DNA from: an uncultured Desulfovibrio sp.
GTDB taxonomy: Bacteria > Desulfobacterota > Desulfovibrionia > Desulfovibrionales > Desulfovibrionaceae
Reading direction: 5' to 3'
NCBI RefSeq assembly: GCF_944324935.1
Contig: NZ_CALUYG010000018.1
Span: forward strand, 1-52,202
Length of the DNA: 52,202 nucleotides
Position 1 is the stretch's first letter. Every line of letters starts with the position of its first letter. Both the position numbers and the translations under genes were made by a program. The notes below the pieces were generated by a model. It had not been told where the DNA came from and made no database searches. It saw only the letters and a list, made by a program, of their open reading frames with translations. Shown in pieces: positions 1 to 52,202 of the stretch.

Positions 1-11
1 GTGTTCTTTAG

Positions 12-48
12 TTATGGTCATGGGGTCAAGCTTACCCCATGACCATAA
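12..48. repeat. Perfect inverted repeat, 15-bp arms
   Basis: The arms TTATGGTCATGGGGT (12-26) and ACCCCATGACCATAA (34-48) are exact reverse complements around a 7-nt spacer. Neither strand has a T-run after the stem, so this is not a typical intrinsic terminator. It could be a protein-binding palindrome, or a transcript-end hairpin for a gene left of the window. The window edge prevents assignment. Confidence 0.7.
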
Positions 49-124
49 AAACATCAATAGCGTTAACAGGCCCTAGGAGCGCGGAAGCGCGGGGCGGAGA
101 GCGGTGCGCCCCGGCACGGGCGCG

Positions 125-155
125 AAAAAAAAAGGGAGGCCGAAGCCTCCCTTTT
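125..155 (-). terminator. Intrinsic terminator of the gene at 268-1299
   Basis: The stem GGGAGGC/GCCTCCC closes a four-base loop that reads TTCG on the minus strand, followed there by nine T residues. On the plus strand only four T follow, so it should act mainly on the minus-strand gene. The 18-bp stem-loop is identical to the core of the rpsA terminator at 1731-1758. Confidence 0.9.
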
Positions 156-267
156 GTACGGCATGTGCCGCCGGTCGGAAAATCCGCCGTTGTTTTTCTG
201 TAAGGTCGCGGGCGGTGCGCGCAGTCCGCGGCGGGCGTGTCCTGTCGGCCCTGCAAGGCGGGCCGCT

Positions 268-1299
268 TCAGTCCTCGGGGAAGTAGCGGGCTTCCTCCTC
301 CGGGATGTCCGCGCCGTTCTCGTAGCGGTCGTCCCGCCAGATGAGTGTCCAGGTGCAGGGCAGATCGTCTTCCAGCGTGACTAAAGTAATAAAAGGGGCG
401 GGCATATCGACGTGCAGGTAACGGATGTCTCCGTAGGGAGCGGAGAGATAGATGCCGGGCACGAAGACTATATCATTGCTTCGGCAGACCAGCGGGCCGC
501 CGCGTTGTCCTGCGGGAGCCCACCAGGGGGCGTTCTGGTTTGGCAGGATGACGGGCTCGGGCACGGGCGGCAGGTCCGCCGGGATGGGGTAGCGGCTGAG
601 AGCTTCATAGAATTCTGATTCGAACGCAAAGTCCGGCATATCAGATCGTTGAGGTAAATAATCTTTCAGCATGGAGTGTTCCGAGGAATACATTTGCGAG
701 ATGTCCACGCAATAGGGGGCTATTCCTTCTGGCGTTCCCGTGAGTGTGACGTTTTCAGCGGCGAGACGGAAGGCTTGCCAGGCCAGCATGGTCAGTGCGG
801 CTTTTTCCGGGATGATGGGATCATACATGGAGTGGTAGCCTTCTCTGGGGTGTATTCCCTGGAAAAACCAGGCCAGATTAAACAGGCAGCGTTTGGCCTG
901 CGAAGCGAGAAGGGGAGCTGGCGGTACGATGCCGAGGGCGCGCTTGTCCCCCCTGCGCAAGCGGGCCAGGGCGGCGCGGTACTCACAGCGCCATTTGAGC
1001 TTGTACTCCCAGCCTGGCCAGATGGTGAACGGTTTGGTGTCAGGGGGCAGCCCGACACCGTAGGTGCCGAAAGGTTTGGTGGCGAGTTCGGGGAGCAGGC
1101 TCTCCATTTTGTTGATGACCGCGTCAAAGGCGGCAAAGGCGCGCGCCCAGGCCGTGTAGGAGCTGTGACGCTTGATGACCCAGAAAAGCTGCCGCCGGAC
1201 GGCATCGGGCAGTTGCTCCGGAAGTAGCCAGGCATATCCGTCCTCGTCGAGCGGCCGGATAGATACGTTTTCCTTACTGGAGGCGTCGTCAGCAGGCAT
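268..1299 (-). CDS. Hypothetical protein, 343 aa
   Basis: I do not recognise this protein. The start at 1299 (MPADDASSKENVS) is preceded by AAGGAG at a 6-nt spacing; an in-frame start further upstream lacks such a site. The product is soluble-looking, without a signal peptide or membrane helix, and is rich in Trp, Tyr and Pro (for example WPGWEYKLKWRCEYR near residue 105 and APWWAPAGQRGG near 265). It ends in an acidic tail. Reading is open over 343 codons with codon use like its neighbours, and its own terminator follows at 125-155. It stands alone, separated from rpsA by about 490 bp of repeat-bearing DNA. No function can be proposed. Confidence 0.75.
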   Translation of the reverse strand: MPADDASSKENVSIRPLDEDGYAWLLPEQLPDAVRRQLFWVIKRHSSYTAWARAFAAFDAVINKMESLLPELATKPFGTYGVGLPPDTKPFTIWPGWEYKLKWRCEYRAALARLRRGDKRALGIVPPAPLLASQAKRCLFNLAWFFQGIHPREGYHSMYDPIIPEKAALTMLAWQAFRLAAENVTLTGTPEGIAPYCVDISQMYSSEHSMLKDYLPQRSDMPDFAFESEFYEALSRYPIPADLPPVPEPVILPNQNAPWWAPAGQRGGPLVCRSNDIVFVPGIYLSAPYGDIRYLHVDMPAPFITLVTLEDDLPCTWTLIWRDDRYENGADIPEEEARYFPED

Positions 1300-1375
1300 G
1301 GTGTTCTCCTTGTATTCGGGCGGGGCATCCTCGTTGATAGCGTGGATAGGGCGGCCCTGCAAGGCGTAGGTCTGG

Positions 1376-1517
1376 AGCGTTTTCCTTTAGAAAGGGAAAA
1401 CGCGAGGTGGCGGCACAGCGCCGCCCGGCCCAAACCAAGCGGAAGGATCGCGTTTTTTCCTCGAAACGACAGGCCGTAGGGGATGAAACGCCAAGCGTCT
1501 CACACGGAAAATGTCCC
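1376..1517 (+). repeat. Multi-hairpin intergenic repeat, family 1, copy 1
   Basis: This 142-bp element is homologous to 23097-23238 and, in reverse orientation, to 39177-39321. It starts with a hairpin built on GCGTTTTC and GAAAACGC, followed by the invariant hairpin GGCGGC-ACAGC-GCCGCC, then a run of T-rich sequence and a GAAACGC-type hairpin. This copy has drifted in its last hairpin. It lies upstream of the minus-strand gene starting at 1299. No coding potential is apparent. Confidence 0.85.
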
Positions 1518-1587
1518 AGGGGCTGCCACCACAAATTTTATAAATAATTTCAATGGATATGCAGAATAGTTTGTGCATGTCCCGCGC

Positions 1588-1672
1588 TTTTTGGGGCGGG
1601 CATGCCTCGTGTTCCCGATTCTCCTCCCGGAAAAAGCGCGCTGGGGAAGGGATGGGGGCTTGGGGGAAGGGT
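1588..1672 (+). repeat. Intergenic repeat, family 2, copy A
   Basis: The element shares the motif GGGGCGGGC(A/T)TGCC, an AAAAGCGCGC block and GGGGAAGGGATGGG with a copy near 39591-39673. It shares a weaker version with reverse-orientation copies near 12276-12361 and 45188-45262. Its right end carries CTTGGGGGAAGGG. Together with family-1 copy 1 and the rpsA terminator it fills the gap between 1300 and 1786. Confidence 0.8.
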
Positions 1673-1730
1673 GTGAATAGTGGTGACAGGCCTGTTGCGT
1701 CGGACAGCGGACGGAGCGCGTCGCCGCGAC

Positions 1731-1758
1731 AAAAAAGGGGAGGCCGAAGCCTCCCCTT
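1731..1758 (-). terminator. Intrinsic terminator of rpsA
   Basis: The stem GGGGAGGC/GCCTCCCC encloses a TTCG loop as read on the minus strand and is followed there by six T residues. It begins 28 nt past the rpsA stop codon. The core is shared with the terminator at 125-155. Confidence 0.92.
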
Positions 1759-1786
1759 GCCATATACGCTGTTATCCGCCGGAAGA

Positions 1787-3496
1787 TCAGTTTTCGCTGT
1801 TTTCCTGCGCGGCCTTGAGCAGTTCGCCCAGGCTCTGGCCGGATTCCTGCGGGCCGGCATGGAATTCCTTGGGCTTGCGGCGTTCTTCCTCGTCGCGGAT
1901 CTGCTTGATGGACAGACCGAGGCGGCGTTCTTCGGCGCTGACATGGATGACCTTGGCTTCGATTTCCTGGCCTTCCTTGTACATTTCGGCCGGGGTCTTG
2001 ACCTTCTTGCCCGACAGTTCGGACACATGCACGAGGCCCTCGATGCCTTCTTCCACTTCCACGAAGAGGCCGAAGTCCGTGATGTTGGTGATCACGCCCT
2101 TGACGGTGCAGCCCACGGGGTAGGTGCTGGGCACATGGCCCCACGGATCGTCCACCAGCTGCTTGATGCCGAGGGTGAACTTTTCGTTTTCCTGGTCCAC
2201 GGTGAGGACCTTGGCCTGCACGGTGTCGCCCACCTTGTAGAGTTCGTTGGGGTGGCGCACCTTCTTGGTCCAGCTGATGTCGGAGACGTGGATGAGGCCG
2301 TCGATGCCGTCCTCGATGCCGATGAACATGCCGAATTCGGTGATGTTCTTGATGACGCCTTCCAGGATGGTGCCTTCAGGATACTTTTCGGCCACCAGTT
2401 CCCAGGGGTTGGGACGCACCTGCTTCATGCCGAGGCTGATGCGCTTCTTTTCGCCGTCCACGCCGAGGATGACCACTTCCACTTCATCGCCGGTGTGCAC
2501 CATCTGGGAAGGATGACGCAGCTTGCGGGTCCAGGACATTTCGGAGATGTGCACGAGGCCTTCCACGCCGGGTTCCAGCTCCACGAAGGCGCCGTAGTCC
2601 ACAAGGTTGGTGACCTTGCCGGTGCACTTGGCCCCTTCGGGGAAGCGGGCGGAGATGTCCTGCCACGGATCGGGCACGAGCTGCTTGAGGCCGAGGGAGA
2701 CCTTGTTGTTCTCGCGGTCGAAGGAGAGCACCTTGAGGGTCAGGTCCTGACCCATGGTGATCATTTCCTTGGGATGGCGGATGCGCTTCCAGCTCATGTC
2801 CGTGATGTGCAGCAGGCCGTCGAGGCCGCCCAGATCCACGAACACGCCGTATTCGGTGATGTTCTTGGCCTTGCCGTGCACGATCTGGCCTTCTTCCAGC
2901 GTGCGGAGCAGATCCTGTCGCTTGGAATCGCGCTCCTCTTCCAGCAGGACGCGGCGGGACACGATGACGTTGCTGCGGCGGCGGTTGATCTTGAGCACGC
3001 GGAATTCGAATTCCTGATTGACCAGCGCGTCCATGTCCGGCACGGGGCGCAAATCTACATGGGAGCCGGGCAGGAAGGCTTCCACACCGCCGATGTCCAC
3101 GGTGTAGCCGCCCTTGATGCGGCGCACGATGTGACCCTTGATGACCTGATTGGTCTCCTGCACGTCCTCAAGCTTGTCGAAGACCTGCATGCGCTTGGCT
3201 TTTTCAAAGGAGAGGGTGATGGTGCCTTCGCCTTCGTTCTTGCGAACGACGTACACATCCACCGTATCGCCCACCTTCACGGTCATGTTGCCGGCGGAAT
3301 CACGGAATTCGCTCGCCGGGATCTGACCTTCGGACTTGAAATTCACGTCCACCAGCACATTGTCGTCGTCAACGCGAACGATCTCGCCCTTGACGATGGA
3401 GCCTTCTTCGAGTTCGCCGAAGTCGGTGTTGAGGTAGTTTTCAAGGGCGCTTTCGAAATTCATTTCGTTTTCGTGCCCGGTTTCCTTGTCAGCCAT
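1787..3496 (-). CDS. rpsA: 30S ribosomal protein S1
   Basis: S1 is the largest small-subunit protein; it binds mRNA upstream regions and helps load structured messages. The 569-residue product carries six S1/OB-fold repeats, starting at about residues 31, 115, 199, 288, 375 and 461. The last four share the pattern G-x-V-x-N-I/L-x-(D/E)-(Y/F)-G-x-F-V followed by GL(V/L)H(I/V)S-(D/E)-(I/M)-SW. Length and six-repeat layout match the full-length Gram-negative form. I chose the ATG at 3496 (MADKETG) because GGAGG sits 8 nt upstream; the reading frame continues further upstream but into the promoter. It is monocistronic between a sigma-70-like promoter (3546-3574) and the terminator at 1731-1758. 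A short hairpin lies in the leader. Confidence 0.98.
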   Translation of the reverse strand: MADKETGHENEMNFESALENYLNTDFGELEEGSIVKGEIVRVDDDNVLVDVNFKSEGQIPASEFRDSAGNMTVKVGDTVDVYVVRKNEGEGTITLSFEKAKRMQVFDKLEDVQETNQVIKGHIVRRIKGGYTVDIGGVEAFLPGSHVDLRPVPDMDALVNQEFEFRVLKINRRRSNVIVSRRVLLEEERDSKRQDLLRTLEEGQIVHGKAKNITEYGVFVDLGGLDGLLHITDMSWKRIRHPKEMITMGQDLTLKVLSFDRENNKVSLGLKQLVPDPWQDISARFPEGAKCTGKVTNLVDYGAFVELEPGVEGLVHISEMSWTRKLRHPSQMVHTGDEVEVVILGVDGEKKRISLGMKQVRPNPWELVAEKYPEGTILEGVIKNITEFGMFIGIEDGIDGLIHVSDISWTKKVRHPNELYKVGDTVQAKVLTVDQENEKFTLGIKQLVDDPWGHVPSTYPVGCTVKGVITNITDFGLFVEVEEGIEGLVHVSELSGKKVKTPAEMYKEGQEIEAKVIHVSAEERRLGLSIKQIRDEEERRKPKEFHAGPQESGQSLGELLKAAQENSEN

Positions 3497-3521
3497 CTGC
3501 CATGCCTCCAAACAAATATTT

Positions 3522-3539
3522 CCCTCATATTTTTGAGGG
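3522..3539 (-). promoter_or_regulatory. Stem-loop at the 5' end of the rpsA leader
   Basis: On the minus strand CCCTCA pairs with TGAGGG across a short A/T loop. It lies between the predicted -10 box (3546-3551) and the ribosome-binding site (3505-3509), so the transcript would begin at or next to this hairpin. A 5'-terminal stem could stabilise the message or take part in S1 autoregulation; this is inference. Confidence 0.5.
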
Positions 3540-3545
3540 TGAGCG

Positions 3546-3574
3546 ACCATAGCAGAAATGCAAAGGGAAGACAA
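3546..3574 (-). promoter_or_regulatory. Sigma-70-type promoter of rpsA
   Basis: On the minus strand TTGTCT (3574-3569) and TATGGT (3551-3546) are separated by exactly 17 bp. The predicted start point is about 43 nt before the rpsA ATG. The boxes match the consensus at 4/6 and 4/6 with ideal spacing. Confidence 0.65.
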
Positions 3575-3640
3575 GGGGCGGCAGGCCGTCCGCCCCGCGT
3601 CCGGCGTCTTTTTTCACAGGGATGGCCGCGGTTGGCGACC

Positions 3641-4735
3641 TTATTTCCGGCTGTCCCGCTGCTGCGCCCGCAGGTGGGCTTTGGCGTCGGGATCGCCGTT
3701 TTTGGCGGCCAGCTCGTACCAGCGCTGGGCCTCGCTGAGGTTGGCCTGTACGCCCGTGCCCTGATCGTACATGAGCCCCATGCTGTACATGGCGGCCGCC
3801 TCGCCGTTGTCCGCCGCCTTGCGGTACCATTCCACGGCCTTGGCGTAATCCTGCGGCACGCCGCGCCCCTGTTCGTACATGTAGCCCAGATTATACTGGG
3901 CCTCGGCATAGCCGGCCTCGGCGGCGCGGGTGTACCATTCCACGGCGCGGGCGTTGTCCTGCGCGAAGCCCCGGCCCTCGGCGTACATGAAGGCCAGGTT
4001 GTTCATGGCCTTGACGTGATCCTGCTGCGCGGCCCGCTCGAACCAGTGCGCGGCCTTGGTGTCGCTCTGATTGCTGCCCTTGGCGTTGAGGTAGGTCCAG
4101 CCGAGAGTGTACTGGGCGTCGGCCAGGCCCTGGCTGGCGGCCCGGCCGTACCAGTCGATGGCGTCGTTTTCCCGCTTGGGGACGCCGCGCCCGTGCGCGT
4201 AGAGGTAGCCCAGCGCGAACTGGGCTTCGGCCAGCCCCTGTTCGGCGGCCTTGCGGTACCAGCGTGCGGCCTCCTTGAAGTTGCGTTTGACGCCGCTGCC
4301 GGTGCAAAGGGCCGTGGCAAAGGCGGTCTGGGCGCGCATCTCGCCCTTGTCGGCCGCCTTCTTCAGGAGGATGGCCCCTTGCCTGGCATTCCGCTTGACG
4401 CCCTTGCCCTGCATGGTCAGTTCGCCCAGCACATAGAGGGCTTCCGGGTTCTCGGCCCTGGCCAGCGGTTCCGCCAGATCCGCGGCCCGGGAGAACTCGC
4501 CGGCGTCCAGCGCCTTTTGCACGGCCTGCAGGGCCTTGCCCTGTTCGGCGGCCAGTTTTTGCGCCTCGGGCGAGGGGGCGTTTTCGCCGGCCGTGTCCTG
4601 TGACGCCGTGGCGGCCGCCGGAGCGGCGGGCGCTTTGGCCGGGGCGGCCTGTGGGACGGCGGGCGGCAGGGCCAGCGTCAGACTCAGGAAGAAACACCGC
4701 GCAAGACGCGCGGAAAGGGACGAGGTCATGTTCAT
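3641..4735 (-). CDS. Sel1-repeat (TPR-like) exported protein
   Basis: The product is a 364-residue exported solenoid protein. An N-terminal hydrophobic segment (ARCFFLSLTLALPPAVPQAA, about residues 10-30) fits a signal peptide, followed by an Ala/Pro-rich linker. From about residue 85 to the end there are seven Sel1-like repeats of about 36 residues. They follow the pattern A-x-x-W-(Y/F)-x-(R/K)-A-A-x-x-G-x-A-x-A-Q-x-x-L-G-x-x-Y-x-x-G-x-G-V, for example AARWYRKAAEQGLAEAQFA. Such proteins are scaffolds in envelope or signalling complexes; a partner cannot be read from the context. The ATG at 4735 has GGAG 5 nt upstream; ATG 4729 is an alternative. It lies upstream of and divergent from the EamA gene. 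Confidence 0.9.
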   Translation of the reverse strand: MNMTSSLSARLARCFFLSLTLALPPAVPQAAPAKAPAAPAAATASQDTAGENAPSPEAQKLAAEQGKALQAVQKALDAGEFSRAADLAEPLARAENPEALYVLGELTMQGKGVKRNARQGAILLKKAADKGEMRAQTAFATALCTGSGVKRNFKEAARWYRKAAEQGLAEAQFALGYLYAHGRGVPKRENDAIDWYGRAASQGLADAQYTLGWTYLNAKGSNQSDTKAAHWFERAAQQDHVKAMNNLAFMYAEGRGFAQDNARAVEWYTRAAEAGYAEAQYNLGYMYEQGRGVPQDYAKAVEWYRKAADNGEAAAMYSMGLMYDQGTGVQANLSEAQRWYELAAKNGDPDAKAHLRAQQRDSRK

Positions 4736-4970
4736 GTATGCTCCGAAAGGCCGTGCCGTCAGGGAAGAGGGCGGCCGCACGGCAAGGACCGGCCCTTGCC
4801 GAGCCTAGCCGCTTCATCGTCAAAAGGGAAGAGCCGGCGCGGCCGGTTCCCCCGCAGGGCTGACGGACGCATTGACGCCGGCGTCCCCTGCGGCTAGGGT
4901 CGCCTGACCGGCGGCAGACCGCCGGCGGGGCCTTCCGCCCCGGGAAAGCGCCTTGCGGGGGAGGGAGAAC

Positions 4971-5870
4971 ATGCGGGAAGCGGCAGCCGGATACGGCATG
5001 GCCCTGCTGGCCACCGTCATCTGGTCGGGCAATTTCGTGGTGGCGCGGGCCGTGGCGGACATGATCCCGCCCTGGCAGTGCAATTTCTGGCGCTGGGCCG
5101 TGGCCTTCGTGGTCTGTCTGCCCTTCGCCTGGCGGCATATCCGGCGGGATGCGCCCCTGTTGCGCCGCCACTGGCGTTACGTCTCGCTCATGGCGCTGCT
5201 GGGCGTGTCGCTTATGAATACCTTTTTCTACAAGGCCGGACAGACCACGCCCAGTCTGAACATGGCCCTCATCGCGCCCACGGCGCCGGTCATCATCCTG
5301 CTCCTGTCCCGCATCATCTACGGCGAACCCATCAGCCCCCGCCGTCTGGCGGGCATGTGCGTGGTCATGGCGGGCATCGTGGTGCTGGTCAGCCGGGGCG
5401 ACTGGCAGCGGCTGGCGGGCCTGCGCTTTGCCGGCGGCGATCTCTGGTCGCTGGGCGGGGCGCTGAGCTTCGGGCTGTATTCGCTGTTCATGCGCTCGCG
5501 GCCGGCCGGGCTGTCCACGCTGGGGTTCTGCGCGACGACCTTCGGGCTGGGGAGCCTGTTCTGTCTGCCCGCCGTCCTGGCCGAGATGGCTTTTCTGCCG
5601 CCCGTGGACTGGAGCCGGGAGGTCGTGATCGGCATCCTCTACGCGGGCGTGGGCTGTTCCTTCGTGTCTTTCAGTCTCTGGACGCGGGCCATTGCCGGCA
5701 TCGGGCCGGTACGGGCCGGCATCGTGTATTATTCCCTGCCGCTCTATGCGGCGCTGGCCGCCTGGCTGGTGCTGGGGGAGGCGGTGACCGCCGCGCAGGC
5801 GGTGGGCGGGCTGCTCATCGTGGGCGGCATCGTGACGGCCACCCTGCAGACGCACAGGACGCCATCCTGA
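4971..5870 (+). CDS. EamA/DMT-family transporter
   Basis: This 299-residue integral membrane protein belongs to the drug/metabolite transporter superfamily. It has ten predicted helices arranged as two EamA repeats; the first opens with GYGMALLATVIWSGNFVVAR and the second starts near GGDLWSLGGALSFGLYSLFM. The conserved end of the second repeat, with a Gly-rich last helix (VGGLLIVGGIVTATL), is present. Substrate cannot be assigned from sequence; relatives export amino acids, nucleosides or metabolites. The ATG at 4971 follows a GGGGGAGGGAG stretch; a TTG at 4953 is in frame but less likely. It is 18 nt upstream of rdgB and probably co-transcribed. Confidence 0.93.
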   Translation: MREAAAGYGMALLATVIWSGNFVVARAVADMIPPWQCNFWRWAVAFVVCLPFAWRHIRRDAPLLRRHWRYVSLMALLGVSLMNTFFYKAGQTTPSLNMALIAPTAPVIILLLSRIIYGEPISPRRLAGMCVVMAGIVVLVSRGDWQRLAGLRFAGGDLWSLGGALSFGLYSLFMRSRPAGLSTLGFCATTFGLGSLFCLPAVLAEMAFLPPVDWSREVVIGILYAGVGCSFVSFSLWTRAIAGIGPVRAGIVYYSLPLYAALAAWLVLGEAVTAAQAVGGLLIVGGIVTATLQTHRTPS

Positions 5871-5888
5871 TCTTATGAGGAGGAGAAC

Positions 5889-6518
5889 ATGACGACGTGC
5901 GAACAGGTGGTCCTTGCCACCAGCAATGCCGGCAAAGTGCGGGAACTGGCCGGACCGCTGGGCGCCCTGGGGGTGAGGGTGCTCGGGCTGGACGGCTTCC
6001 CCGGGCTGGGCGACATCGTGGAGGATGGAGACAGCTTCGAGGCCAATGCCCTTATCAAGGCGCGGGCCGTGGCCGCCCACACCGGGCTTGTCAGTATCGC
6101 CGACGATTCCGGCCTGGAAGTGGACGCCCTGCACGGCGCGCCGGGCATCCATTCGGCCCGCTATGCCGACGACTGGGAATTTCTTGCCGGAGAAAGCCGG
6201 GACGCGCGCAACATCCGCAAGCTGCTGCATGCCCTGCGCGATGTGCCCGAGACGGCGCGGGGCTGCCGTTTCGTCTGCTGCATGGCCGTGGTCTTCCCGC
6301 CGTCGTTGGGCGGACGGGAATGGACCGTGCGCGGGATATGGGAAGGGCGTCTGCTCACGACCCCCCGCGGAGAGAACGGCTTCGGCTACGATCCGGTGTT
6401 TTGGGACCCCGGGCTGGGGCGCGGCGCGGCCGAGCTCTCCCGCGAGGAAAAGATGGCCCGCAGCCACCGTGGCAGGGCCCTGCGGGCCCTGCTGGACGTC
6501 TGGCCGGGCAGGCCCTAA
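5889..6518 (+). CDS. rdgB: XTP/dITP diphosphatase (RdgB/HAM1 family)
   Basis: The enzyme hydrolyses non-canonical purine nucleotides (ITP, dITP, XTP) to monophosphates and pyrophosphate, keeping them out of nucleic acids. The N-terminal nucleotide-binding signature VLATSNAGKVREL (residues 8-20) is present, as are SIADDSGLEVDAL with the catalytic Asp near residue 74, GAPGIHSARYA, and the C-terminal GENGFGYDPVF and SHRGRALRAL motifs. The length of 209 residues is usual for the family. Start at 5889 follows GAGGAGGAGA. It is the second gene of a two-gene unit behind the EamA transporter. Confidence 0.95.
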   Translation: MTTCEQVVLATSNAGKVRELAGPLGALGVRVLGLDGFPGLGDIVEDGDSFEANALIKARAVAAHTGLVSIADDSGLEVDALHGAPGIHSARYADDWEFLAGESRDARNIRKLLHALRDVPETARGCRFVCCMAVVFPPSLGGREWTVRGIWEGRLLTTPRGENGFGYDPVFWDPGLGRGAAELSREEKMARSHRGRALRALLDVWPGRP

Positions 6519-6598
6519 ATATTTGCCGGGATACGCCGTTAGGAACAAAAGATACATGCGGCGAGAGCGTCCCTGAGGCGTGTCCTGGGTGGTGTCCT

Positions 6599-6614
6599 TG
6601 GCGCGGATCTTGCA
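6599..6614 (+). promoter_or_regulatory. Sigma-54 (-24/-12) promoter of fliD
   Basis: The sequence TGGCGC-N5-TTGCA agrees with the consensus TGGCAC-N5-TTGCW, with the invariant GG and GC exactly 12 bp apart. It lies 69 bp before the fliD start codon in the 164-bp gap after rdgB. Class-II/III flagellar genes of polar-flagellated bacteria are commonly RpoN-dependent, so fliD-fliS are probably switched on by an FlrC/FleQ-type activator. Confidence 0.8.
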
Positions 6615-6682
6615 AAAATGCTTTGCCGGGAAAGTCTTTCCCGGGGAACGCCTACCGTCTTTTACTATCAAGCGAGGTCGCC

Positions 6683-9600
6683 ATGTCGAGTTCCATCTCC
6701 GGCTCCATATATTATTCCGGCCTGAGCGGTTCGGGTACCGACTGGACCCAGACTCTGGAGCAGCTCAAGCAGATCGAATCCATCCAGCTCAATCGCCTCA
6801 AGGCGTGGCAGGACGACTGGAACCTGCGCTACCAGGCCTTCGGCAAGATCATCGAGGCCGCCCAGAGCACCAAGAGCCAGATCGCGACGCTCAAGAATCG
6901 TGACAACTTCGTCTCAAAGCTGGTGACCAGCTCCGATGACAGCGTGGTGACGGGGACGGCCAACTCCAATGCCCAGGACATGCAGCACACCATCAATGTG
7001 AAGCAGGTGGCCAGCAACTCCGTCTGGGCGAACAAGCACGTCTTTTCCTCCAAAAACGACATCATCAACGGAACCGACCATGCGGTGGACTTCAAGTTCA
7101 CCTACGGCGGCAAGACGGTGTCCATCTCCATCCCGCCCAACACCACGCTGGATTCCTTCGTGAGTCTGGTGAACAATTCCAAGGACAATCCGGGCATCAC
7201 GGTCAGCACGGTGAAGACGAGCGGCGGCTATCTCTTCCAGGTGGCCGGTCAGGATACGGGGGAGGAAAACAACCTCGTCATCTACAACTGCGATCTGACG
7301 GGCATGTCCGCGGCGGGGACGAGCTCCTCCTGGTCCACCAGCAAGGAGGTGGATCTTGGCGAGGTGCTCACCGATCCCAGTGATTTCGTCTTCGACCTCG
7401 TCTACGACAACGGCACGAAGAAGTCCATTACCATCAGCGGGGCGTCCACCCTGAACGACCTTGTGTCCGCCATCAATTCCCAGACGGGGCGGTCGATCGC
7501 GAGCCTCGATTCCAGCGGCAACCTGAAGCTGGACGGCGTGCAGTCCTTCAAGCGCCGTGAGAGCTCGGAAGACGCGGACGTGCCCCCCAGCGTCAAGGTC
7601 TATGCCGGGACGCAGGACGACATGGACGAACTTCTGGTTCCCGGCGGCACCGGCGCGACCGAACTGACCTTCAACGTGGAGGTGGACAAGGGCCTCGGCT
7701 ACACGAGCACTATTTCCGTGACGGTCAAGGACAATGTGACCCGCGAGGAATTCCTGGCCACCCTGGCCCAGGCCACGGGCAACACGGCCAATATGTCCAT
7801 GGACGACGACGGTCGCTGGTACATGAGTCTTGCCGGCGTGGAGAACATCACGCCCGTCGGCGGCAGCGGCAGCATGCCTTCCGGCATCACCGTGGAACAG
7901 GTGGCGGCGACGGGGAATGCTGAAGATTTTGACGCCGGTACAACCACGACCTTCGACACGACCCTGACCTTTACCAAGGACAAGCTGACCAATCAGTTGA
8001 GCGATGCCGATCCGCCGAAGGAGCTTGTCTATACCTTCACCATGAAGGATGGCACGACGAAGACCGTCACCATCGACAGCAACAAGACCAATGAGGAGCT
8101 GCTCAATGCCATTAATCAGGCTATGGGCGGCAGTATCGTCACCGAAAGCAACGGCGACAAGACGCTCAAGCTGGCCGATGTGCGCGGCATGACGCTGACG
8201 CAGGGCTATGTGAGCGATCAGGGCTACAGCGCCACGGTCAATGCGGAAATGACGATCCAGGCGAATAGTGTTGCCCCCCAGCCTGGGAGTGGGGGCAACG
8301 GCAGCGGCCTGCTGGAGACGCCGCCGCAGCTTGAATACACCGTGGTGAAGAATGATGGGTCGGAAGTGAAGGTCACTCTTGCCAGCGGCTCGACCATGCA
8401 GGATGTGGTGGACGAGCTCGAGAGGCAGCTCGGGGCCGGCAACGTGAGTGTTGACAGCGAAGGCAAGCTGGTCGTCAAGGATATCGTGTCTCTGACCGGC
8501 CCCGGCATCACCGGCCAGATCACGGATTCGGACAACTGGAACATCAAGCAGTCCGCCAACGCCATCTATACGGTGGACAACTGGCCCATGGAGCTGGAGA
8601 GCGAGTCCAACTCCGTGACGGACGTCATCGAAGGGGTGACCTTCAACATTCAGAGCGTCGGCGAGGCCACCATCAACGTCAATACGGACGTGGACGCCCT
8701 CCAGGAAAGCGTCCAGACGTTCCTGGATGCCGTGAACAGCCTGCTGGTGACGGTGCAGACCTTCACAGCGTACGACGAGAACGCGGAAACCACGTCCACC
8801 GACCCGGACGACGACAACTACAGCATGTCCCAGCTGACCTCGCAGAAGGGCGGCCTTCTGCAGGGCAACTACGGCGTACAGCTCTTCAATTCGCGCTTCA
8901 AGTCCGTATTGAGCGGGACCCCGGCCGGTTATCAGGGCCGGACCTCGGCGGACGACATCCTGTCCGGCGACCTGCTGGCCAACCTGGCCAACCTGGGCAT
9001 CAAGACCGATACCGACCAGAAAAGCGAGACCTACGGCCAGCTGGTCATCGCGCCGTCCTCCGGCATCGGTTCCCTCCAGGATCTGGACAAGGAAAATTAC
9101 AACACCATGCTCACCGAGAACATGGAAGCGGTGGTGGACTTCTTCTGCGGGCCGAGCACGCCGGGCACGTCCACCACCAACGCCTTCCGCTACGCCAGCA
9201 GCGTGCAGGGCATCACGCAGGCCGGCACCTACGACGTGAGCTACGAGGTTGACAGCGCCGGCAATATCCTCGAAGTTTACATCAACGGCGTCAAGGCAAG
9301 CAATGACCCCAGCATGGGCAGCAATTACTATTCCTGCCCATCGGGAGACGCCCGCGGTCTGTCCATCATCATCGACGACCTTTCGCCGGGCACGCACGAA
9401 GGCCAGGTGCGCATCAAGTACGGCCTGCTGGACACGGTGGACAACTTCCTCAAGCAGGAACTCACCTGGCAGGATACCGGCTCGTCCATCGATGACGATT
9501 CGCTGGCCATCAAGTCCCAGAACGGCGCCCTGATGATCCTGCAGGACAACTACAAGACCATCATGGAGAATATACAGGACAAGATCGACCGGGAAAATGA

Positions 9601-9724
9601 GCGTATCTCGCTTTGGGAAGAGCGACAGAAGGCGGCATTTGCCCGGCTGGAGACCCTGCTTGCCCAGTATAATAAGACGCAGACAGCCCTTGAGAGCCAG
9701 ATCGGTCAGTTGAGCGGCAGTTAA
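6683..9724 (+). CDS. fliD: Flagellar filament cap protein FliD (HAP2), long form
   Basis: FliD forms the pentameric cap at the tip of the flagellar filament and folds exported flagellin subunits. The 1013-residue product starts with a heptad-rich FliD_N region (SIYYSGLSGSGTDW, then a helix of about residues 25-75). It ends with the FliD_C domain from about residue 645 and a C-terminal coiled coil (ENERISLWEERQKAAFARLE). Between these ends lie about five copies of a module of roughly 100 residues, starting near 133, 233, 326, 446 and 548. Each has the pattern beta-strand, D/N-G, T-(V/I)-(T/S)-(I/L), then (T/S)-x-x-(D/E)-(L/F)-(V/L)-x-x-(I/L)-N. Many FliDs are 450-550 residues, so the middle is strongly expanded. 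The ATG at 6683 has GAGG upstream. The reading frame is open further upstream, but that part overlaps rdgB and is noise. Confidence 0.95.
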   Translation: MSSSISGSIYYSGLSGSGTDWTQTLEQLKQIESIQLNRLKAWQDDWNLRYQAFGKIIEAAQSTKSQIATLKNRDNFVSKLVTSSDDSVVTGTANSNAQDMQHTINVKQVASNSVWANKHVFSSKNDIINGTDHAVDFKFTYGGKTVSISIPPNTTLDSFVSLVNNSKDNPGITVSTVKTSGGYLFQVAGQDTGEENNLVIYNCDLTGMSAAGTSSSWSTSKEVDLGEVLTDPSDFVFDLVYDNGTKKSITISGASTLNDLVSAINSQTGRSIASLDSSGNLKLDGVQSFKRRESSEDADVPPSVKVYAGTQDDMDELLVPGGTGATELTFNVEVDKGLGYTSTISVTVKDNVTREEFLATLAQATGNTANMSMDDDGRWYMSLAGVENITPVGGSGSMPSGITVEQVAATGNAEDFDAGTTTTFDTTLTFTKDKLTNQLSDADPPKELVYTFTMKDGTTKTVTIDSNKTNEELLNAINQAMGGSIVTESNGDKTLKLADVRGMTLTQGYVSDQGYSATVNAEMTIQANSVAPQPGSGGNGSGLLETPPQLEYTVVKNDGSEVKVTLASGSTMQDVVDELERQLGAGNVSVDSEGKLVVKDIVSLTGPGITGQITDSDNWNIKQSANAIYTVDNWPMELESESNSVTDVIEGVTFNIQSVGEATINVNTDVDALQESVQTFLDAVNSLLVTVQTFTAYDENAETTSTDPDDDNYSMSQLTSQKGGLLQGNYGVQLFNSRFKSVLSGTPAGYQGRTSADDILSGDLLANLANLGIKTDTDQKSETYGQLVIAPSSGIGSLQDLDKENYNTMLTENMEAVVDFFCGPSTPGTSTTNAFRYASSVQGITQAGTYDVSYEVDSAGNILEVYINGVKASNDPSMGSNYYSCPSGDARGLSIIIDDLSPGTHEGQVRIKYGLLDTVDNFLKQELTWQDTGSSIDDDSLAIKSQNGALMILQDNYKTIMENIQDKIDRENERISLWEERQKAAFARLETLLAQYNKTQTALESQIGQLSGS

Positions 9725-9764
9725 CAGACGGAGTGACAGCCGCTTTCAGGAAGGAACGGAACGG

Positions 9765-10550
9765 ATGAATACTCGCGCTACGCAAGCCTATATGCAGACC
9801 AACGTCGGTACGGCCGATCAGGGGCATCTCTTGCTGATGCTCTATGACGGGGCGCTGAAATTCCTGCAGCAGGCCCGCGAAAAGATGCTGGAAAAGGATT
9901 ATGCCGCCAAGGGCATCCTTATTTCCAAAGTCATCGATATCGTCAATGAGCTCTCCTCCTCGCTGAACATGGAGCGGGGAGGGGATCTGGCGGTCAATCT
10001 CAGCAACTTGTACTTTTTATGTACGGCACGCCTGCTTGAGGCCAATCTCAAGATGAGCGTCGAGCGGCTGGACAGCGTTTCCCAGATACTGTCCGGGCTG
10101 CGCAGCGCGTATGCCCAGATCATCGACAAGCCCGAAGCCAAGCAGGCTGTCGCCGAGATCTCCGCCCGCATGAAGCCCGCCGCTTCCATGCAGCAGCGTA
10201 AGGCCGTGCCGCAGGCCATGTCCGGCCTGTCCGGTCTGGCCGGTGGACACATGCCCAGAGCTATGGCGCAGGCGGCTTACGGACGGAATGCCATGCGGCT
10301 TGAGGAGCCGGTCGCGGACGCCGCCGTGGCGGCATCGCCCCAGCCTTCCTCCCCTGCGGAGCCGCCCGTCGCCGCGCCCCTCGCGGCGCAGCAGATGGCC
10401 CGGCCCGGCGTCAGTCCTGCCGGCCCCGCCGCGGCACAGTCACAGCCCCGGGCGGCTGCCGCGCCCGCGGCGGAGGCGGAGGATGCGGCGGCCAGGCAGC
10501 GCCTCAGCGGTTTGCCGCCTCGACGCATCCCGAGCGTCTATAAGCAATAG
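9765..10550 (+). CDS. fliS: Flagellin export chaperone FliS with a C-terminal extension
   Basis: FliS binds the C-terminus of cytoplasmic flagellin and keeps it unpolymerised until export. Residues 1-130 form the helical FliS fold, with the family signatures AYMQTNVGTADQGHLLLMLYDGA at the start (residues 6-28), a LSSSLNMERGGDLA segment and LYFLCTARLLEAN. FliS proteins are normally about 130 residues. Here a further 130 residues follow that are very rich in Ala, Pro and Gln and end in a basic RRIPSVYK, probably disordered. Start at 9765 follows AAGGAA. It is 40 bp after fliD, probably under the same sigma-54 promoter. Confidence 0.95.
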   Translation: MNTRATQAYMQTNVGTADQGHLLLMLYDGALKFLQQAREKMLEKDYAAKGILISKVIDIVNELSSSLNMERGGDLAVNLSNLYFLCTARLLEANLKMSVERLDSVSQILSGLRSAYAQIIDKPEAKQAVAEISARMKPAASMQQRKAVPQAMSGLSGLAGGHMPRAMAQAAYGRNAMRLEEPVADAAVAASPQPSSPAEPPVAAPLAAQQMARPGVSPAGPAAAQSQPRAAAAPAAEAEDAAARQRLSGLPPRRIPSVYKQ

Positions 10551-10599
10551 CTCCGGCGCGGCCGTAGTGAGCCAAGCTGGGATATGTCCCGCACACAAC

Positions 10600-10630
10600 A
10601 GCCGGCCTGCTGCATGACAGCAGGCCGGCT
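10600..10630 (+). terminator. Strong hairpin after fliS
   Basis: The 13-bp arms AGCCGGCCTGCTG and CAGCAGGCCGGCT are perfect around a CATGA loop, 50 bp past the fliS stop. No T-run follows, so it may be a Rho-independent terminator lacking a U-tract, or a 3'-end stabiliser. The rest of the 260-bp gap before hisI shows nothing I can name. Confidence 0.55.
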
Positions 10631-10810
10631 GCGCGCGTCGGAGGGGCGGGGAAGCCGCGACGCGTCACGCAAGCTTCACGAAAACGAGAGACGGATGGCA
10701 CGCATCGCCCTTGCGTCTCCGGGCATTTGCGGCTAGCGTGCATCTGTCCGCGGTCGCCGCCATCCGCTTCGGACGGCAGGCGCGCGATCCATCCCATAAG
10801 GAGAACTGCT

Positions 10811-11191
10811 ATGTCCACGGCGTTTTGCCCTGATTTCAGCAAGGGGCTCGTGCCTGCCATCGCGCAGGATGCGGCAACGGGCGAAGTGCTCATGCTGGCC
10901 TACATGAACGAGGAGGCCTGGCAGCGCACGCTTGCCACGGGCGAGGCCCACTACTGGAGCCGCAGCCGTGGCGAACTCTGGCACAAGGGCGGGACGTCCG
11001 GCCATGTGCAGAAAGTCCGCTCCATCCGTCTGGACTGCGACAACGACACCATCCTGCTGCGCATCGAGCAGATCGGCGGCGCGGCCTGCCACACCGGACA
11101 CCGCTCCTGTTTTTACCGCGAATGGAAGGACGGCACGGTCAGCGACTGTTCTCCCGTGGTGTTTGACACCCAGAGCGTCTACGGCCGCTGA
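10811..11191 (+). CDS. hisI: Phosphoribosyl-AMP cyclohydrolase
   Basis: HisI opens the adenine ring of phosphoribosyl-AMP, the third step of histidine synthesis. The 126-residue product is the stand-alone cyclohydrolase without the HisE pyrophosphohydrolase domain. Visible signatures are [27 protein letters not shown], the metal-binding DCDND and [11 protein letters not shown] with its paired Cys residues. The start at 10811 follows AAGGAGA. It is 57 bp upstream of hisG, so first-step and third-step enzymes are adjacent; the remaining his genes are not in this window. Confidence 0.97.
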
Positions 11192-11248
11192 AAGGCCGGG
11201 CGCGCTGCACGCTTAACACAACAGGGCGCATTCGCCCGGAGCCAATGC

Positions 11249-12142
11249 ATGAACGCACAACCACAACCCATCGTCAAACTGGGCGTCCCCAAGGGGTCGC
11301 TGGAAGAAGCCACCATCAACCTCTTCGACCGCGCCGGCTGGAAGATCCGCAAGCACACGCGCAACTATTTCCCCGAGATCAACGACCCGGAGATCAGCGC
11401 TTCCCTCTGCCGGGTGCAGGAGATCGGGGGCTACATCGCGGCGGGCATCCTGGATGTGGGCATCGTGGGCCTGGACTGGCTGCATGAGGTGGAGCACGAC
11501 AAGGATGTGCAGATCATTTCCGAGCTGACCTATTCCAAGACATCGAGCCGCCCTTGCCGCTGGGTGCTGGCCGTGGCCGGCGATTCGCCCTACCAGAAGC
11601 CGCAGGATCTGGCCGGCAAGCGCATCGCCACCGAATTGCAGGGGCTGACGCGCAAATATTTTGCCGGACTGGGCATCGACGTGGACATCTTCTATTCCTG
11701 GGGCGCCACCGAGGCCAAGGTGGTGGAAGGGCTGGCCGACGGCATCGTGGAGGTGACGGAGACCGGCACGACCATCCGGGCCCACGGGCTGCGCATCATC
11801 GACGAGGTGATGTGCTCGTACCCCGTGCTCATCGCCAACCGCGACGCCTGGGCCGACCCGCGCAAGCGCGCCAAGATCGAACAGATCGACCTGCTCCTTC
11901 AGGGGGCGTTGCGGGCGGAAAACCTGGTGGCCATCAAGATGAACGCGCCGGCGGACCGCCTTGACGACATCCTGCGCATGCTGCCCTCGCTCAATTCGCC
12001 CACGGTGTCTCCGCTCCAGAACGAAAAATGGCTTTCCGTGGAAACGGTGGTCAATATCGATGTGGTGCGCGATCTCATCCCGCGCCTGCGTCAGGCCGGC
12101 GCCGAGGGCATCATCGAGTACGCGCTGAACAAGGTCATTTAG
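11249..12142 (+). CDS. hisG: ATP phosphoribosyltransferase, long form
   Basis: HisG joins ATP and PRPP in the first, feedback-controlled step of histidine synthesis. At 297 residues this is the long (HisG_L) form, which is autonomous and does not need HisZ. Residues 1-220 hold the bilobed catalytic domain (LGVPKGSLEEATINLF, DVGIVGLDWL, and the PRPP-binding GLADGIVEVTETGTTIRAHG). Residues 225-297 match the C-terminal ACT-like regulatory domain (VAIKMNAPADRLDDILRMLPSLNSPTVSPL). A GGGCG/CGCCC hairpin sits just before the ribosome-binding GGAG, which may influence translation. Start is the ATG at 11249. Confidence 0.97.
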   Translation: MNAQPQPIVKLGVPKGSLEEATINLFDRAGWKIRKHTRNYFPEINDPEISASLCRVQEIGGYIAAGILDVGIVGLDWLHEVEHDKDVQIISELTYSKTSSRPCRWVLAVAGDSPYQKPQDLAGKRIATELQGLTRKYFAGLGIDVDIFYSWGATEAKVVEGLADGIVEVTETGTTIRAHGLRIIDEVMCSYPVLIANRDAWADPRKRAKIEQIDLLLQGALRAENLVAIKMNAPADRLDDILRMLPSLNSPTVSPLQNEKWLSVETVVNIDVVRDLIPRLRQAGAEGIIEYALNKVI

Positions 12143-12173
12143 GGGCGTCGGGTCTGTTGACGCGAGTCGCTGT

Positions 12174-12190
12174 CTGTTTGGGGGAAGGGA
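12174..12190 (+). repeat. 17-bp intergenic repeat block
   Basis: CTGTTTGGGGGAAGGGA recurs identically at 39335-39351. Both copies lie upstream of a family-2 element. Here a reverse-complementary C-rich block (CTCCCTTCCCCCC, 12271-12283) follows about 90 bp later, so a long-range stem is possible. Confidence 0.7.
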
Positions 12191-12275
12191 AACTCCTCGC
12201 TCTGCCGTCGATACCCGTAAGGCGTCTGCGTCGCCTGACGGGCACGGCCCTGCGGGCCGCCTTTCGCTCGCTCCC

Positions 12276-12361
12276 TTCCCCCCCAAGCCCTCTCATCCCT
12301 TCTCCAGAGCGCGTTTGCCGGGGAAGCGTCGGGCAGACGAGGCAAGCCCGTCCCAACGGCG
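12276..12361 (-). repeat. Intergenic repeat, family 2, copy B
   Basis: Read on the minus strand this copy carries GCCGTTGGGACGGGCTTGCC, then CCGGCAAACGCGCTCTGG and GAGAAGGGATGA (the core is 12293-12312), followed by GGCTTGGGGGGGAAGGG. It is closest to copies A and D. It sits in the 425-bp gap between convergent hisG and the lipoprotein gene. Confidence 0.75.
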
Positions 12362-12458
12362 GACGGATCGTGTATGGATGATTTTTATCCACTGCAATAA
12401 GCGGATTCATACTGGCGGGCTCCAGGGGGAGACATCTCCCCGGCCGGCTGAAAGCAAG

Positions 12459-12505
12459 GCCCGCACCCGGTATCCCGCGTCATTGGCGGGCCGGGTGCGG
12501 GCTTT
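12459..12505 (+). terminator. Long hairpin between convergent hisG and the lipoprotein gene
   Basis: GCCCGCACCCGG (12459-12470) pairs with CCGGGTGCGGGC (12491-12502), and an inner CCCGC/GCGGG pair extends the stem. Three T follow on the plus strand. Position between convergent genes suggests a shared, bidirectional transcription end. Confidence 0.6.
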
Positions 12506-12567
12506 CGTCAGAGATGGCCGGCGGCAGGGCGCTCATGCGCTCGTGCCGGACGGCTGCGCGCGAGGGG

Positions 12568-12819
12568 TCATTCGCACTTGATGATCAGGTTGCGCATGGG
12601 GGTTTCCCCCACGGCGGACGTGTTCTGGGACATGATCTGGTATTTGCCGCCGTCGCACATGTCGGCGGCCTTGTTGTAGCATTCGGCCCAGTCATTATCC
12701 ATGCCGTTGCAGTTGACGGAATAGCCCTCCGTGCCGTCAGGCAGGCGGGCGGTGTTGGCGCCGCCGCACCCGGCGGTCAGCGCGGCAAGCAGGCAAAGTG
12801 CCGGAACCAGTGCTTTCAT
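12568..12819 (-). CDS. Small cysteine-rich lipoprotein
   Basis: This 83-residue protein begins with a short basic/hydrophobic signal (MKALVPALCLLAALTAGC) whose LTAGC lipobox predicts lipidation at Cys18. The mature part has four Cys in a pattern C-x7-C-x6-C...C at the end (VNCNGMDNDWAECYNKAADMC then IIKCE), so two disulfides are plausible. It resembles small envelope lipoproteins of Proteobacteria with a GY-x-(V/I)-NC-x-G start and an (I/V)-x-C end. I recognise the type but not a function. It lies 39 bp after the TSUP gene and is probably transcribed with it. Confidence 0.8.
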   Translation of the reverse strand: MKALVPALCLLAALTAGCGGANTARLPDGTEGYSVNCNGMDNDWAECYNKAADMCDGGKYQIMSQNTSAVGETPMRNLIIKCE

Positions 12820-12858
12820 AACATTTCTCCTGTGCGTGTTGACCGGGGGGCGGGAGCG

Positions 12859-13596
12859 TCAGCGCAACAGCGCCCGCCCCATGCCGATCACGGAAATCAA
12901 TATGAGGAAAAGCAGCACATAGCGCTTGAAGCGCGCCTCATCCACGCGGTGGAACCAGCGCGTGCCGATCCACATGCCCAGCCACATGAAAGGCAGCGCC
13001 ACAAGGGCGTCATTCAGGCTTTGCCGGGACATGAGGCCGGAGTGGATGAAAAAGGCTGATGTCAGCACATCCAGCGCCAGAAAGAAGACGATGAGCGTGG
13101 CCCGTGCCGCTGCGGCCGGCAGGGTGATCAGCATGAACAGCACCACCGGCGGGCCGCCGTTGGATGATGCGCCGTTGACGAAACCGGTGGCCGCGCCCAC
13201 GGCCACGACCCCGAGCGGTCCCAGCGGGCGCGACGGCCTGATGCCGGAGAGCAGCGCCAGCGTCAGGATAAGGACAAGAGCATTGACGCCTACGGTCATG
13301 GCCTGCGCCGGGATGTGCAGGAGCAGGGACATGCCCACGGGCGTGAGAGGGATGACCCCCAGCAGGAGCAGGCCCATCAGCTTCCAGTGGCACTGCCGCC
13401 AGACAAGGGGCGCATGCGCCGCGCTGGCCCAGATCTCCCAGAGCAGCAGGAGCGGCACGACCTGCGCCGGTGGCAAAACGAAGGTCAGCAGCACCAGCGC
13501 CAGCATGGAAAAGCCGAAGCCTGTGGCCCCGCGGATGATGCCCGCCACAAAAACCGAACACGCCACATAGGCGTAGACAAGCCATCCGAACGACAT
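12859..13596 (-). CDS. TSUP-family permease (TauE/SafE-like)
   Basis: The 245-residue protein has about eight hydrophobic helices in two halves, characteristic of the TauE/SafE family, whose members move sulfite, organosulfonates or sulfoacetate. The first repeat carries GIIRGATGFGFSMLAL and the second GAATGFVNGASSNGGPPVVLFML, the family's Gly-rich signatures. In a sulfate reducer a sulfur-anion substrate is attractive, but the sequence does not specify one. The ATG at 13596 (MSFGWLVYAY) has GGAGG 5 nt upstream. It is divergent from the VKOR-like gene. Confidence 0.9.
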   Translation of the reverse strand: MSFGWLVYAYVACSVFVAGIIRGATGFGFSMLALVLLTFVLPPAQVVPLLLLWEIWASAAHAPLVWRQCHWKLMGLLLLGVIPLTPVGMSLLLHIPAQAMTVGVNALVLILTLALLSGIRPSRPLGPLGVVAVGAATGFVNGASSNGGPPVVLFMLITLPAAAARATLIVFFLALDVLTSAFFIHSGLMSRQSLNDALVALPFMWLGMWIGTRWFHRVDEARFKRYVLLFLILISVIGMGRALLR

Positions 13597-13667
13597 GGCC
13601 GACCTCCCTGCTGCTCCCGCGGCGGGAGCATGTTCCCGATAGCACAACCCCGTCCGGAAGAGAAGGC

Positions 13668-13696
13668 TTTACGAAGGCGGCGTAATGGCCTATGAA
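13668..13696 (+). promoter_or_regulatory. Candidate sigma-70 promoter of the VKOR-like gene
   Basis: TTTACG and TATGAA are separated by 17 bp (4/6 and 4/6 matches). The predicted start point is about 40 nt before the chosen ATG. It lies in the intergenic region divergent from the TSUP gene. Confidence 0.5.
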
Positions 13697-13741
13697 TAAA
13701 AAAATTCACAACGCGCCTCAGGCGTGACCCGGCAGGAGCTC

Positions 13742-14791
13742 ATGAAGAATTCGCACGGCGTGCTAAGCGGCACACTCAGTCTTGCCCTTGTGGCGGTCGT
13801 CTACTGTGTCTGGACAGCTTTCGGCAATGACGTCAATGTCTGTGTGACCGAGGGGTGCAGCCTGTATCAGGACGCCAATCTTGGCGGCGTATCCCTCTGG
13901 TGGATCGGCGCCGTCACCTTCGCCGTGCTGGCGCTGCTGGCGCTTGTGGGGGCGGCGCGCGTGGGCCGCGTCATCGCCGGGCTTGCCCTGGCGGGGGACA
14001 TCCTGCTGCTGCTGCTCATGGCCGCCACGGCCCCGTGCATCAGCTGCCTCGGGGCGGCCGTGTTCTTTGCCGGCGTGTACGCCTGCTTCCGGCGGGCGGA
14101 CATGGACCCGCAGGGCAAGGGCGCGCCGGTCCGGCGATCCCTCCTGGTGCTGTGCTGGCTCGTGCTCTTCCTCATCAATGCCGGCGCTTCGGCTCGCCTT
14201 GCCGCGTCGGTCTGGAGCATCAGCGACCCCAGCGGCGCGCCCTCGGTGCGCGTGTTCTATTCGCCGTCCTGCACGGCCTGTGCCCAGGCCATCGATGCCC
14301 TGTCCGGCAATGTGAGCGTGGCCTTCTATCCTGTGGCCGAAACGCCTGAGGATGTGTACATGGTCGCCGCCATGCGTGAGGCCGTGGAGCGCGGTCACAA
14401 CATGAAAGAAGCTCTTGAGCTGGCCAAAAAGGCGGAAGATCCCGGCGGACTGGCCGCGCTGTCGCCCGATATGCTCTGGCTGCGCCTGCGTCTGCTGCGC
14501 AACAAGGCGCACGTCTACCTTTCCGGCTCGCAGACCGTTCCCTTCATCGAGTATCGCGGCCTGCCGTCCATGCTGGCAACCCGTCCGCAAGGCGGGGCCC
14601 GCCGGCAGGAGGAGGCCCCCGCCCGGGAGCCGGCCGCGCGACCTTCCGCGTCCTCGCTGCCGCTGGAGCCCGTGATGGGGGGACTGACGCCGCGCGGCGG
14701 GACGGGGGCACAGGGGGTGTCCGGGAACGCGGATCCTTTTGAGGACCCGGTTGCCGGAAGCTGCGGCGGGCAGACACCCTGCCCCGAATAG
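13742..14791 (+). CDS. VKOR-like membrane protein with a thioredoxin-like domain
   Basis: The 349-residue protein appears to make or relay disulfides in the periplasm. Five hydrophobic helices fill residues 1-165. The loop after helix 1 has a Cys pair (CVTEGCS) followed by LYQDANLGG, which resembles the VKOR loop, and helix 4 carries a CISC pair (CxxC) where VKOR has its quinone-reactive cysteines. After helix 5 comes a thioredoxin-like domain with SPSCTAC (CxxC) and a cis-Pro-like TVPFIEYRG. About 75 Pro/Gly-rich residues end the protein. VKOR-thioredoxin fusions are known from other bacteria. The ATG at 13742 has AGGAG only 3 nt upstream; a GTG at 13724 is the alternative. The dsr operon starts 130 bp downstream. 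Confidence 0.65.
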   Translation: MKNSHGVLSGTLSLALVAVVYCVWTAFGNDVNVCVTEGCSLYQDANLGGVSLWWIGAVTFAVLALLALVGAARVGRVIAGLALAGDILLLLLMAATAPCISCLGAAVFFAGVYACFRRADMDPQGKGAPVRRSLLVLCWLVLFLINAGASARLAASVWSISDPSGAPSVRVFYSPSCTACAQAIDALSGNVSVAFYPVAETPEDVYMVAAMREAVERGHNMKEALELAKKAEDPGGLAALSPDMLWLRLRLLRNKAHVYLSGSQTVPFIEYRGLPSMLATRPQGGARRQEEAPAREPAARPSASSLPLEPVMGGLTPRGGTGAQGVSGNADPFEDPVAGSCGGQTPCPE

Positions 14792-14831
14792 CCCGGGTCC
14801 GCCCGGCCTTGCTGTCACGCCTGCGTCGTGT

Positions 14832-14851
14832 CCTGTTCCGCGCGGAACAGG
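14832..14851. promoter_or_regulatory. Perfect 20-bp palindrome upstream of the dsr operon
   Basis: CCTGTTCCGC and GCGGAACAGG form an uninterrupted palindrome. It ends 2 bp before a -35-like TTGACG (14854-14859). This position suits an operator or activator site for the RsbRD-dsrMKJOP unit. With a zero-length loop and no T-run it is a poor terminator for the preceding gene. Confidence 0.55.
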
Positions 14852-14853
14852 GC

Positions 14854-14883
14854 TTGACGCGATGTGCGCTTGTTTCGTATATC
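14854..14883 (+). promoter_or_regulatory. Candidate promoter of the RsbRD-dsrMKJOP operon
   Basis: TTGACG and TATATC lie 18 bp apart (5/6 and 4/6 matches). The predicted transcript starts about 33 nt before the RsbRD ATG at 14923. It is adjacent to the 20-bp palindrome. Confidence 0.55.
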
Positions 14884-14922
14884 TAAACGCCTTTTGACTC
14901 TAGCTTGTGAAAAGTTGGGCCC

Positions 14923-15450
14923 ATGAAAATTCATGATATCTTCCGCCCGCAGAAAGAAGCGGTGATCAGCAAATGGATAGAAGCGGTCTATGCCACCTAT
15001 CCGCTGGAAACAACAGGTTTTCTCAGAACACGAAAAGATCCCTTCACCAATCCGGTGGGGGACATGACGCACGAGGCGGCCGGACGCCTGTTCGATGCCG
15101 TGTCCGGGGAGGACACCGACCCGGTGACGGTGCGGCAGGCCATTGACCGCTTTGTCCGCCTGCGGGCCGTGCAAAAGATGACGCCCAGTCAGGCCATCGG
15201 CGTGTTTTTCCTGCTCAAGCCCATCATGCGCGAGCAGCTCTTGCCGCTGTGCACGGGCGACAGGGCCCGTGCCGCGTATCTCAATGCGGAATCACGGCTG
15301 GACAGCATCGTGCTGCTGGCCTTTGATATGTACACGGAGGCGCGCGAGACGCTGGCCGAATCGCGCATCACCGAGATCCGCTCCCAGTGCGCGCAGGTCG
15401 TGCGCTGGGCGCAGACGGTGGATGGCAGCCCGGTTTCGGGCAAAAGCTAA
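14923..15450 (+). CDS. RsbRD N-terminal-domain protein leading the dsr operon
   Basis: The 175-residue soluble protein matches the RsbRD-type globin-like helical domain found at the N-terminus of stressosome proteins. Signatures are a start with IFRPQKEAVISKWIEAVYATYP, then DPFTNPVGDMTHEAAGRLFDAV and an RAVQKMTPSQAIGVFFLLK helix. There is no STAS domain. It lies 23 bp upstream of dsrM in the same direction. I recall this pairing from Desulfovibrio-type dsrMKJOP loci, which supports a sensory or assembly role in sulfite reduction, but the mechanism is unknown. Confidence 0.85.
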   Translation: MKIHDIFRPQKEAVISKWIEAVYATYPLETTGFLRTRKDPFTNPVGDMTHEAAGRLFDAVSGEDTDPVTVRQAIDRFVRLRAVQKMTPSQAIGVFFLLKPIMREQLLPLCTGDRARAAYLNAESRLDSIVLLAFDMYTEARETLAESRITEIRSQCAQVVRWAQTVDGSPVSGKS

Positions 15451-15473
15451 CACATTTCCAAGCGAGGTAGGGA

Positions 15474-16493
15474 ATGATCGCAGCGTTGGCGATGGTGGCG
15501 CTCATCGGGTGCATCGCCTGGGCGGGAGCGGCCGGCGGGCTTGCTTTCCTGTTCAGCGTGGTGCTGCCCTATGTGGCGGTAATCATCTTTGTAGTGGGCG
15601 TCATCAGGCGCATGGTGTATTGGGCGAAGTCGCCCGTGCCGTTCCGCATCCCCACGACGGGCGGCCAGGAAGCGTCCCTGGACTTCATCAAACAGGAAAA
15701 ATGGGACTGCCCCTGTACCACCGGACAGACGGTGGTGCGTATGCTGCTGGAAGTGCTGACCTTCCGGTCTCTTTTCCGCAATACGCATGCCGAAGTGCTG
15801 CTGAACGACCCGGTCAACAAGGGCCCCCGTGTCGTCTACTATTCCTCCAAATGGCTGTGGGTCTTCGCCCTGCTGTTCCACTACTGCTTCCTTGTGGTGA
15901 TCATCCGGCATTTCCGCTTCTTCCTGGATCCCGTGCCGGCCTGCATCACCTGGATCGAGACCTTCGACGGCCTCATGCAGGTGGGCGTCCCGCGCTTCTA
16001 CGTCAGCGGCGGTCTGCTGCTGGTGGCCCTGCTCTTCCTGCTGACCCGCCGTCTGGTCAATGAGCGCGTGCGCTACATCTCGCTGCTCAATGACTACTTC
16101 CCGCTGCTGCTGCTCATCGGCATCGTGGCCACCGGGCTGTGCATGCGCTATTTCGACAAGGCCGACATCGCCTCCGTCAAGGTGTTCATCATGGGCCTCG
16201 TGCATCTCTCGCCCGTGAGCACGGCGGGTCTGCCGTCGCTCTTCGTGGTGCATCTGACCTTCGTGTGCGTGCTGCTGCTGTACTTCCCCTTCTCCAAGCT
16301 CATGCACATGCCGGGCATCTTCTTCAGCCCCACGCGCAACGTGCCCAACGACACCCGCCGCGTGCGCCACGTCAACCCCTGGAATCCTCCGAAGCAGTTC
16401 TTCACCTATGCCGAGTACGAGGATGAGTACCGCGAGTTCATGGCCGAAGCTGGCCTGCCGCTGGAAAAGCAACCCGAAAAGGCCGCCGAGTAA
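15474..16493 (+). CDS. dsrM: DsrM, cytochrome b-like membrane subunit
   Basis: DsrM is the NarI-type quinone-reactive subunit of the DsrMKJOP complex, which passes electrons from menaquinol towards DsrC trisulfide reduction. The 339-residue protein has six or so hydrophobic helices, starting with a very hydrophobic N-terminus (IAALAMVALIGCIAWAG). Candidate heme-b His residues lie in the helices HYCFLVVIIRHF and in GLVHLSPVS and FVVHLTF. A cytoplasmic tail (NPWNPPKQFFTYAEYEDEY) ends it. The start at 15474 follows GCGAGGTAGGGA. dsrK starts 13 bp after the stop. Confidence 0.96.
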   Translation: MIAALAMVALIGCIAWAGAAGGLAFLFSVVLPYVAVIIFVVGVIRRMVYWAKSPVPFRIPTTGGQEASLDFIKQEKWDCPCTTGQTVVRMLLEVLTFRSLFRNTHAEVLLNDPVNKGPRVVYYSSKWLWVFALLFHYCFLVVIIRHFRFFLDPVPACITWIETFDGLMQVGVPRFYVSGGLLLVALLFLLTRRLVNERVRYISLLNDYFPLLLLIGIVATGLCMRYFDKADIASVKVFIMGLVHLSPVSTAGLPSLFVVHLTFVCVLLLYFPFSKLMHMPGIFFSPTRNVPNDTRRVRHVNPWNPPKQFFTYAEYEDEYREFMAEAGLPLEKQPEKAAE

Positions 16494-16505
16494 GGAGTTT
16501 ACATC

Positions 16506-18152
16506 ATGGCTAAATTGCCTACGCCACACGAACTCATGGCCAGCCGCAAGGACTTTCCCGCTGGCAGCTGGCTTGACGTAAAGCCGGAATTCGCGCCGGG
16601 CAGCTTCTGCTATCCGGCCAAGGTCGAAACCATGGAGCGCCTGCACATGCCGCACCCGCATGAGTGGGACCCGGCCGCCGAAGACTGGAATCTGCCCGAC
16701 AACTGGGAAAAGATCCTCTGCGACGCCTTTGAGGAACGGCTGGAAAAGCACCGCTCCCTCAAACTCTTCATGGACATCTGCGTGCGCTGCGGCGCCTGCG
16801 CCGACAAGTGCCATTTCTTCCTGGGGACCAATGACCCCAAGAACATGCCGGTGCTGCGCGCGGAACTGCTGCGCTCCCTCTACCGGCGCGACTACACCAT
16901 GCTGGGCAAGCTGCTCGGCGTCAGCGTGGGCGCGCGCGGCTGGGACAAGAGCGTGGTCAAGGAACTGTTCTACTACGCCTATCAGTGCACCGAGTGCCGT
17001 CGCTGCTCCCTCTTCTGCCCCTACGGCATCGACACGGCCGAAATCACGGCCATCGTGCGCGAACTGCTGCATGAAGTGGGTCTCGGCACGCACTGGATCA
17101 TGGACCCGGTGAAAAACTGCTCCTTCACGGGCAACCACCTGGGCATCCAGCCGCACTCCTTCGTGGAGATCGTGGAGATGCTGGCCGACGACTGCGAGAC
17201 CATCACCGGCATCCGCCCCAAGACGCCTTTCAACGAGAAAGGCCACGAGATCCTCTTCATCACGCCTTCCGGCGACGTGTTCGCCGATCCGGGCATCTAT
17301 ACCTTCATGGGGTATCTGCTGCTCTTCCATGAGCTGGATCTCGACTACACCTTCTCCACCTATGCTTCGGAAGGCGGCAACTTCGGCTCCTTCGTGTCCT
17401 TCAACATGGCCAAGAAGCTGAACGCCAAGATGTACGCCGAGGCCGAGCGCCTGGGCGCGAAATGGATCCTCGGCGGCGAATGCGGCCACATGTGGCGCGT
17501 CGTCAACCAGTATATGGCCACCTACAACGGTCCGGCCCCGTCCTGTATGATGGACGTGCCCACTTCGCCCATCACCGGCACGCGCTTCGAGAACGCCGCG
17601 TCCACCAAGATGGTGCATATCGCCGAATTCACGGCCGACCTCATCCGAAACAACAAGATCACGCTCGATCCCAGCCGGAACGATCACATCATCACGACCT
17701 TCCATGATTCCTGCAACCCGGCGCGCGCCATGGGCCTGCTGGAAGAGCCCCGCTACGTCCTCAAGGCGGTGTGCAACAACTTCGTGGAAATGCCGGAAAA
17801 CACCATCCGCGAGCAGACCTTCTGCTGCGGCTCCGGTTCCGGTCTGAACACCGAAGAGATCATGGAACTGCGCATGCGCGCCGGCATGCCCCGCGGTAAT
17901 GCCCTGCGCTATGTGCAGCAGAAGTACGACGTCAACCACATGGCCTGCGTCTGCGCCATTGACCGTGCGACCCTCACCCCCCTGGCCAATTACTGGGCCC
18001 CGGGCGTGACCGTGAGCGGCCTGCACGAGCTGGTGGGCAACGCCCTCGTGATGAAGGGCGAACAGAAGCGCACCATGGACCTGCGCCAGGAAGACCTGCC
18101 CAATGTGGATCCCGATGAACCCGAAGACGATGCGGAGCAGGGGGAGGAGTAG
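16506..18152 (+). CDS. dsrK: DsrK, HdrD-like iron-sulfur subunit
   Basis: DsrK is the cytoplasmic catalytic partner of DsrM, related to HdrD, and is thought to reduce DsrC. The 548-residue product has two ferredoxin-type [4Fe-4S] motifs, CVRCGACADKC near residue 96 and CTECRRCSLFC near residue 162. Two cysteine-rich CCG-type regions follow: GGECGHMW near residue 323, and HDSCNPARAMG, CCGSGSG and CVCAID between residues 400 and 485. These are the cluster ligands of the heterodisulfide-reductase-like site. The C-terminus is strongly acidic (NVDPDEPEDDAEQGEE). AAGGAG lies upstream of the ATG at 16506. Confidence 0.97.
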   Translation: MAKLPTPHELMASRKDFPAGSWLDVKPEFAPGSFCYPAKVETMERLHMPHPHEWDPAAEDWNLPDNWEKILCDAFEERLEKHRSLKLFMDICVRCGACADKCHFFLGTNDPKNMPVLRAELLRSLYRRDYTMLGKLLGVSVGARGWDKSVVKELFYYAYQCTECRRCSLFCPYGIDTAEITAIVRELLHEVGLGTHWIMDPVKNCSFTGNHLGIQPHSFVEIVEMLADDCETITGIRPKTPFNEKGHEILFITPSGDVFADPGIYTFMGYLLLFHELDLDYTFSTYASEGGNFGSFVSFNMAKKLNAKMYAEAERLGAKWILGGECGHMWRVVNQYMATYNGPAPSCMMDVPTSPITGTRFENAASTKMVHIAEFTADLIRNNKITLDPSRNDHIITTFHDSCNPARAMGLLEEPRYVLKAVCNNFVEMPENTIREQTFCCGSGSGLNTEEIMELRMRAGMPRGNALRYVQQKYDVNHMACVCAIDRATLTPLANYWAPGVTVSGLHELVGNALVMKGEQKRTMDLRQEDLPNVDPDEPEDDAEQGEE

Positions 18153-18155
18153 TCC

Positions 18156-18536
18156 ATGTATAACGCCAAAGCAGTTATTGTCGGCGCCGTCATCTTCGCG
18201 GCGCTGTTCAGCTCGCCGTTCTGGCTCAATGTCGGCAAGGCCGACTACAAGCGGCCCGACGTGGTGCTGCCCAAGAACGAAAAGGAATGCGTCGAGCCTG
18301 TGGAATACATGCGCGCCGAACACATGGCCCTGCTCAATCAGTGGCGTGACCAGGCGCTGCGCAACGAAAAGCGCGTCTATGTCTCCTCCACCGGCAAGGA
18401 ATGGACCATCAGTCTCCAGAACACCTGTCTGAAGTGTCACAACGACTACGCCAATTTCTGCGAAAAGTGCCACATCGCCAACAGCGTGTATCCGTACTGC
18501 TGGACCTGCCACATCACTCCCGAGGGGAAGAAGTAA
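18156..18536 (+). CDS. dsrJ: DsrJ, triheme periplasmic cytochrome c
   Basis: DsrJ is a membrane-anchored multiheme cytochrome facing the periplasm. The 126-residue protein has an uncleaved-looking N-terminal anchor (AVIVGAVIFAALFSSPFWL) and three heme-attachment motifs at its C-terminal end: CLKCH, CEKCH and CWTCH. An isolated Cys in ECVEP near residue 46 and the Met residues of EYMRAEHM fit the unusual His/Cys and His/Met ligation reported for this family. The stop codon TAA overlaps the dsrO start by one base, implying translational coupling. Confidence 0.96.
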   Translation: MYNAKAVIVGAVIFAALFSSPFWLNVGKADYKRPDVVLPKNEKECVEPVEYMRAEHMALLNQWRDQALRNEKRVYVSSTGKEWTISLQNTCLKCHNDYANFCEKCHIANSVYPYCWTCHITPEGKK

Positions 18537-19327
18537 TGAACAAGAGCAGAAGAAGCTTTCTCAAAGTGGCGGGCCTTTCAGCCTTTGCCCTGAGCAGTGG
18601 TGTGGCAGCCCTGTCTTCCACCGCTCAGGCGGCCGCCACCATGCCCGGCAGCAGCTACAAGGTGGGCGCCGCGGCCCTCAAGGCCAGGCGCTGGGCCATG
18701 GTCATCGACACGCGCGCCTTCAAGGGCCCGGAAGACTACCAGCCCCTGATCGATGCGTGCCACAAGGCGCACAACGTGCCCACCATCGAAGGCAGCAACC
18801 AGAACATCAAATGGTTCTGGCTGGACAAGTTCGACAGCGCCTTCCCGGATGACATCAACGCCTACCAGACGGCCGCCATCAAGGATCGCATGTTCCCGCT
18901 GCTGTGCAACCACTGCACCAACCCGCCCTGCGTGCGCGTCTGCCCCACCCAGGCCACCTATCAGATGCACGACGGCATCGTGGCCATGGACTACCACCGC
19001 TGCATCGGCTGCCGCTTCTGCATGGCGGGCTGTCCCTACGGCGCGCGTTCCTTCAACTTCATGGATCCGCGTAAGCATCTGCCCAAGGAAGTGCCCAACC
19101 CGACCTTCCCCACCCGCATGATCGGCGTGGTGGAAAAGTGCACCTTCTGCGCCGAGCGTCTGGCCGTGGGTCAGATGCCCGCCTGCGTGGCGGCGTCCAA
19201 CGGGCGCATCATCTTCGGCGATCTGGACGATCCCAACTCCGATGTGCGGCACGCCCTGGCCGAAAACTACAGCATTCGCCGCAAGCCGAACCTCGGCACG
19301 CAGCCCGGCGTGTACTACCTCATCTAG
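18536..19327 (+). CDS. dsrO: DsrO, periplasmic ferredoxin-like iron-sulfur protein
   Basis: DsrO carries electrons between DsrJ and the membrane subunit DsrP. The 263-residue precursor starts with a twin-arginine signal (SRRSFLKVAGLSAFALSSG), so it is exported folded. The mature protein has several four-Cys clusters typical of the NrfC/HybA/PsrB group: CNHCTNPPCVRVCPTQA, CIGCRFCMAGCPYGA and CTFCAERLAVGQMPAC. The ATG at 18536 uses the last A of the dsrJ stop. dsrP follows 12 bp downstream. Confidence 0.97.
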   Translation: MNKSRRSFLKVAGLSAFALSSGVAALSSTAQAAATMPGSSYKVGAAALKARRWAMVIDTRAFKGPEDYQPLIDACHKAHNVPTIEGSNQNIKWFWLDKFDSAFPDDINAYQTAAIKDRMFPLLCNHCTNPPCVRVCPTQATYQMHDGIVAMDYHRCIGCRFCMAGCPYGARSFNFMDPRKHLPKEVPNPTFPTRMIGVVEKCTFCAERLAVGQMPACVAASNGRIIFGDLDDPNSDVRHALAENYSIRRKPNLGTQPGVYYLI

Positions 19328-19339
19328 GGAGAACTGGCT

Positions 19340-20506
19340 ATGCTTGAAAAAGTACTTACCGGTCCCAGGACCTTTTATCTGTGGCTGCTCTTCCTGGTCT
19401 GCGTCATCGCGGGGTGCGGTCTCGTCTACCTGCAGCAGCTGCAGCAGGGCCTCAGCATCACCGGCATGAGCCGTGATGTCTCGTGGGGCCTTTACATCTC
19501 GCAATTCACCTACTTCGTGGGTGTGGCGGCCTCGGCCGTCATGCTGGTGCTGCCGGCCTACTTCCACCATTACAAGAAATTCAAGCGCATGATCATCTTC
19601 GGCGAATTCATGGCCATCGCCGCCGTGTGCATGTGCTCGCTCTTCATCCTGGTGGACCTCGGCCAGCCCCAGCGCATGCTCAACGTCATGCTGCATCCCA
19701 CGCCCAATTCCGTCATGTTCTACGACATGATGGTGCTCATCGGCTACCTGACCCTCAATGCCATCATCGGCTGGGTGACCCTGGAAGCCGAACGCCTGGA
19801 CGTGGAACCGCCCAAGTGGATCAAGCCGCTCATCTACTTGTCCATTATCTGGGCCTTCTCCATCCACACCGTGACCGCCTTCCTCTACGCCGGCATCCCC
19901 GGCCGCCATTACTGGCTCACCGCCATCATGGCCGCCCGCTTCCTGTCCTCGGCGTTCTGCTCCGGTCCGGCCATCCTGCTGCTGCTGGTCTTCATCGTGC
20001 GCCGCCTCACCGGCTTTGATCCCGGCCGCGACGCCGTGAAAACCCTGACGACCATCATCACCTACGCCATGTGCGTCAACGTGTTCTTCTACCTGCTGGA
20101 GATCTTCACGGCCTTCTATTCCGGCATCCCCGGGCATCAGCATCCCATCGCCTTCCTGTTCGGCGCGCATGCCGGGCATCTGGCCTGGGTGAGCAACTGG
20201 ATGTGGTGCGCCGTGATCATGGCGCTGGGTTCGCTGGTCATCCTCATTCCGCCGGCATGGCGCAACGGGCCCCTGCTGCCCCTTGCCCTGATCATGCTGG
20301 TGGTGGCCAGCTGGATCGACAAGGGCCTCGGCCTGCTCATCGGCGGCTTTACGCCCAACATGTTCGAAGGCATCACCGACTACGCGCCCACCTGCATGGA
20401 AATCGCCGTTGCGCTCGGCGTGTACGCCATCGGCGCCCTGGTGCTCTCCCTGCTCTGGAAGATCGCCCTGGGCGTGAAGCGGGAAGCGGGTCACTTCGGC
20501 GACTAG
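19340..20506 (+). CDS. dsrP: DsrP, NrfD-like membrane subunit
   Basis: DsrP is an NrfD/PsrC-type integral membrane quinone oxidoreductase and completes the Dsr transmembrane complex with DsrO. The 388-residue protein has about ten hydrophobic helices from TFYLWLLFLVCVIAGCGLVY to the last helix IGALVLSLLWKIALGV. NrfD-like signatures are ISQFTYFVGVAASAVML, FMAIAAVCMCSLFILVDLGQPQRM and PHxxxxFS-like sequence around WAFSIHTVTAFLYAG. It closes the operon and is followed by an intrinsic terminator 25 bp later. Confidence 0.97.
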   Translation: MLEKVLTGPRTFYLWLLFLVCVIAGCGLVYLQQLQQGLSITGMSRDVSWGLYISQFTYFVGVAASAVMLVLPAYFHHYKKFKRMIIFGEFMAIAAVCMCSLFILVDLGQPQRMLNVMLHPTPNSVMFYDMMVLIGYLTLNAIIGWVTLEAERLDVEPPKWIKPLIYLSIIWAFSIHTVTAFLYAGIPGRHYWLTAIMAARFLSSAFCSGPAILLLLVFIVRRLTGFDPGRDAVKTLTTIITYAMCVNVFFYLLEIFTAFYSGIPGHQHPIAFLFGAHAGHLAWVSNWMWCAVIMALGSLVILIPPAWRNGPLLPLALIMLVVASWIDKGLGLLIGGFTPNMFEGITDYAPTCMEIAVALGVYAIGALVLSLLWKIALGVKREAGHFGD

Positions 20507-20530
20507 GTCTCTCCTGCCCTGGCTTTACCG

Positions 20531-20562
20531 AACCCCGTGCCCCGGCACGGGGTTTTTCCTTT
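20531..20562 (+). terminator. Intrinsic terminator of the dsr operon
   Basis: AACCCCGTGC pairs with GCACGGGGTT around a CCCG loop. The T-rich tract TTTTTCCTTTT follows. It begins 25 bp after the dsrP stop. Confidence 0.92.
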
Positions 20563-20592
20563 TCTGCAAGGGGAAATGCGCGGGACGCACCG

Positions 20593-20621
20593 TTGCGGCC
20601 TGCGCCGTTCTGGCGTATAGT
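20593..20621 (+). promoter_or_regulatory. Sigma-70-type promoter of the HD-domain gene
   Basis: TTGCGG and TATAGT are separated by 17 bp (4/6 and 5/6 matches). The predicted start point is about 65 nt before the ATG at 20693. It directly follows the dsr terminator. Confidence 0.6.
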
Positions 20622-20692
20622 CCTTGGGTTGCCGGGCGACCGGCAGGATCCCCATTGTCTCTTCCCGCCTGATGCCGTCACAGGAGATTGCC

Positions 20693-22024
20693 ATGCACGA
20701 AGCGCTCAAGGTAGCCACCACCATCTGCACGACCATGCTGCGCAACGGATATGATGCCCATATCGTCAATGCGCCCCTGCAACAGCATTTGCTGGAGACC
20801 AGCGACGTTTCGGCGGTGGACATTGCCTGCGAACCGGATATCGAGGTGCTCGGCAAGCTGTTTCCCGCGCTTGTGCCCGCGGAGGAGGGCCCCCTCCTTG
20901 CCCAGCTGGAGGAGGAGGGCGTCACCATCCGCTTTTATCCGCTGGTGGTGGAGGACTCGAGCCATCCCGAGCTCTCGCTCATGCGGATCACGCCGACCAT
21001 CGCGGCCCAGCTCGAGCCGCGCGAGCGGCTGACCCTGCGTCTGAGCGGCTGCGCCGCGCCGCAGGATACCGGCAACATCTACGACGGCTTTTCCGAGGTC
21101 AAGAGCGGGGCCATCCGGCTTTCCGGCCTGCCGGACGAGACCCTGCGTCATAATTACCTGCTGGCCATCCGTGCCCTGCGCTTCGCCGCCAATTTCGATG
21201 TGCCCATCGAGCCCAATACCTGGCTGGCCATCGTGCGCAGCGCCTCCCGCGTGCTGGATTATGTGCCGGCGCCGGACATCATGGGCGAATGGCGGCAGGT
21301 ATCGGCCGAGGCCATGCACCGCTTCGTCCGGCTGCTCTATGACGCGCAGATCCTCCAGGGGCTCATCCCCGAAGTGGCCGCGCTGGCCTGCATCCGCGAG
21401 CGCAACACCAACACGGGCGAGGAGCAGTCCGTGTTCGAGCATACGCTCCAGTGTATGCGGCACTATCCTGAAAAGGATTTCCACTACGACTGGCTGGGCA
21501 CGCTGGCCATGCTCTTCCATGATGTGGGCAAACTCTTCACCGGCGAGTATTTTGATGGCGAGCTGACCTTCTACCAGCACCATCGGGTGGGCGCCAAGGT
21601 GACGCGCAAGATCCTGCGCCGTCTCCATCTGACGACGGAGGACATCGACCTGCTCTGCCATCTGGTGCGCTACCACATGCGCTTCCACTTCATGATGACC
21701 GACCGCGGCATCCGCCGCTTCAAGGCGCTGGACGAATATCCCCGCCTCATCGCCATGGCCCGTGCCGATGTGGAAGCGCGGGACGGCAACTTCACGGCCT
21801 TCAATCATAATATGAAATACCTTGAGCGGGCCGAGACGCCGGAACAGATGCTCGAACCCCTGCTCAACGGCAATGAGATTATGAACGAGACCCGCCTGGC
21901 CCCCGGGCCGCTGGTGGGCATCATCCGTGACGCGCTGCTGCAAGCCCAGATCGCCGGCGAAGTGACGGACAACGCGTCCGCCGTGCGTTTCGTGCGCGCC
22001 TACGCCCGGCGTGTCGGCAGCTAG
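20693..22024 (+). CDS. HD-domain protein on a degenerate CCA-adding/poly(A) polymerase scaffold
   Basis: The 443-residue protein has the order head, neck, HD domain of class-II tRNA nucleotidyltransferases. The neck is recognisable (LLAIRALRFAANFDVPIEP) and the HD domain looks intact (VFEHTLQCMRHYP, then LFHDVGKLFTGEYF with the His-Asp pair, and LVRYHMRFHF). The N-terminal catalytic part aligns but has lost its key residues. The GG-x-x-RD motif reads NAPLQQ, and the paired Asp motif (DxD) reads AVDIA with only one Asp. I infer an inactive transferase whose remaining activity would be HD phosphohydrolase. The start has CAGGAG 7 nt upstream. rlmN follows after 5 bp. Confidence 0.75.
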   Translation: MHEALKVATTICTTMLRNGYDAHIVNAPLQQHLLETSDVSAVDIACEPDIEVLGKLFPALVPAEEGPLLAQLEEEGVTIRFYPLVVEDSSHPELSLMRITPTIAAQLEPRERLTLRLSGCAAPQDTGNIYDGFSEVKSGAIRLSGLPDETLRHNYLLAIRALRFAANFDVPIEPNTWLAIVRSASRVLDYVPAPDIMGEWRQVSAEAMHRFVRLLYDAQILQGLIPEVAALACIRERNTNTGEEQSVFEHTLQCMRHYPEKDFHYDWLGTLAMLFHDVGKLFTGEYFDGELTFYQHHRVGAKVTRKILRRLHLTTEDIDLLCHLVRYHMRFHFMMTDRGIRRFKALDEYPRLIAMARADVEARDGNFTAFNHNMKYLERAETPEQMLEPLLNGNEIMNETRLAPGPLVGIIRDALLQAQIAGEVTDNASAVRFVRAYARRVGS

Positions 22025-22029
22025 GCGAT

Positions 22030-23097
22030 ATGGTCAATCTGCTCGATCTTACGCTCCCGGAGCTGACGGACTGGATGCAGCAAGAGCTGGGGGAGCCCCG
22101 CTTCCGCGCCGTGCAGGTCTGGCAATGGCTCTGGCAGCGCATGGCCCGCGACGTTGACGAGATGACCAACGTCTCCAAAGCCTGCCGGGCCCGTCTTGCC
22201 CAGTGCGCGACCATCGCCTGGCCGGAAGTGACACGCGTGCAGGAAAGCCGCGACGGCACGACCAAGTTCCTCCTGCGCCTTGCCGACGGGGCGGAAGTGG
22301 AGACCGTGCTCATCCCCTCGGAGTCCCGGGACGGCAGCCGCCGCTGGACGCAGTGCGTGTCCTCTCAGGTGGGCTGCGCCATGGGCTGCACCTTCTGCAG
22401 CACGGGGACGATGGGCTTTGAACGCAACATGCGTATGGGCGAGATACTGGGTCAGATCCTCGTGGCCCGCGCCCATCTGGGTGACAACCGGCCGGACTGG
22501 CCCATCCTGCGTAATCTCGTCTTCATGGGCATGGGCGAGCCGCTGCTGAATCTGCGCGAGGTCATGCGGGCGCTCCAGAGCCTCAATGACGACAGGGGCC
22601 TCAACTTCTCGCCGCGGCGCATCACCGTCTCCACCTGCGGCATCGAAAAGGGCCTGCGCGAGCTGGGCGAAAGCGGCCTGGCCTTTCTGGCCGTTTCGCT
22701 GCATGCGCCAACGCAGGAGCTGCGGGCGCGCATCATGCCCAGGGCGGCACGCTGGCCGCTGGAGGAGCTGCTGGCCGCCCTTAAGTCCTATCCGCTGAAG
22801 ACACGGGAACGCATCACCTTTGAATACCTGCTGCTGGGCGGCGTCAACGACGGGCCGGAACACGCGCGGGAACTGGCGCGCATCGTCAGCGACATCAAGG
22901 GCAAGCTCAACCTCATCGTCTACAATCCCGCCGAGAACGCCCCCTACGAAGCCCCCACGCCGGAGCGGGTGCTGGCCTTTGAGAAGATGCTCTGGGATCG
23001 TCACATCACGGCCATCATCCGCAAGTCCAAGGGGCAGGACATCAAGGCCGCCTGCGGTCAGCTCAAGGCCGCGCAGGCCGAGCGCCGTCCCGCATAG
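22030..23097 (+). CDS. rlmN: 23S rRNA (adenine-2503-C2)-methyltransferase
   Basis: RlmN is a radical-SAM enzyme that methylates A2503 of 23S rRNA and A37 of some tRNAs. The 355-residue product has the N-terminal RlmN helical domain (GEPRFRAVQVWQWLWQRMARDVDEMTNVSK region). The cluster motif is CAMGCTFCSTG (Cys-x3-Cys-x2-Cys, near residue 117). GMGEPLLN and TVSTCGI signatures follow, and the two catalytic Cys equivalents are expected at CVSSQVGC and near the C-terminus (KAACGQL). The stop overlaps the start of a family-1 repeat. It is translationally close to the HD-domain gene, so both are one unit. Confidence 0.97.
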   Translation: MVNLLDLTLPELTDWMQQELGEPRFRAVQVWQWLWQRMARDVDEMTNVSKACRARLAQCATIAWPEVTRVQESRDGTTKFLLRLADGAEVETVLIPSESRDGSRRWTQCVSSQVGCAMGCTFCSTGTMGFERNMRMGEILGQILVARAHLGDNRPDWPILRNLVFMGMGEPLLNLREVMRALQSLNDDRGLNFSPRRITVSTCGIEKGLRELGESGLAFLAVSLHAPTQELRARIMPRAARWPLEELLAALKSYPLKTRERITFEYLLLGGVNDGPEHARELARIVSDIKGKLNLIVYNPAENAPYEAPTPERVLAFEKMLWDRHITAIIRKSKGQDIKAACGQLKAAQAERRPA

Positions 23098-23238
23098 GGC
23101 GTTTTGCCTGTGAAAAAGGCGGAACGCGGTCGGCGGCACAGCGCCGCCCGTCGAAATCAGGCGGAATGACCGCGTTTTTCCGTGAAACGCCAGGCTGTAT
23201 GGTGTGAAACGCGGAGCGTTTCACACTGAAAATGCCCT
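23097..23238 (+). repeat. Multi-hairpin intergenic repeat, family 1, copy 2
   Basis: This is the best-ordered copy. Its ends are imperfect inverted repeats (AGGGCGTTTTGCCTGTGAAA against AGGGCATTTTCAGTGTGAAA, 16 of 20). Inside are the invariant GGCGGC-ACAGC-GCCGCC hairpin, a CGGAA/TTCCG stem, and a perfect 11-bp stem GTGTGAAACGC/GCGTTTCACAC (23202-23226). It begins at the rlmN stop codon and may act as its transcript end. The remaining 140 bp to the next gene show nothing further. Confidence 0.9.
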
Positions 23239-23381
23239 AATGCGCGAAGACGCGGACTTGCCCCGCCGTCTCGCGTCTCCTCGCCTCACTGCCTCGTGAA
23301 GCAGGTCTTTCCCGGCGTTCATGCTGTCGCCCCAGAGGAGGGGAGGATGTCTTTCTCCCGCCGACTGAGTTATTTCGCTTC

Positions 23382-24242
23382 TCAGGCGGTGGCGGGGCGT
23401 CCTCTGCCGTCTCTGAAGCAGCCGCAGCTCACGGCAGCGATGTCGCTGAGCAGCCAGCTCAATTGCAACGGGAAGGTAAGGAGGATCCACATGAAGTCGG
23501 TGGCCTCCCTCATGAGCGGGATACACTGCAGGGAGTACACGTTCACCAGGAACAGGCATAGCATGCAGAGCCCGGTATACGGACGCCGGACAAGGAAGCG
23601 GTGTGCCCCGACGACTCCCAGAAAAATGGTCAGCAGCGTAAGCCTGCGGCGGCTCCGCGAGTTGCTCTCGTCCCTTCCTTCATCCTGCCACCCGGTGATG
23701 CGGCGGCCCTGTCCATCCCTGAAGCGCCCACTTGCGACGAAAACAAGATCCACCAGCATCCAGATCGTCACCGCGCTGAGCGGGAACACGCCAATGAAGG
23801 CCACAAGGAGGATCAGACCGAGCGGGGTCAGCATCAGCATGCAGAGGCCGGACAAGGGGCGCCCGGCATAGAAGCGATGCATCCCGAAGATGCCGGCAAA
23901 AAGGGTCAGCAGCAGAAGGAGACGCCGGTCTCCGGGCCTGAACGCGCGAACGACCGCGTGGAGCAACAGGCCGCACGGCAGCGCCAGGCAACCGGCAAAG
24001 GCCGGAACCAGAAGCGCGCCGACGAGGTTCCCGTTGGTGAGCCCCCAGAAGTTGAGGCCAAAGGCCATCAGGAAAAGCGCCGGATTTTTGCGGGGGGCGG
24101 CCGCCTGCAAGGCCATGACGATGGGGGGGATACAGAGCAGCGCGCTATGTCCGAGGATGGCCTCGTTGGATAACGGGCTGAAGATCATGGGCAAACCGCC
24201 CAAAGCGGCCAGCAGCAACAGCAAGAAGCAGAGCCTGGTCAT
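23382..24242 (-). CDS. Membrane protein with two TM2 domains
   Basis: The 286-residue polytopic protein has a hydrophobic N-terminal half (about four helices) followed by two TM2 domains. The first has GIFGMHRFYAGRPLSGLCML and ends in ...ASGRFRDGQGRRI; the second has GVVGAHRFLVRRPYTGLCML and ends in ...SCGCFRDGRGRP. Each shows the TM2 pattern G-x-x-G-x-H-R-F before two helices, with a G-x-F-x-D-x-x-G close. The second has lost the usual Tyr-x-G (LVRRP instead of YAGRP). Function of the family is unknown. Start at 24242 has AGGA upstream. It is the last gene of a minus-strand run. Confidence 0.88.
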   Translation of the reverse strand: MTRLCFLLLLLAALGGLPMIFSPLSNEAILGHSALLCIPPIVMALQAAAPRKNPALFLMAFGLNFWGLTNGNLVGALLVPAFAGCLALPCGLLLHAVVRAFRPGDRRLLLLLTLFAGIFGMHRFYAGRPLSGLCMLMLTPLGLILLVAFIGVFPLSAVTIWMLVDLVFVASGRFRDGQGRRITGWQDEGRDESNSRSRRRLTLLTIFLGVVGAHRFLVRRPYTGLCMLCLFLVNVYSLQCIPLMREATDFMWILLTFPLQLSWLLSDIAAVSCGCFRDGRGRPATA

Positions 24243-24281
24243 GGATATGTCCTGGGTGATGGTATCTCTCAGGATACAGCT

Positions 24282-24321
24282 ATGCCGCCGGCTTGTCCAT
24301 TTTCAGGGTCGCCGGCGGCAT
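24282..24321 (-). terminator. Hairpin with 11-bp perfect arms
   Basis: ATGCCGCCGGC (24282-24292) and GCCGGCGGCAT (24311-24321) pair across an 18-nt loop, between the disrupted BOF-like gene and the TM2 gene. No T-run follows on either strand, so a terminator role is only possible. Confidence 0.35.
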
Positions 24322-24361
24322 CTGGTTCAGTTCTCCCGCAATGGGGCAGCTTTCACTGTTT

Positions 24362-24734
24362 TCAGGGCAGAACTTCAATATAGCGGACACGCAGGTGCGG
24401 GTCCTGCCGATCCGGGTGGCGCTTGCCGCCGATCTCGCCGGTGATGCGGATGGTCTGCTCCGGACGGACATCGGTCTGCCCGAAGACATGGGGCGGAATG
24501 TCCACGATCATCTGACCGCCCCCGGCCTCGAACACATAGCGGTTGCGGTGCTCGTGGCTGGTCAGGTGTCCGGTCAGGGAACAGGTGGTCATCTCCTCGC
24601 CGCGGGCGCATTCCGCAAGCGGGTCGTGGGTGAGGCGGCATTGCTGCTGGGGCCAAGAAAACCGGCCCGGGCATCAGCAAGAGGCGTCAGGGTCAGGGTC
24701 GAAAGGGCGCAAGGCAAAGACGGGGTTTGTACAT
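24362..24734 (-). pseudogene. Disrupted BOF-type (YgiW/YdeI-like OB-fold) secreted protein
   Basis: A good start exists at 24734 (ATG with GGGAG 6 nt upstream, directly after the upstream gene's stop), but its frame ends after 13 codons (MYKPRLCLAPFRP). A second frame continues a plausible signal peptide (CALSTLTLTPLADARAGFLGP). A third frame carries a clear BOF domain: LAECARGEEMTTCSLTGHL, YVFEAGGGQMIVDIPPHVFGQ, PEQTIRITGEIGG. The three pieces in order look like one gene with two frameshifts. BOF proteins are periplasmic stress-related OB folds. An alternative is a short functional product from an internal start near 24592. Confidence 0.6.
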
Positions 24735-24748
24735 GGGACTCTCCCGGA

Positions 24749-25219
24749 TCAGCGGATGGCGCAATTGCCGTCCTTGCAGTCGGCAGACGGGACGACAGGG
24801 GTAGCCTGGAACAGGACGACCTGTTCCGTATCGCCATTCCTGGCGATGACGACGGAATAACGCATCAAGCCTTCGGGCAGGGCGGGCGTGGCCGTACCAC
24901 GCAGGATGCCGTTGCCCGTCAGGAGGGTACAGCCGCCGATCATGCTGCGGCGCAGGTTGGACAGGGTCAGATGATCGATGACGAGCTTTTTGTTCCTGAT
25001 GCTCGCAATGAAATGTTCCTTGTCCTGGATATGGCCGTTGGCGGCGATATGCCAGTAGTTGGGGGCAAGGATCTTTTCCAGCATCTCCGTGTCGGCGCTG
25101 ATGACGGCATTGGCGTAAACTTCGACCACATCGGCCCTGGCCGCCGCCGCGCGGACGCCGAGATGCAGGGTGAGGGCGCATGCGGCAAGGATCAGCAGAC
25201 AGGTTCGAAGGCTCTTCAT
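24749..25219 (-). CDS. Secreted NTF2-like (DUF4440/SnoaL-type) protein
   Basis: The 156-residue precursor has a signal peptide (KSLRTCLLILAACALTLHLGVRA) and a mature cone-shaped NTF2-like domain. The domain has VVEVYANAVISADTEMLEKI, APNYWHIAANGHIQDKEHFI, and later strands with LTGNGILRGTA and RYSVVIARNGDTEQVVLFQATPV. These agree with the DUF4440 layout, whose members bind small ligands or act as accessory subunits. The ATG at 25219 has AGGAG 6 nt upstream. It precedes the disrupted BOF gene by 14 bp, so they formed an operon. Confidence 0.8.
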   Translation of the reverse strand: MKSLRTCLLILAACALTLHLGVRAAAARADVVEVYANAVISADTEMLEKILAPNYWHIAANGHIQDKEHFIASIRNKKLVIDHLTLSNLRRSMIGGCTLLTGNGILRGTATPALPEGLMRYSVVIARNGDTEQVVLFQATPVVPSADCKDGNCAIR

Positions 25220-25326
25220 GGGCAACTCCTTGATGGCAGATGATGCACATACGCAGACAGGGGCACTGCCTGTTTTTCTTGAAAAGACTACGTCCTGTCC
25301 CGCGGCACTGTCAAGAAGGACCATCG

Positions 25327-25355
25327 TTGCCAACCGGTACTGTTTGGCCTATTAT
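25327..25355 (+). promoter_or_regulatory. Sigma-70-type promoter of the cysteine synthase gene
   Basis: TTGCCA and TATTAT are separated by 17 bp (4/6 and 5/6 matches). The start point is about 24 nt before the ATG at 25386. No riboswitch or long leader is present. Confidence 0.7.
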
Positions 25356-25385
25356 TTGAAAAATATCCACCGGAGAGAGGTCTTC

Positions 25386-26300
25386 ATGCTGACGACGGTC
25401 CTGCAAAGTATCGGCAATACCCCCCTGTTACAACTTTCCCCCCTGTGCGGCGATCTGCCCGGTACGGTCTGGCTCAAGCTGGAAAATTGCAATCCCGGCG
25501 GCTCCATCAAGGATCGTGTGGCTTTTCATATGGTGGACCGCGCCCTTGACAGGGGCGACGTGCTCCCCGGCGGCACACTGGTGGAGGCGACCAGCGGCAA
25601 TCTCGGCATCGGACTGGCGCTGGTGGCGGCCGTGCGCGGCCTGAAATGCGTTCTGACCATGCCCGAGACCATGAGCATCGAACGCCGGCGGCTGCTGGAA
25701 GCCCTCGGGGCCGAGCTGGTGCTGACGCCGGCCGCGGAGGGCATGGGCGGCGCCGTCAGGAAAGCGGAACAGCTGGCGGTGGAGCGCGGGGGCATCATCC
25801 TCGGGCAGTTCACCAATCCCTGGGCCGTGGAAGCGCACTACAGCACCACCGGGCCGGAGATCTTCCAGGACAGCGTGGGAACCATGCAGGTGCTGGTGGC
25901 CGCCGTCGGCTCCGGGTCTTCCATCACGGGCATAGGGCGCTACCTCAAGGAGAACGGGACGGACGTCAGCGTGTATGCGGTGGAGCCGGCCGAATCCCCG
26001 CTGCTTTCCGGCGGCAAGGCCGGCCCGCACGGCATCCAGGGCATCGGCGCGAACTTCGTGCCCGCCATCCTGGACCGCGAGCTGCTGGACGGCGTGTTGA
26101 CCGTCTCCACGGAAGAAGCCCTGCGCACATCGCGCCTGCTCATGCGTACCTGCGGCGTCTGTGCGGGCATTTCCACGGGAGCCAATGTGGCGGCTGCGCT
26201 GCGTGTGGCGGCCCGGCCGGCCATGCGCGGCAAAAATATCGTGACCCTTGCCTGCGATACGGGCGAACGCTACATGTCCACGGAACTCTTTGCAAAGTAG
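25386..26300 (+). CDS. Cysteine synthase (O-acetylserine sulfhydrylase)
   Basis: This fold-type-II PLP enzyme makes cysteine from O-acetylserine and sulfide. The 304-residue product has SIGNTPLLQL, the PLP-lysine motif NPGGSIKDR (Lys near residue 44), the substrate loop TSGNLGIGLA (Leu instead of the usual Thr after the Asn), the QFTNPWAVEAHYSTTGPEI motif and GSGSSITGIGRYLKE for phosphate binding. CGVCAGISTGANVAAAL supplies the C-terminal Ser/Thr. It could be called cysK or cysM; the family boundary cannot be settled by eye. The ATG at 25386 has GAGAGG upstream. It stands alone with its own promoter and terminator. Confidence 0.93.
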   Translation: MLTTVLQSIGNTPLLQLSPLCGDLPGTVWLKLENCNPGGSIKDRVAFHMVDRALDRGDVLPGGTLVEATSGNLGIGLALVAAVRGLKCVLTMPETMSIERRRLLEALGAELVLTPAAEGMGGAVRKAEQLAVERGGIILGQFTNPWAVEAHYSTTGPEIFQDSVGTMQVLVAAVGSGSSITGIGRYLKENGTDVSVYAVEPAESPLLSGGKAGPHGIQGIGANFVPAILDRELLDGVLTVSTEEALRTSRLLMRTCGVCAGISTGANVAAALRVAARPAMRGKNIVTLACDTGERYMSTELFAK

Positions 26301-26324
26301 GCACGCCGTTACCGTTACGTCCGA

Positions 26325-26364
26325 CGCCCCCGCTCTCTTTTCGACGGGGGCGCTAATCTTTTTT
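26325..26364 (+). terminator. Intrinsic terminator of the cysteine synthase gene
   Basis: CGCCCCCG pairs with CGGGGGCG across a 12-nt loop, followed by CTAATC and TTTTTT. It lies 25 bp after the stop. Confidence 0.8.
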
Positions 26365-26376
26365 GGCGGGCTGCCG

Positions 26377-26403
26377 TAAAGGTTTGATGGAAACGTGTGA
26401 TGA
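26377..26403 (+). promoter_or_regulatory. Possible sigma-28 promoter of cheV
   Basis: TAAAGGTT matches TAAAGTTT at 7 of 8, but the -10 part TGTGATGA after 11 bp matches GCCGATAA at only 4 of 8. It is weaker than the sites at 31119 and 33695. Position (28 nt before the cheV ATG) and gene class support it. Confidence 0.35.
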
Positions 26404-26431
26404 CGTTTGCATTGCCCCATCCGGAGTACCT

Positions 26432-27388
26432 ATGTCGCAGACAAACATTCTTCTTGAAACCGGCACCAATGAACTGGAAATCGTGGAGTTTTACGTCAAT
26501 CAGGACGGGTACGAAGGTCATTACGGGCTGAATGTGGCCAAGGTGGTCGAGATCATCCGGCGGCAGAACGTCACGGCCATGCCGGAGATGCGCCACCCCG
26601 CCGTGCTGGGGGCCTTTTCCCACCGCAACGGGCGCATCGTCCCGCTCATCGACATGGCGAAATATCTGGGCAGCACGCCCATTGCCAACGAAGACGCCAA
26701 GATCATCGTGACGGAGTTCAATACGGTCTGCACGGGCTTTCTGGTTTCCGGCGTCAACCGCATCTACCGCCTGAGCTGGACGGATGTGGAGGCGCCGGGC
26801 AAATTCCTGCAGAACATCAGCCAGAGTTCGGTCATCGGCGTTGTGCGCCTGGAAGAGCGGGTCATCTTCCTGCTCGACCTGGAAGCCATCGTGGCCGAGC
26901 TCCATCCGGCAATGGCCATCCGTTTCGATCTGGATACGGCCAAACGCCCCGTGGACGGGCGCGTCTACAAGATTCTGCATGTGGACGACTCCTCCTCCAT
27001 CAGGGTGCTGGTGCTCGACCTGCTGACCAAGGAAGGACGCTTCGAGGTTCAGCAATGCGTCAACGGGCAGGAAGCCTGGAACGAGCTCTGCCGCCTGCGC
27101 CGTCTGTGTGAAGAGAACAATGTGCCCATCTCCCATTACCTGCAGGGGATCATCACGGATATCGAAATGCCGACCATGGACGGTCTGGCCCTCTGCAAGC
27201 GCATCAAGGAGGATTCCATCCTCAAGGCGCTGCCCGTGGCCATCTTCTCGTCCATGATCAATGAGAGCCTGGCCCGCAAGTGCGGCGTGGTGGGGGCCGA
27301 CGCCCAGTACACCAAGCCCGACCTCAAGGCGCTTTCGGAAAAGCTGTACGACCTTGTGGTGACCGCCTGGGGGACGGGCGAGCTCTAG
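26432..27388 (+). CDS. cheV: Chemotaxis protein CheV (CheW-receiver fusion)
   Basis: CheV couples chemoreceptors to CheA like CheW and is tuned by phosphorylation of its own receiver. In the 318-residue protein, residues 1-165 form the CheW domain (FYVNQDGYEGHYGLNVAKVVEIIR; GRIVPLIDMAKYL; GVVRLEERVIFLLDLEAIV). Residues 180-310 are a receiver with HVDDSSSIR, the phospho-acceptor Asp in ITDIEMPTMDGL (near residue 250), the switch Ser in FSSM and the Lys in TKPD. The ATG at 26432 has GGAG 6 nt upstream. A strong terminator follows. Confidence 0.95.
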   Translation: MSQTNILLETGTNELEIVEFYVNQDGYEGHYGLNVAKVVEIIRRQNVTAMPEMRHPAVLGAFSHRNGRIVPLIDMAKYLGSTPIANEDAKIIVTEFNTVCTGFLVSGVNRIYRLSWTDVEAPGKFLQNISQSSVIGVVRLEERVIFLLDLEAIVAELHPAMAIRFDLDTAKRPVDGRVYKILHVDDSSSIRVLVLDLLTKEGRFEVQQCVNGQEAWNELCRLRRLCEENNVPISHYLQGIITDIEMPTMDGLALCKRIKEDSILKALPVAIFSSMINESLARKCGVVGADAQYTKPDLKALSEKLYDLVVTAWGTGEL

Positions 27389-27463
27389 GCGCGGCATGTC
27401 GCGGCGAGTTCGTCGCCGCGGGGAAGGGCAGGGGCTGCCTGCCGTCATGGGGACGCGATCGTT

Positions 27464-27501
27464 GCGGTCTTCTCCGTCTGGGCGGAGAAGACCGCTTTTT
27501 T
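27464..27501 (+). terminator. Intrinsic terminator of cheV
   Basis: GCGGTCTTCTCCG pairs perfectly with CGGAGAAGACCGC over a 6-nt loop and is followed by six T. It separates cheV from the convergent flippase gene. Confidence 0.95.
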
Positions 27502-27582
27502 GCCTGTGCCGCAAGAGGGCGGCGCTTTGCTGGCGTGTCGGGGCGTCGGCGGGATGTCTGGCAGATCGTCGGAGGGACGGCG

Positions 27583-29139
27583 TCAGGAGGGCGTCCGCCG
27601 CGGCAGGACACGACGCAGGAAGGCGGTCAGTTCGTCACGCCGCAGCCCGGCCAGCGCGGGCAGCAGAAAGAGGACGAGCAGGGCGGACAGCGTGTAGAGC
27701 ACGCCGGCGCAGAGAAAGCGCGGCAGGGAGACGGCGTCGCCAATGCCGCACAGCAGCGTCAGTTCATGGCAGACCAGGGCCAGCCCCAGCAGCACGGCAA
27801 GACACCAGAACTGATGGGCCAGGTTGCGCAGCCAGGAAAAGGGGATGAGCCGCGAGGCCATGTAGAGCTGGATGTTGACCGTGATGAACTGCACGCCCAC
27901 GGTCTTGCAGGCCAGCCCCACAGCGCCCAGATGCAGGCCGAGATATTCCTCCGGCGCAAGCAGCAGCCAGACGGCGGCAAAGCCGTAGACGGCGTCCAGC
28001 ATGGTGATGTTGCGGGTGGTGCGGGTGCGGCCGGCGGCATGGAAAACGGAGCTGGCAAGCTGCATATAGGCCTGATGGAGGGGGTAAAAGGCCATGATCT
28101 GCACCGGCAGGACGGCGGGGGCGAATTCCGCGCCGCCGAAGAGGTTGACCAGGGCCCCGGCCTCCACGGCGCTGAAACAGGAAAAGTAGGCGGCAACGGC
28201 ATAGAGCAGGGGGGCGAAGCGCTGCATGAGACGTCCCATGCCTTCCATGTCCTTGTTGCCCCAGGCAATGGAGAATTCGCGCATGATGAGCGGGGTCATG
28301 GCGGAGACGAACAGGAAGCAGGCGATGCAGACTTTCTGGGCAAGGGCGTAGTAGGCCTGCTGGGTACTGCCGTCGAACCACTGGAGCAGCCAGCGTTCCA
28401 CGCTGAGCATGGCGAAGGTCAGCAGGGCCTGCACGAACAGCGGGTGGCTGTAATGGAAGAACTCCCGGGCATAGGCACGGGTCTGTCCGCCAGTCAGCCG
28501 CAGGCTGAAGCGTCCCTCCCGGCCGAAGCGCTCCTCCCAGGTTTTTTTGCTCACTGCCCAGTAGCCCAGCGCCGTGGCCGCCAGCATGGCGTATTGCTGG
28601 CCGAACAGGCTGTAGACATTGAGGATGTCCAGCCAGTAGAGGCTTGCCAGTGCAAGGACGGCCAGCAGGGCGATGACGGTGCGGGACATCTCCGAGGGCA
28701 CGGTGGCGCCCACGGCATCGTTCATGGAGCGCAGCACCCGCCCCCACCAGGTGAGGAAGGCCCAGACGGCGGCCAGCGGCGCCAGCCAGGCCGGCACGTC
28801 GGGCATGAGCAGGCTCCCCGCCGCGGGGATCTGCATGAGCCAGGCCAGTCCCAGACTGATGCAGGCCACGAGCAGGCTGACGCGCAGATAAAAGGCGATG
28901 AGGCCGGTCTCATGCTGGCGGCGGGACAGGGCGTTGTAAAAACAGGTGGATGTGCCCATGTCCAGAAAGCCGGAGAGCTGCTGGAAAAGATTGGTGGCAA
29001 AGCTGTAGTTGCCGTACATCTGCGGGCCAAGCGCGCGTGGCAGGATGGCTTCCATGACCAGATAGACCGGTACGGAGGCCACATTGGCCAGCAGTTTGTA
29101 GAGGTAGCGCCGGGCCAGGGTGGGGGTGGAGCGTTGCAT
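27583..29139 (-). CDS. Polysaccharide flippase / oligosaccharide repeat-unit transporter
   Basis: This 518-residue membrane protein has about 12-14 helices and resembles the Wzx/RfbX (MOP superfamily) flippases that turn lipid-linked glycan across the inner membrane. The N-terminus has the typical pattern LYKLLANVASVPVYLVMEAILPRALGPQMYGNYSFATNLFQ, spanning residues 13-53, in which the G-x-x-x-Y-G-x-Y/F-x-F/L motif marks the family. Tight helices follow throughout. The substrate is unknown. Start at 29139 has only a weak GGCGGG upstream. It is convergent with cheV and divergent from ilvD, without a partner operon. Confidence 0.85.
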   Translation of the reverse strand: MQRSTPTLARRYLYKLLANVASVPVYLVMEAILPRALGPQMYGNYSFATNLFQQLSGFLDMGTSTCFYNALSRRQHETGLIAFYLRVSLLVACISLGLAWLMQIPAAGSLLMPDVPAWLAPLAAVWAFLTWWGRVLRSMNDAVGATVPSEMSRTVIALLAVLALASLYWLDILNVYSLFGQQYAMLAATALGYWAVSKKTWEERFGREGRFSLRLTGGQTRAYAREFFHYSHPLFVQALLTFAMLSVERWLLQWFDGSTQQAYYALAQKVCIACFLFVSAMTPLIMREFSIAWGNKDMEGMGRLMQRFAPLLYAVAAYFSCFSAVEAGALVNLFGGAEFAPAVLPVQIMAFYPLHQAYMQLASSVFHAAGRTRTTRNITMLDAVYGFAAVWLLLAPEEYLGLHLGAVGLACKTVGVQFITVNIQLYMASRLIPFSWLRNLAHQFWCLAVLLGLALVCHELTLLCGIGDAVSLPRFLCAGVLYTLSALLVLFLLPALAGLRRDELTAFLRRVLPRRTPS

Positions 29140-29321
29140 GCCCGCCAGACTAGCCGATTCCTGCCGGCCATTTCAAGCGGATTTGCCGCTTGCGGATGTC
29201 CGGCGCCGGATGGCGCGGACAGGTCGGGCCGGCTCTTCCCAAGGTCGGGCTTTTGCCGTACAAAAAGTCTGTCCGGGGATACGCGCCGGACGAATTCGTT
29301 TTACAGCACAAGGATGGCATC

Positions 29322-31004
29322 ATGGACGAAAGCCGCAGCAAAAAAATGAAAGCCGGGCTGGAAAAGGCCCCGCATCGTTCCCTCCTGTACGCGCTGGGTC
29401 TGACCCGCGAGGAAATGGAGCGCCCGCTGGTGGGAGTGGTCAACGCGGCCAGCGAGGTCGTTCCCGGGCATCTTCACCTCGGCAAGCTGGCCGAGGCGGT
29501 CAAGGCGGGCGTCCGCATGGCGGGCGGCACGCCGCTGGAATTCCCCGCCATCGCCGTTTGCGACGGCATCGCCATGAACCATGAGGGCATGCGTTTCTCT
29601 CTGCCGTCCCGGGAATTCATTGCCGATTCCATCGAGATCATGGCCCGCGCGCACGCTTTTGACGCGCTGGTCTTCATCCCCAATTGCGACAAGTGCGTGC
29701 CCGGCATGCTCATGGCCATGATGCGCCTGAACATCCCGTCCGTCCTGGTTTCCGGGGGGCCCATGCTGCCCGGCACGCTGGACACGACGCGCAAGGGCGA
29801 CCTCATCACCGTTTTCGAAGGCGTGGGGCGCGTGCGCAACGGTCGGATGACCGAAGAGGAGCTCGCCCGCTGGGAAGAGCGCGCCTGCCCCGGCTGCGGT
29901 TCCTGCGCGGGCATGTTCACGGCCAATTCCATGAACTGCCTGGCCGAGACCATCGGCGTGGCCCTGCCCGGCAACGGGACCATCCCGGCCGTGCACGCCG
30001 CCCGTATCCGGCTGGCCAAACAGGCGGGCATGCGGGTCATGGAGATGCTGGAGCGTCACATCCTGCCCCGCGACATCGTCACCCGCGGCGCGGTGGAGAA
30101 CGCCATCGCCGTGGACATGGCCCTGGGCTGCTCCACCAATACGACCCTGCATCTGCCCGCCGTCTTCCATGAGGCGGGGCTGGATATCGACCTTTCCGTC
30201 TTTGACGAGGTGAGCCGCAAATCGCCCAACCTCTGCAAGCTCTCGCCCGCCGGGAGCCACTACATGGTGGACCTGGACAACGCCGGCGGCATCCCGGCCG
30301 TGATGAGCGAGCTGGACAAGCTGGGGCTCATCCACAAGGACTGCCTGACCGTGACCGGGAAAACCGTGGGTGAGAACCTGGCGGAGCGTCATGCCCGCAT
30401 TCTCGATCCCGAGGTCATCCGTCCGCTGGAAAAGGCCTACTCGAAGGAAGGCGGCATCGCCATCCTGCGGGGTTCGCTGGCCCCTGACGGCGCGGTGGTC
30501 AAACAGTCCGCCGTGGCCCCGGAAATGATGTGCCGCGAGGTGACGGCCCGCGTCTTCGACAGCGAGGAGGACGCCATGCGGGCCATTCTGGACGGCAAGA
30601 TCAAGCCCGGCGACGGGGTCGTGGTGCGCTATGAGGGACCGCGCGGCGGACCGGGCATGCGCGAGATGCTGTCGCCCACGGCGGCCATCACCGGCATGGG
30701 GCTCGGCAAGGATGTGGCGCTCTTCACCGACGGGCGCTTCTCCGGCGGCACCAATGGCGCGGCCATCGGCCATATCTCGCCGGAAGCCGCCAACGGCGGA
30801 CCCATCGCGCTGGTGCGCGACGGCGACCGCATCCTTGTGGACATCCCCAACCGCCGTCTGGATCTGCTGGTGGACGAGGCCGAACTGGCGCGCCGGCGCG
30901 GCGAGCTGACGCCGCCGCGCAAGGAATGCCCGTACCCCGTGCTGCGGCGCTATGCCAACATGGTCAGTTCCGCCGACAGCGGCGCCATGTACAAACCGGT
31001 GTGA
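29322..31004 (+). CDS. ilvD: Dihydroxy-acid dehydratase
   Basis: IlvD dehydrates dihydroxyisovalerate and dihydroxymethylvalerate in branched-chain amino acid synthesis, using an Fe-S cluster and Mg2+. The 560-residue product has [16 protein letters not shown], the [18 protein letters not shown] signature (cluster Cys), [19 protein letters not shown] with further cluster Cys, [18 protein letters not shown] and the C-terminal [21 protein letters not shown]. The ATG at 29322 has AAGGA 8 nt upstream; frames upstream of this are noise. It stands alone, with a terminator 29 bp after the stop. Confidence 0.97.
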
Positions 31005-31032
31005 CCCGCGCCGGCTTTGATCGGCACGATGC

Positions 31033-31056
31033 AATGGGGAGCTTGCTCCCCATTTT
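31033..31056 (+). terminator. Intrinsic terminator of ilvD
   Basis: AATGGGGAGC pairs with GCTCCCCATT around TT and is followed by two further T. The stem is strong and the T-tract short. Confidence 0.75.
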
Positions 31057-31118
31057 GCGTCCGCGGGCAGGCGGGCCGTTTGTGGACGATAAAATACGGT
31101 AAATATTGTCCGAAAGGC

Positions 31119-31145
31119 TCAACTTTGCCAAAAAGCCGTCGATAA
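31119..31145 (+). promoter_or_regulatory. Sigma-28 (FliA) promoter of the first chemoreceptor
   Basis: TCAACTTT-N11-GTCGATAA matches TAAAGTTT-N11-GCCGATAA at 6/8 and 7/8 with the required 11-bp spacing. It lies 126 bp before the ATG at 31272. Chemoreceptor genes are typical class-III flagellar targets. Confidence 0.75.
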
Positions 31146-31271
31146 GGCGGACAGAGTCCCTATTTTTTTCTTCCGTACGCTTGACTGGCCCCCCCTGCTT
31201 CTCAGCAGCCCTCGTGCGCGATGCGGAAACTGGTTCGCTTGATGTTTTAACGATCCCCTGAGAGGCTGTCC

Positions 31272-33365
31272 ATGAAACTGAAACTGCAAGGCAGGATGAT
31301 TCTTTTTATTCTGGTGCCCGCCCTGCTGGGGCTGTGCGTCCTTGCCGGTATGTGCTATTCCAGTTCCGCCCGGGCCATCTACAATCAGATCAGCAAGGAC
31401 GCGCCGGTGGTGCTCGATACCCTCAAGATCGGTATCGACAACTTCTTCACCACGTTGCGCCAGGGCATGTACATGCCGGTGGAAAACCAGCGCATCACCT
31501 ATTTTCTGGAAGCGCATGAAGCCGGCGTGAAGGGCAGCGAGCTCAAAACCTATTTTGACAGCGCCAATGAGTCTCTGCGCCATTACATCGGCGTGACCAG
31601 CGCCATCAATACCTGCGGGGTGGTGGTCAAGGACGGTACGGTGGTGCTGCACCGCGTTTCCGGCCGGGACGAGCCGGGCAATCTGCTCGGCAAGAACATG
31701 GGCGACCGTCCCTACATCCAGTCCGGCCTGCAAAACAAGGAAAGTCTCGGCACCTACAAGAGCCGCGCCACCGGCGAGACGACAACCATCGTCAGCCTGC
31801 CCATCCGCCTGGACAAGACGGTCATCGGCGTTTTTTACGCGGGTATGAACAACATCCGGCTCAGCCGGAACATCCTCGGCGCTGTCAGGATGGGCGAATT
31901 CGGCGCGGCCTATGTCTATAATCCGCAGGGCGAGGCCATCATGCACAGCGATCCCGCGCGCATCGGCACTGACGAAAGCGCGCTGCCGCATGTGCGGGAA
32001 ATGCTGACGAAGAAGGAAGGTTCGCTGGAGTACGTCAACAAGGAAGGCTTCACCAAGATCGTCTATTATGAGACCATGCCCACCGAGGGCTGGCTCATCT
32101 GCGTGGAGCTGGACAAGAACGAAGTCATGCAGCCCGCCCACGACCTGCTGATCAATGTGCTGGCGCTGATGGTCGCGCTGGCGCTGGTGGTCGGCGCCAT
32201 CATCCTGGTCACCGCGCGGGGTATCGCCCGTCCGCTGCGCGTCTGCTCCGAACTGGTGGAGCATGCCTCCAAGGGCGACCTGGAGACCACGCCGGCGGAA
32301 GATCTGGAGCTCGGCAAGGCTGAACGGCGCGGGGATGAGATCAGCATCCTGGCGCGTGGCATCCGCGAAATGGTGCAAAACATCAAGCGCCTGCTCCAGG
32401 AAAGCGAGGGCAAGGCTTCCGAAGCCCTCAAGGCGACGGAAGAAGCCAGGGCCGCCACGGCCCGCGCCGAAGAGGCCGCCAAGCGCGCCGAAAATGCCAG
32501 GCGTGAGGGCATGTACGCCGCCGCCACCGAGCTCGAGGAAGTGGTGAGCATCATCACCTCGGCCTCCACGCAGCTTTCCGTCCAGATCGAACAGTCCGAC
32601 CGCACGGCTTCCGATTCGGCGCAGCGCCTTTCCGAAGCGGCCACGGCCATGAATGAAATGAACGCGACCGTTCAGGAAGTGGCGCGCAACGCCTCCGACG
32701 CCTCCAAGATGTCCGCCGAAACGCGCAGCAAGGCCGAGCAGGGCGCCGTCGTGGTGCAGCAGGCTGTGGACAGCATCGAAAAGGTGCAGGAGGTGGCCGA
32801 GGTGCTGCGGACGGACATGCAGCAGCTCAACGAGCACGCCCGTTCCATCAACGCCATCATGAGCGTCATCTCGGACATCGCGGATCAGACCAACCTGCTG
32901 GCGCTCAATGCCGCCATCGAGGCGGCGCGCGCGGGCGAAGCCGGAAGAGGCTTTGCCGTGGTGGCCGACGAGGTGCGCAAGCTGGCCGAAAAGACCATGG
33001 CCTCCACTTCCGAGGTGGGCAGCGCCATCAGCGCCATCCAGCACAGCACCACCAAGAGCATGGAAGGGGTGGACAAGGCCGTGGCCCAGATCGGCCAGGC
33101 CACGGAGCTTTCCAGCCAGTCCGGCGTGGCCCTGCACGAGATCGTCACCGATGCCGAGACCACAGCCGACGCGGTGCGGGCCATAGCGGCGGCCAGCGAG
33201 CAGCAGTCCGCCGCCAGCGAGGAAATCAATCAGTCCATCGTGCAGGTCAACGACCTGTCCGACAAGACGGCGCAGGCCATGCGCGAGGCGGCGCAGGCGG
33301 TATCATCCCTGGCGGCGCAGGCGCAACATCTGGAGACGCTCATCGAGGACATGAAGCGGCAGTAA
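31272..33365 (+). CDS. Methyl-accepting chemotaxis protein with Cache sensor (receptor 1)
   Basis: The 697-residue receptor has helix 1 ([20 protein letters not shown], residues 12-31) and a periplasmic Cache-type sensor of about 260 residues ([38 protein letters not shown]). Helix 2 ([19 protein letters not shown]) follows, then a HAMP domain ([25 protein letters not shown]) and a long coiled-coil signalling domain. The CheA/CheW-binding hairpin tip with [19 protein letters not shown] lies near residues 540-560. No CheR-docking pentapeptide is present at the C-terminus (LIEDMKRQ). The signalling half is nearly identical to that of receptor 2. It has its own sigma-28 promoter and terminator. 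Confidence 0.95.
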
Positions 33366-33369
33366 GCCG

Positions 33370-33408
33370 AAGGCCTCCCGCATGCCGGGCATGCGGGAGG
33401 CCTTTTGC
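33370..33408 (+). terminator. Intrinsic terminator of receptor 1
   Basis: The 16-bp arms AAGGCCTCCCGCATGC and GCATGCGGGAGGCCTT enclose a 3-nt loop, with TTTT at the end. The remaining 280 bp before the sigma-28 site at 33695 shows no gene that I can support. Confidence 0.85.
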
Positions 33409-33694
33409 TTTTTGCGGTCGTGGAGGGAACCTGACACGGCCCTGGCCGCCCGCTGCCGCATGCTCCCTGCCGGAGGTCATCCCGGGGATGTGCGGTGGCG
33501 GAGGGCTTTTTTTGTCCCGGGAGAGGCGCGGGGCATCCCCCGGGCCGGCTTGCGCTCACAGGCGAAATGAGGCAAGAGTGCGGTGACGCCGTCATTGCCC
33601 GTGCCAGCCCGCAGCGGCCGTCGCGCGGCGCTCCTGCACGCGCGGCACAGGCGCGGCGCGGCGGCGAAACTGGCGCAAGCGACGGCGCGACACC

Positions 33695-33721
33695 TAATAT
33701 TCGTCCCTTTCGCGCCGATAA
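33695..33721 (+). promoter_or_regulatory. Sigma-28 (FliA) promoter of cheW and receptor 2
   Basis: TAATATTC-N11-GCCGATAA has a perfect 8/8 -10 element, a 5/8 -35 element and the exact 11-bp spacing. It lies 44 bp before the cheW ATG. The downstream gene class agrees. Confidence 0.8.
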
Positions 33722-33764
33722 AGCAACAGATGCCTGTGATCATAACGGCTTGCTTGGAGGATAT

Positions 33765-34229
33765 ATGAGCCAGGAAATTTCCCGTGAAGACGGTCTCCTG
33801 CAACTGGTGACCTTCCATATCGGCGAGGAAGAGTTCGGGGTGGACATTCTGGCCGTGCAAGAGATCATCCGCATGATGCAGATAACCCCGGTGCCGCGCG
33901 CTCCCGTCTACATCGACGGCGTCATCAATCTGCGCGGCAAGGTCATCCCCGTTGTCAACATGCGTTCGCGCTTCAGTCTGCCGGTGCAGGAACCGACGCC
34001 GCAAACGCGTATCGTGGTCATGGAATTCGACCAGAAGATCGTGGGCTTCCTCGTCGATGCCGTTTCCGAGGTGCTGCGCATCCCCTCGTCCACGGTGGAG
34101 GATCCGCCACCGGTGGTGGCCGGCATCGGCTCCGAGTACATCCGCGGCGTCGGCAAACTGGACGAGCGCCTGCTCATCCTGCTTGACCTTGACCGCCTGA
34201 TGTCGCATCTGGATATCGACAGTCTCTGA
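33765..34229 (+). CDS. cheW: Chemotaxis coupling protein CheW
   Basis: CheW bridges receptors and CheA kinase. The 154-residue single-domain protein shows [23 protein letters not shown], then [26 protein letters not shown] (NLRG signature near residue 61), and later [14 protein letters not shown] and [22 protein letters not shown]. Start at 33765 has TTGGAGG upstream; frames upstream of this are noise. It sits between the two receptors, sharing a promoter with receptor 2, so it may serve these receptors. Confidence 0.96.
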
Positions 34230-34239
34230 TTGCGAGGAG

Positions 34240-34261
34240 GACACTCGCGCTGAGGAGTGTC
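34240..34261 (+). promoter_or_regulatory. Small hairpin between cheW and receptor 2
   Basis: GACACTC (34240-34246) and GAGTGTC (34255-34261) pair around an 8-nt loop. No T-run follows directly. It may attenuate or process the cheW-receptor transcript. Confidence 0.35.
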
Positions 34262-34296
34262 GTCATCTTTCCCCCCTTTCGCAAAAGGATGTCTCC

Positions 34297-36375
34297 ATGA
34301 AACTTTTTACGAAAATGACGCTTACCATCCTCTGTCCGGCGCTGATCGGTCTGATCATCCTGGGCGGCGTGAGCTACCGCAACGCCTCCTCAGCGCTGAT
34401 GGAGCAGATCGAGAACGATATCCCCACCCTGCTCGTGGCGCAGGAGATCGGCACGGAGATGCTGTTCAGGACGCTGCGGCAGGGCATGGAGATGCCCGCC
34501 CAGAACATCCGCATCCTGGAAACGCTGCGCTTCTATGCCAACGGCATCAAGGACGAGCAGGACATCGCCGATGTGGATTCCCTGCTGGCCCATTACATCA
34601 AGACGACGACGGGCATCGCCATTTGCGGCCTCGTGGCGCCCGACGGGATCATGCTGGGCTGCCGCAATGATGCCGACGATGCCCCCGACAAGCTCAGGGA
34701 CAGCAATGTGGCGGACCGTGAGTACGTCAAGGCCGGACTGGCGGGCAAGGCCAGCATCGGGACCTACAGCAGCAAGGAGTCGGGCAGGCTGAGCACCATC
34801 GTGGGCGTTCCCGTGAAGGACGGCAACGACTATGTGGGCGTGTTCTTCGCTGGCCTGGACAACGCCCAGTTGTCACAGCTGCTGCTGGGACGCATCAAGG
34901 CCGGCAACAAGGGCCGGGCCTATGTGTACAGCGCCTCCGGCGAAGTCATCCTGCACAGCGACACGTCGCAGCTCGGCCGCAACGATGCCGCTGCCGAACA
35001 GTTCAAGGCCATGCAGGGCAAGGAAGCCGGGCGCATCGAATTCACCACGGCCGACGGCGACGCCAAGATCCTTTATTTCCGCCTCATGCCCAGCGAAAAC
35101 TGGTACTGCTGCATCGAGCTCGACGAAACGGAAACACTGGCCAGGATACACACGCTGCGTGCGATCATCATCGTGCTGGCCGTGGGCCTGGCCCTGCTGG
35201 TGTCGGCCATCATCTTCGTCATGGCGCGCGGCATCACGCGGCCGCTGGGCGTCTGCTCCCGTGTGGTGGAGCAGGCGGCGCGCGGCGATCTGGATCTTTC
35301 CGCCGAGACCAGCGCGGCCCTGGATCAGGCGACGCGGCGCGGCGATGAGATCAGCGTCGTGGCCCGCGGCGTGCGGCACATGATGGACGGCATCCGGCGT
35401 CTGCTCGGCGAGAGCGAGGCCAAGACCCGGGAGGCTCTCAAGGCGACCGAAGAGGCCAGGGCCGCCACGGAACGCGCCGAAGAGGCGGCCAGGCATGCCG
35501 AGCTCGCCCGGCGCGACGGCATGCAGAGCGCGGCCAACCAGCTCACGGAAATGGTGGACGTCATCTCCGCGGCGGCCACCCAGCTCTCGGCCCACATCAG
35601 CCGCTCGGACGTGACGGCCTCGGAGTCGGCGCAGCGCCTTTCCGAAGCGGCCACCGCCATGAATGAGATGAACTCCACCGTACAGGAGGTGGCCCGCAAC
35701 GCTTCCGCCGCGTCGGAAATGTCCGCCGAGACCCGGCACAAGGCCGAAGACGGTGCCGCCGTGGTGCAACAGGCGCTGGTGAGCATCCAGGAAACGCAGC
35801 AGCAGACCCTTCGCCTCAAGGACGACATGCACCAGCTCAACGAGCACGCCCGTTCCATCAGCGCCATCATGGGCGTCATCTCGGACATCGCGGATCAGAC
35901 CAACCTGCTGGCGCTCAATGCCGCCATCGAGGCGGCACGCGCGGGCGAGGCCGGCCGCGGCTTTGCCGTGGTGGCCGACGAGGTGCGCAAGCTGGCCGAA
36001 AAGACCATGGCCTCCACCTCCGAAGTGGGCAATGCCATCAACGCCATCCAGCAGAGCACGGCAAAGAGCATGGACGGCGTGGACAAGGCCGTGGAGCAGA
36101 TCGATCAGGCCACGGAGCTGGCCAACAAGTCCGGCAAGGCGCTTACCGATATCGTCTCCGATGCGGAGACCACCGCCGACGAAGTGCGCGCCATCGCCAC
36201 GGCCAGCGAGGAACAGTCCGCCGCCAGCGAAGAGATCAATCAGTCCATCGTGCAGGTCAACGATATGTCCACGGAAACGGCGCAGGCTATGGCCCAGGCC
36301 GCCCAGGCCGTGAACAATCTGAGCGAGCAGGCCAGGCGGCTGGAGCAGCTCATCAACGATATGAAGGCCGGCTAG
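34297..36375 (+). CDS. Methyl-accepting chemotaxis protein with Cache sensor (receptor 2)
   Basis: The 692-residue receptor is a paralogue of receptor 1 with the same order: helix 1 ([19 protein letters not shown]), a periplasmic Cache-type sensor ([36 protein letters not shown]), helix 2 ([20 protein letters not shown]), HAMP ([24 protein letters not shown]) and the signalling coiled coil with hairpin tip [19 protein letters not shown]. Sensors of the two proteins differ clearly, so ligands probably differ. The C-terminus (LINDMKAG) has no CheR-docking motif. The ATG at 34297 has AAAGGA upstream. It is co-transcribed with cheW. Confidence 0.95.
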
Positions 36376-36396
36376 GACAAGCCTGCCGGAACGAAC

Positions 36397-36421
36397 AGGG
36401 CGGCGCAGGCCGCCCTTTTTT
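36397..36421 (+). terminator. Intrinsic terminator of cheW-receptor 2
   Basis: AGGGCGGC pairs with GCCGCCCT around GCAG, followed by six T. It is 22 bp after the stop. Confidence 0.93.
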
Positions 36422-36526
36422 ATGGGCGCATATCCGTTCGCGCGGTCGTACGGGGAACAGACAAGGCTTGCTCCCGGGGCTTTTAGAGGATATGCAGGTA
36501 TCCATTCCATCCGTCTGGAGGACAGT

Positions 36527-37672
36527 ATGCAACTGCGTCTATCGCGCTCCATCGTGGGCGTCTCCGAAGCCGAAGCCGTGCGCCGCGTCATCGAGGAGGA
36601 CGGCTATCTGGGCATGGGGGCCGAGACCCGTCGCTTTGAGGAAGAGCTGGCCGCCTGGCTCGGCGTGGAACCGTGGCAGGTCATCACCACCAATACGGGG
36701 ACGGCGGCCCTGACGCTGGCCGTGGACAGTCTCTTTGCCGACAGCCGCCTGCCGGAGCGCGGCGGAGCGCTGCCCAAGATACTCGTGCCTTCGCTGACCT
36801 TCGTGGCCTCCTTCCAGGCCATCGTGGCGGCCGGCTGCCAGCCTGTCGCCTGCGACGTGCTGCCGCAGACCGGCACGCTGGATCTGCGCGACGCCGAGAG
36901 ACGCCTGGACGGCGACGTGGTGGCCATCATGCCGGTACACTATGCCAGCAACCCCTGGCATCTTGACGACGTCCACGATTTTGCCCGTCACAAGGGTCTG
37001 CGCGTCATCGAGGACGCGGCCCATGCCTTGGGCTGCCGCCATCACGGCCGGAAGATCGGCAGTTTCGGCGACCTCGTCTGCTTCAGCTTCGACGGCATCA
37101 AGAACATCACCAGCGGCGAGGGCGGCTGCCTTGTGGCCTTCGACCGGGAGAGCGCGCAGCGGGCCGCCGACGCCCGTCTGCTGGCCGTGGAGGGAGACAC
37201 CCGCTCCCGCTACGCCGGCACGCGCACCTGGACGCCGGACATCAAGCGCCTTGGCTGGCGCTTCCACCTCAGCAACATCATGGCCGCCATCGGACGCGTG
37301 CAGCTTGCCCGCCTGGAGCCGGAGTTCATCCCTGCCCGCAGGGAGCTTGCGGCCCGCTACGCCGCGCAGCTCGGCGACGTGCCGCATCTGGCCCTCCTCG
37401 AGACCGACCCCGCCGACTTCATCGTCCCGCACATCCTGCCCGTCCGCGTGCTGGACGGCCGCAAGGACGCCTTCAAGGAGGCGCTGGCGGCACGCGGCAT
37501 CCCCACCGGCGTGCATTACAAGCCCAACCATCTGCACAGCTTTTTTGCCGCGCCATCACTGCCCGTGTGCGAGCGGCTCTATGCCGAACTGGTGACCTTG
37601 CCGCTGCATCCCGGTCTGAGCCACGAGGACGTGGATGCCGTCTGCCGCGCCGCGCGCGAGGCCCTGATCTGA
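36527..37672 (+). CDS. DegT/DnrJ/EryC1-type sugar aminotransferase
   Basis: This PLP enzyme family converts ketosugar nucleotides to amino sugars used in LPS or flagellin glycans. The 381-residue product has TTNTGTAALTLAVDSLF (PLP phosphate loop, near residue 62), LVPSLTFVASFQAI, VIEDAAHALGCRHHGRKIGSFGD (the Asp that pairs with the pyridine nitrogen), and FSFDGIKNITSGEGG with the PLP-binding Lys. The tail HPGLSHEDVDAVCRAAREAL is typical. The ATG at 36527 has GGAGG upstream. It is 19 bp before the GtrA-glycosyltransferase gene and forms a two-gene unit. Confidence 0.92.
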   Translation: MQLRLSRSIVGVSEAEAVRRVIEEDGYLGMGAETRRFEEELAAWLGVEPWQVITTNTGTAALTLAVDSLFADSRLPERGGALPKILVPSLTFVASFQAIVAAGCQPVACDVLPQTGTLDLRDAERRLDGDVVAIMPVHYASNPWHLDDVHDFARHKGLRVIEDAAHALGCRHHGRKIGSFGDLVCFSFDGIKNITSGEGGCLVAFDRESAQRAADARLLAVEGDTRSRYAGTRTWTPDIKRLGWRFHLSNIMAAIGRVQLARLEPEFIPARRELAARYAAQLGDVPHLALLETDPADFIVPHILPVRVLDGRKDAFKEALAARGIPTGVHYKPNHLHSFFAAPSLPVCERLYAELVTLPLHPGLSHEDVDAVCRAAREALI

Positions 37673-37691
37673 CGCCGCCCAAGGAGACGAT

Positions 37692-39161
37692 ATGACTTCG
37701 GATGAATACCGCCGCCTTATCCGCTCCCTGCTGGCCCGGCGCTGGGTCCGCTTCTGCCTTGTGACCGGCCTGACCGCCCTGATCTACATCCTGCTGGGCG
37801 CGCTGCTGGTGCAGGCCTGGGGCTGGCCGCTTCTGCTGGGCAATGCGGCGGCCTATGTGCTCAGCCTGCTGGTGTCCTACTGCGGCCAGTGTCGCTGGAC
37901 GTTCCAGCCTGTGGGACGTCTGCACCGGGCGATGGCCTTGCGCTTCCTCGGCGTGCAGGTGGGGGGGCTGCTGCTGAACTCGGTGCTGATCTGCCTGCTG
38001 ACCTGGCTGCTGGGCCTTTCCTACGGGCTGGCCATGCCGATCGTCAGCATCCTTGTGCCGGTCACGCTCTATCTGCTGTGCCGTTTCTGGGTCTTTCGTT
38101 CCTGCGGGGCCCCGGCCGTCGCCGCAACGGACCCGCGCTTCCTGCCGCCGGCCGATGCCGGGCAGCACCTTGCCGATACGCCCCCCGGCGATCCGCCCCG
38201 CGTATCGGTGATTATGAACTGTCTGAACAGTGCCGACAAGCTGGAAGAGAGCCTGCGCTGTCTGGCCGCCCAGACCTTCACCGACTTCGAGGTCATTTTC
38301 TGGGACAACGGCTCCACCGATCAGAGCCCGTTCATCGCCCAGGCCTTTGCCCCCCTGCGCGGGCGTCTGCGCTACTTTCGCGGCGAAGAGACCGTGCCGC
38401 TCGGCGCGGCGCGCAATCTGGCCCTGCGTGAGGCGCGTGGCGAATATATCGCCTTCCTCGACTGTGACGACCTGTGGCGGCCGGAAAAGCTGGCGGCCCA
38501 GGTGGAAATTTTTGATGCCTTCCCGCAGGTGGGCCTTGTCTGCACGGATACGGAGATCTTCGACGGCAGGCGGGTGCTCCGGCGCATCTTCGCGCATACG
38601 CGGCCCGTGGACGGCATGGCTTTTGCCGAGCTCATGCGGCGGCAGTGGATCTCCATGTCCTCGGCCATGCTGCGCCGCGGCGCGCTGGAATCGCTCGCTC
38701 CCATGCCGTCGGACGGCAGCGCCCCGCCCTGGTTCGACGAAAGCCTCAACGTCTGCGAGGAGGCGGACCTCTTCTACCGTATCGCCCATGACTGGGAGCT
38801 GGCTCATGTGGATGCTCCGCTCACGCTCTGGCGCGTCCACGGCATGAACACGACCTTTCGCAAGTTCTCGCAGTTCGCCGACGAGACCCTGTGCATCCTG
38901 GAAAAGCATTGCCGCATCTATCCCGGCTATGAGGAGGAGCATGCCGATCTGGTGGACCTGCTGAGCCGTCGCGCCGCCTTCCAGCATGCCGTGGCCCTCT
39001 GGCGTGAGGGCAAGGGCAAACAGGCGCGCGAGCTGCTGGCTCCCTTCGGGCTCACGTCTTTCAAGCACCGTCTGTTCTATGCGGCGAGCTTTTTGCCGGG
39101 CGGCTGCTTCGATCTGGCGGCAAAGCTCTATTTCGCTCTGCCGTCCCTGCTGCGGCGTTAG
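37692..39161 (+). CDS. GtrA-like membrane domain fused to a GT2 glycosyltransferase
   Basis: Residues 1-137 are a GtrA-like four-helix membrane domain (RWVRFCLVTGLTALIYILLGALLV; QCRWTFQPVG; YLLCRFWVF). After a short Pro/Ala linker, residues 168-395 are a family-2 glycosyltransferase: VSVIMNCLNSADKLEESLRCL, DFEVIFWDNGSTDQS, LGAARNLALREARGEYIAFLDCDD (DCDD as the metal-binding DxD). A helical C-terminal region follows. GtrA helps translocate lipid-linked sugars, so both steps may be joined. In the fusions I know, GtrA is usually C-terminal. Start at 37692 has AAGGAG 7 nt upstream. Alternative: two proteins joined in frame only in this lineage. Confidence 0.88.
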   Translation: MTSDEYRRLIRSLLARRWVRFCLVTGLTALIYILLGALLVQAWGWPLLLGNAAAYVLSLLVSYCGQCRWTFQPVGRLHRAMALRFLGVQVGGLLLNSVLICLLTWLLGLSYGLAMPIVSILVPVTLYLLCRFWVFRSCGAPAVAATDPRFLPPADAGQHLADTPPGDPPRVSVIMNCLNSADKLEESLRCLAAQTFTDFEVIFWDNGSTDQSPFIAQAFAPLRGRLRYFRGEETVPLGAARNLALREARGEYIAFLDCDDLWRPEKLAAQVEIFDAFPQVGLVCTDTEIFDGRRVLRRIFAHTRPVDGMAFAELMRRQWISMSSAMLRRGALESLAPMPSDGSAPPWFDESLNVCEEADLFYRIAHDWELAHVDAPLTLWRVHGMNTTFRKFSQFADETLCILEKHCRIYPGYEEEHADLVDLLSRRAAFQHAVALWREGKGKQARELLAPFGLTSFKHRLFYAASFLPGGCFDLAAKLYFALPSLLRR

Positions 39162-39176
39162 AGGCCGTCTCAGTAT

Positions 39177-39321
39177 GAGAGCATTTTCAGTTTGAAACGT
39201 GTTGCGTTTCAAACCATACGGCCTGTCGTTTCGCGGAAAAAACGCGGTTTTTCCGCTCACTTTGGGCCGGGCGGCGCTGTGCCGCCGCCTCGCGTTTTAC
39301 CTTTTTCAAAGCTAAAACGCC
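39177..39321 (-). repeat. Multi-hairpin intergenic repeat, family 1, copy 3
   Basis: In reverse orientation this 145-bp copy aligns with the other two throughout. It has GCGTTTTA/TAAAACGC as first stem, the invariant GGCGGC-ACAGC-GCCGCC hairpin, a GCGGAAAAA/TTTTTTCCGC stem and GTTTGAAACG/CGTTTCAAAC as last stem (39190-39214). It starts 15 bp past the stop of the GtrA fusion. Confidence 0.88.
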
Positions 39322-39334
39322 GCTCTATTCGCTT

Positions 39335-39351
39335 CTGTTTGGGGGAAGGGA
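39335..39351 (+). repeat. 17-bp intergenic repeat block, second copy
   Basis: CTGTTTGGGGGAAGGGA is identical to 12174-12190. A complementary CCCCTTCCCCCC block lies at 39663-39674, so a long-range stem around the whole repeat-rich region is possible, as at the first copy. Confidence 0.7.
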
Positions 39352-39387
39352 GAGCGTTCTTGCCCTGACAGGTACGGTCACAACAAC

Positions 39388-39423
39388 AAAGCCTGTGCGG
39401 CTCGATGGCCGCACAGGCTTTTT
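39388..39423 (+). terminator. Intrinsic terminator between repeats
   Basis: AAGCCTGTGCGGC pairs with GCCGCACAGGCTT around a 6-nt loop and ends in five T. It is 227 bp beyond the stop of the GtrA fusion and 276 bp beyond the end of purN on the other strand, so which transcript it serves is unclear. Confidence 0.75.
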
Positions 39424-39454
39424 CGTTGCAAGACGCTTTTGCGACGTGTTTTTC

Positions 39455-39520
39455 AGAGCACTTTTTCAAATCATGCGGCCTGCGTTTTCGCGTTTACCTT
39501 TTCGGTGGCGGAACGCTCCA
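39455..39520 (-). repeat. Remnant of family-1 repeat
   Basis: The stretch TTTCAAATCATGCGGCCTG followed by CGTTTTCGCG and GCGTTTACCTTTTC resembles parts of copy 3 read in the same orientation (TTTCAAACCATACGGCCTG, CGTTTCGCGG, GCGTTTTACCTTTTTC), with the middle lost. It is a degraded fragment. Confidence 0.55.
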
Positions 39521-39590
39521 GGGCCTGCTCACACGAGCTTTACACATCATTTCACGAGACAGGCCAGGCAAGCTGTACACGCGCCGCGTG

Positions 39591-39673
39591 CCTTTTGGGG
39601 CGGGCTTGCCCCGCGTCCCCGCTTTTTCCCTGATAAAAGCGCGCAGGGGAAGGGATGGGCTTCCCCTTCCCCC
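39591..39673 (+). repeat. Intergenic repeat, family 2, copy C
   Basis: It shares TTTTGGGGCGGGC(T)TGCC and the 20-bp core GCGCGCAGGGGAAGGGATGG (39639-39658) with copy A at a single mismatch in the core. It lies just beyond the 3' end of purN. With copy 3 and the remnant of family 1 it accounts for most of the 537-bp gap from 39162 to 39699. Confidence 0.8.
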
Positions 39674-39699
39674 CAGCAGGAGAGCAGGCAGCCTCCTGC

Positions 39700-40374
39700 T
39701 CAGAATCCTTCTTCCAGCGGCGGCCAGACGAGCCACTGGCCGTCCGCCCGCACTTTCGCCTTTTGCGAGGGGGCAAGGTGTACCTGCCGCCCGCGCACGC
39801 TGATACGTTCCTCGGCCAGCCATTGCAGGGCCTGCGGATAGATGCGGTGCTCCATGACATGGATGCGCTGCATGAGGCTCTCCTCATCTTCGCCGGCATT
39901 GACGGGAACGGCGGCCTGGATGATGACCGGCCCGCTGTCCACCTTTTCCTCCACGAAATGGACGGTGCAGCCGCTGAGCTTGACCCCGTAGGCCAGCGCG
40001 TCCGCTCCGCCGTGCACCCCGGGGAAGCTGGGCAGCAACGCGGGATGGATATTGATGACCCGCCCGGCAAAGGCCGCAAGGAATTCCTGCGAGAGCAGAC
40101 GCATATACCCGGCAAGCACCACCAGCTCCGCGCCGCTCTCCCGGATGCGGTCGACCAGCTCGCGGTCGAAGCTCACCCTGTCGGGGAAGGCGGTGTGATC
40201 CAGCGCGCAACAGGCGATGCCCGCGGCCTGCGCCCGGGCAAAGACGCCCGCGCCGGGGCGGTTGCCCGCCACGAGGCGGACGTCCACATCCAGCAGGCCG
40301 GCCCGCATCTTGTCGATGAAGGCCTGGGCATTGGTCCCGTTGCCGGAGGCCAGAATGGCGATCTTCAGGGGCAT
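39700..40374 (-). CDS. purN: Phosphoribosylglycinamide formyltransferase
   Basis: PurN transfers a formyl group from 10-formyl-THF to GAR in purine synthesis. The 224-residue product has the N-terminal ILASGNGTNAQAFID (phosphate loop) and the catalytic Asn-His pair in INIHPALLPSFPG. The catalytic Asp lies in VDSGPVIIQAAVPV. It is slightly longer than usual by a C-terminal tail (RADGQWLVWPPLEEGF). The ATG at 40374 has GAGG upstream and lies 2 nt past the cobA-hemD stop, so it is translationally coupled to that gene. A GTG two codons earlier is less likely. Confidence 0.96.
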   Translation of the reverse strand: MPLKIAILASGNGTNAQAFIDKMRAGLLDVDVRLVAGNRPGAGVFARAQAAGIACCALDHTAFPDRVSFDRELVDRIRESGAELVVLAGYMRLLSQEFLAAFAGRVINIHPALLPSFPGVHGGADALAYGVKLSGCTVHFVEEKVDSGPVIIQAAVPVNAGEDEESLMQRIHVMEHRIYPQALQWLAEERISVRGRQVHLAPSQKAKVRADGQWLVWPPLEEGF

Positions 40375-40376
40375 GC

Positions 40377-41888
40377 TCACCTCGTGTAATGGCTGACCAG
40401 CGCCCGGACAAGGGCGGGGATGGTGTATTCTTCCGGCATGATGTGGCAGGGCAGGCCGTGGGCTTCCAGCGTTTTTGCCGTCACCGGACCGATGGCCGCC
40501 AGACGGACCTCAGGATGGGCACGCAGCGTCTCCGCCGGGATGAGCGAGAGGAAGTTCTCCACCGTGGAAGAAGAGCCGAAGGTGACGCAGTCCAGACGGC
40601 CGGTCCGCATGCGCTCCAGCACCTCGTCCTTGCGGGCGGCGGCGGGCACGGTCTCGTAAGCGGAGATGACGTCCACCTGCGCCCCGGCCTTGCGCAGTTC
40701 TTCCGGCAGGACCTCGCGGGCCCTGGCCGCGCGCGGGAGCAGCATGCGGACGCCGTCCACCCCGCCACGGGCCAGCAGCCCTTCCACCACGCCCTCGGCC
40801 ACATAGCGCTCGGGGATGAAGTCGGGCCGGATGCCGCGCGCCTCCAGCGCTTCGGCCGTGGCCGGCCCGATGGCGGCCACGCGGCAGAGCCCCAGGGCCC
40901 GGCTGTCCTTGCCGGCGGCCTCCAGCCGCGACCAGAACCAGCGAACGCCGTTGACCGAGGTGAAGATCAGCCAGGCATATTCCGACAGACGCTCGATGGC
41001 GGCATCCAGTTCGGCGTAGTCGGGCAGGGGGCGGATCTCGATGGTGGGGCACTGGATGACGTCCGCGCCGAGCCGGGCAAGTTCCTGTGCCAGGCCGCTG
41101 GCCTGTTCCCGGGCGCGGGTCACCACCACGCTGCGCCCGAAGAGGGGGCGCTGTTCGAACCAGCCCAGCTGGTCATGCAGGGAGCAGACCTTGCCTACCA
41201 CGATGACCGAGGGATTGCTGAAGCCCTGATCCACGGCGGCCTGGGGCAGCGCCGCGAGCGTGACCACCAGGCTGCGCTGTCGGGGTGTCGTCCCCCGGTA
41301 GACCAGCGCGGCCGGGGTGGCCGGGTCCATACCGGCGGCAAGCAGGTTGCGGGCGATGTCCGGCAGGTTCTTCATGCCCATGACGAAGACCAGGGTGGAG
41401 GCGCTGTGCGCGAGCGCCTGCCAGTTGTGGACGGAGCCGGGCTTGTCGGGGTTCTCGTGTCCGGTGATGATGGTGACGGAGCTGGCGAAATTGCGGTGCG
41501 TCAGCGGTATGCCCGCATAGGCCGGGGCCGCGATGGTGCTGCTGATGCCGGGCACTTCCTCGAAGGGGACGCCCGCTTCCAGCAGGGCCTCGGCCTCTTC
41601 GCCGCCACGGCCGAAAATGTAGGGATCGCCGCCCTTGAGGCGGGCCACCACCTTGCCCTCGCGGGCCTTTTCCACCAGCAGCCGGTTGATGCCGTCCTGG
41701 GGCAGGGCATGGTCGCCCGCCACCTTGCCCACATAGATCAGTTCGGCGTCCTTGCGGGCATGGGCCAGCAGGGCGTCATTGGCCAGCGCGTCATAGATCA
41801 CCACATCCGCCGCCGCCAGGCAGTCGCGTCCCCGCAGGGTGAACAATCCCGGATCGCCCGGCCCCGCACCGATAAGATACACTTTCAT
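40377..41888 (-). CDS. cobA-hemD: Uroporphyrinogen-III C-methyltransferase / uroporphyrinogen-III synthase fusion
   Basis: The 503-residue bifunctional enzyme makes uroporphyrinogen III and methylates it to precorrin-2 for siroheme, the alternative heme route and cobalamin. Residues 1-245 are the SAM-dependent methyltransferase: YLIGAGPGDPGLFTLRG, VARLKGGDPYIFGRGGEEAEAL, PLTHRNFASSVTIITGH and FVMGMKNL. Residues 250-500 are the two-lobe synthase (VVVTRAREQASGLAQEL, IFTSVNGVRWFW, AAIGPATAEAL, and FGSSSTVENFL). Fused CobA-HemD is typical of Desulfovibrio-type sulfate reducers, which need siroheme for sulfite reductase. It begins at the 41888 ATG, 1 bp after the pepA stop region, so pepA, cobA-hemD and purN are one operon. 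Confidence 0.96.
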   Translation of the reverse strand: MKVYLIGAGPGDPGLFTLRGRDCLAAADVVIYDALANDALLAHARKDAELIYVGKVAGDHALPQDGINRLLVEKAREGKVVARLKGGDPYIFGRGGEEAEALLEAGVPFEEVPGISSTIAAPAYAGIPLTHRNFASSVTIITGHENPDKPGSVHNWQALAHSASTLVFVMGMKNLPDIARNLLAAGMDPATPAALVYRGTTPRQRSLVVTLAALPQAAVDQGFSNPSVIVVGKVCSLHDQLGWFEQRPLFGRSVVVTRAREQASGLAQELARLGADVIQCPTIEIRPLPDYAELDAAIERLSEYAWLIFTSVNGVRWFWSRLEAAGKDSRALGLCRVAAIGPATAEALEARGIRPDFIPERYVAEGVVEGLLARGGVDGVRMLLPRAARAREVLPEELRKAGAQVDVISAYETVPAAARKDEVLERMRTGRLDCVTFGSSSTVENFLSLIPAETLRAHPEVRLAAIGPVTAKTLEAHGLPCHIMPEEYTIPALVRALVSHYTR

Positions 41889-43391
41889 CTAGATGCCTCC
41901 TCTGGCCAGTTCCAGCAGGGTACGCGTGCCGAAGCCCGTGGCCCCCGCAGCGCCCAGGGGCTGTTCGCTGTCGGCCCAGTCCACCCCGGCGATGTCGAGA
42001 TGGGCCCAGCGCACGCCTTCCCGCAGGAAATGCTTGAGGAAGAGCGCGGCATGGATGGCGCCGCCTTCGCGGGGGCCCATGTGGCAGATGTCGGCCACCT
42101 GGCTTTTGAGATTCTTTTCATACCCCTTCCAGAGCGGCAGCCGCCAGAGATGTTCCCCGCCCAGTTCCGCGCCGGCCGTCAGGCGCTCGGCAAGGGCGTC
42201 GTCATCGGTGAACAGGCCGGCCACCTCGCCGCCAAGGGCCACGGCGCAGGCGCCGGTGAGGGTGGCGATGTCCACCACGGCGGCGGGCGTCCACATCTTC
42301 TGGGCGTAATGCAGGGCGTCGCAGAGCACGAGCCGCCCTTCGGCGTCGGTATTCTGGATCTCCACCGTGTCGCCGGACGCGGCGCGCACCACATCGCCGG
42401 GGCGACAGGCGTTGCCGTCGGGCATGTTCTCGGCGCAGGCCATGAGGCCGACGACCCGGCGGGGGGTCCCCTCTTCGGCCAGGGCCACCAGCACGGCCAG
42501 TACGTCGGCCGCGCCGGTCATGTCGCATTTCATGGTGTGCATCCTGGCCCCGGGCTTGATGCAGATGCCGCCGGTATCGAAGGTGATGCCCTTGCCCACC
42601 AGCACCAGCGGCTTGTCCCGCTCGTGTCCTTCAGGCGCGTGCTCCAGCACCACGAGACGCGGCGGCCGCGCGGAGCCCTGCCCCACGGCCAGCAGCGCGC
42701 CCATGTTTTCGGCGCGCATGGCCTCCTCGTCCAGCACCGTGCAGGCAAGGCCCACGCCGCGGGCGATGCGCTCGGCGCGTTCGGCCAGATCGGCCGGGGC
42801 CAGCATGTTGGGCGGGGTGTTGGCCAGGTCCCGCGCCAGCATGACGGCCTGGGCCGCCCGCTCGCCGCGGCGCGCCGCCTCGCGGGAGGCGTCCGGCACA
42901 TAGTCGCCGTCAAAGGCGAAGGTGAGCCAGCGGGGCTCGCGGGGCGCGTCGGGATCTTCCTTTTTCAGATCCCGGAAGGCATAGAGCGCCAGCAGCGCGG
43001 CATAGGCGCTCTCTTCCACGAGGCGATCCCGGCCGCCGGGCAGACGGGAGAGCAGGGCTTCCGGCAGCAGCAGGCTTTCCGCCTCCAGCGCGCGGCAGCG
43101 GCGCACGGCCGCGGCCAGGGCCTCGCGCAGGACGGCGGGCGTGAAGTCTTCGGCCTTGCCGAGCCCGACGGCGAGCACGCGCGGGACGTTCTGCTGCGGA
43201 TGGCCGTGCAGCAGGGCCAGTTCATCCTTTTTGCCGCGAAAGTCGCGCGCGGCGGGCGCAATGGCCAGCCACGGGGCGGCCTTGTCCAGCAGGGGGCTGG
43301 TCTCGTGCAGGTTTTCCCCCTGGAAGACGGGGGCGAGCAGAACCTCGGTTTTCCAGTGATCCGGCCCGAGGCATTGAAAGCGCAGTTCCAT
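41889..43391 (-). CDS. pepA: Leucyl aminopeptidase (M17)
   Basis: PepA is a hexameric two-metal aminopeptidase of the cytosol. The 500-residue product has a divergent N-terminal domain (to about residue 165) and a conserved catalytic domain. GKGITFDTGGICIKPG holds the first metal ligands (Lys, Asp), MKCDMTGAADVL another Asp, and EIQNTDAEGRLVLCDAL is the M17 signature with the Asp-Ala-Glu-Gly-Arg core. The ATG at 43391 has GGAG 8 nt upstream; open frame further upstream lies in the promoter. It heads the operon with cobA-hemD and purN and is divergent from hemW. Confidence 0.95.
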   Translation of the reverse strand: MELRFQCLGPDHWKTEVLLAPVFQGENLHETSPLLDKAAPWLAIAPAARDFRGKKDELALLHGHPQQNVPRVLAVGLGKAEDFTPAVLREALAAAVRRCRALEAESLLLPEALLSRLPGGRDRLVEESAYAALLALYAFRDLKKEDPDAPREPRWLTFAFDGDYVPDASREAARRGERAAQAVMLARDLANTPPNMLAPADLAERAERIARGVGLACTVLDEEAMRAENMGALLAVGQGSARPPRLVVLEHAPEGHERDKPLVLVGKGITFDTGGICIKPGARMHTMKCDMTGAADVLAVLVALAEEGTPRRVVGLMACAENMPDGNACRPGDVVRAASGDTVEIQNTDAEGRLVLCDALHYAQKMWTPAAVVDIATLTGACAVALGGEVAGLFTDDDALAERLTAGAELGGEHLWRLPLWKGYEKNLKSQVADICHMGPREGGAIHAALFLKHFLREGVRWAHLDIAGVDWADSEQPLGAAGATGFGTRTLLELARGGI

Positions 43392-43433
43392 AGTCCATCT
43401 CCGTAAGCTGCGGATTGCCTTTTGAGAAAGGGG

Positions 43434-43462
43434 AATATACGCTGGACAACGCCGTTTGCCAA
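43434..43462 (-). promoter_or_regulatory. Sigma-70-type promoter of pepA-cobA-hemD-purN
   Basis: On the minus strand TTGGCA (43462-43457) and TATATT (43439-43434) lie 17 bp apart, 4/6 and 5/6 matches. The start point is about 36 nt before the pepA ATG. Confidence 0.7.
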
Positions 43463-43559
43463 GCTTGCCCCGCAAGGGACATGGAACGGCTCGTATTTTG
43501 CAAGATCCGTTATCGACCTTTGGACGTCATTTTTTCGACGCTGTTCACGGACATTCCCC

Positions 43560-44858
43560 ATGCTTGTGTATATTCACGTTCCTTTTTGCCGGACTCGCTG
43601 CAACTACTGCGCCTTTTATTCCATGCCCCTGGGACGGGGCGTCTCGGCCGGCCAGTCGCCGGCCGTGCGCGACTATGTGGACAGCCTCTTTCTGGAGCTG
43701 GCCCTCTGGGGGGACCGGCTCAAGGGCAAGGAGGTGCATTCGGTCTTTTTCGGCGGCGGCACGCCGAGCCTCCTGCCGCCGCGCATCATCGAAAGCATCC
43801 TCGACCGTCTGCACAAGGCCTTTGCCTGGGCCCCCAAGGCCGAGGTGACGCTGGAGGCCAATCCCGAATCCCTGCGGGGCGGGCACATCACCACCCAGTA
43901 CCTCCAGGCCGGCATCAACCGGCTCTCCATCGGCCTGCAGACGCTGGACGACACCCTGCTGCGCATGCTGGGACGGCCCCACAAGGCACAGGACAGCCTG
44001 CATGCCGTGTTCATGGCCCGTGAGGCGGGCTGCGCCAATATCAGCGTCGATCTCATGTGGGGGCTGCCGGGACAGGGCGTGCGCCAGTGGCTGCAGACGC
44101 TCAAGGACGTCTGCCGCATGGCGCCTGACCATATCTCCTCCTACGGGCTGACGCTGGAGCCGGGCTCGCCCCTGGAACAGGACTGCGCCTCGGGCAAGCT
44201 GACCCTGCCGCCGGAGCGGGATCAGAACCTCATGTTCTCCGAGGGAGCGGCCTTTCTGGAAAGCCACGGCTATCTGCATTACGAGATCTCCAATTTCGCG
44301 CGCATGGGCTTCCAGTGCCGCCACAACCTCGGTTACTGGGAAGGGGCGGACTATCTGGGGCTGGGGCCTTCGGCCACCTCCACCATCGACGGTCGCCGCT
44401 GGACCAACCCCGCCGGACAGCGCGCATGGGACGCGGGCATCCACGCCGGCACGCTGGACGCTCAGGCGGAGATCCTCACGCCGAAGATCCGCATCCTCGA
44501 GCTGCTCATGCTGCGCCTGCGCACGGCACGGGGCCTGCGCCTCAAGGATTACAAGGAGCTTACCGGGCGGGACTTCATGCGCGATCACCAGCGGCTCATC
44601 CAGGCGCTGCACGAGAACCGGCTGGTGCGCCTGCGCGACGGCTATCTGCGCCTGACGCGCAGCGGCATGCTGGTGTCCAATTCCATCCTGCGCAATCTTT
44701 TTGAACGCACGGGCGCGCTGCTGGATCAGCTGCCCGCCGAAGCCGCCGCGGCCCTGCAGCAGCGGCAGGCACGGCTGGAGGCCGCCAAAAGCGAACTGCC
44801 CGACGATGACGAGCCCAAGCCCATCAACTGGGAACGGGTGGGGGAACGACGGGAGTAG
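43560..44858 (+). CDS. hemW: HemW-type radical SAM protein (CPO-III-like)
   Basis: HemW is a radical-SAM heme chaperone related to oxygen-independent coproporphyrinogen oxidase. The 432-residue protein has VYIHVPFCRTRCNYCAFYS, with the Cys-x3-Cys-x2-Cys cluster followed by Ala-Phe-Tyr rather than the extra Cys of HemN, which points to HemW. FFGGGTPSLLPP, LEANPESL, GINRLSIGLQTLDD and SSYGLTLEPGSPL follow. The C-terminus has the HemN_C-like region (LGLGPSATSTIDGRRWTNPAG; ILELLMLRLRTARGL). Start at 43560 has only a weak site; longer starts further upstream are not supported by conserved sequence. It may serve the many heme proteins of this organism. Confidence 0.93.
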   Translation: MLVYIHVPFCRTRCNYCAFYSMPLGRGVSAGQSPAVRDYVDSLFLELALWGDRLKGKEVHSVFFGGGTPSLLPPRIIESILDRLHKAFAWAPKAEVTLEANPESLRGGHITTQYLQAGINRLSIGLQTLDDTLLRMLGRPHKAQDSLHAVFMAREAGCANISVDLMWGLPGQGVRQWLQTLKDVCRMAPDHISSYGLTLEPGSPLEQDCASGKLTLPPERDQNLMFSEGAAFLESHGYLHYEISNFARMGFQCRHNLGYWEGADYLGLGPSATSTIDGRRWTNPAGQRAWDAGIHAGTLDAQAEILTPKIRILELLMLRLRTARGLRLKDYKELTGRDFMRDHQRLIQALHENRLVRLRDGYLRLTRSGMLVSNSILRNLFERTGALLDQLPAEAAAALQQRQARLEAAKSELPDDDEPKPINWERVGERRE

Positions 44859-44882
44859 ACGGCTCCCGCACATGACGGCAGG

Positions 44883-44923
44883 GCGCGGTACGGGGAAAGA
44901 GCTTCGTGCCGCGCTTCGTTTTT
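44883..44923 (+). terminator. Intrinsic terminator of hemW
   Basis: GCGCGGTACG pairs with CGTGCCGCGC (one G-T pair) around a 12-nt loop. TTCG then five T follow. It is 24 bp beyond the hemW stop. The 260 bp after it show GC-rich sequence without a supportable gene. Confidence 0.7.
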
Positions 44924-45187
44924 GTCGCAAAGCCTACGTCGTCTGCCGGGAGGCCGGGGGATGCCGCCGCGTCCTGTGCGACGACGCCCCGGGGCGGGGA
45001 CCGTCCCCCAGTCAATGCGGGGAGTCCTCCCCGGGGCTGGACCCATTACCGGACGATCTGCTCCGACCGTTTGTTTTCCATAACTTTTGGGAAAATAACG
45101 CACGCTGTTCCCTGAAAGGAGGTCTCGTCCGCCACTCCCCGTCCGCAAGGAGCGGATGGTGGAGAAGATGGGGAGGTTGAGGAGGAC

Positions 45188-45262
45188 GTCCCCTTCCCCG
45201 GCGCGCCTTTGCCGGAGGAGCGTCAGGGACAGGAGGCGACCCCGCTCCCAACGGCAAGCGGG
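45188..45262 (-). repeat. Intergenic repeat, family 2, copy D
   Basis: On the minus strand GCCGTTGGGAGCGGG is followed by CCGGCAAAGGCGCGCCGGGG and GAAGGGG, closest to copy B (GCCGTTGGGACGGG; CCGGCAAACGCGCTCTGG). The core is at 45188-45207. It lies in the 546-bp gap between convergent hemW and the glycosyltransferase gene. Confidence 0.7.
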
Positions 45263-45358
45263 GTGCTTGTGGCGTGTGCGTCGTGTTTATTGGAAGTGTT
45301 CAACCTTGTGCTGACATGCCCCGGGCGATACAGGGAGCTGACAGGCATCGACGGCGAA

Positions 45359-45382
45359 GCGAAGGGGGGATCCCCCCCTTCG
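45359..45382 (-). terminator. Perfect 24-bp palindrome after the glycosyltransferase cluster
   Basis: GCGAAGGGGGGA and TCCCCCCTTCGC are exact complements, 22 bp beyond the stop at 45405. No T-run follows, so it may be a transcript-end hairpin or a binding site. A sequence CCGTCGATGCC shared with the 12.2-kb repeat region lies beside it. Confidence 0.45.
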
Positions 45383-45404
45383 CAAAACGTAATACGTCCT
45401 GAGC

Positions 45405-47621
45405 CTAACGGATGCCGCAAGCCTCCGCCGGCAGGAATTCTTCCAGTCCGGCACGCCGTTCCAGCGCCCGGCGGGCATCGTCCGCCACACGGGCCCGCTG
45501 GCCGAGCCGGGCGTGCAGATGCGCCATGCGTAGCCAGGGCTGCCAGTCCAGTTCATCATGCTGCGCGGCGAGCCGGTAGTGCAGCAGGGCTTCGGGCAGG
45601 CGTCCCGCGCCCTCATGCAGCAGGCCACGATAAAGGGCGAACCAGCCCGCCTCCTCCGGCCAGCGGGCCTCAAGGGCCGCCAGACCGGCAGCCTCGGGCG
45701 AGCGGAAAGAGGCCGTGCCGGCAAGGATCTCATGCGCCTTGACCACAGAACTCGCCGGAAAGATGCCCGTACGCCGGATGACCATCTGGGAAAGGGCCTC
45801 CATCTCTTCGTCCTCGGCCAGCGGCGACGGCGCCGGGACGGCGCGCACGAGCCCCGTGCGCGGCAGGCTGCGGCGGATGGCGCCTTCTTCCAGACAGCCC
45901 AGCCAGAACAGCCAGTCCGTCAGGCCCAGCGGCTGACAGTCCCGCATGCCGCCCACGGCCTGCCAGAGAAAGCGGCGGATGAGCAGACAGGCTTCCGCCT
46001 CTTCCCGGCCCAGCTTCAGCGTGCGGAAGCCGCGGGGCTTCCAGGGCTGGCCGTCCGGTCCCTGGGCGCGCGCGCTGATGCAGCTGATCTCGGGCTGATG
46101 GCGGACGGCCTGCCGCGGCGCTTCCAGCATGTCCTCGCGCAGCACGTCTCCGGCCAGCAGGGGGAGCAGCCACTGAGGGGCGCGGCCGTCAGCGCCGGGG
46201 GCCTCGGCCGCCGCGTTCCAGGCGGCGCAGGTCCCGGCATCGTCCGCCAGCGACAGGGTCAGCAGGGCGGGGGCGTCCGCATAGGCGGCACGGGCTTCCT
46301 CCCAGGTGCGCCGGACAAGATCGAGCCAGTCCGCCGGCCCGGCCGCGGCCACCTCCGGGCAGAGGGCAAGGCCGCCGCGGTACTGCTGCCGTAACAGGCT
46401 GTGCAGTCCGGCTGCCAGCGTATCGGCGGACGGCGTGGCGGCGGAGACGGGCGGGGCCAGCAGGGGGCGTACCGTGGCGGGGGTGGGGCCTTCCACCTCC
46501 AGCACGGGCCGCGGCGGTGGCAGGGAGCCGTTGCGGGCGGTGAGCACCTCGCCCATGAAGGCATGCAGACGCCGCATCTTGCCCTTCCAGGAGCAGTGCT
46601 CCTCGGCATACCGCCGCATCTGGCGGCGGATGTCCGGCTGTTCTTCGGGCAGGCGGGCCAGGCGCAGCACCATGTCCATATCGATGGGGCTTTCATCGGC
46701 GGGCACGGCGGCGGCAAAGGGCGGCAGCGGCATGAAGTCCACATCGCTGCCGCTGAAAAAGAAGGGCAGCCCCTGCAGGCAGTATTCACGATGCTTGAGG
46801 GCGGCGTACTGGAACATGTTGGTGCGGTGGCGGCCCAGGGCGCCCACGCCCACATGGCAGGTTGCGGCAAGCTGCCAGAGCGTGTCCTGATCGAGCTGGC
46901 CGTGGACGCGCACGGCATCTCCCAGCTCCCATTGCCGGACAAGATGCCGGTATTTCTCCAGATCCGGCCCCTCACCGGCAAGATGCAGCACGAAGCGCTC
47001 CCCGCCCCGGTAGCGCGCCATGCCGAGCAGCAGACGTTCCAGCCCGTGCCAGTGGGAAAAGTGCGCGGCGCTCAGCAGATGGACGGCATCCTGCGGCGGA
47101 TGGAAGTCCAGAGGAGGGACGGACTCCGGTTCGATGCCGTTGCCCAGCATGAAGGTGGGGACGGGATGATCGATGCGCGAGAGTTCGTAGCGGTTGATCT
47201 CGTCCGTCACGCCGCTGAAACCTGCCGCATGGGCCAGGGAGGCTTTGCCCCACAGCCGTTCATTGACCAGCTCCTGGTGGCGCAGCTCCGTTTCCTCGAT
47301 GGTGTTGTGCTCGAAGATGACCGGCGGCGCGGCGCGCATGAAGCGCAGCAGCTGGCGCGTGGCGCAGGGATAGCGGAAAAAGATGATGTCCGGGCGCAGG
47401 CTCTCGGCCAGGGCCTGGGCGGCGCTCATGTAAGTGGCGCGGTCAAAGGGCCGGCACAGGCAGCGGAAACTGTATCCGCGCATCTCCTGCGGCGTGCCCG
47501 GGCCGAGCACGACGCCGTGCGTGTCCGGCTCGAGCTCGCGCAGGTGGCGGACTTCGGCATCGAATTTCTTGAGCAGCTGGGGCAGGGTGTTCAGGAGAAC
47601 GGCCAGGCAGAGGATGCGCAT
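45405..47621 (-). CDS. Multidomain glycosyltransferase (GT4-like, with a second region and TPR tail)
   Basis: The 738-residue protein is a probable glycan-assembly enzyme. Residues 1-375 resemble a GT-B/GT4 glycosyltransferase: ILCLAVLLNTLPQLL at the start, VIFEHNTIEETELRHQEL, GNGIEPESVPPLDF, and HLLSAAHFSHWHGLERLLLG with LHLAGEGPDLEKYRHLV before the sugar-nucleotide site. Residues 395-610 look like a degenerate GT2-type region lacking a clear DxD (LAGDVLREDMLEAPRQAV; ACLLIRRFLWQAVGGM). Residues 655-725 form TPR-like helices (WFALYRGLLHEGAGRLPEALLHYRLAAQ). The start at 47621 has GGAGG 5 nt upstream. It follows the GT2 gene after 40 bp, so they are co-transcribed. Confidence 0.75.
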   Translation of the reverse strand: MRILCLAVLLNTLPQLLKKFDAEVRHLRELEPDTHGVVLGPGTPQEMRGYSFRCLCRPFDRATYMSAAQALAESLRPDIIFFRYPCATRQLLRFMRAAPPVIFEHNTIEETELRHQELVNERLWGKASLAHAAGFSGVTDEINRYELSRIDHPVPTFMLGNGIEPESVPPLDFHPPQDAVHLLSAAHFSHWHGLERLLLGMARYRGGERFVLHLAGEGPDLEKYRHLVRQWELGDAVRVHGQLDQDTLWQLAATCHVGVGALGRHRTNMFQYAALKHREYCLQGLPFFFSGSDVDFMPLPPFAAAVPADESPIDMDMVLRLARLPEEQPDIRRQMRRYAEEHCSWKGKMRRLHAFMGEVLTARNGSLPPPRPVLEVEGPTPATVRPLLAPPVSAATPSADTLAAGLHSLLRQQYRGGLALCPEVAAAGPADWLDLVRRTWEEARAAYADAPALLTLSLADDAGTCAAWNAAAEAPGADGRAPQWLLPLLAGDVLREDMLEAPRQAVRHQPEISCISARAQGPDGQPWKPRGFRTLKLGREEAEACLLIRRFLWQAVGGMRDCQPLGLTDWLFWLGCLEEGAIRRSLPRTGLVRAVPAPSPLAEDEEMEALSQMVIRRTGIFPASSVVKAHEILAGTASFRSPEAAGLAALEARWPEEAGWFALYRGLLHEGAGRLPEALLHYRLAAQHDELDWQPWLRMAHLHARLGQRARVADDARRALERRAGLEEFLPAEACGIR

Positions 47622-47661
47622 AGGACCTCCCGGGGGCGGTGGGGATGTTCGCGGGACGGGC

Positions 47662-48783
47662 TCAGCGGCGGCGCAAATAGCGATGCGCCGTCCGCAGCAT
47701 GACGTCGGGATCGACGATGAGCCGCCTGTTCAGGCTTTCAATGCTTGCCAGCAGGGAGTCGTCGTCCTGTATGCCGGGGAAGAGGGCGTGCACCTCGTCG
47801 GCCGCCCGGATGACGTCCTCGCGCAGATCGGACGGCACGACGGCGAGCGCCTCGCGCCGCTTGTAGAGGAGCCATGAGGCATAGAACAGCTGGATGGCGG
47901 CCAGGTCGGCCTGACAGCCGCGGGAGGCCTCGAGGCTGACGACCTTTTCCACGGAGCGCAGGTACTCCCGGAAGAGTTTGCGGCTCAGGGGCGGCGTGAG
48001 GTGTCCGATGACGGCGGCACAGGCCAGACTGCCCATGGCATGGGCCAGCCAGCCGGCAAATTTGCCCGACGGGGGGAAATGTTCCAGCGTATCCAGCCCG
48101 TTGCCAATGCGAAAATGCATGGCCGCGTCATGGATGTACTGGCGTACCACATTGGCGGTCATGCTTTCGCCGTGCCGCCGGTAGATGACCAGTCCGTCGG
48201 GATTGACGCCGAAGCGCCGGCCGGCAAAGAGGCAGCGCAGCCAGAAGTCCTGATCCTCGCAGGCCTTCAGGCTCGTGTCGAAGAGCCCCACGGCCCGGGC
48301 CGCCTCGCTGCGGATCATGTAGGTATGCACCGGCGAAACATTGGCGTTGCACATGTGCACGTCGATATGGTCGGCATAGAGCGGCCAGACGGCATTGGGC
48401 CGGGATCTGTCCTCGAAAAGCTGGAGACAGAGGCTGATGCTCACCGACCAGTCGGGATGGCGGGCAAAGGCGGCCAGATGGCTGGCGATGACCTGCGGCG
48501 CCAGCAGATCGTCGGCATCCAGGAACAGCAGGAAATCCCCGTGCGCCGCCTGCATGCCCGTATTGCGCGCGGCGGAGAGCCCCTGGTTCTCCTGATGGAT
48601 GTAGCGGATGCCCGGCAGGTTCGCGGCCACTTCAGCGGTATCGTCGGTGGAGCCGTCGTCCACCACGATGATCTCCACGGCCACATCCGGCCCCTGCTGC
48701 TGCCGGGCGCTCTGGACGGCAAGGGGCAAAAAGCGGGCGTAGTTGTACGCCGGTATGATGACGGAAACACAAGGCTGCTGCAT
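47662..48783 (-). CDS. Family-2 glycosyltransferase
   Basis: The 373-residue GT-A enzyme has VSVIIPAYNYARFLPLAVQSA, IIVVDDGSTDDTAEVA and QGLSAARNTGMQAAHGDFLLFLDADD, where DADD is the metal/nucleotide-sugar DxD motif near residue 95. An acceptor-side motif SLKACEDQDFWLRCLFAG (the ED pair as general base region) lies near 170. The C-terminal 150 residues are helical and unassigned. It belongs to the minus-strand cluster with the epimerase-like gene (202 bp upstream) and the multidomain glycosyltransferase. The GGGGAG site lies upstream of 48783. Confidence 0.93.
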   Translation of the reverse strand: MQQPCVSVIIPAYNYARFLPLAVQSARQQQGPDVAVEIIVVDDGSTDDTAEVAANLPGIRYIHQENQGLSAARNTGMQAAHGDFLLFLDADDLLAPQVIASHLAAFARHPDWSVSISLCLQLFEDRSRPNAVWPLYADHIDVHMCNANVSPVHTYMIRSEAARAVGLFDTSLKACEDQDFWLRCLFAGRRFGVNPDGLVIYRRHGESMTANVVRQYIHDAAMHFRIGNGLDTLEHFPPSGKFAGWLAHAMGSLACAAVIGHLTPPLSRKLFREYLRSVEKVVSLEASRGCQADLAAIQLFYASWLLYKRREALAVVPSDLREDVIRAADEVHALFPGIQDDDSLLASIESLNRRLIVDPDVMLRTAHRYLRRR

Positions 48784-48985
48784 GGTCGCGACTCTCCCCG
48801 GGAAATGGGCTGACGCCCGGCGTCGTCTGACGGCGTGCCGGACATGAGGCGGGATCCGCCGGTCCGCGGTGGCCGGGGGCGGGAGCTTCCGGCGCGGCCT
48901 GCCGGGCGGAAACGCGTTTCTGGGCTATGGGTAGCAGACTTGTTCCGCCACGGAAAGCAAAATTTTCCTGCCGGGGCCGTCAGGG

Positions 48986-50020
48986 TCACAGCAGGCCGTC
49001 GGCCCTGTCGGCCAGGGTGGCCATGACGGCGGCCACCATGCGCCGCACGGCGCGGCCGCTGCCCTCGGGAAGGCCGGGATGCGGGCAGGGCTCGTCCAGC
49101 GCGGCCGTCAGGCCGGCCAGCGCCGCCGGATCATGCAGGGACGCCGGCTTGTGCCAGCCGCATTCCAGCGGCAGGGCGAGCTGTCCCGGCCGGGACGGCG
49201 CGGGCACGAGGGCGCGTTTGCCCGCGTAGAAGGCCTCGCGTTGCAGACTGTCCGAGTCGGTCAGCAGGCAGCGGCAGGCGCACAGCAGGGAAAGCGTCTC
49301 CTGCGGCGGCAGCGCGGGCAGCAGGCGCACGCCGGGAACGGTCGCGGGCGGGGCGGGCAGATCCGACAGCAGCAGGATGTCCATGCCGGTCAGGCCGCCC
49401 CATTGGGCAAGCTGGCGGAGACCGGTCTCCCTGTCCTCGGGGGAGGCGTGCCGCCACAGGCCGTCCAGCGAAGCCAGCGCAAAGGCGGAGGCCGTCAGCT
49501 GCCGGCGGGCCACGGCAGCGGCGGGGTCAAGGCCGGAACAGGCCTCCTGGAACAGGTCGTACAGGGCGTCTCCCGTCACGCAGACGCCCTCGGTCATGCC
49601 CTCGGCTTCCAGCGTGCGGGCCTGGGGAGCGGCAAGGCAGCAGCGCAGCAGGGCTTCCCTGTCCAGAAAGGCGTGGCTGTCCCGCAGGGCCGCGTCATCG
49701 GGCCGCTGTCCGGCTTCCAGGTGGAGCAGGGCGATGTCTTCGCGCAGGGCGGCCCTGCCCGCGGCAAGCGCCGCTTCGCCGCCGCCGAAGACCAGCAGGG
49801 CGTCGGGACGCTCCGTCCGCAGCAGCTCCCGGATTTCCGCCTCTGTCGCCTCAGTCCGCAGGGTGCGCAACGATCCCAGCGCGGGGAGGGTGCGGCTGAC
49901 GGTCAGGGGCAGGGCGTCAAGGAGCAGGCTGCGCCACGCGCCGTGGGCTTCGGCCAGCCGGGCGACGGCCGCTGCCATGCGGTAATGGGGGCGCGAGGCG
50001 GCGAACAGGGCGACATGCAT
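48986..50020 (-). CDS. UDP-GlcNAc 2-epimerase-like protein (WecB/NeuC fold, altered active site)
   Basis: The 344-residue protein has the two-lobe GT-B-like layout of UDP-N-acetylglucosamine 2-epimerases. HYRMAAAVARLAEAHG at the start, LLVFGGGEAALAAGRAAL, LLHLEAGQRPDD (family VEAGLR), VTGDALYDLF and the late LTDSDSLQREAFYAGKRALVP (family TDSGG-x-Q-E-E-A) are recognisable. The family's P-E-E-x-N-R segment reads RPDDAALRD, and the G-H-R-x-E-N segment with its catalytic His is not found. It may be a non-epimerising relative, such as a nucleotide-sugar hydrolase or a glycosyltransferase. The ATG at 50020 has GGAGG 8 nt upstream. It heads the glycan cluster and is divergent from cytochrome c3. Confidence 0.75.
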   Translation of the reverse strand: MHVALFAASRPHYRMAAAVARLAEAHGAWRSLLLDALPLTVSRTLPALGSLRTLRTEATEAEIRELLRTERPDALLVFGGGEAALAAGRAALREDIALLHLEAGQRPDDAALRDSHAFLDREALLRCCLAAPQARTLEAEGMTEGVCVTGDALYDLFQEACSGLDPAAAVARRQLTASAFALASLDGLWRHASPEDRETGLRQLAQWGGLTGMDILLLSDLPAPPATVPGVRLLPALPPQETLSLLCACRCLLTDSDSLQREAFYAGKRALVPAPSRPGQLALPLECGWHKPASLHDPAALAGLTAALDEPCPHPGLPEGSGRAVRRMVAAVMATLADRADGLL

Positions 50021-50131
50021 GAGGTGTTCCTCCCGGGGATATGCGGGAAATATGCACACGGATCCGCCTTATGGCAAGGGCGGAGCGCTTTTTTCGCGGC
50101 GGCAAGTTCAGTGTCCGTGCGCTCTCGCGCA

Positions 50132-50160
50132 TTGACACGATACCACGGGAAGCGTAGGGT
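50132..50160 (+). promoter_or_regulatory. Sigma-70-type promoter of the cytochrome c3 gene
   Basis: TTGACA (6/6) and TAGGGT (3/6) are separated by 17 bp. The start point is about 72 nt before the ATG at 50239. A strong -35 fits a highly expressed gene. Confidence 0.65.
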
Positions 50161-50238
50161 AAGTCCGAACCAGTTTCCTGGTGGGGCGCCCTCGTGCGGG
50201 CGTCCGTTGGTGATGCAATCTGAACGAGGAGATGTCGT

Positions 50239-50631
50239 ATGAAGTTCGTCCTGATTCCGGCTGCTCTGCTGTCGCTGGCCCTGGCCGCGCCCGCATTCGC
50301 CGCCCCTGCCGTTCCCGCCGACGGGCTGAAGATGGTGGGCTCCAACCCCAAGAAGGCCGTGACGTTCAACCACAGCAGCCACAAGGCCATCGAGTGCTCG
50401 GTGTGTCACCATCCGGTGGACGGCAAGGAAAACTTCGCCAAGTGCGCCACCGCCGGCTGTCATGACGATCTGGCGGGCAAGAAGGGGACCAAGAGTCTGT
50501 ACTATGTCGTGCACAGCAAGAAGGACGTCAAGTTCCAGTCCTGTTTGCAGTGCCATGACAAGATAGTGGCCGAAAAGCCCGACCTCAAGAAGGAACTCAC
50601 CGGCTGCGCCAAGTCCAAGTGTCACCCGTAG
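50239..50631 (+). CDS. Tetraheme cytochrome c3
   Basis: Cytochrome c3 is the abundant periplasmic electron carrier of Desulfovibrio, taking electrons from hydrogenases and formate dehydrogenases to membrane complexes. The 130-residue precursor has a signal peptide (KFVLIPAALLSLALAAPAFA). Four heme motifs follow: CSVCH, CATAGCH (CxxxxCH), CLQCH and CAKSKCH (CxxxxCH). The alternation of CxxCH and CxxxxCH and the extra His ligands (HSSHKAIEC; VHSKKDVKF) are the class-III hallmark. Start at 50239 has GAGGAG upstream. It is monocistronic between the promoter and terminator described. Confidence 0.97.
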   Translation: MKFVLIPAALLSLALAAPAFAAPAVPADGLKMVGSNPKKAVTFNHSSHKAIECSVCHHPVDGKENFAKCATAGCHDDLAGKKGTKSLYYVVHSKKDVKFQSCLQCHDKIVAEKPDLKKELTGCAKSKCHP

Positions 50632-50658
50632 GCCTGGGAGTGCTCCCTGTTTTTTCCG

Positions 50659-50685
50659 GCCGCGACTCCGTCGCGGCTTTTTTTT
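50659..50685 (+). terminator. Intrinsic terminator of cytochrome c3
   Basis: GCCGCGA pairs with TCGCGGC around CTCCG and is followed by eight T. It is 28 bp after the stop. Confidence 0.93.
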
Positions 50686-50718
50686 CGCCGGCCTCTGGCG
50701 GGCCGAATGAGGCCTTGT

Positions 50719-50747
50719 TTGCCTTTTTCTCTCTAAACTGTTATTCT
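50719..50747 (+). promoter_or_regulatory. Sigma-70-type promoter of the acidic repeat protein
   Basis: TTGCCT and TATTCT have a 17-bp spacing (3/6 and 4/6 matches). The start point would be near 50754, 10 nt before an ATG at 50764 and 58 nt before the preferred ATG at 50812. Confidence 0.55.
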
Positions 50748-50811
50748 TTTTTGTCGTTTTACAATGGAGAGTGATTCCATCTCTTACCAGGGTCCAACCC
50801 GCGAGGCTGCC

Positions 50812-52202
50812 ATGACGGCTGATACTGAAGAAATCATTGATCTGACTGACCTCATCGAGGAGGGGGAACCCTCCGCCACGACTTCCCGTCCGTCCGCGGA
50901 AAAGGACAGTCTGGAGGAGCAGTTGCAGAGTCTCAACGATGTCCCGCACGCGTCGGATGACGCCATCGACAGCCTGTTGCAGGAAATGGGGCAGGGCGCT
51001 GCCGCTCCGAATGCCGTACAGGAGCTGAACTCCCCCAGTCTTTCCGGGCCGGATGCCCCCTCGCAGGGGCCGGACGAAAATCCCAATGAAAAGATCGTCA
51101 TGCCCGGCATAGACGATGTGGATGCCCTGCTGGATCATCTGGACATCCCCAGCCAGCCGCATACGTCCAGAGTGGAACCTGTGGCGGACGGCGCGGCGCT
51201 GGACAGCGCGGTGGAGGATCTCCTCTCTTCCGCCGGCGTCAATATCCCTCCGGCTGCTCCGGCCAAACCGGCCGCGGCCCCGTCGGCATCCGCCGGGGAC
51301 GAGATGGACGACCTGCTGCGCGATGTGAGCGGCGGCGCTGCGGCCAGTCCCGCGCCGAAGCGTCCCTCCCCTGACGATGACATCGAGGCGGCGCTGGATG
51401 CGGATCTGACGTCGCTGATGGCCGATATGGGCGACCCCGAGCCGCCGTCGCCTCCGTCTGACGCCGCGGTGTCCTCGCCGCGGAAAACGGCGGAGGAAGA
51501 GCTGGACGACCTGCTGGCGACCGATACGGATATTCCGCCTGCGGCGGCCAGGCCGGCCCCGGCTGCCCCGGCCAGACCCGCCATGCCCAAGACCGCGTCC
51601 GGTACGGCTGCGCCCAGACCGGCGCAGAAGCCCGCTTCGAAGCCCGTCGCCAAGGCGACCGCATCCGGTTCGGTCGCGAAGCCGGCGGCACAGCCGGCTC
51701 CGGCTGCTCCCGCGCCCAAAAACGCTGCGGCGGCTCCGGTCGGAAAGGCCGCTCCCGCTCCGCAGAGTCCCCAGGCGGAGGACGTCGATCTTGACGCCCT
51801 GCTGGCGACCTCTCCCGCTCCGGCACAGGCTTCCGTGCCGCCGACCGTGGACGAGACGGCGGCGATGCTTGATGCCGTCCCCGGCGCTCCGGCCACGGAA
51901 GCGGAAGGCATGCCGGATCTGGATGCTATGTTTACGGAAGAGCTGGAGGCTCTGGAGAAGAAGAGCAAGACGGCGGCAGCTCCCGCGTCTGCGGCCGATG
52001 CGGATGCCATGCTGGCGGATCTGGACGCCGCGCTGGGCGAAACGCCTGCCGAGCCCGCGCCCGAGACGGCAGCAGCGGCGGCAGCTCCCGCACCTGCGGC
52101 TGATGCAGACGCCCTGCTGGCGGATCTGGATGCCGCGCTGGCGGAAACGCCTGCCGGGCCCGCGCCCGAGACGGCGGCTCCCGCGCCTGCGGCTGATGCG
52201 GA
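50812..52202 (+). CDS. Acidic, Ala/Pro-rich repetitive protein (partial, runs off the window)
   Basis: The reading frame is open from 50812 to the window end (463 codons visible). The product is low-complexity: acidic, rich in Ala and Pro, without signal peptide or membrane segment. It opens with TEEIIDLTDLIEEGE and then carries many short D-(D/I/L)-(D/E)-x-L-L motifs (DDVDALLDHLDIP, EMDDLLRDV, DVDLDALLATSP, DADALLADLDAAL) separated by Ala/Pro spacers. From 51994 a 35-residue unit (105 bp) repeats, then a 31-residue copy. I do not recognise the family. Repeated acidic amphipathic motifs on disordered linkers suggest a scaffold or docking protein. The start at 50812 has GAGG upstream; the ATG at 50764 is in frame but lacks a site. 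Confidence 0.75.
   Translation, partial: MTADTEEIIDLTDLIEEGEPSATTSRPSAEKDSLEEQLQSLNDVPHASDDAIDSLLQEMGQGAAAPNAVQELNSPSLSGPDAPSQGPDENPNEKIVMPGIDDVDALLDHLDIPSQPHTSRVEPVADGAALDSAVEDLLSSAGVNIPPAAPAKPAAAPSASAGDEMDDLLRDVSGGAAASPAPKRPSPDDDIEAALDADLTSLMADMGDPEPPSPPSDAAVSSPRKTAEEELDDLLATDTDIPPAAARPAPAAPARPAMPKTASGTAAPRPAQKPASKPVAKATASGSVAKPAAQPAPAAPAPKNAAAAPVGKAAPAPQSPQAEDVDLDALLATSPAPAQASVPPTVDETAAMLDAVPGAPATEAEGMPDLDAMFTEELEALEKKSKTAAAPASAADADAMLADLDAALGETPAEPAPETAAAAAAPAPAADADALLADLDAALAETPAGPAPETAAPAPAADA
51994..52202 (+). repeat. Tandem repeat in the acidic protein gene
   Basis: A unit starting at GC(C/T)GATGC(G/A)GA(T/C)GCC recurs at 51994, 52099 and 52192, giving periods of 105 and 93 bp. The 12-bp difference is a run of Ala codons. 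The array continues beyond the window, so copy number is unknown. Confidence 0.85.

Follow-up and report, generated by a model that had tools for sequence, protein, structure and literature searches.

The window analysed here, a stretch of 52,202 nucleotides from an uncultured Desulfovibrio sp. (contig NZ_CALUYG010000018.1), contained three full-length copies of a folded repeat and a probable internally deleted remnant. Copy 1 (1373–1518, plus strand; 139.8 bits) was situated between two minus-strand genes, and its terminal inverted repeats (TIRs) and TA were eroded (TGGAGC...GTCCCA). Copy 2 (23095–23239, plus strand; 136.5 bits) carried TA at both ends (TAGGGC...GCCCTA), and copy 3 (39177–39325, minus strand; 165.9 bits) had an orthologous copy in the same place in a relative, G068 (L112:17395-17542). 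The coordinates given here come from a covariance model and count in the flanking TA; they extend a few bases beyond those of the original prediction, whose three full copies and quoted stems were present letter for letter in the window. The proposed remnant (39455–39520, minus strand) plausibly reads as an internally deleted copy, but it is unproven, being under the detection level of the covariance model (no match at E ≤ 10); by alignment, G068 was approximately 115 bp shorter in the stretch that holds it. Two copies had been described as lying directly after stop codons, and this needed amendment. Copy 2 itself provides the stop codon (TAG, 23095–23097) of the gene at 22030–23097, and copy 3 runs opposite to the gene that ends at 39161 and starts 15 nt past that gene's stop.

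The element consisted of a chain of five hairpin modules: P1 contained the left TIR and P5 the inner portion of the right one, and P2 to P4 lay between them. In copy 2 (all plus strand), the left TIR with the target TA (23095–23105) supplied the 5′ arm of P1 (23099–23127), which was placed by the consensus structure of 35 copies; the minimum-energy fold of copy 2 alone differed from this placement. P2 (23132–23148) was the hairpin GGCGGC-ACAGC-GCCGCC, for which a second register was also counted, P4 (23161–23183) was located inside the P3 stem CGGCC...GGCCG in the consensus, P5 (23202–23226) read GTGTGAAACGC-GGA-GCGTTTCACAC, and the right TIR with its TA closed the element (23229–23239). Two stems had been noted as changing on both sides while keeping their pairing, and the letters of both were verified: the first stem was GCGTTTTC/GAAAACGC in copy 1 versus GCGTTTTA/TAAAACGC in copy 3, and the last was GTGTGAAACG/CGTTTCACAC in copy 2 versus GTTTGAAACG/CGTTTCAAAC in copy 3. 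The second hairpin, regarded as invariant, was indeed so in the three window copies, but it varied across the family.

The search for further copies by BLAST and by covariance model showed that the repeat was not a chance finding. At least 40 BLAST matches at E ≤ 2.3e-16 were obtained in the 2.7-Mb genome (45 at E ≤ 10; 40 of 82 candidates scored), and the covariance model, with 150 of 2365 candidates scored, gave at least 135 at E ≤ 1, a figure that contains echoes on the reverse strand. The element, 144 bp plus TA, was non-coding and non-autonomous, with no room for a transposase gene, and its TIRs had the form TAGAGC(A/G)TTT(T/C).../...AAAATGCTCTA. A target-site duplication was confirmed at two clean filled/empty pairs, in both of which TA was duplicated: G022 filled versus G020 empty (CTGT-TA-ATACAG) and G073 filled versus G022 empty (GTTC-TA-ATG). 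A third pair (site B, L118:2097-2242) was imperfect, with no clean empty site, and the window was discarded as an empty site for the G068 copy L111:6155-6301, as the alignment was too poor.

An IS630-type transposon of approximately 995 bp was found in two relatives. The one in G073 carried a DDE_3 transposase gene with an open frame of 326 aa, and G022 held a related DDE_3 copy with a longest frame of 210 aa. The right end of the G022 transposon equalled the left end of the G022 MITE for about 21 bases, and five copies averaged 17.6/18; the match between MITE and transposon ends was weaker elsewhere (10–11/18 in G025 and 11–15/18 in G002). DDE_3 was found in 22 of the 61 genomes of the genus, and no IS630/DDE_3 transposase was detected in the assembly of the window, a 99.8%-complete draft in 89 contigs in which loss in a gap is possible. 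The repeats belong to an IS630 (Tc1/mariner-like) MITE family. They are very probably non-autonomous MITEs, about 144 bp long without the duplicated TA, which an IS630-family DDE transposase would move in trans by cut-and-paste into TA. The common ends and the common target point to an IS630-type transposase as the mover of the MITE, and the relatives provide the candidate mobiliser for the copies of the window. The G022 copies were mostly near-identical and those of the window genome were eroded; the latter look orphaned. The MITE part of the earlier designation “BIME/MITE-like” thus stood, given the TA duplicated at empty sites and the IS630-type transposon with the same ends.

Between species, the correlated change of the stems was overwhelming when tested statistically against shuffles. 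In 36 copies of the type-A families, 95.3% of the pair cells were paired and 38 of 47 pairs had changed on both sides; the covariation was 0.462, versus 0.134 ± 0.008 in shuffles, none of which (0/500) reached the observed value, and at most 0.082 when slid. Whole modules were swapped as blocks in G002, for example GCCTGAAAA/TTTTCAGGC versus GCGTCCAGA/TCTGGACGC. Pairing persisted throughout the genus, although letters of the stems were replaced or whole modules exchanged. In the window genome (alignment of 35 of the 40 BLAST copies, the five with a replaced 5′ end being omitted), P1 varied by 16% and P2 to P4 by 6–9%, an unevenness unlike uniform neutral decay.

Paired changes of this kind could also arise by mutation, if template-switching between hairpin arms during replication corrected imperfect palindromes without selection and recombination between copies swapped the modules. 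The block-wise swaps agree with this, as does the excess of double stem changes between close copies (8 versus 1.8 expected, 4 of the 8 from Watson-Crick to Watson-Crick). The same close copies showed 86 one-sided changes versus those 8 double ones, so that quick correction was not apparent, and neither the persistence of the module order over the genus nor the purine-rich loops on one strand of the larger families is explained. The mismatches were near-symmetric, which agrees with the mutational route: G-U versus A-C counts were 113:82 (ratio 1.38, 95% interval 1.00–1.94) and, in a second set, 182:148 (1.23, 0.99–1.52). Correction by mutation is possible, though rather improbable. An asymmetry between G-U and A-C was dropped as proof of RNA selection in view of this full count. 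In the RNAalifold output, a hand count of G-U versus A-C had been nearer 2:1, with which the full count disagreed.

Many copies were inserted exactly in gene stop codons, where the target TA and the G of the TIR form TAG. These exact insertions numbered 36 left versus 8 right among 212 copies, mostly in sense orientation, and the same bias was observed when counted by flank clusters (34 versus 6 of 154) and in a replicate of three other species (20 versus 4 of 60 copies). Past the stop codon there was no sense excess (79 left versus 77 right; 6 versus 12 at 40 nt or less), and the excess differed between stop-codon and non-stop positions (Fisher 1.2e-5). In the pair G073/G022, the native TAA was used and the protein tail was unchanged, ending in TAG when filled versus TAA when empty. 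The 212-copy set was composed without 20 G022 loci, apparently from the same genome already among the named records. For these counts, 80 of 119 pattern-found stretches were scanned and the matches at E ≤ 1e-20 (132) were kept, 20 matches were taken from each of G002, G017 and G025 (122, 51 and 53 model matches, respectively), and G034 was left out of the stop-codon count. A target preference Y-TA-R, derived from insertions outside stop codons (45 or 70 of them), was rejected as the cause of the orientation excess, since it predicts left:right ratios of only 0.77–1.65.

The sense excess at stop codons would be expected of a portable 3′-UTR RNA, whose plus strand would form the 3′ end of the upstream mRNA and whose hairpins would protect or end it; selection would then keep the sense copies at stop codons, and the stems would covary for RNA folding. 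Plus-strand loops were richer in purines in the five sets with at least 20 copies, but minus-strand loops had more purines in four single-copy families. GNRA tetraloops made up 12 of 76 distinct plus-strand loops versus 5 of 84 on the minus strand (p = 0.07). The plus strand folded better in 98/132, 18/20, 16/20 and 13/20 copies of four sets, but in the window genome this was so for only 40 of 80 copies. ERIC elements in yersiniae are described as acting on the upstream mRNA according to orientation (PMC2229807). Against such an RNA, the sense excess vanished past the stop, G-U had no clear preference over A-C, and the whole window gave no Rfam 15 match above the gathering score. Copies in stop codons were also no better preserved than the others (fraction paired 0.903 versus 0.918 for 10 versus 25 copies, and 0.953 versus 0.946 for 22 versus 110). 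This RNA reading, the other alternative of the original prediction, is possible but rather unlikely, and the hairpins may act as RNA or as DNA. The BIME part of the original prediction, that is, a REP/BIME element mobilised by a Y1 (RAYT) transposase, fits the palindromic, intergenic and many-copied nature of the repeat but is extremely improbable and was rejected in view of the clean TA duplication with TIRs and of a search for Y1_Tnp that had no match in the genome and was positive in 5 of 14 control genomes.

The reading preferred here, selection on mobility, is held tentatively: pairing may be maintained since mobile elements that fold would persist and spread more successfully than those that do not. 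A locally folded insert would, in the simplest form, be tolerated in mRNA or in single-stranded DNA, and the local fold would keep each TIR in its own hairpin, not paired with the other TIR. Landed copies would then erode largely free, against which the uneven variation of P1 and P2 to P4 in the window genome speaks, and insertions in stop codons would be harmless and so accumulate. Selection on mobility is what we infer, and templated correction of hairpins could likewise yield paired changes; the one-sided orientation at stops is also not predicted by the target preference. A further possibility, which is decidedly doubtful, is that of a transposable element with the five-hairpin fold as its sole cargo, whose stems would be exchangeable cassettes that pairing alone maintains throughout the genus, and which would dock sense-wise into stops rebuilt as TAG and spread as a portable gene 3′ end.

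The element was named in no title or abstract found by the literature search, in which subscription journals were thinly covered. The following comparisons were made by description. In Streptococcus pneumoniae, RUP (107 bp, with a TA target and TIRs resembling those of IS630-Spn1; PMC2229807, PMC3049150) is similarly non-coding, of about 100–150 bp, mostly intergenic and folded, with IS630-type TIRs. BOX and RUP are reported as tightly folded with their own TIRs hybridised together (PMC3049150), whereas each Desulfovibrio TIR can pair locally within its own hairpin, three further stems lie between the two, and the stems keep their pairing from species to species while their letters are replaced. 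ERIC/IRU of enterobacteria (127 bp; PMC2229807, PMC10969869, PMC2267715) shares the TIR, the terminal TA, the target duplication and a fold, and can act on upstream mRNA by orientation, but forms a single long stem-loop (PMC2267715) as opposed to five modules. Correia/NEMIS of Neisseria is also a MITE with TIRs and terminal TA, and has stable stem-loop transcripts; its TIRs are of 24 bp, and its description there contains no multi-module hairpin chain (PMC2229807). CIR of Caulobacter/Brucella has separate hairpin arms and a linker instead of one end-to-end stem, but it has two arms and a conserved GANTC motif, with no TIR listed in that source (PMC2229807). BOX of S. pneumoniae is modular and built of folded parts, but ranges from 67 to 637 bp with a varying number of modules, and its suggested partner is ISSpn2 (PMC3049150).

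For Desulfovibrio genomes, the analysis provides a repeat family together with its covariance model and a transposase as candidate partner. MITEs are usually regarded as decaying deletion products, whose fold is a consequence of their inverted ends. Unlike this common view, the fold itself persists here while letters and whole modules are exchanged, and the family can therefore be used as a test case for the role of structure in a passenger of a DDE transposon, whether it serves mobility, makes the insert tolerable in mRNA or results as a by-product from the way hairpins mutate. Docking at stop codons would constitute a sequence-level route for insertions without protein change, and the one-sided orientation poses a concrete puzzle.

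The element is an IS630-type MITE and thus of a known kind: a non-coding repeat of about 144 bp plus a duplicated TA, bounded by terminal inverted repeats. The three full copies of the original prediction, with the stems quoted for them, were present in the window, and a covariance model trained on 35 full copies set their borders at 1373-1518 (plus strand, copy 1), 23095-23239 (plus strand, copy 2) and 39177-39325 (minus strand, copy 3). The remnant proposed at 39455-39520 was undetected by this model. At least 40 BLAST matches to copy 2 (E≤2.3e-16; 40 of 82 candidates scored) were obtained in the 2,709,544-base assembly, and the covariance-model search of the same genome returned at least 135 matches with E≤1 (150 of 2365 candidates scored), reverse-strand echoes included; 80 loci were fetched from it and examined. 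No Rfam family reached its gathering score in the window. A second dispersed repeat, with a core like CATCCCTTCCCCAGCGCGCTTT...GGGGCGGG..GCCTCGTG, adjoined several MITE copies (at 1523-1671 and roughly 39540-39650 in the window, and beside other loci, e.g., L009, L037, L272 and L297) and probably unites 47 of 212 copies into a single flank-similarity cluster. Also in the window (32178-36366), the neighbouring long genes 31296-33365 and 34297-36375 resembled each other, and each matched the other's orthologue in the relative G068 too, at about 78% DNA identity.

Mobility was read from filled and empty sites. The flanking target-site duplication sought was a TA, doubled in both clean pairs: the element interrupts ...CTGT-TA-ATACAG... 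in the relative G022 (empty in G020; 94.7% identity over 209 bp) and ...GTTC-TA-ATG... in G073 (empty in G022; 94.6% identity over 242 bp). A third pair, site B, was not clean. The 20 copies fetched from G022 were mostly near-identical, and 15 of them carried TA on both sides of GAGC...GCTC with differing flanks. Among non-stop insertions with intact ends, the target preference was Y-TA-R (Y at -1 in 36/45, R at +1 in 34/45), the purine preference to the right of the target being increased by some copies that adjoin or nest at another copy's terminal TA, with a right flank starting GAGC (L157, L168, L353, L392 and others). In G017, 7 of 20 fetched copies (L355, L357, L361, L362, L363, L365, L371) had inserted into the loops of hairpins that resemble terminators and are near-identical to one another, GGGGGAGGAGACCCTTTT-TA-AAAGGGTC..CCCCC, and hairpin loops may therefore be preferred targets.

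A candidate partner transposon was found among the relatives. Of 61 genomes from the genus, the window's assembly among them, 22 had a match to a DDE_3 (IS630-type) transposase, and none was detected in that assembly itself. The G022 and G073 genes each sit inside a unit of about 995 bp with ends TAGAGC.../...GCTCTA, and the G073 protein combines DDE_3 and helix-turn-helix domains. Read inward, the unit's right end has the sequence TAGAGCGTTTCAACTTTGAAATG (G022) or ...CACCTTTGAAATG (G073); both spellings occur among the left ends of G022 MITEs, five of which agreed with the right end of the G022 unit in 17.6 of 18 bases on average. G002, G025 and G016 also had units whose outer ends are similar, and the likeness to co-resident MITE ends was weaker in G002 (11-15/18) and G025 (10-11/18). 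In G073 the transposon (L123:1396-2388) and an adjacent MITE copy (L123:2387-2531) share one terminal TA. A second, more distant DDE_3 match, in a reading frame open over some 280 aa, was seen in L134 (G020:C172), G022:C84 and G073:C140. Of the BIME/MITE-like assignment first proposed, the MITE part is borne out by the TA duplication and the BIME part is not, no Y1 (RAYT) transposase having been found in the window's assembly.

A survey of 61 genomes (own included) gave matches in 17, all in the window's genus, to which 37 of the 61 belong; the 24 genomes of other genera gave none. Order-wide, 19 of 199 genomes (own included) matched under stricter filters that can miss divergent copies, and the two positive genera of 43 both fall within the window's family. 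The matches listed in a pattern scan of named genomes included Desulfovibrio MAGs, 'Desulfovibrionaceae bacterium' and one Mailhella MAG.

The element comprises hairpin modules P1-P5, in which the 5' arm of P1 is the left terminal repeat, P5 holds the inner part of the right one and, in the consensus, P3 encloses P4. In an alignment of 35 own-genome copies, 89.9% of cells were paired and 45 cells had changed on both sides (19.6±4.0 in shuffles), mainly within P1 and P5 and at the terminal pairs. The covariation signal was far stronger between species: in 36 copies from several type-A families, 95.3% of cells were paired, both sides had changed in 38 of 47 pairs (23.2±1.8 in shuffles), and covariation was 0.462 against 0.134±0.008 in shuffles and at most 0.082 with slid partners. 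This alignment was fitted to the structure and is biased towards it; the stems are nonetheless readable directly, P4 arms being mostly GCGGAAAAA/TTTTTCCGC, GCCTGAAAA/TTTTCAGGC or GCGTCCAGA/TCTGGACGC, P3 arms mostly CGGCC/GGCCG or CGCGC/GCGCG, and P5 having 15 distinct arm pairs. P2 can pair in two registers. Unconstrained folds of one copy per genome gave hairpin chains built on the same general plan in most of 16, and single-copy minimum-energy folds often paired the two ends in place of P1 or deviated otherwise. In a second element type (G017, G010, G023, G021) P3 is a local hairpin. Copies in G002 that are otherwise alike differ in P4, P2 or P5, so that modules move as blocks.

Selection of the plus strand as RNA in each copy would leave more G-U than A-C mismatches. 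The ratios were 1.38 (113:82; row bootstrap 1.00-1.94) and, in a second set, 1.23 (182:148; 0.99-1.52), and distinct mismatch types were near-equal (41:39 and 45:42). In 31 pairs of close copies, stem changes affected one arm in 86 cases and both arms in 8, where 1.8 two-sided changes were expected; 4 of the 8 went from Watson-Crick to Watson-Crick. The mobile source was read as the level at which the structure is maintained. Plus-strand loops held more purines in the five sets with at least 20 copies, a difference that some single-copy families lacked. GNRA tetraloops made up 12/76 distinct loops on the plus strand and 5/84 on the minus (p=0.07). The plus strand folded better in 98/132, 18/20, 16/20 and 13/20 copies of four sets, and in only 40/80 of the own genome. 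A single-strand polarity of the element is suggested, not proven.

Gene context was examined for 212 copies (80 own, 132 from named relatives), using gene calls from a codon model for which the window was the training sequence. Only one lay inside a gene. The commonest distance to an upstream sense gene was -3, where the target TA and the G of GAGC form a TAG stop. Such stops met the left end, i.e., the sense orientation, in 36 cases and the right end in 5 by the gene caller, in 36 and 8 by a direct frame test (p=2.5e-5), and in 34 and 6 when the latter were counted by flank cluster (154 clusters). Copies past a stop codon numbered 79 left and 77 right (Fisher 1.2e-5 versus stop-codon cases), and those at most 40 nt past it 6 and 12, the reverse direction if anything. 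The 60 copies of G002, G017 and G025, with different stems, gave 20 versus 4 (p=0.0015), a bias inflated in G025 because many right ends there are CTATA and unable to form TAG. Modelling of the Y-TA-R preference predicted no strong orientation excess, and stop-codon copies were not better paired than others. Window copy 2 supplies the stop of gene 22030-23097, whose G067 orthologue stops at the same residue, with TGA; in the G073/G022 pair the insertion entered a native TAA and left the protein end position unchanged, with one residue (L for F) differing in the 60-residue tail.

Titles and abstracts retrieved in a literature search contained no description of this element. It is an unusual MITE variant, built as a chain of hairpin modules that are interchangeable and kept by their pairing, and it docks at stop codons in the sense direction.
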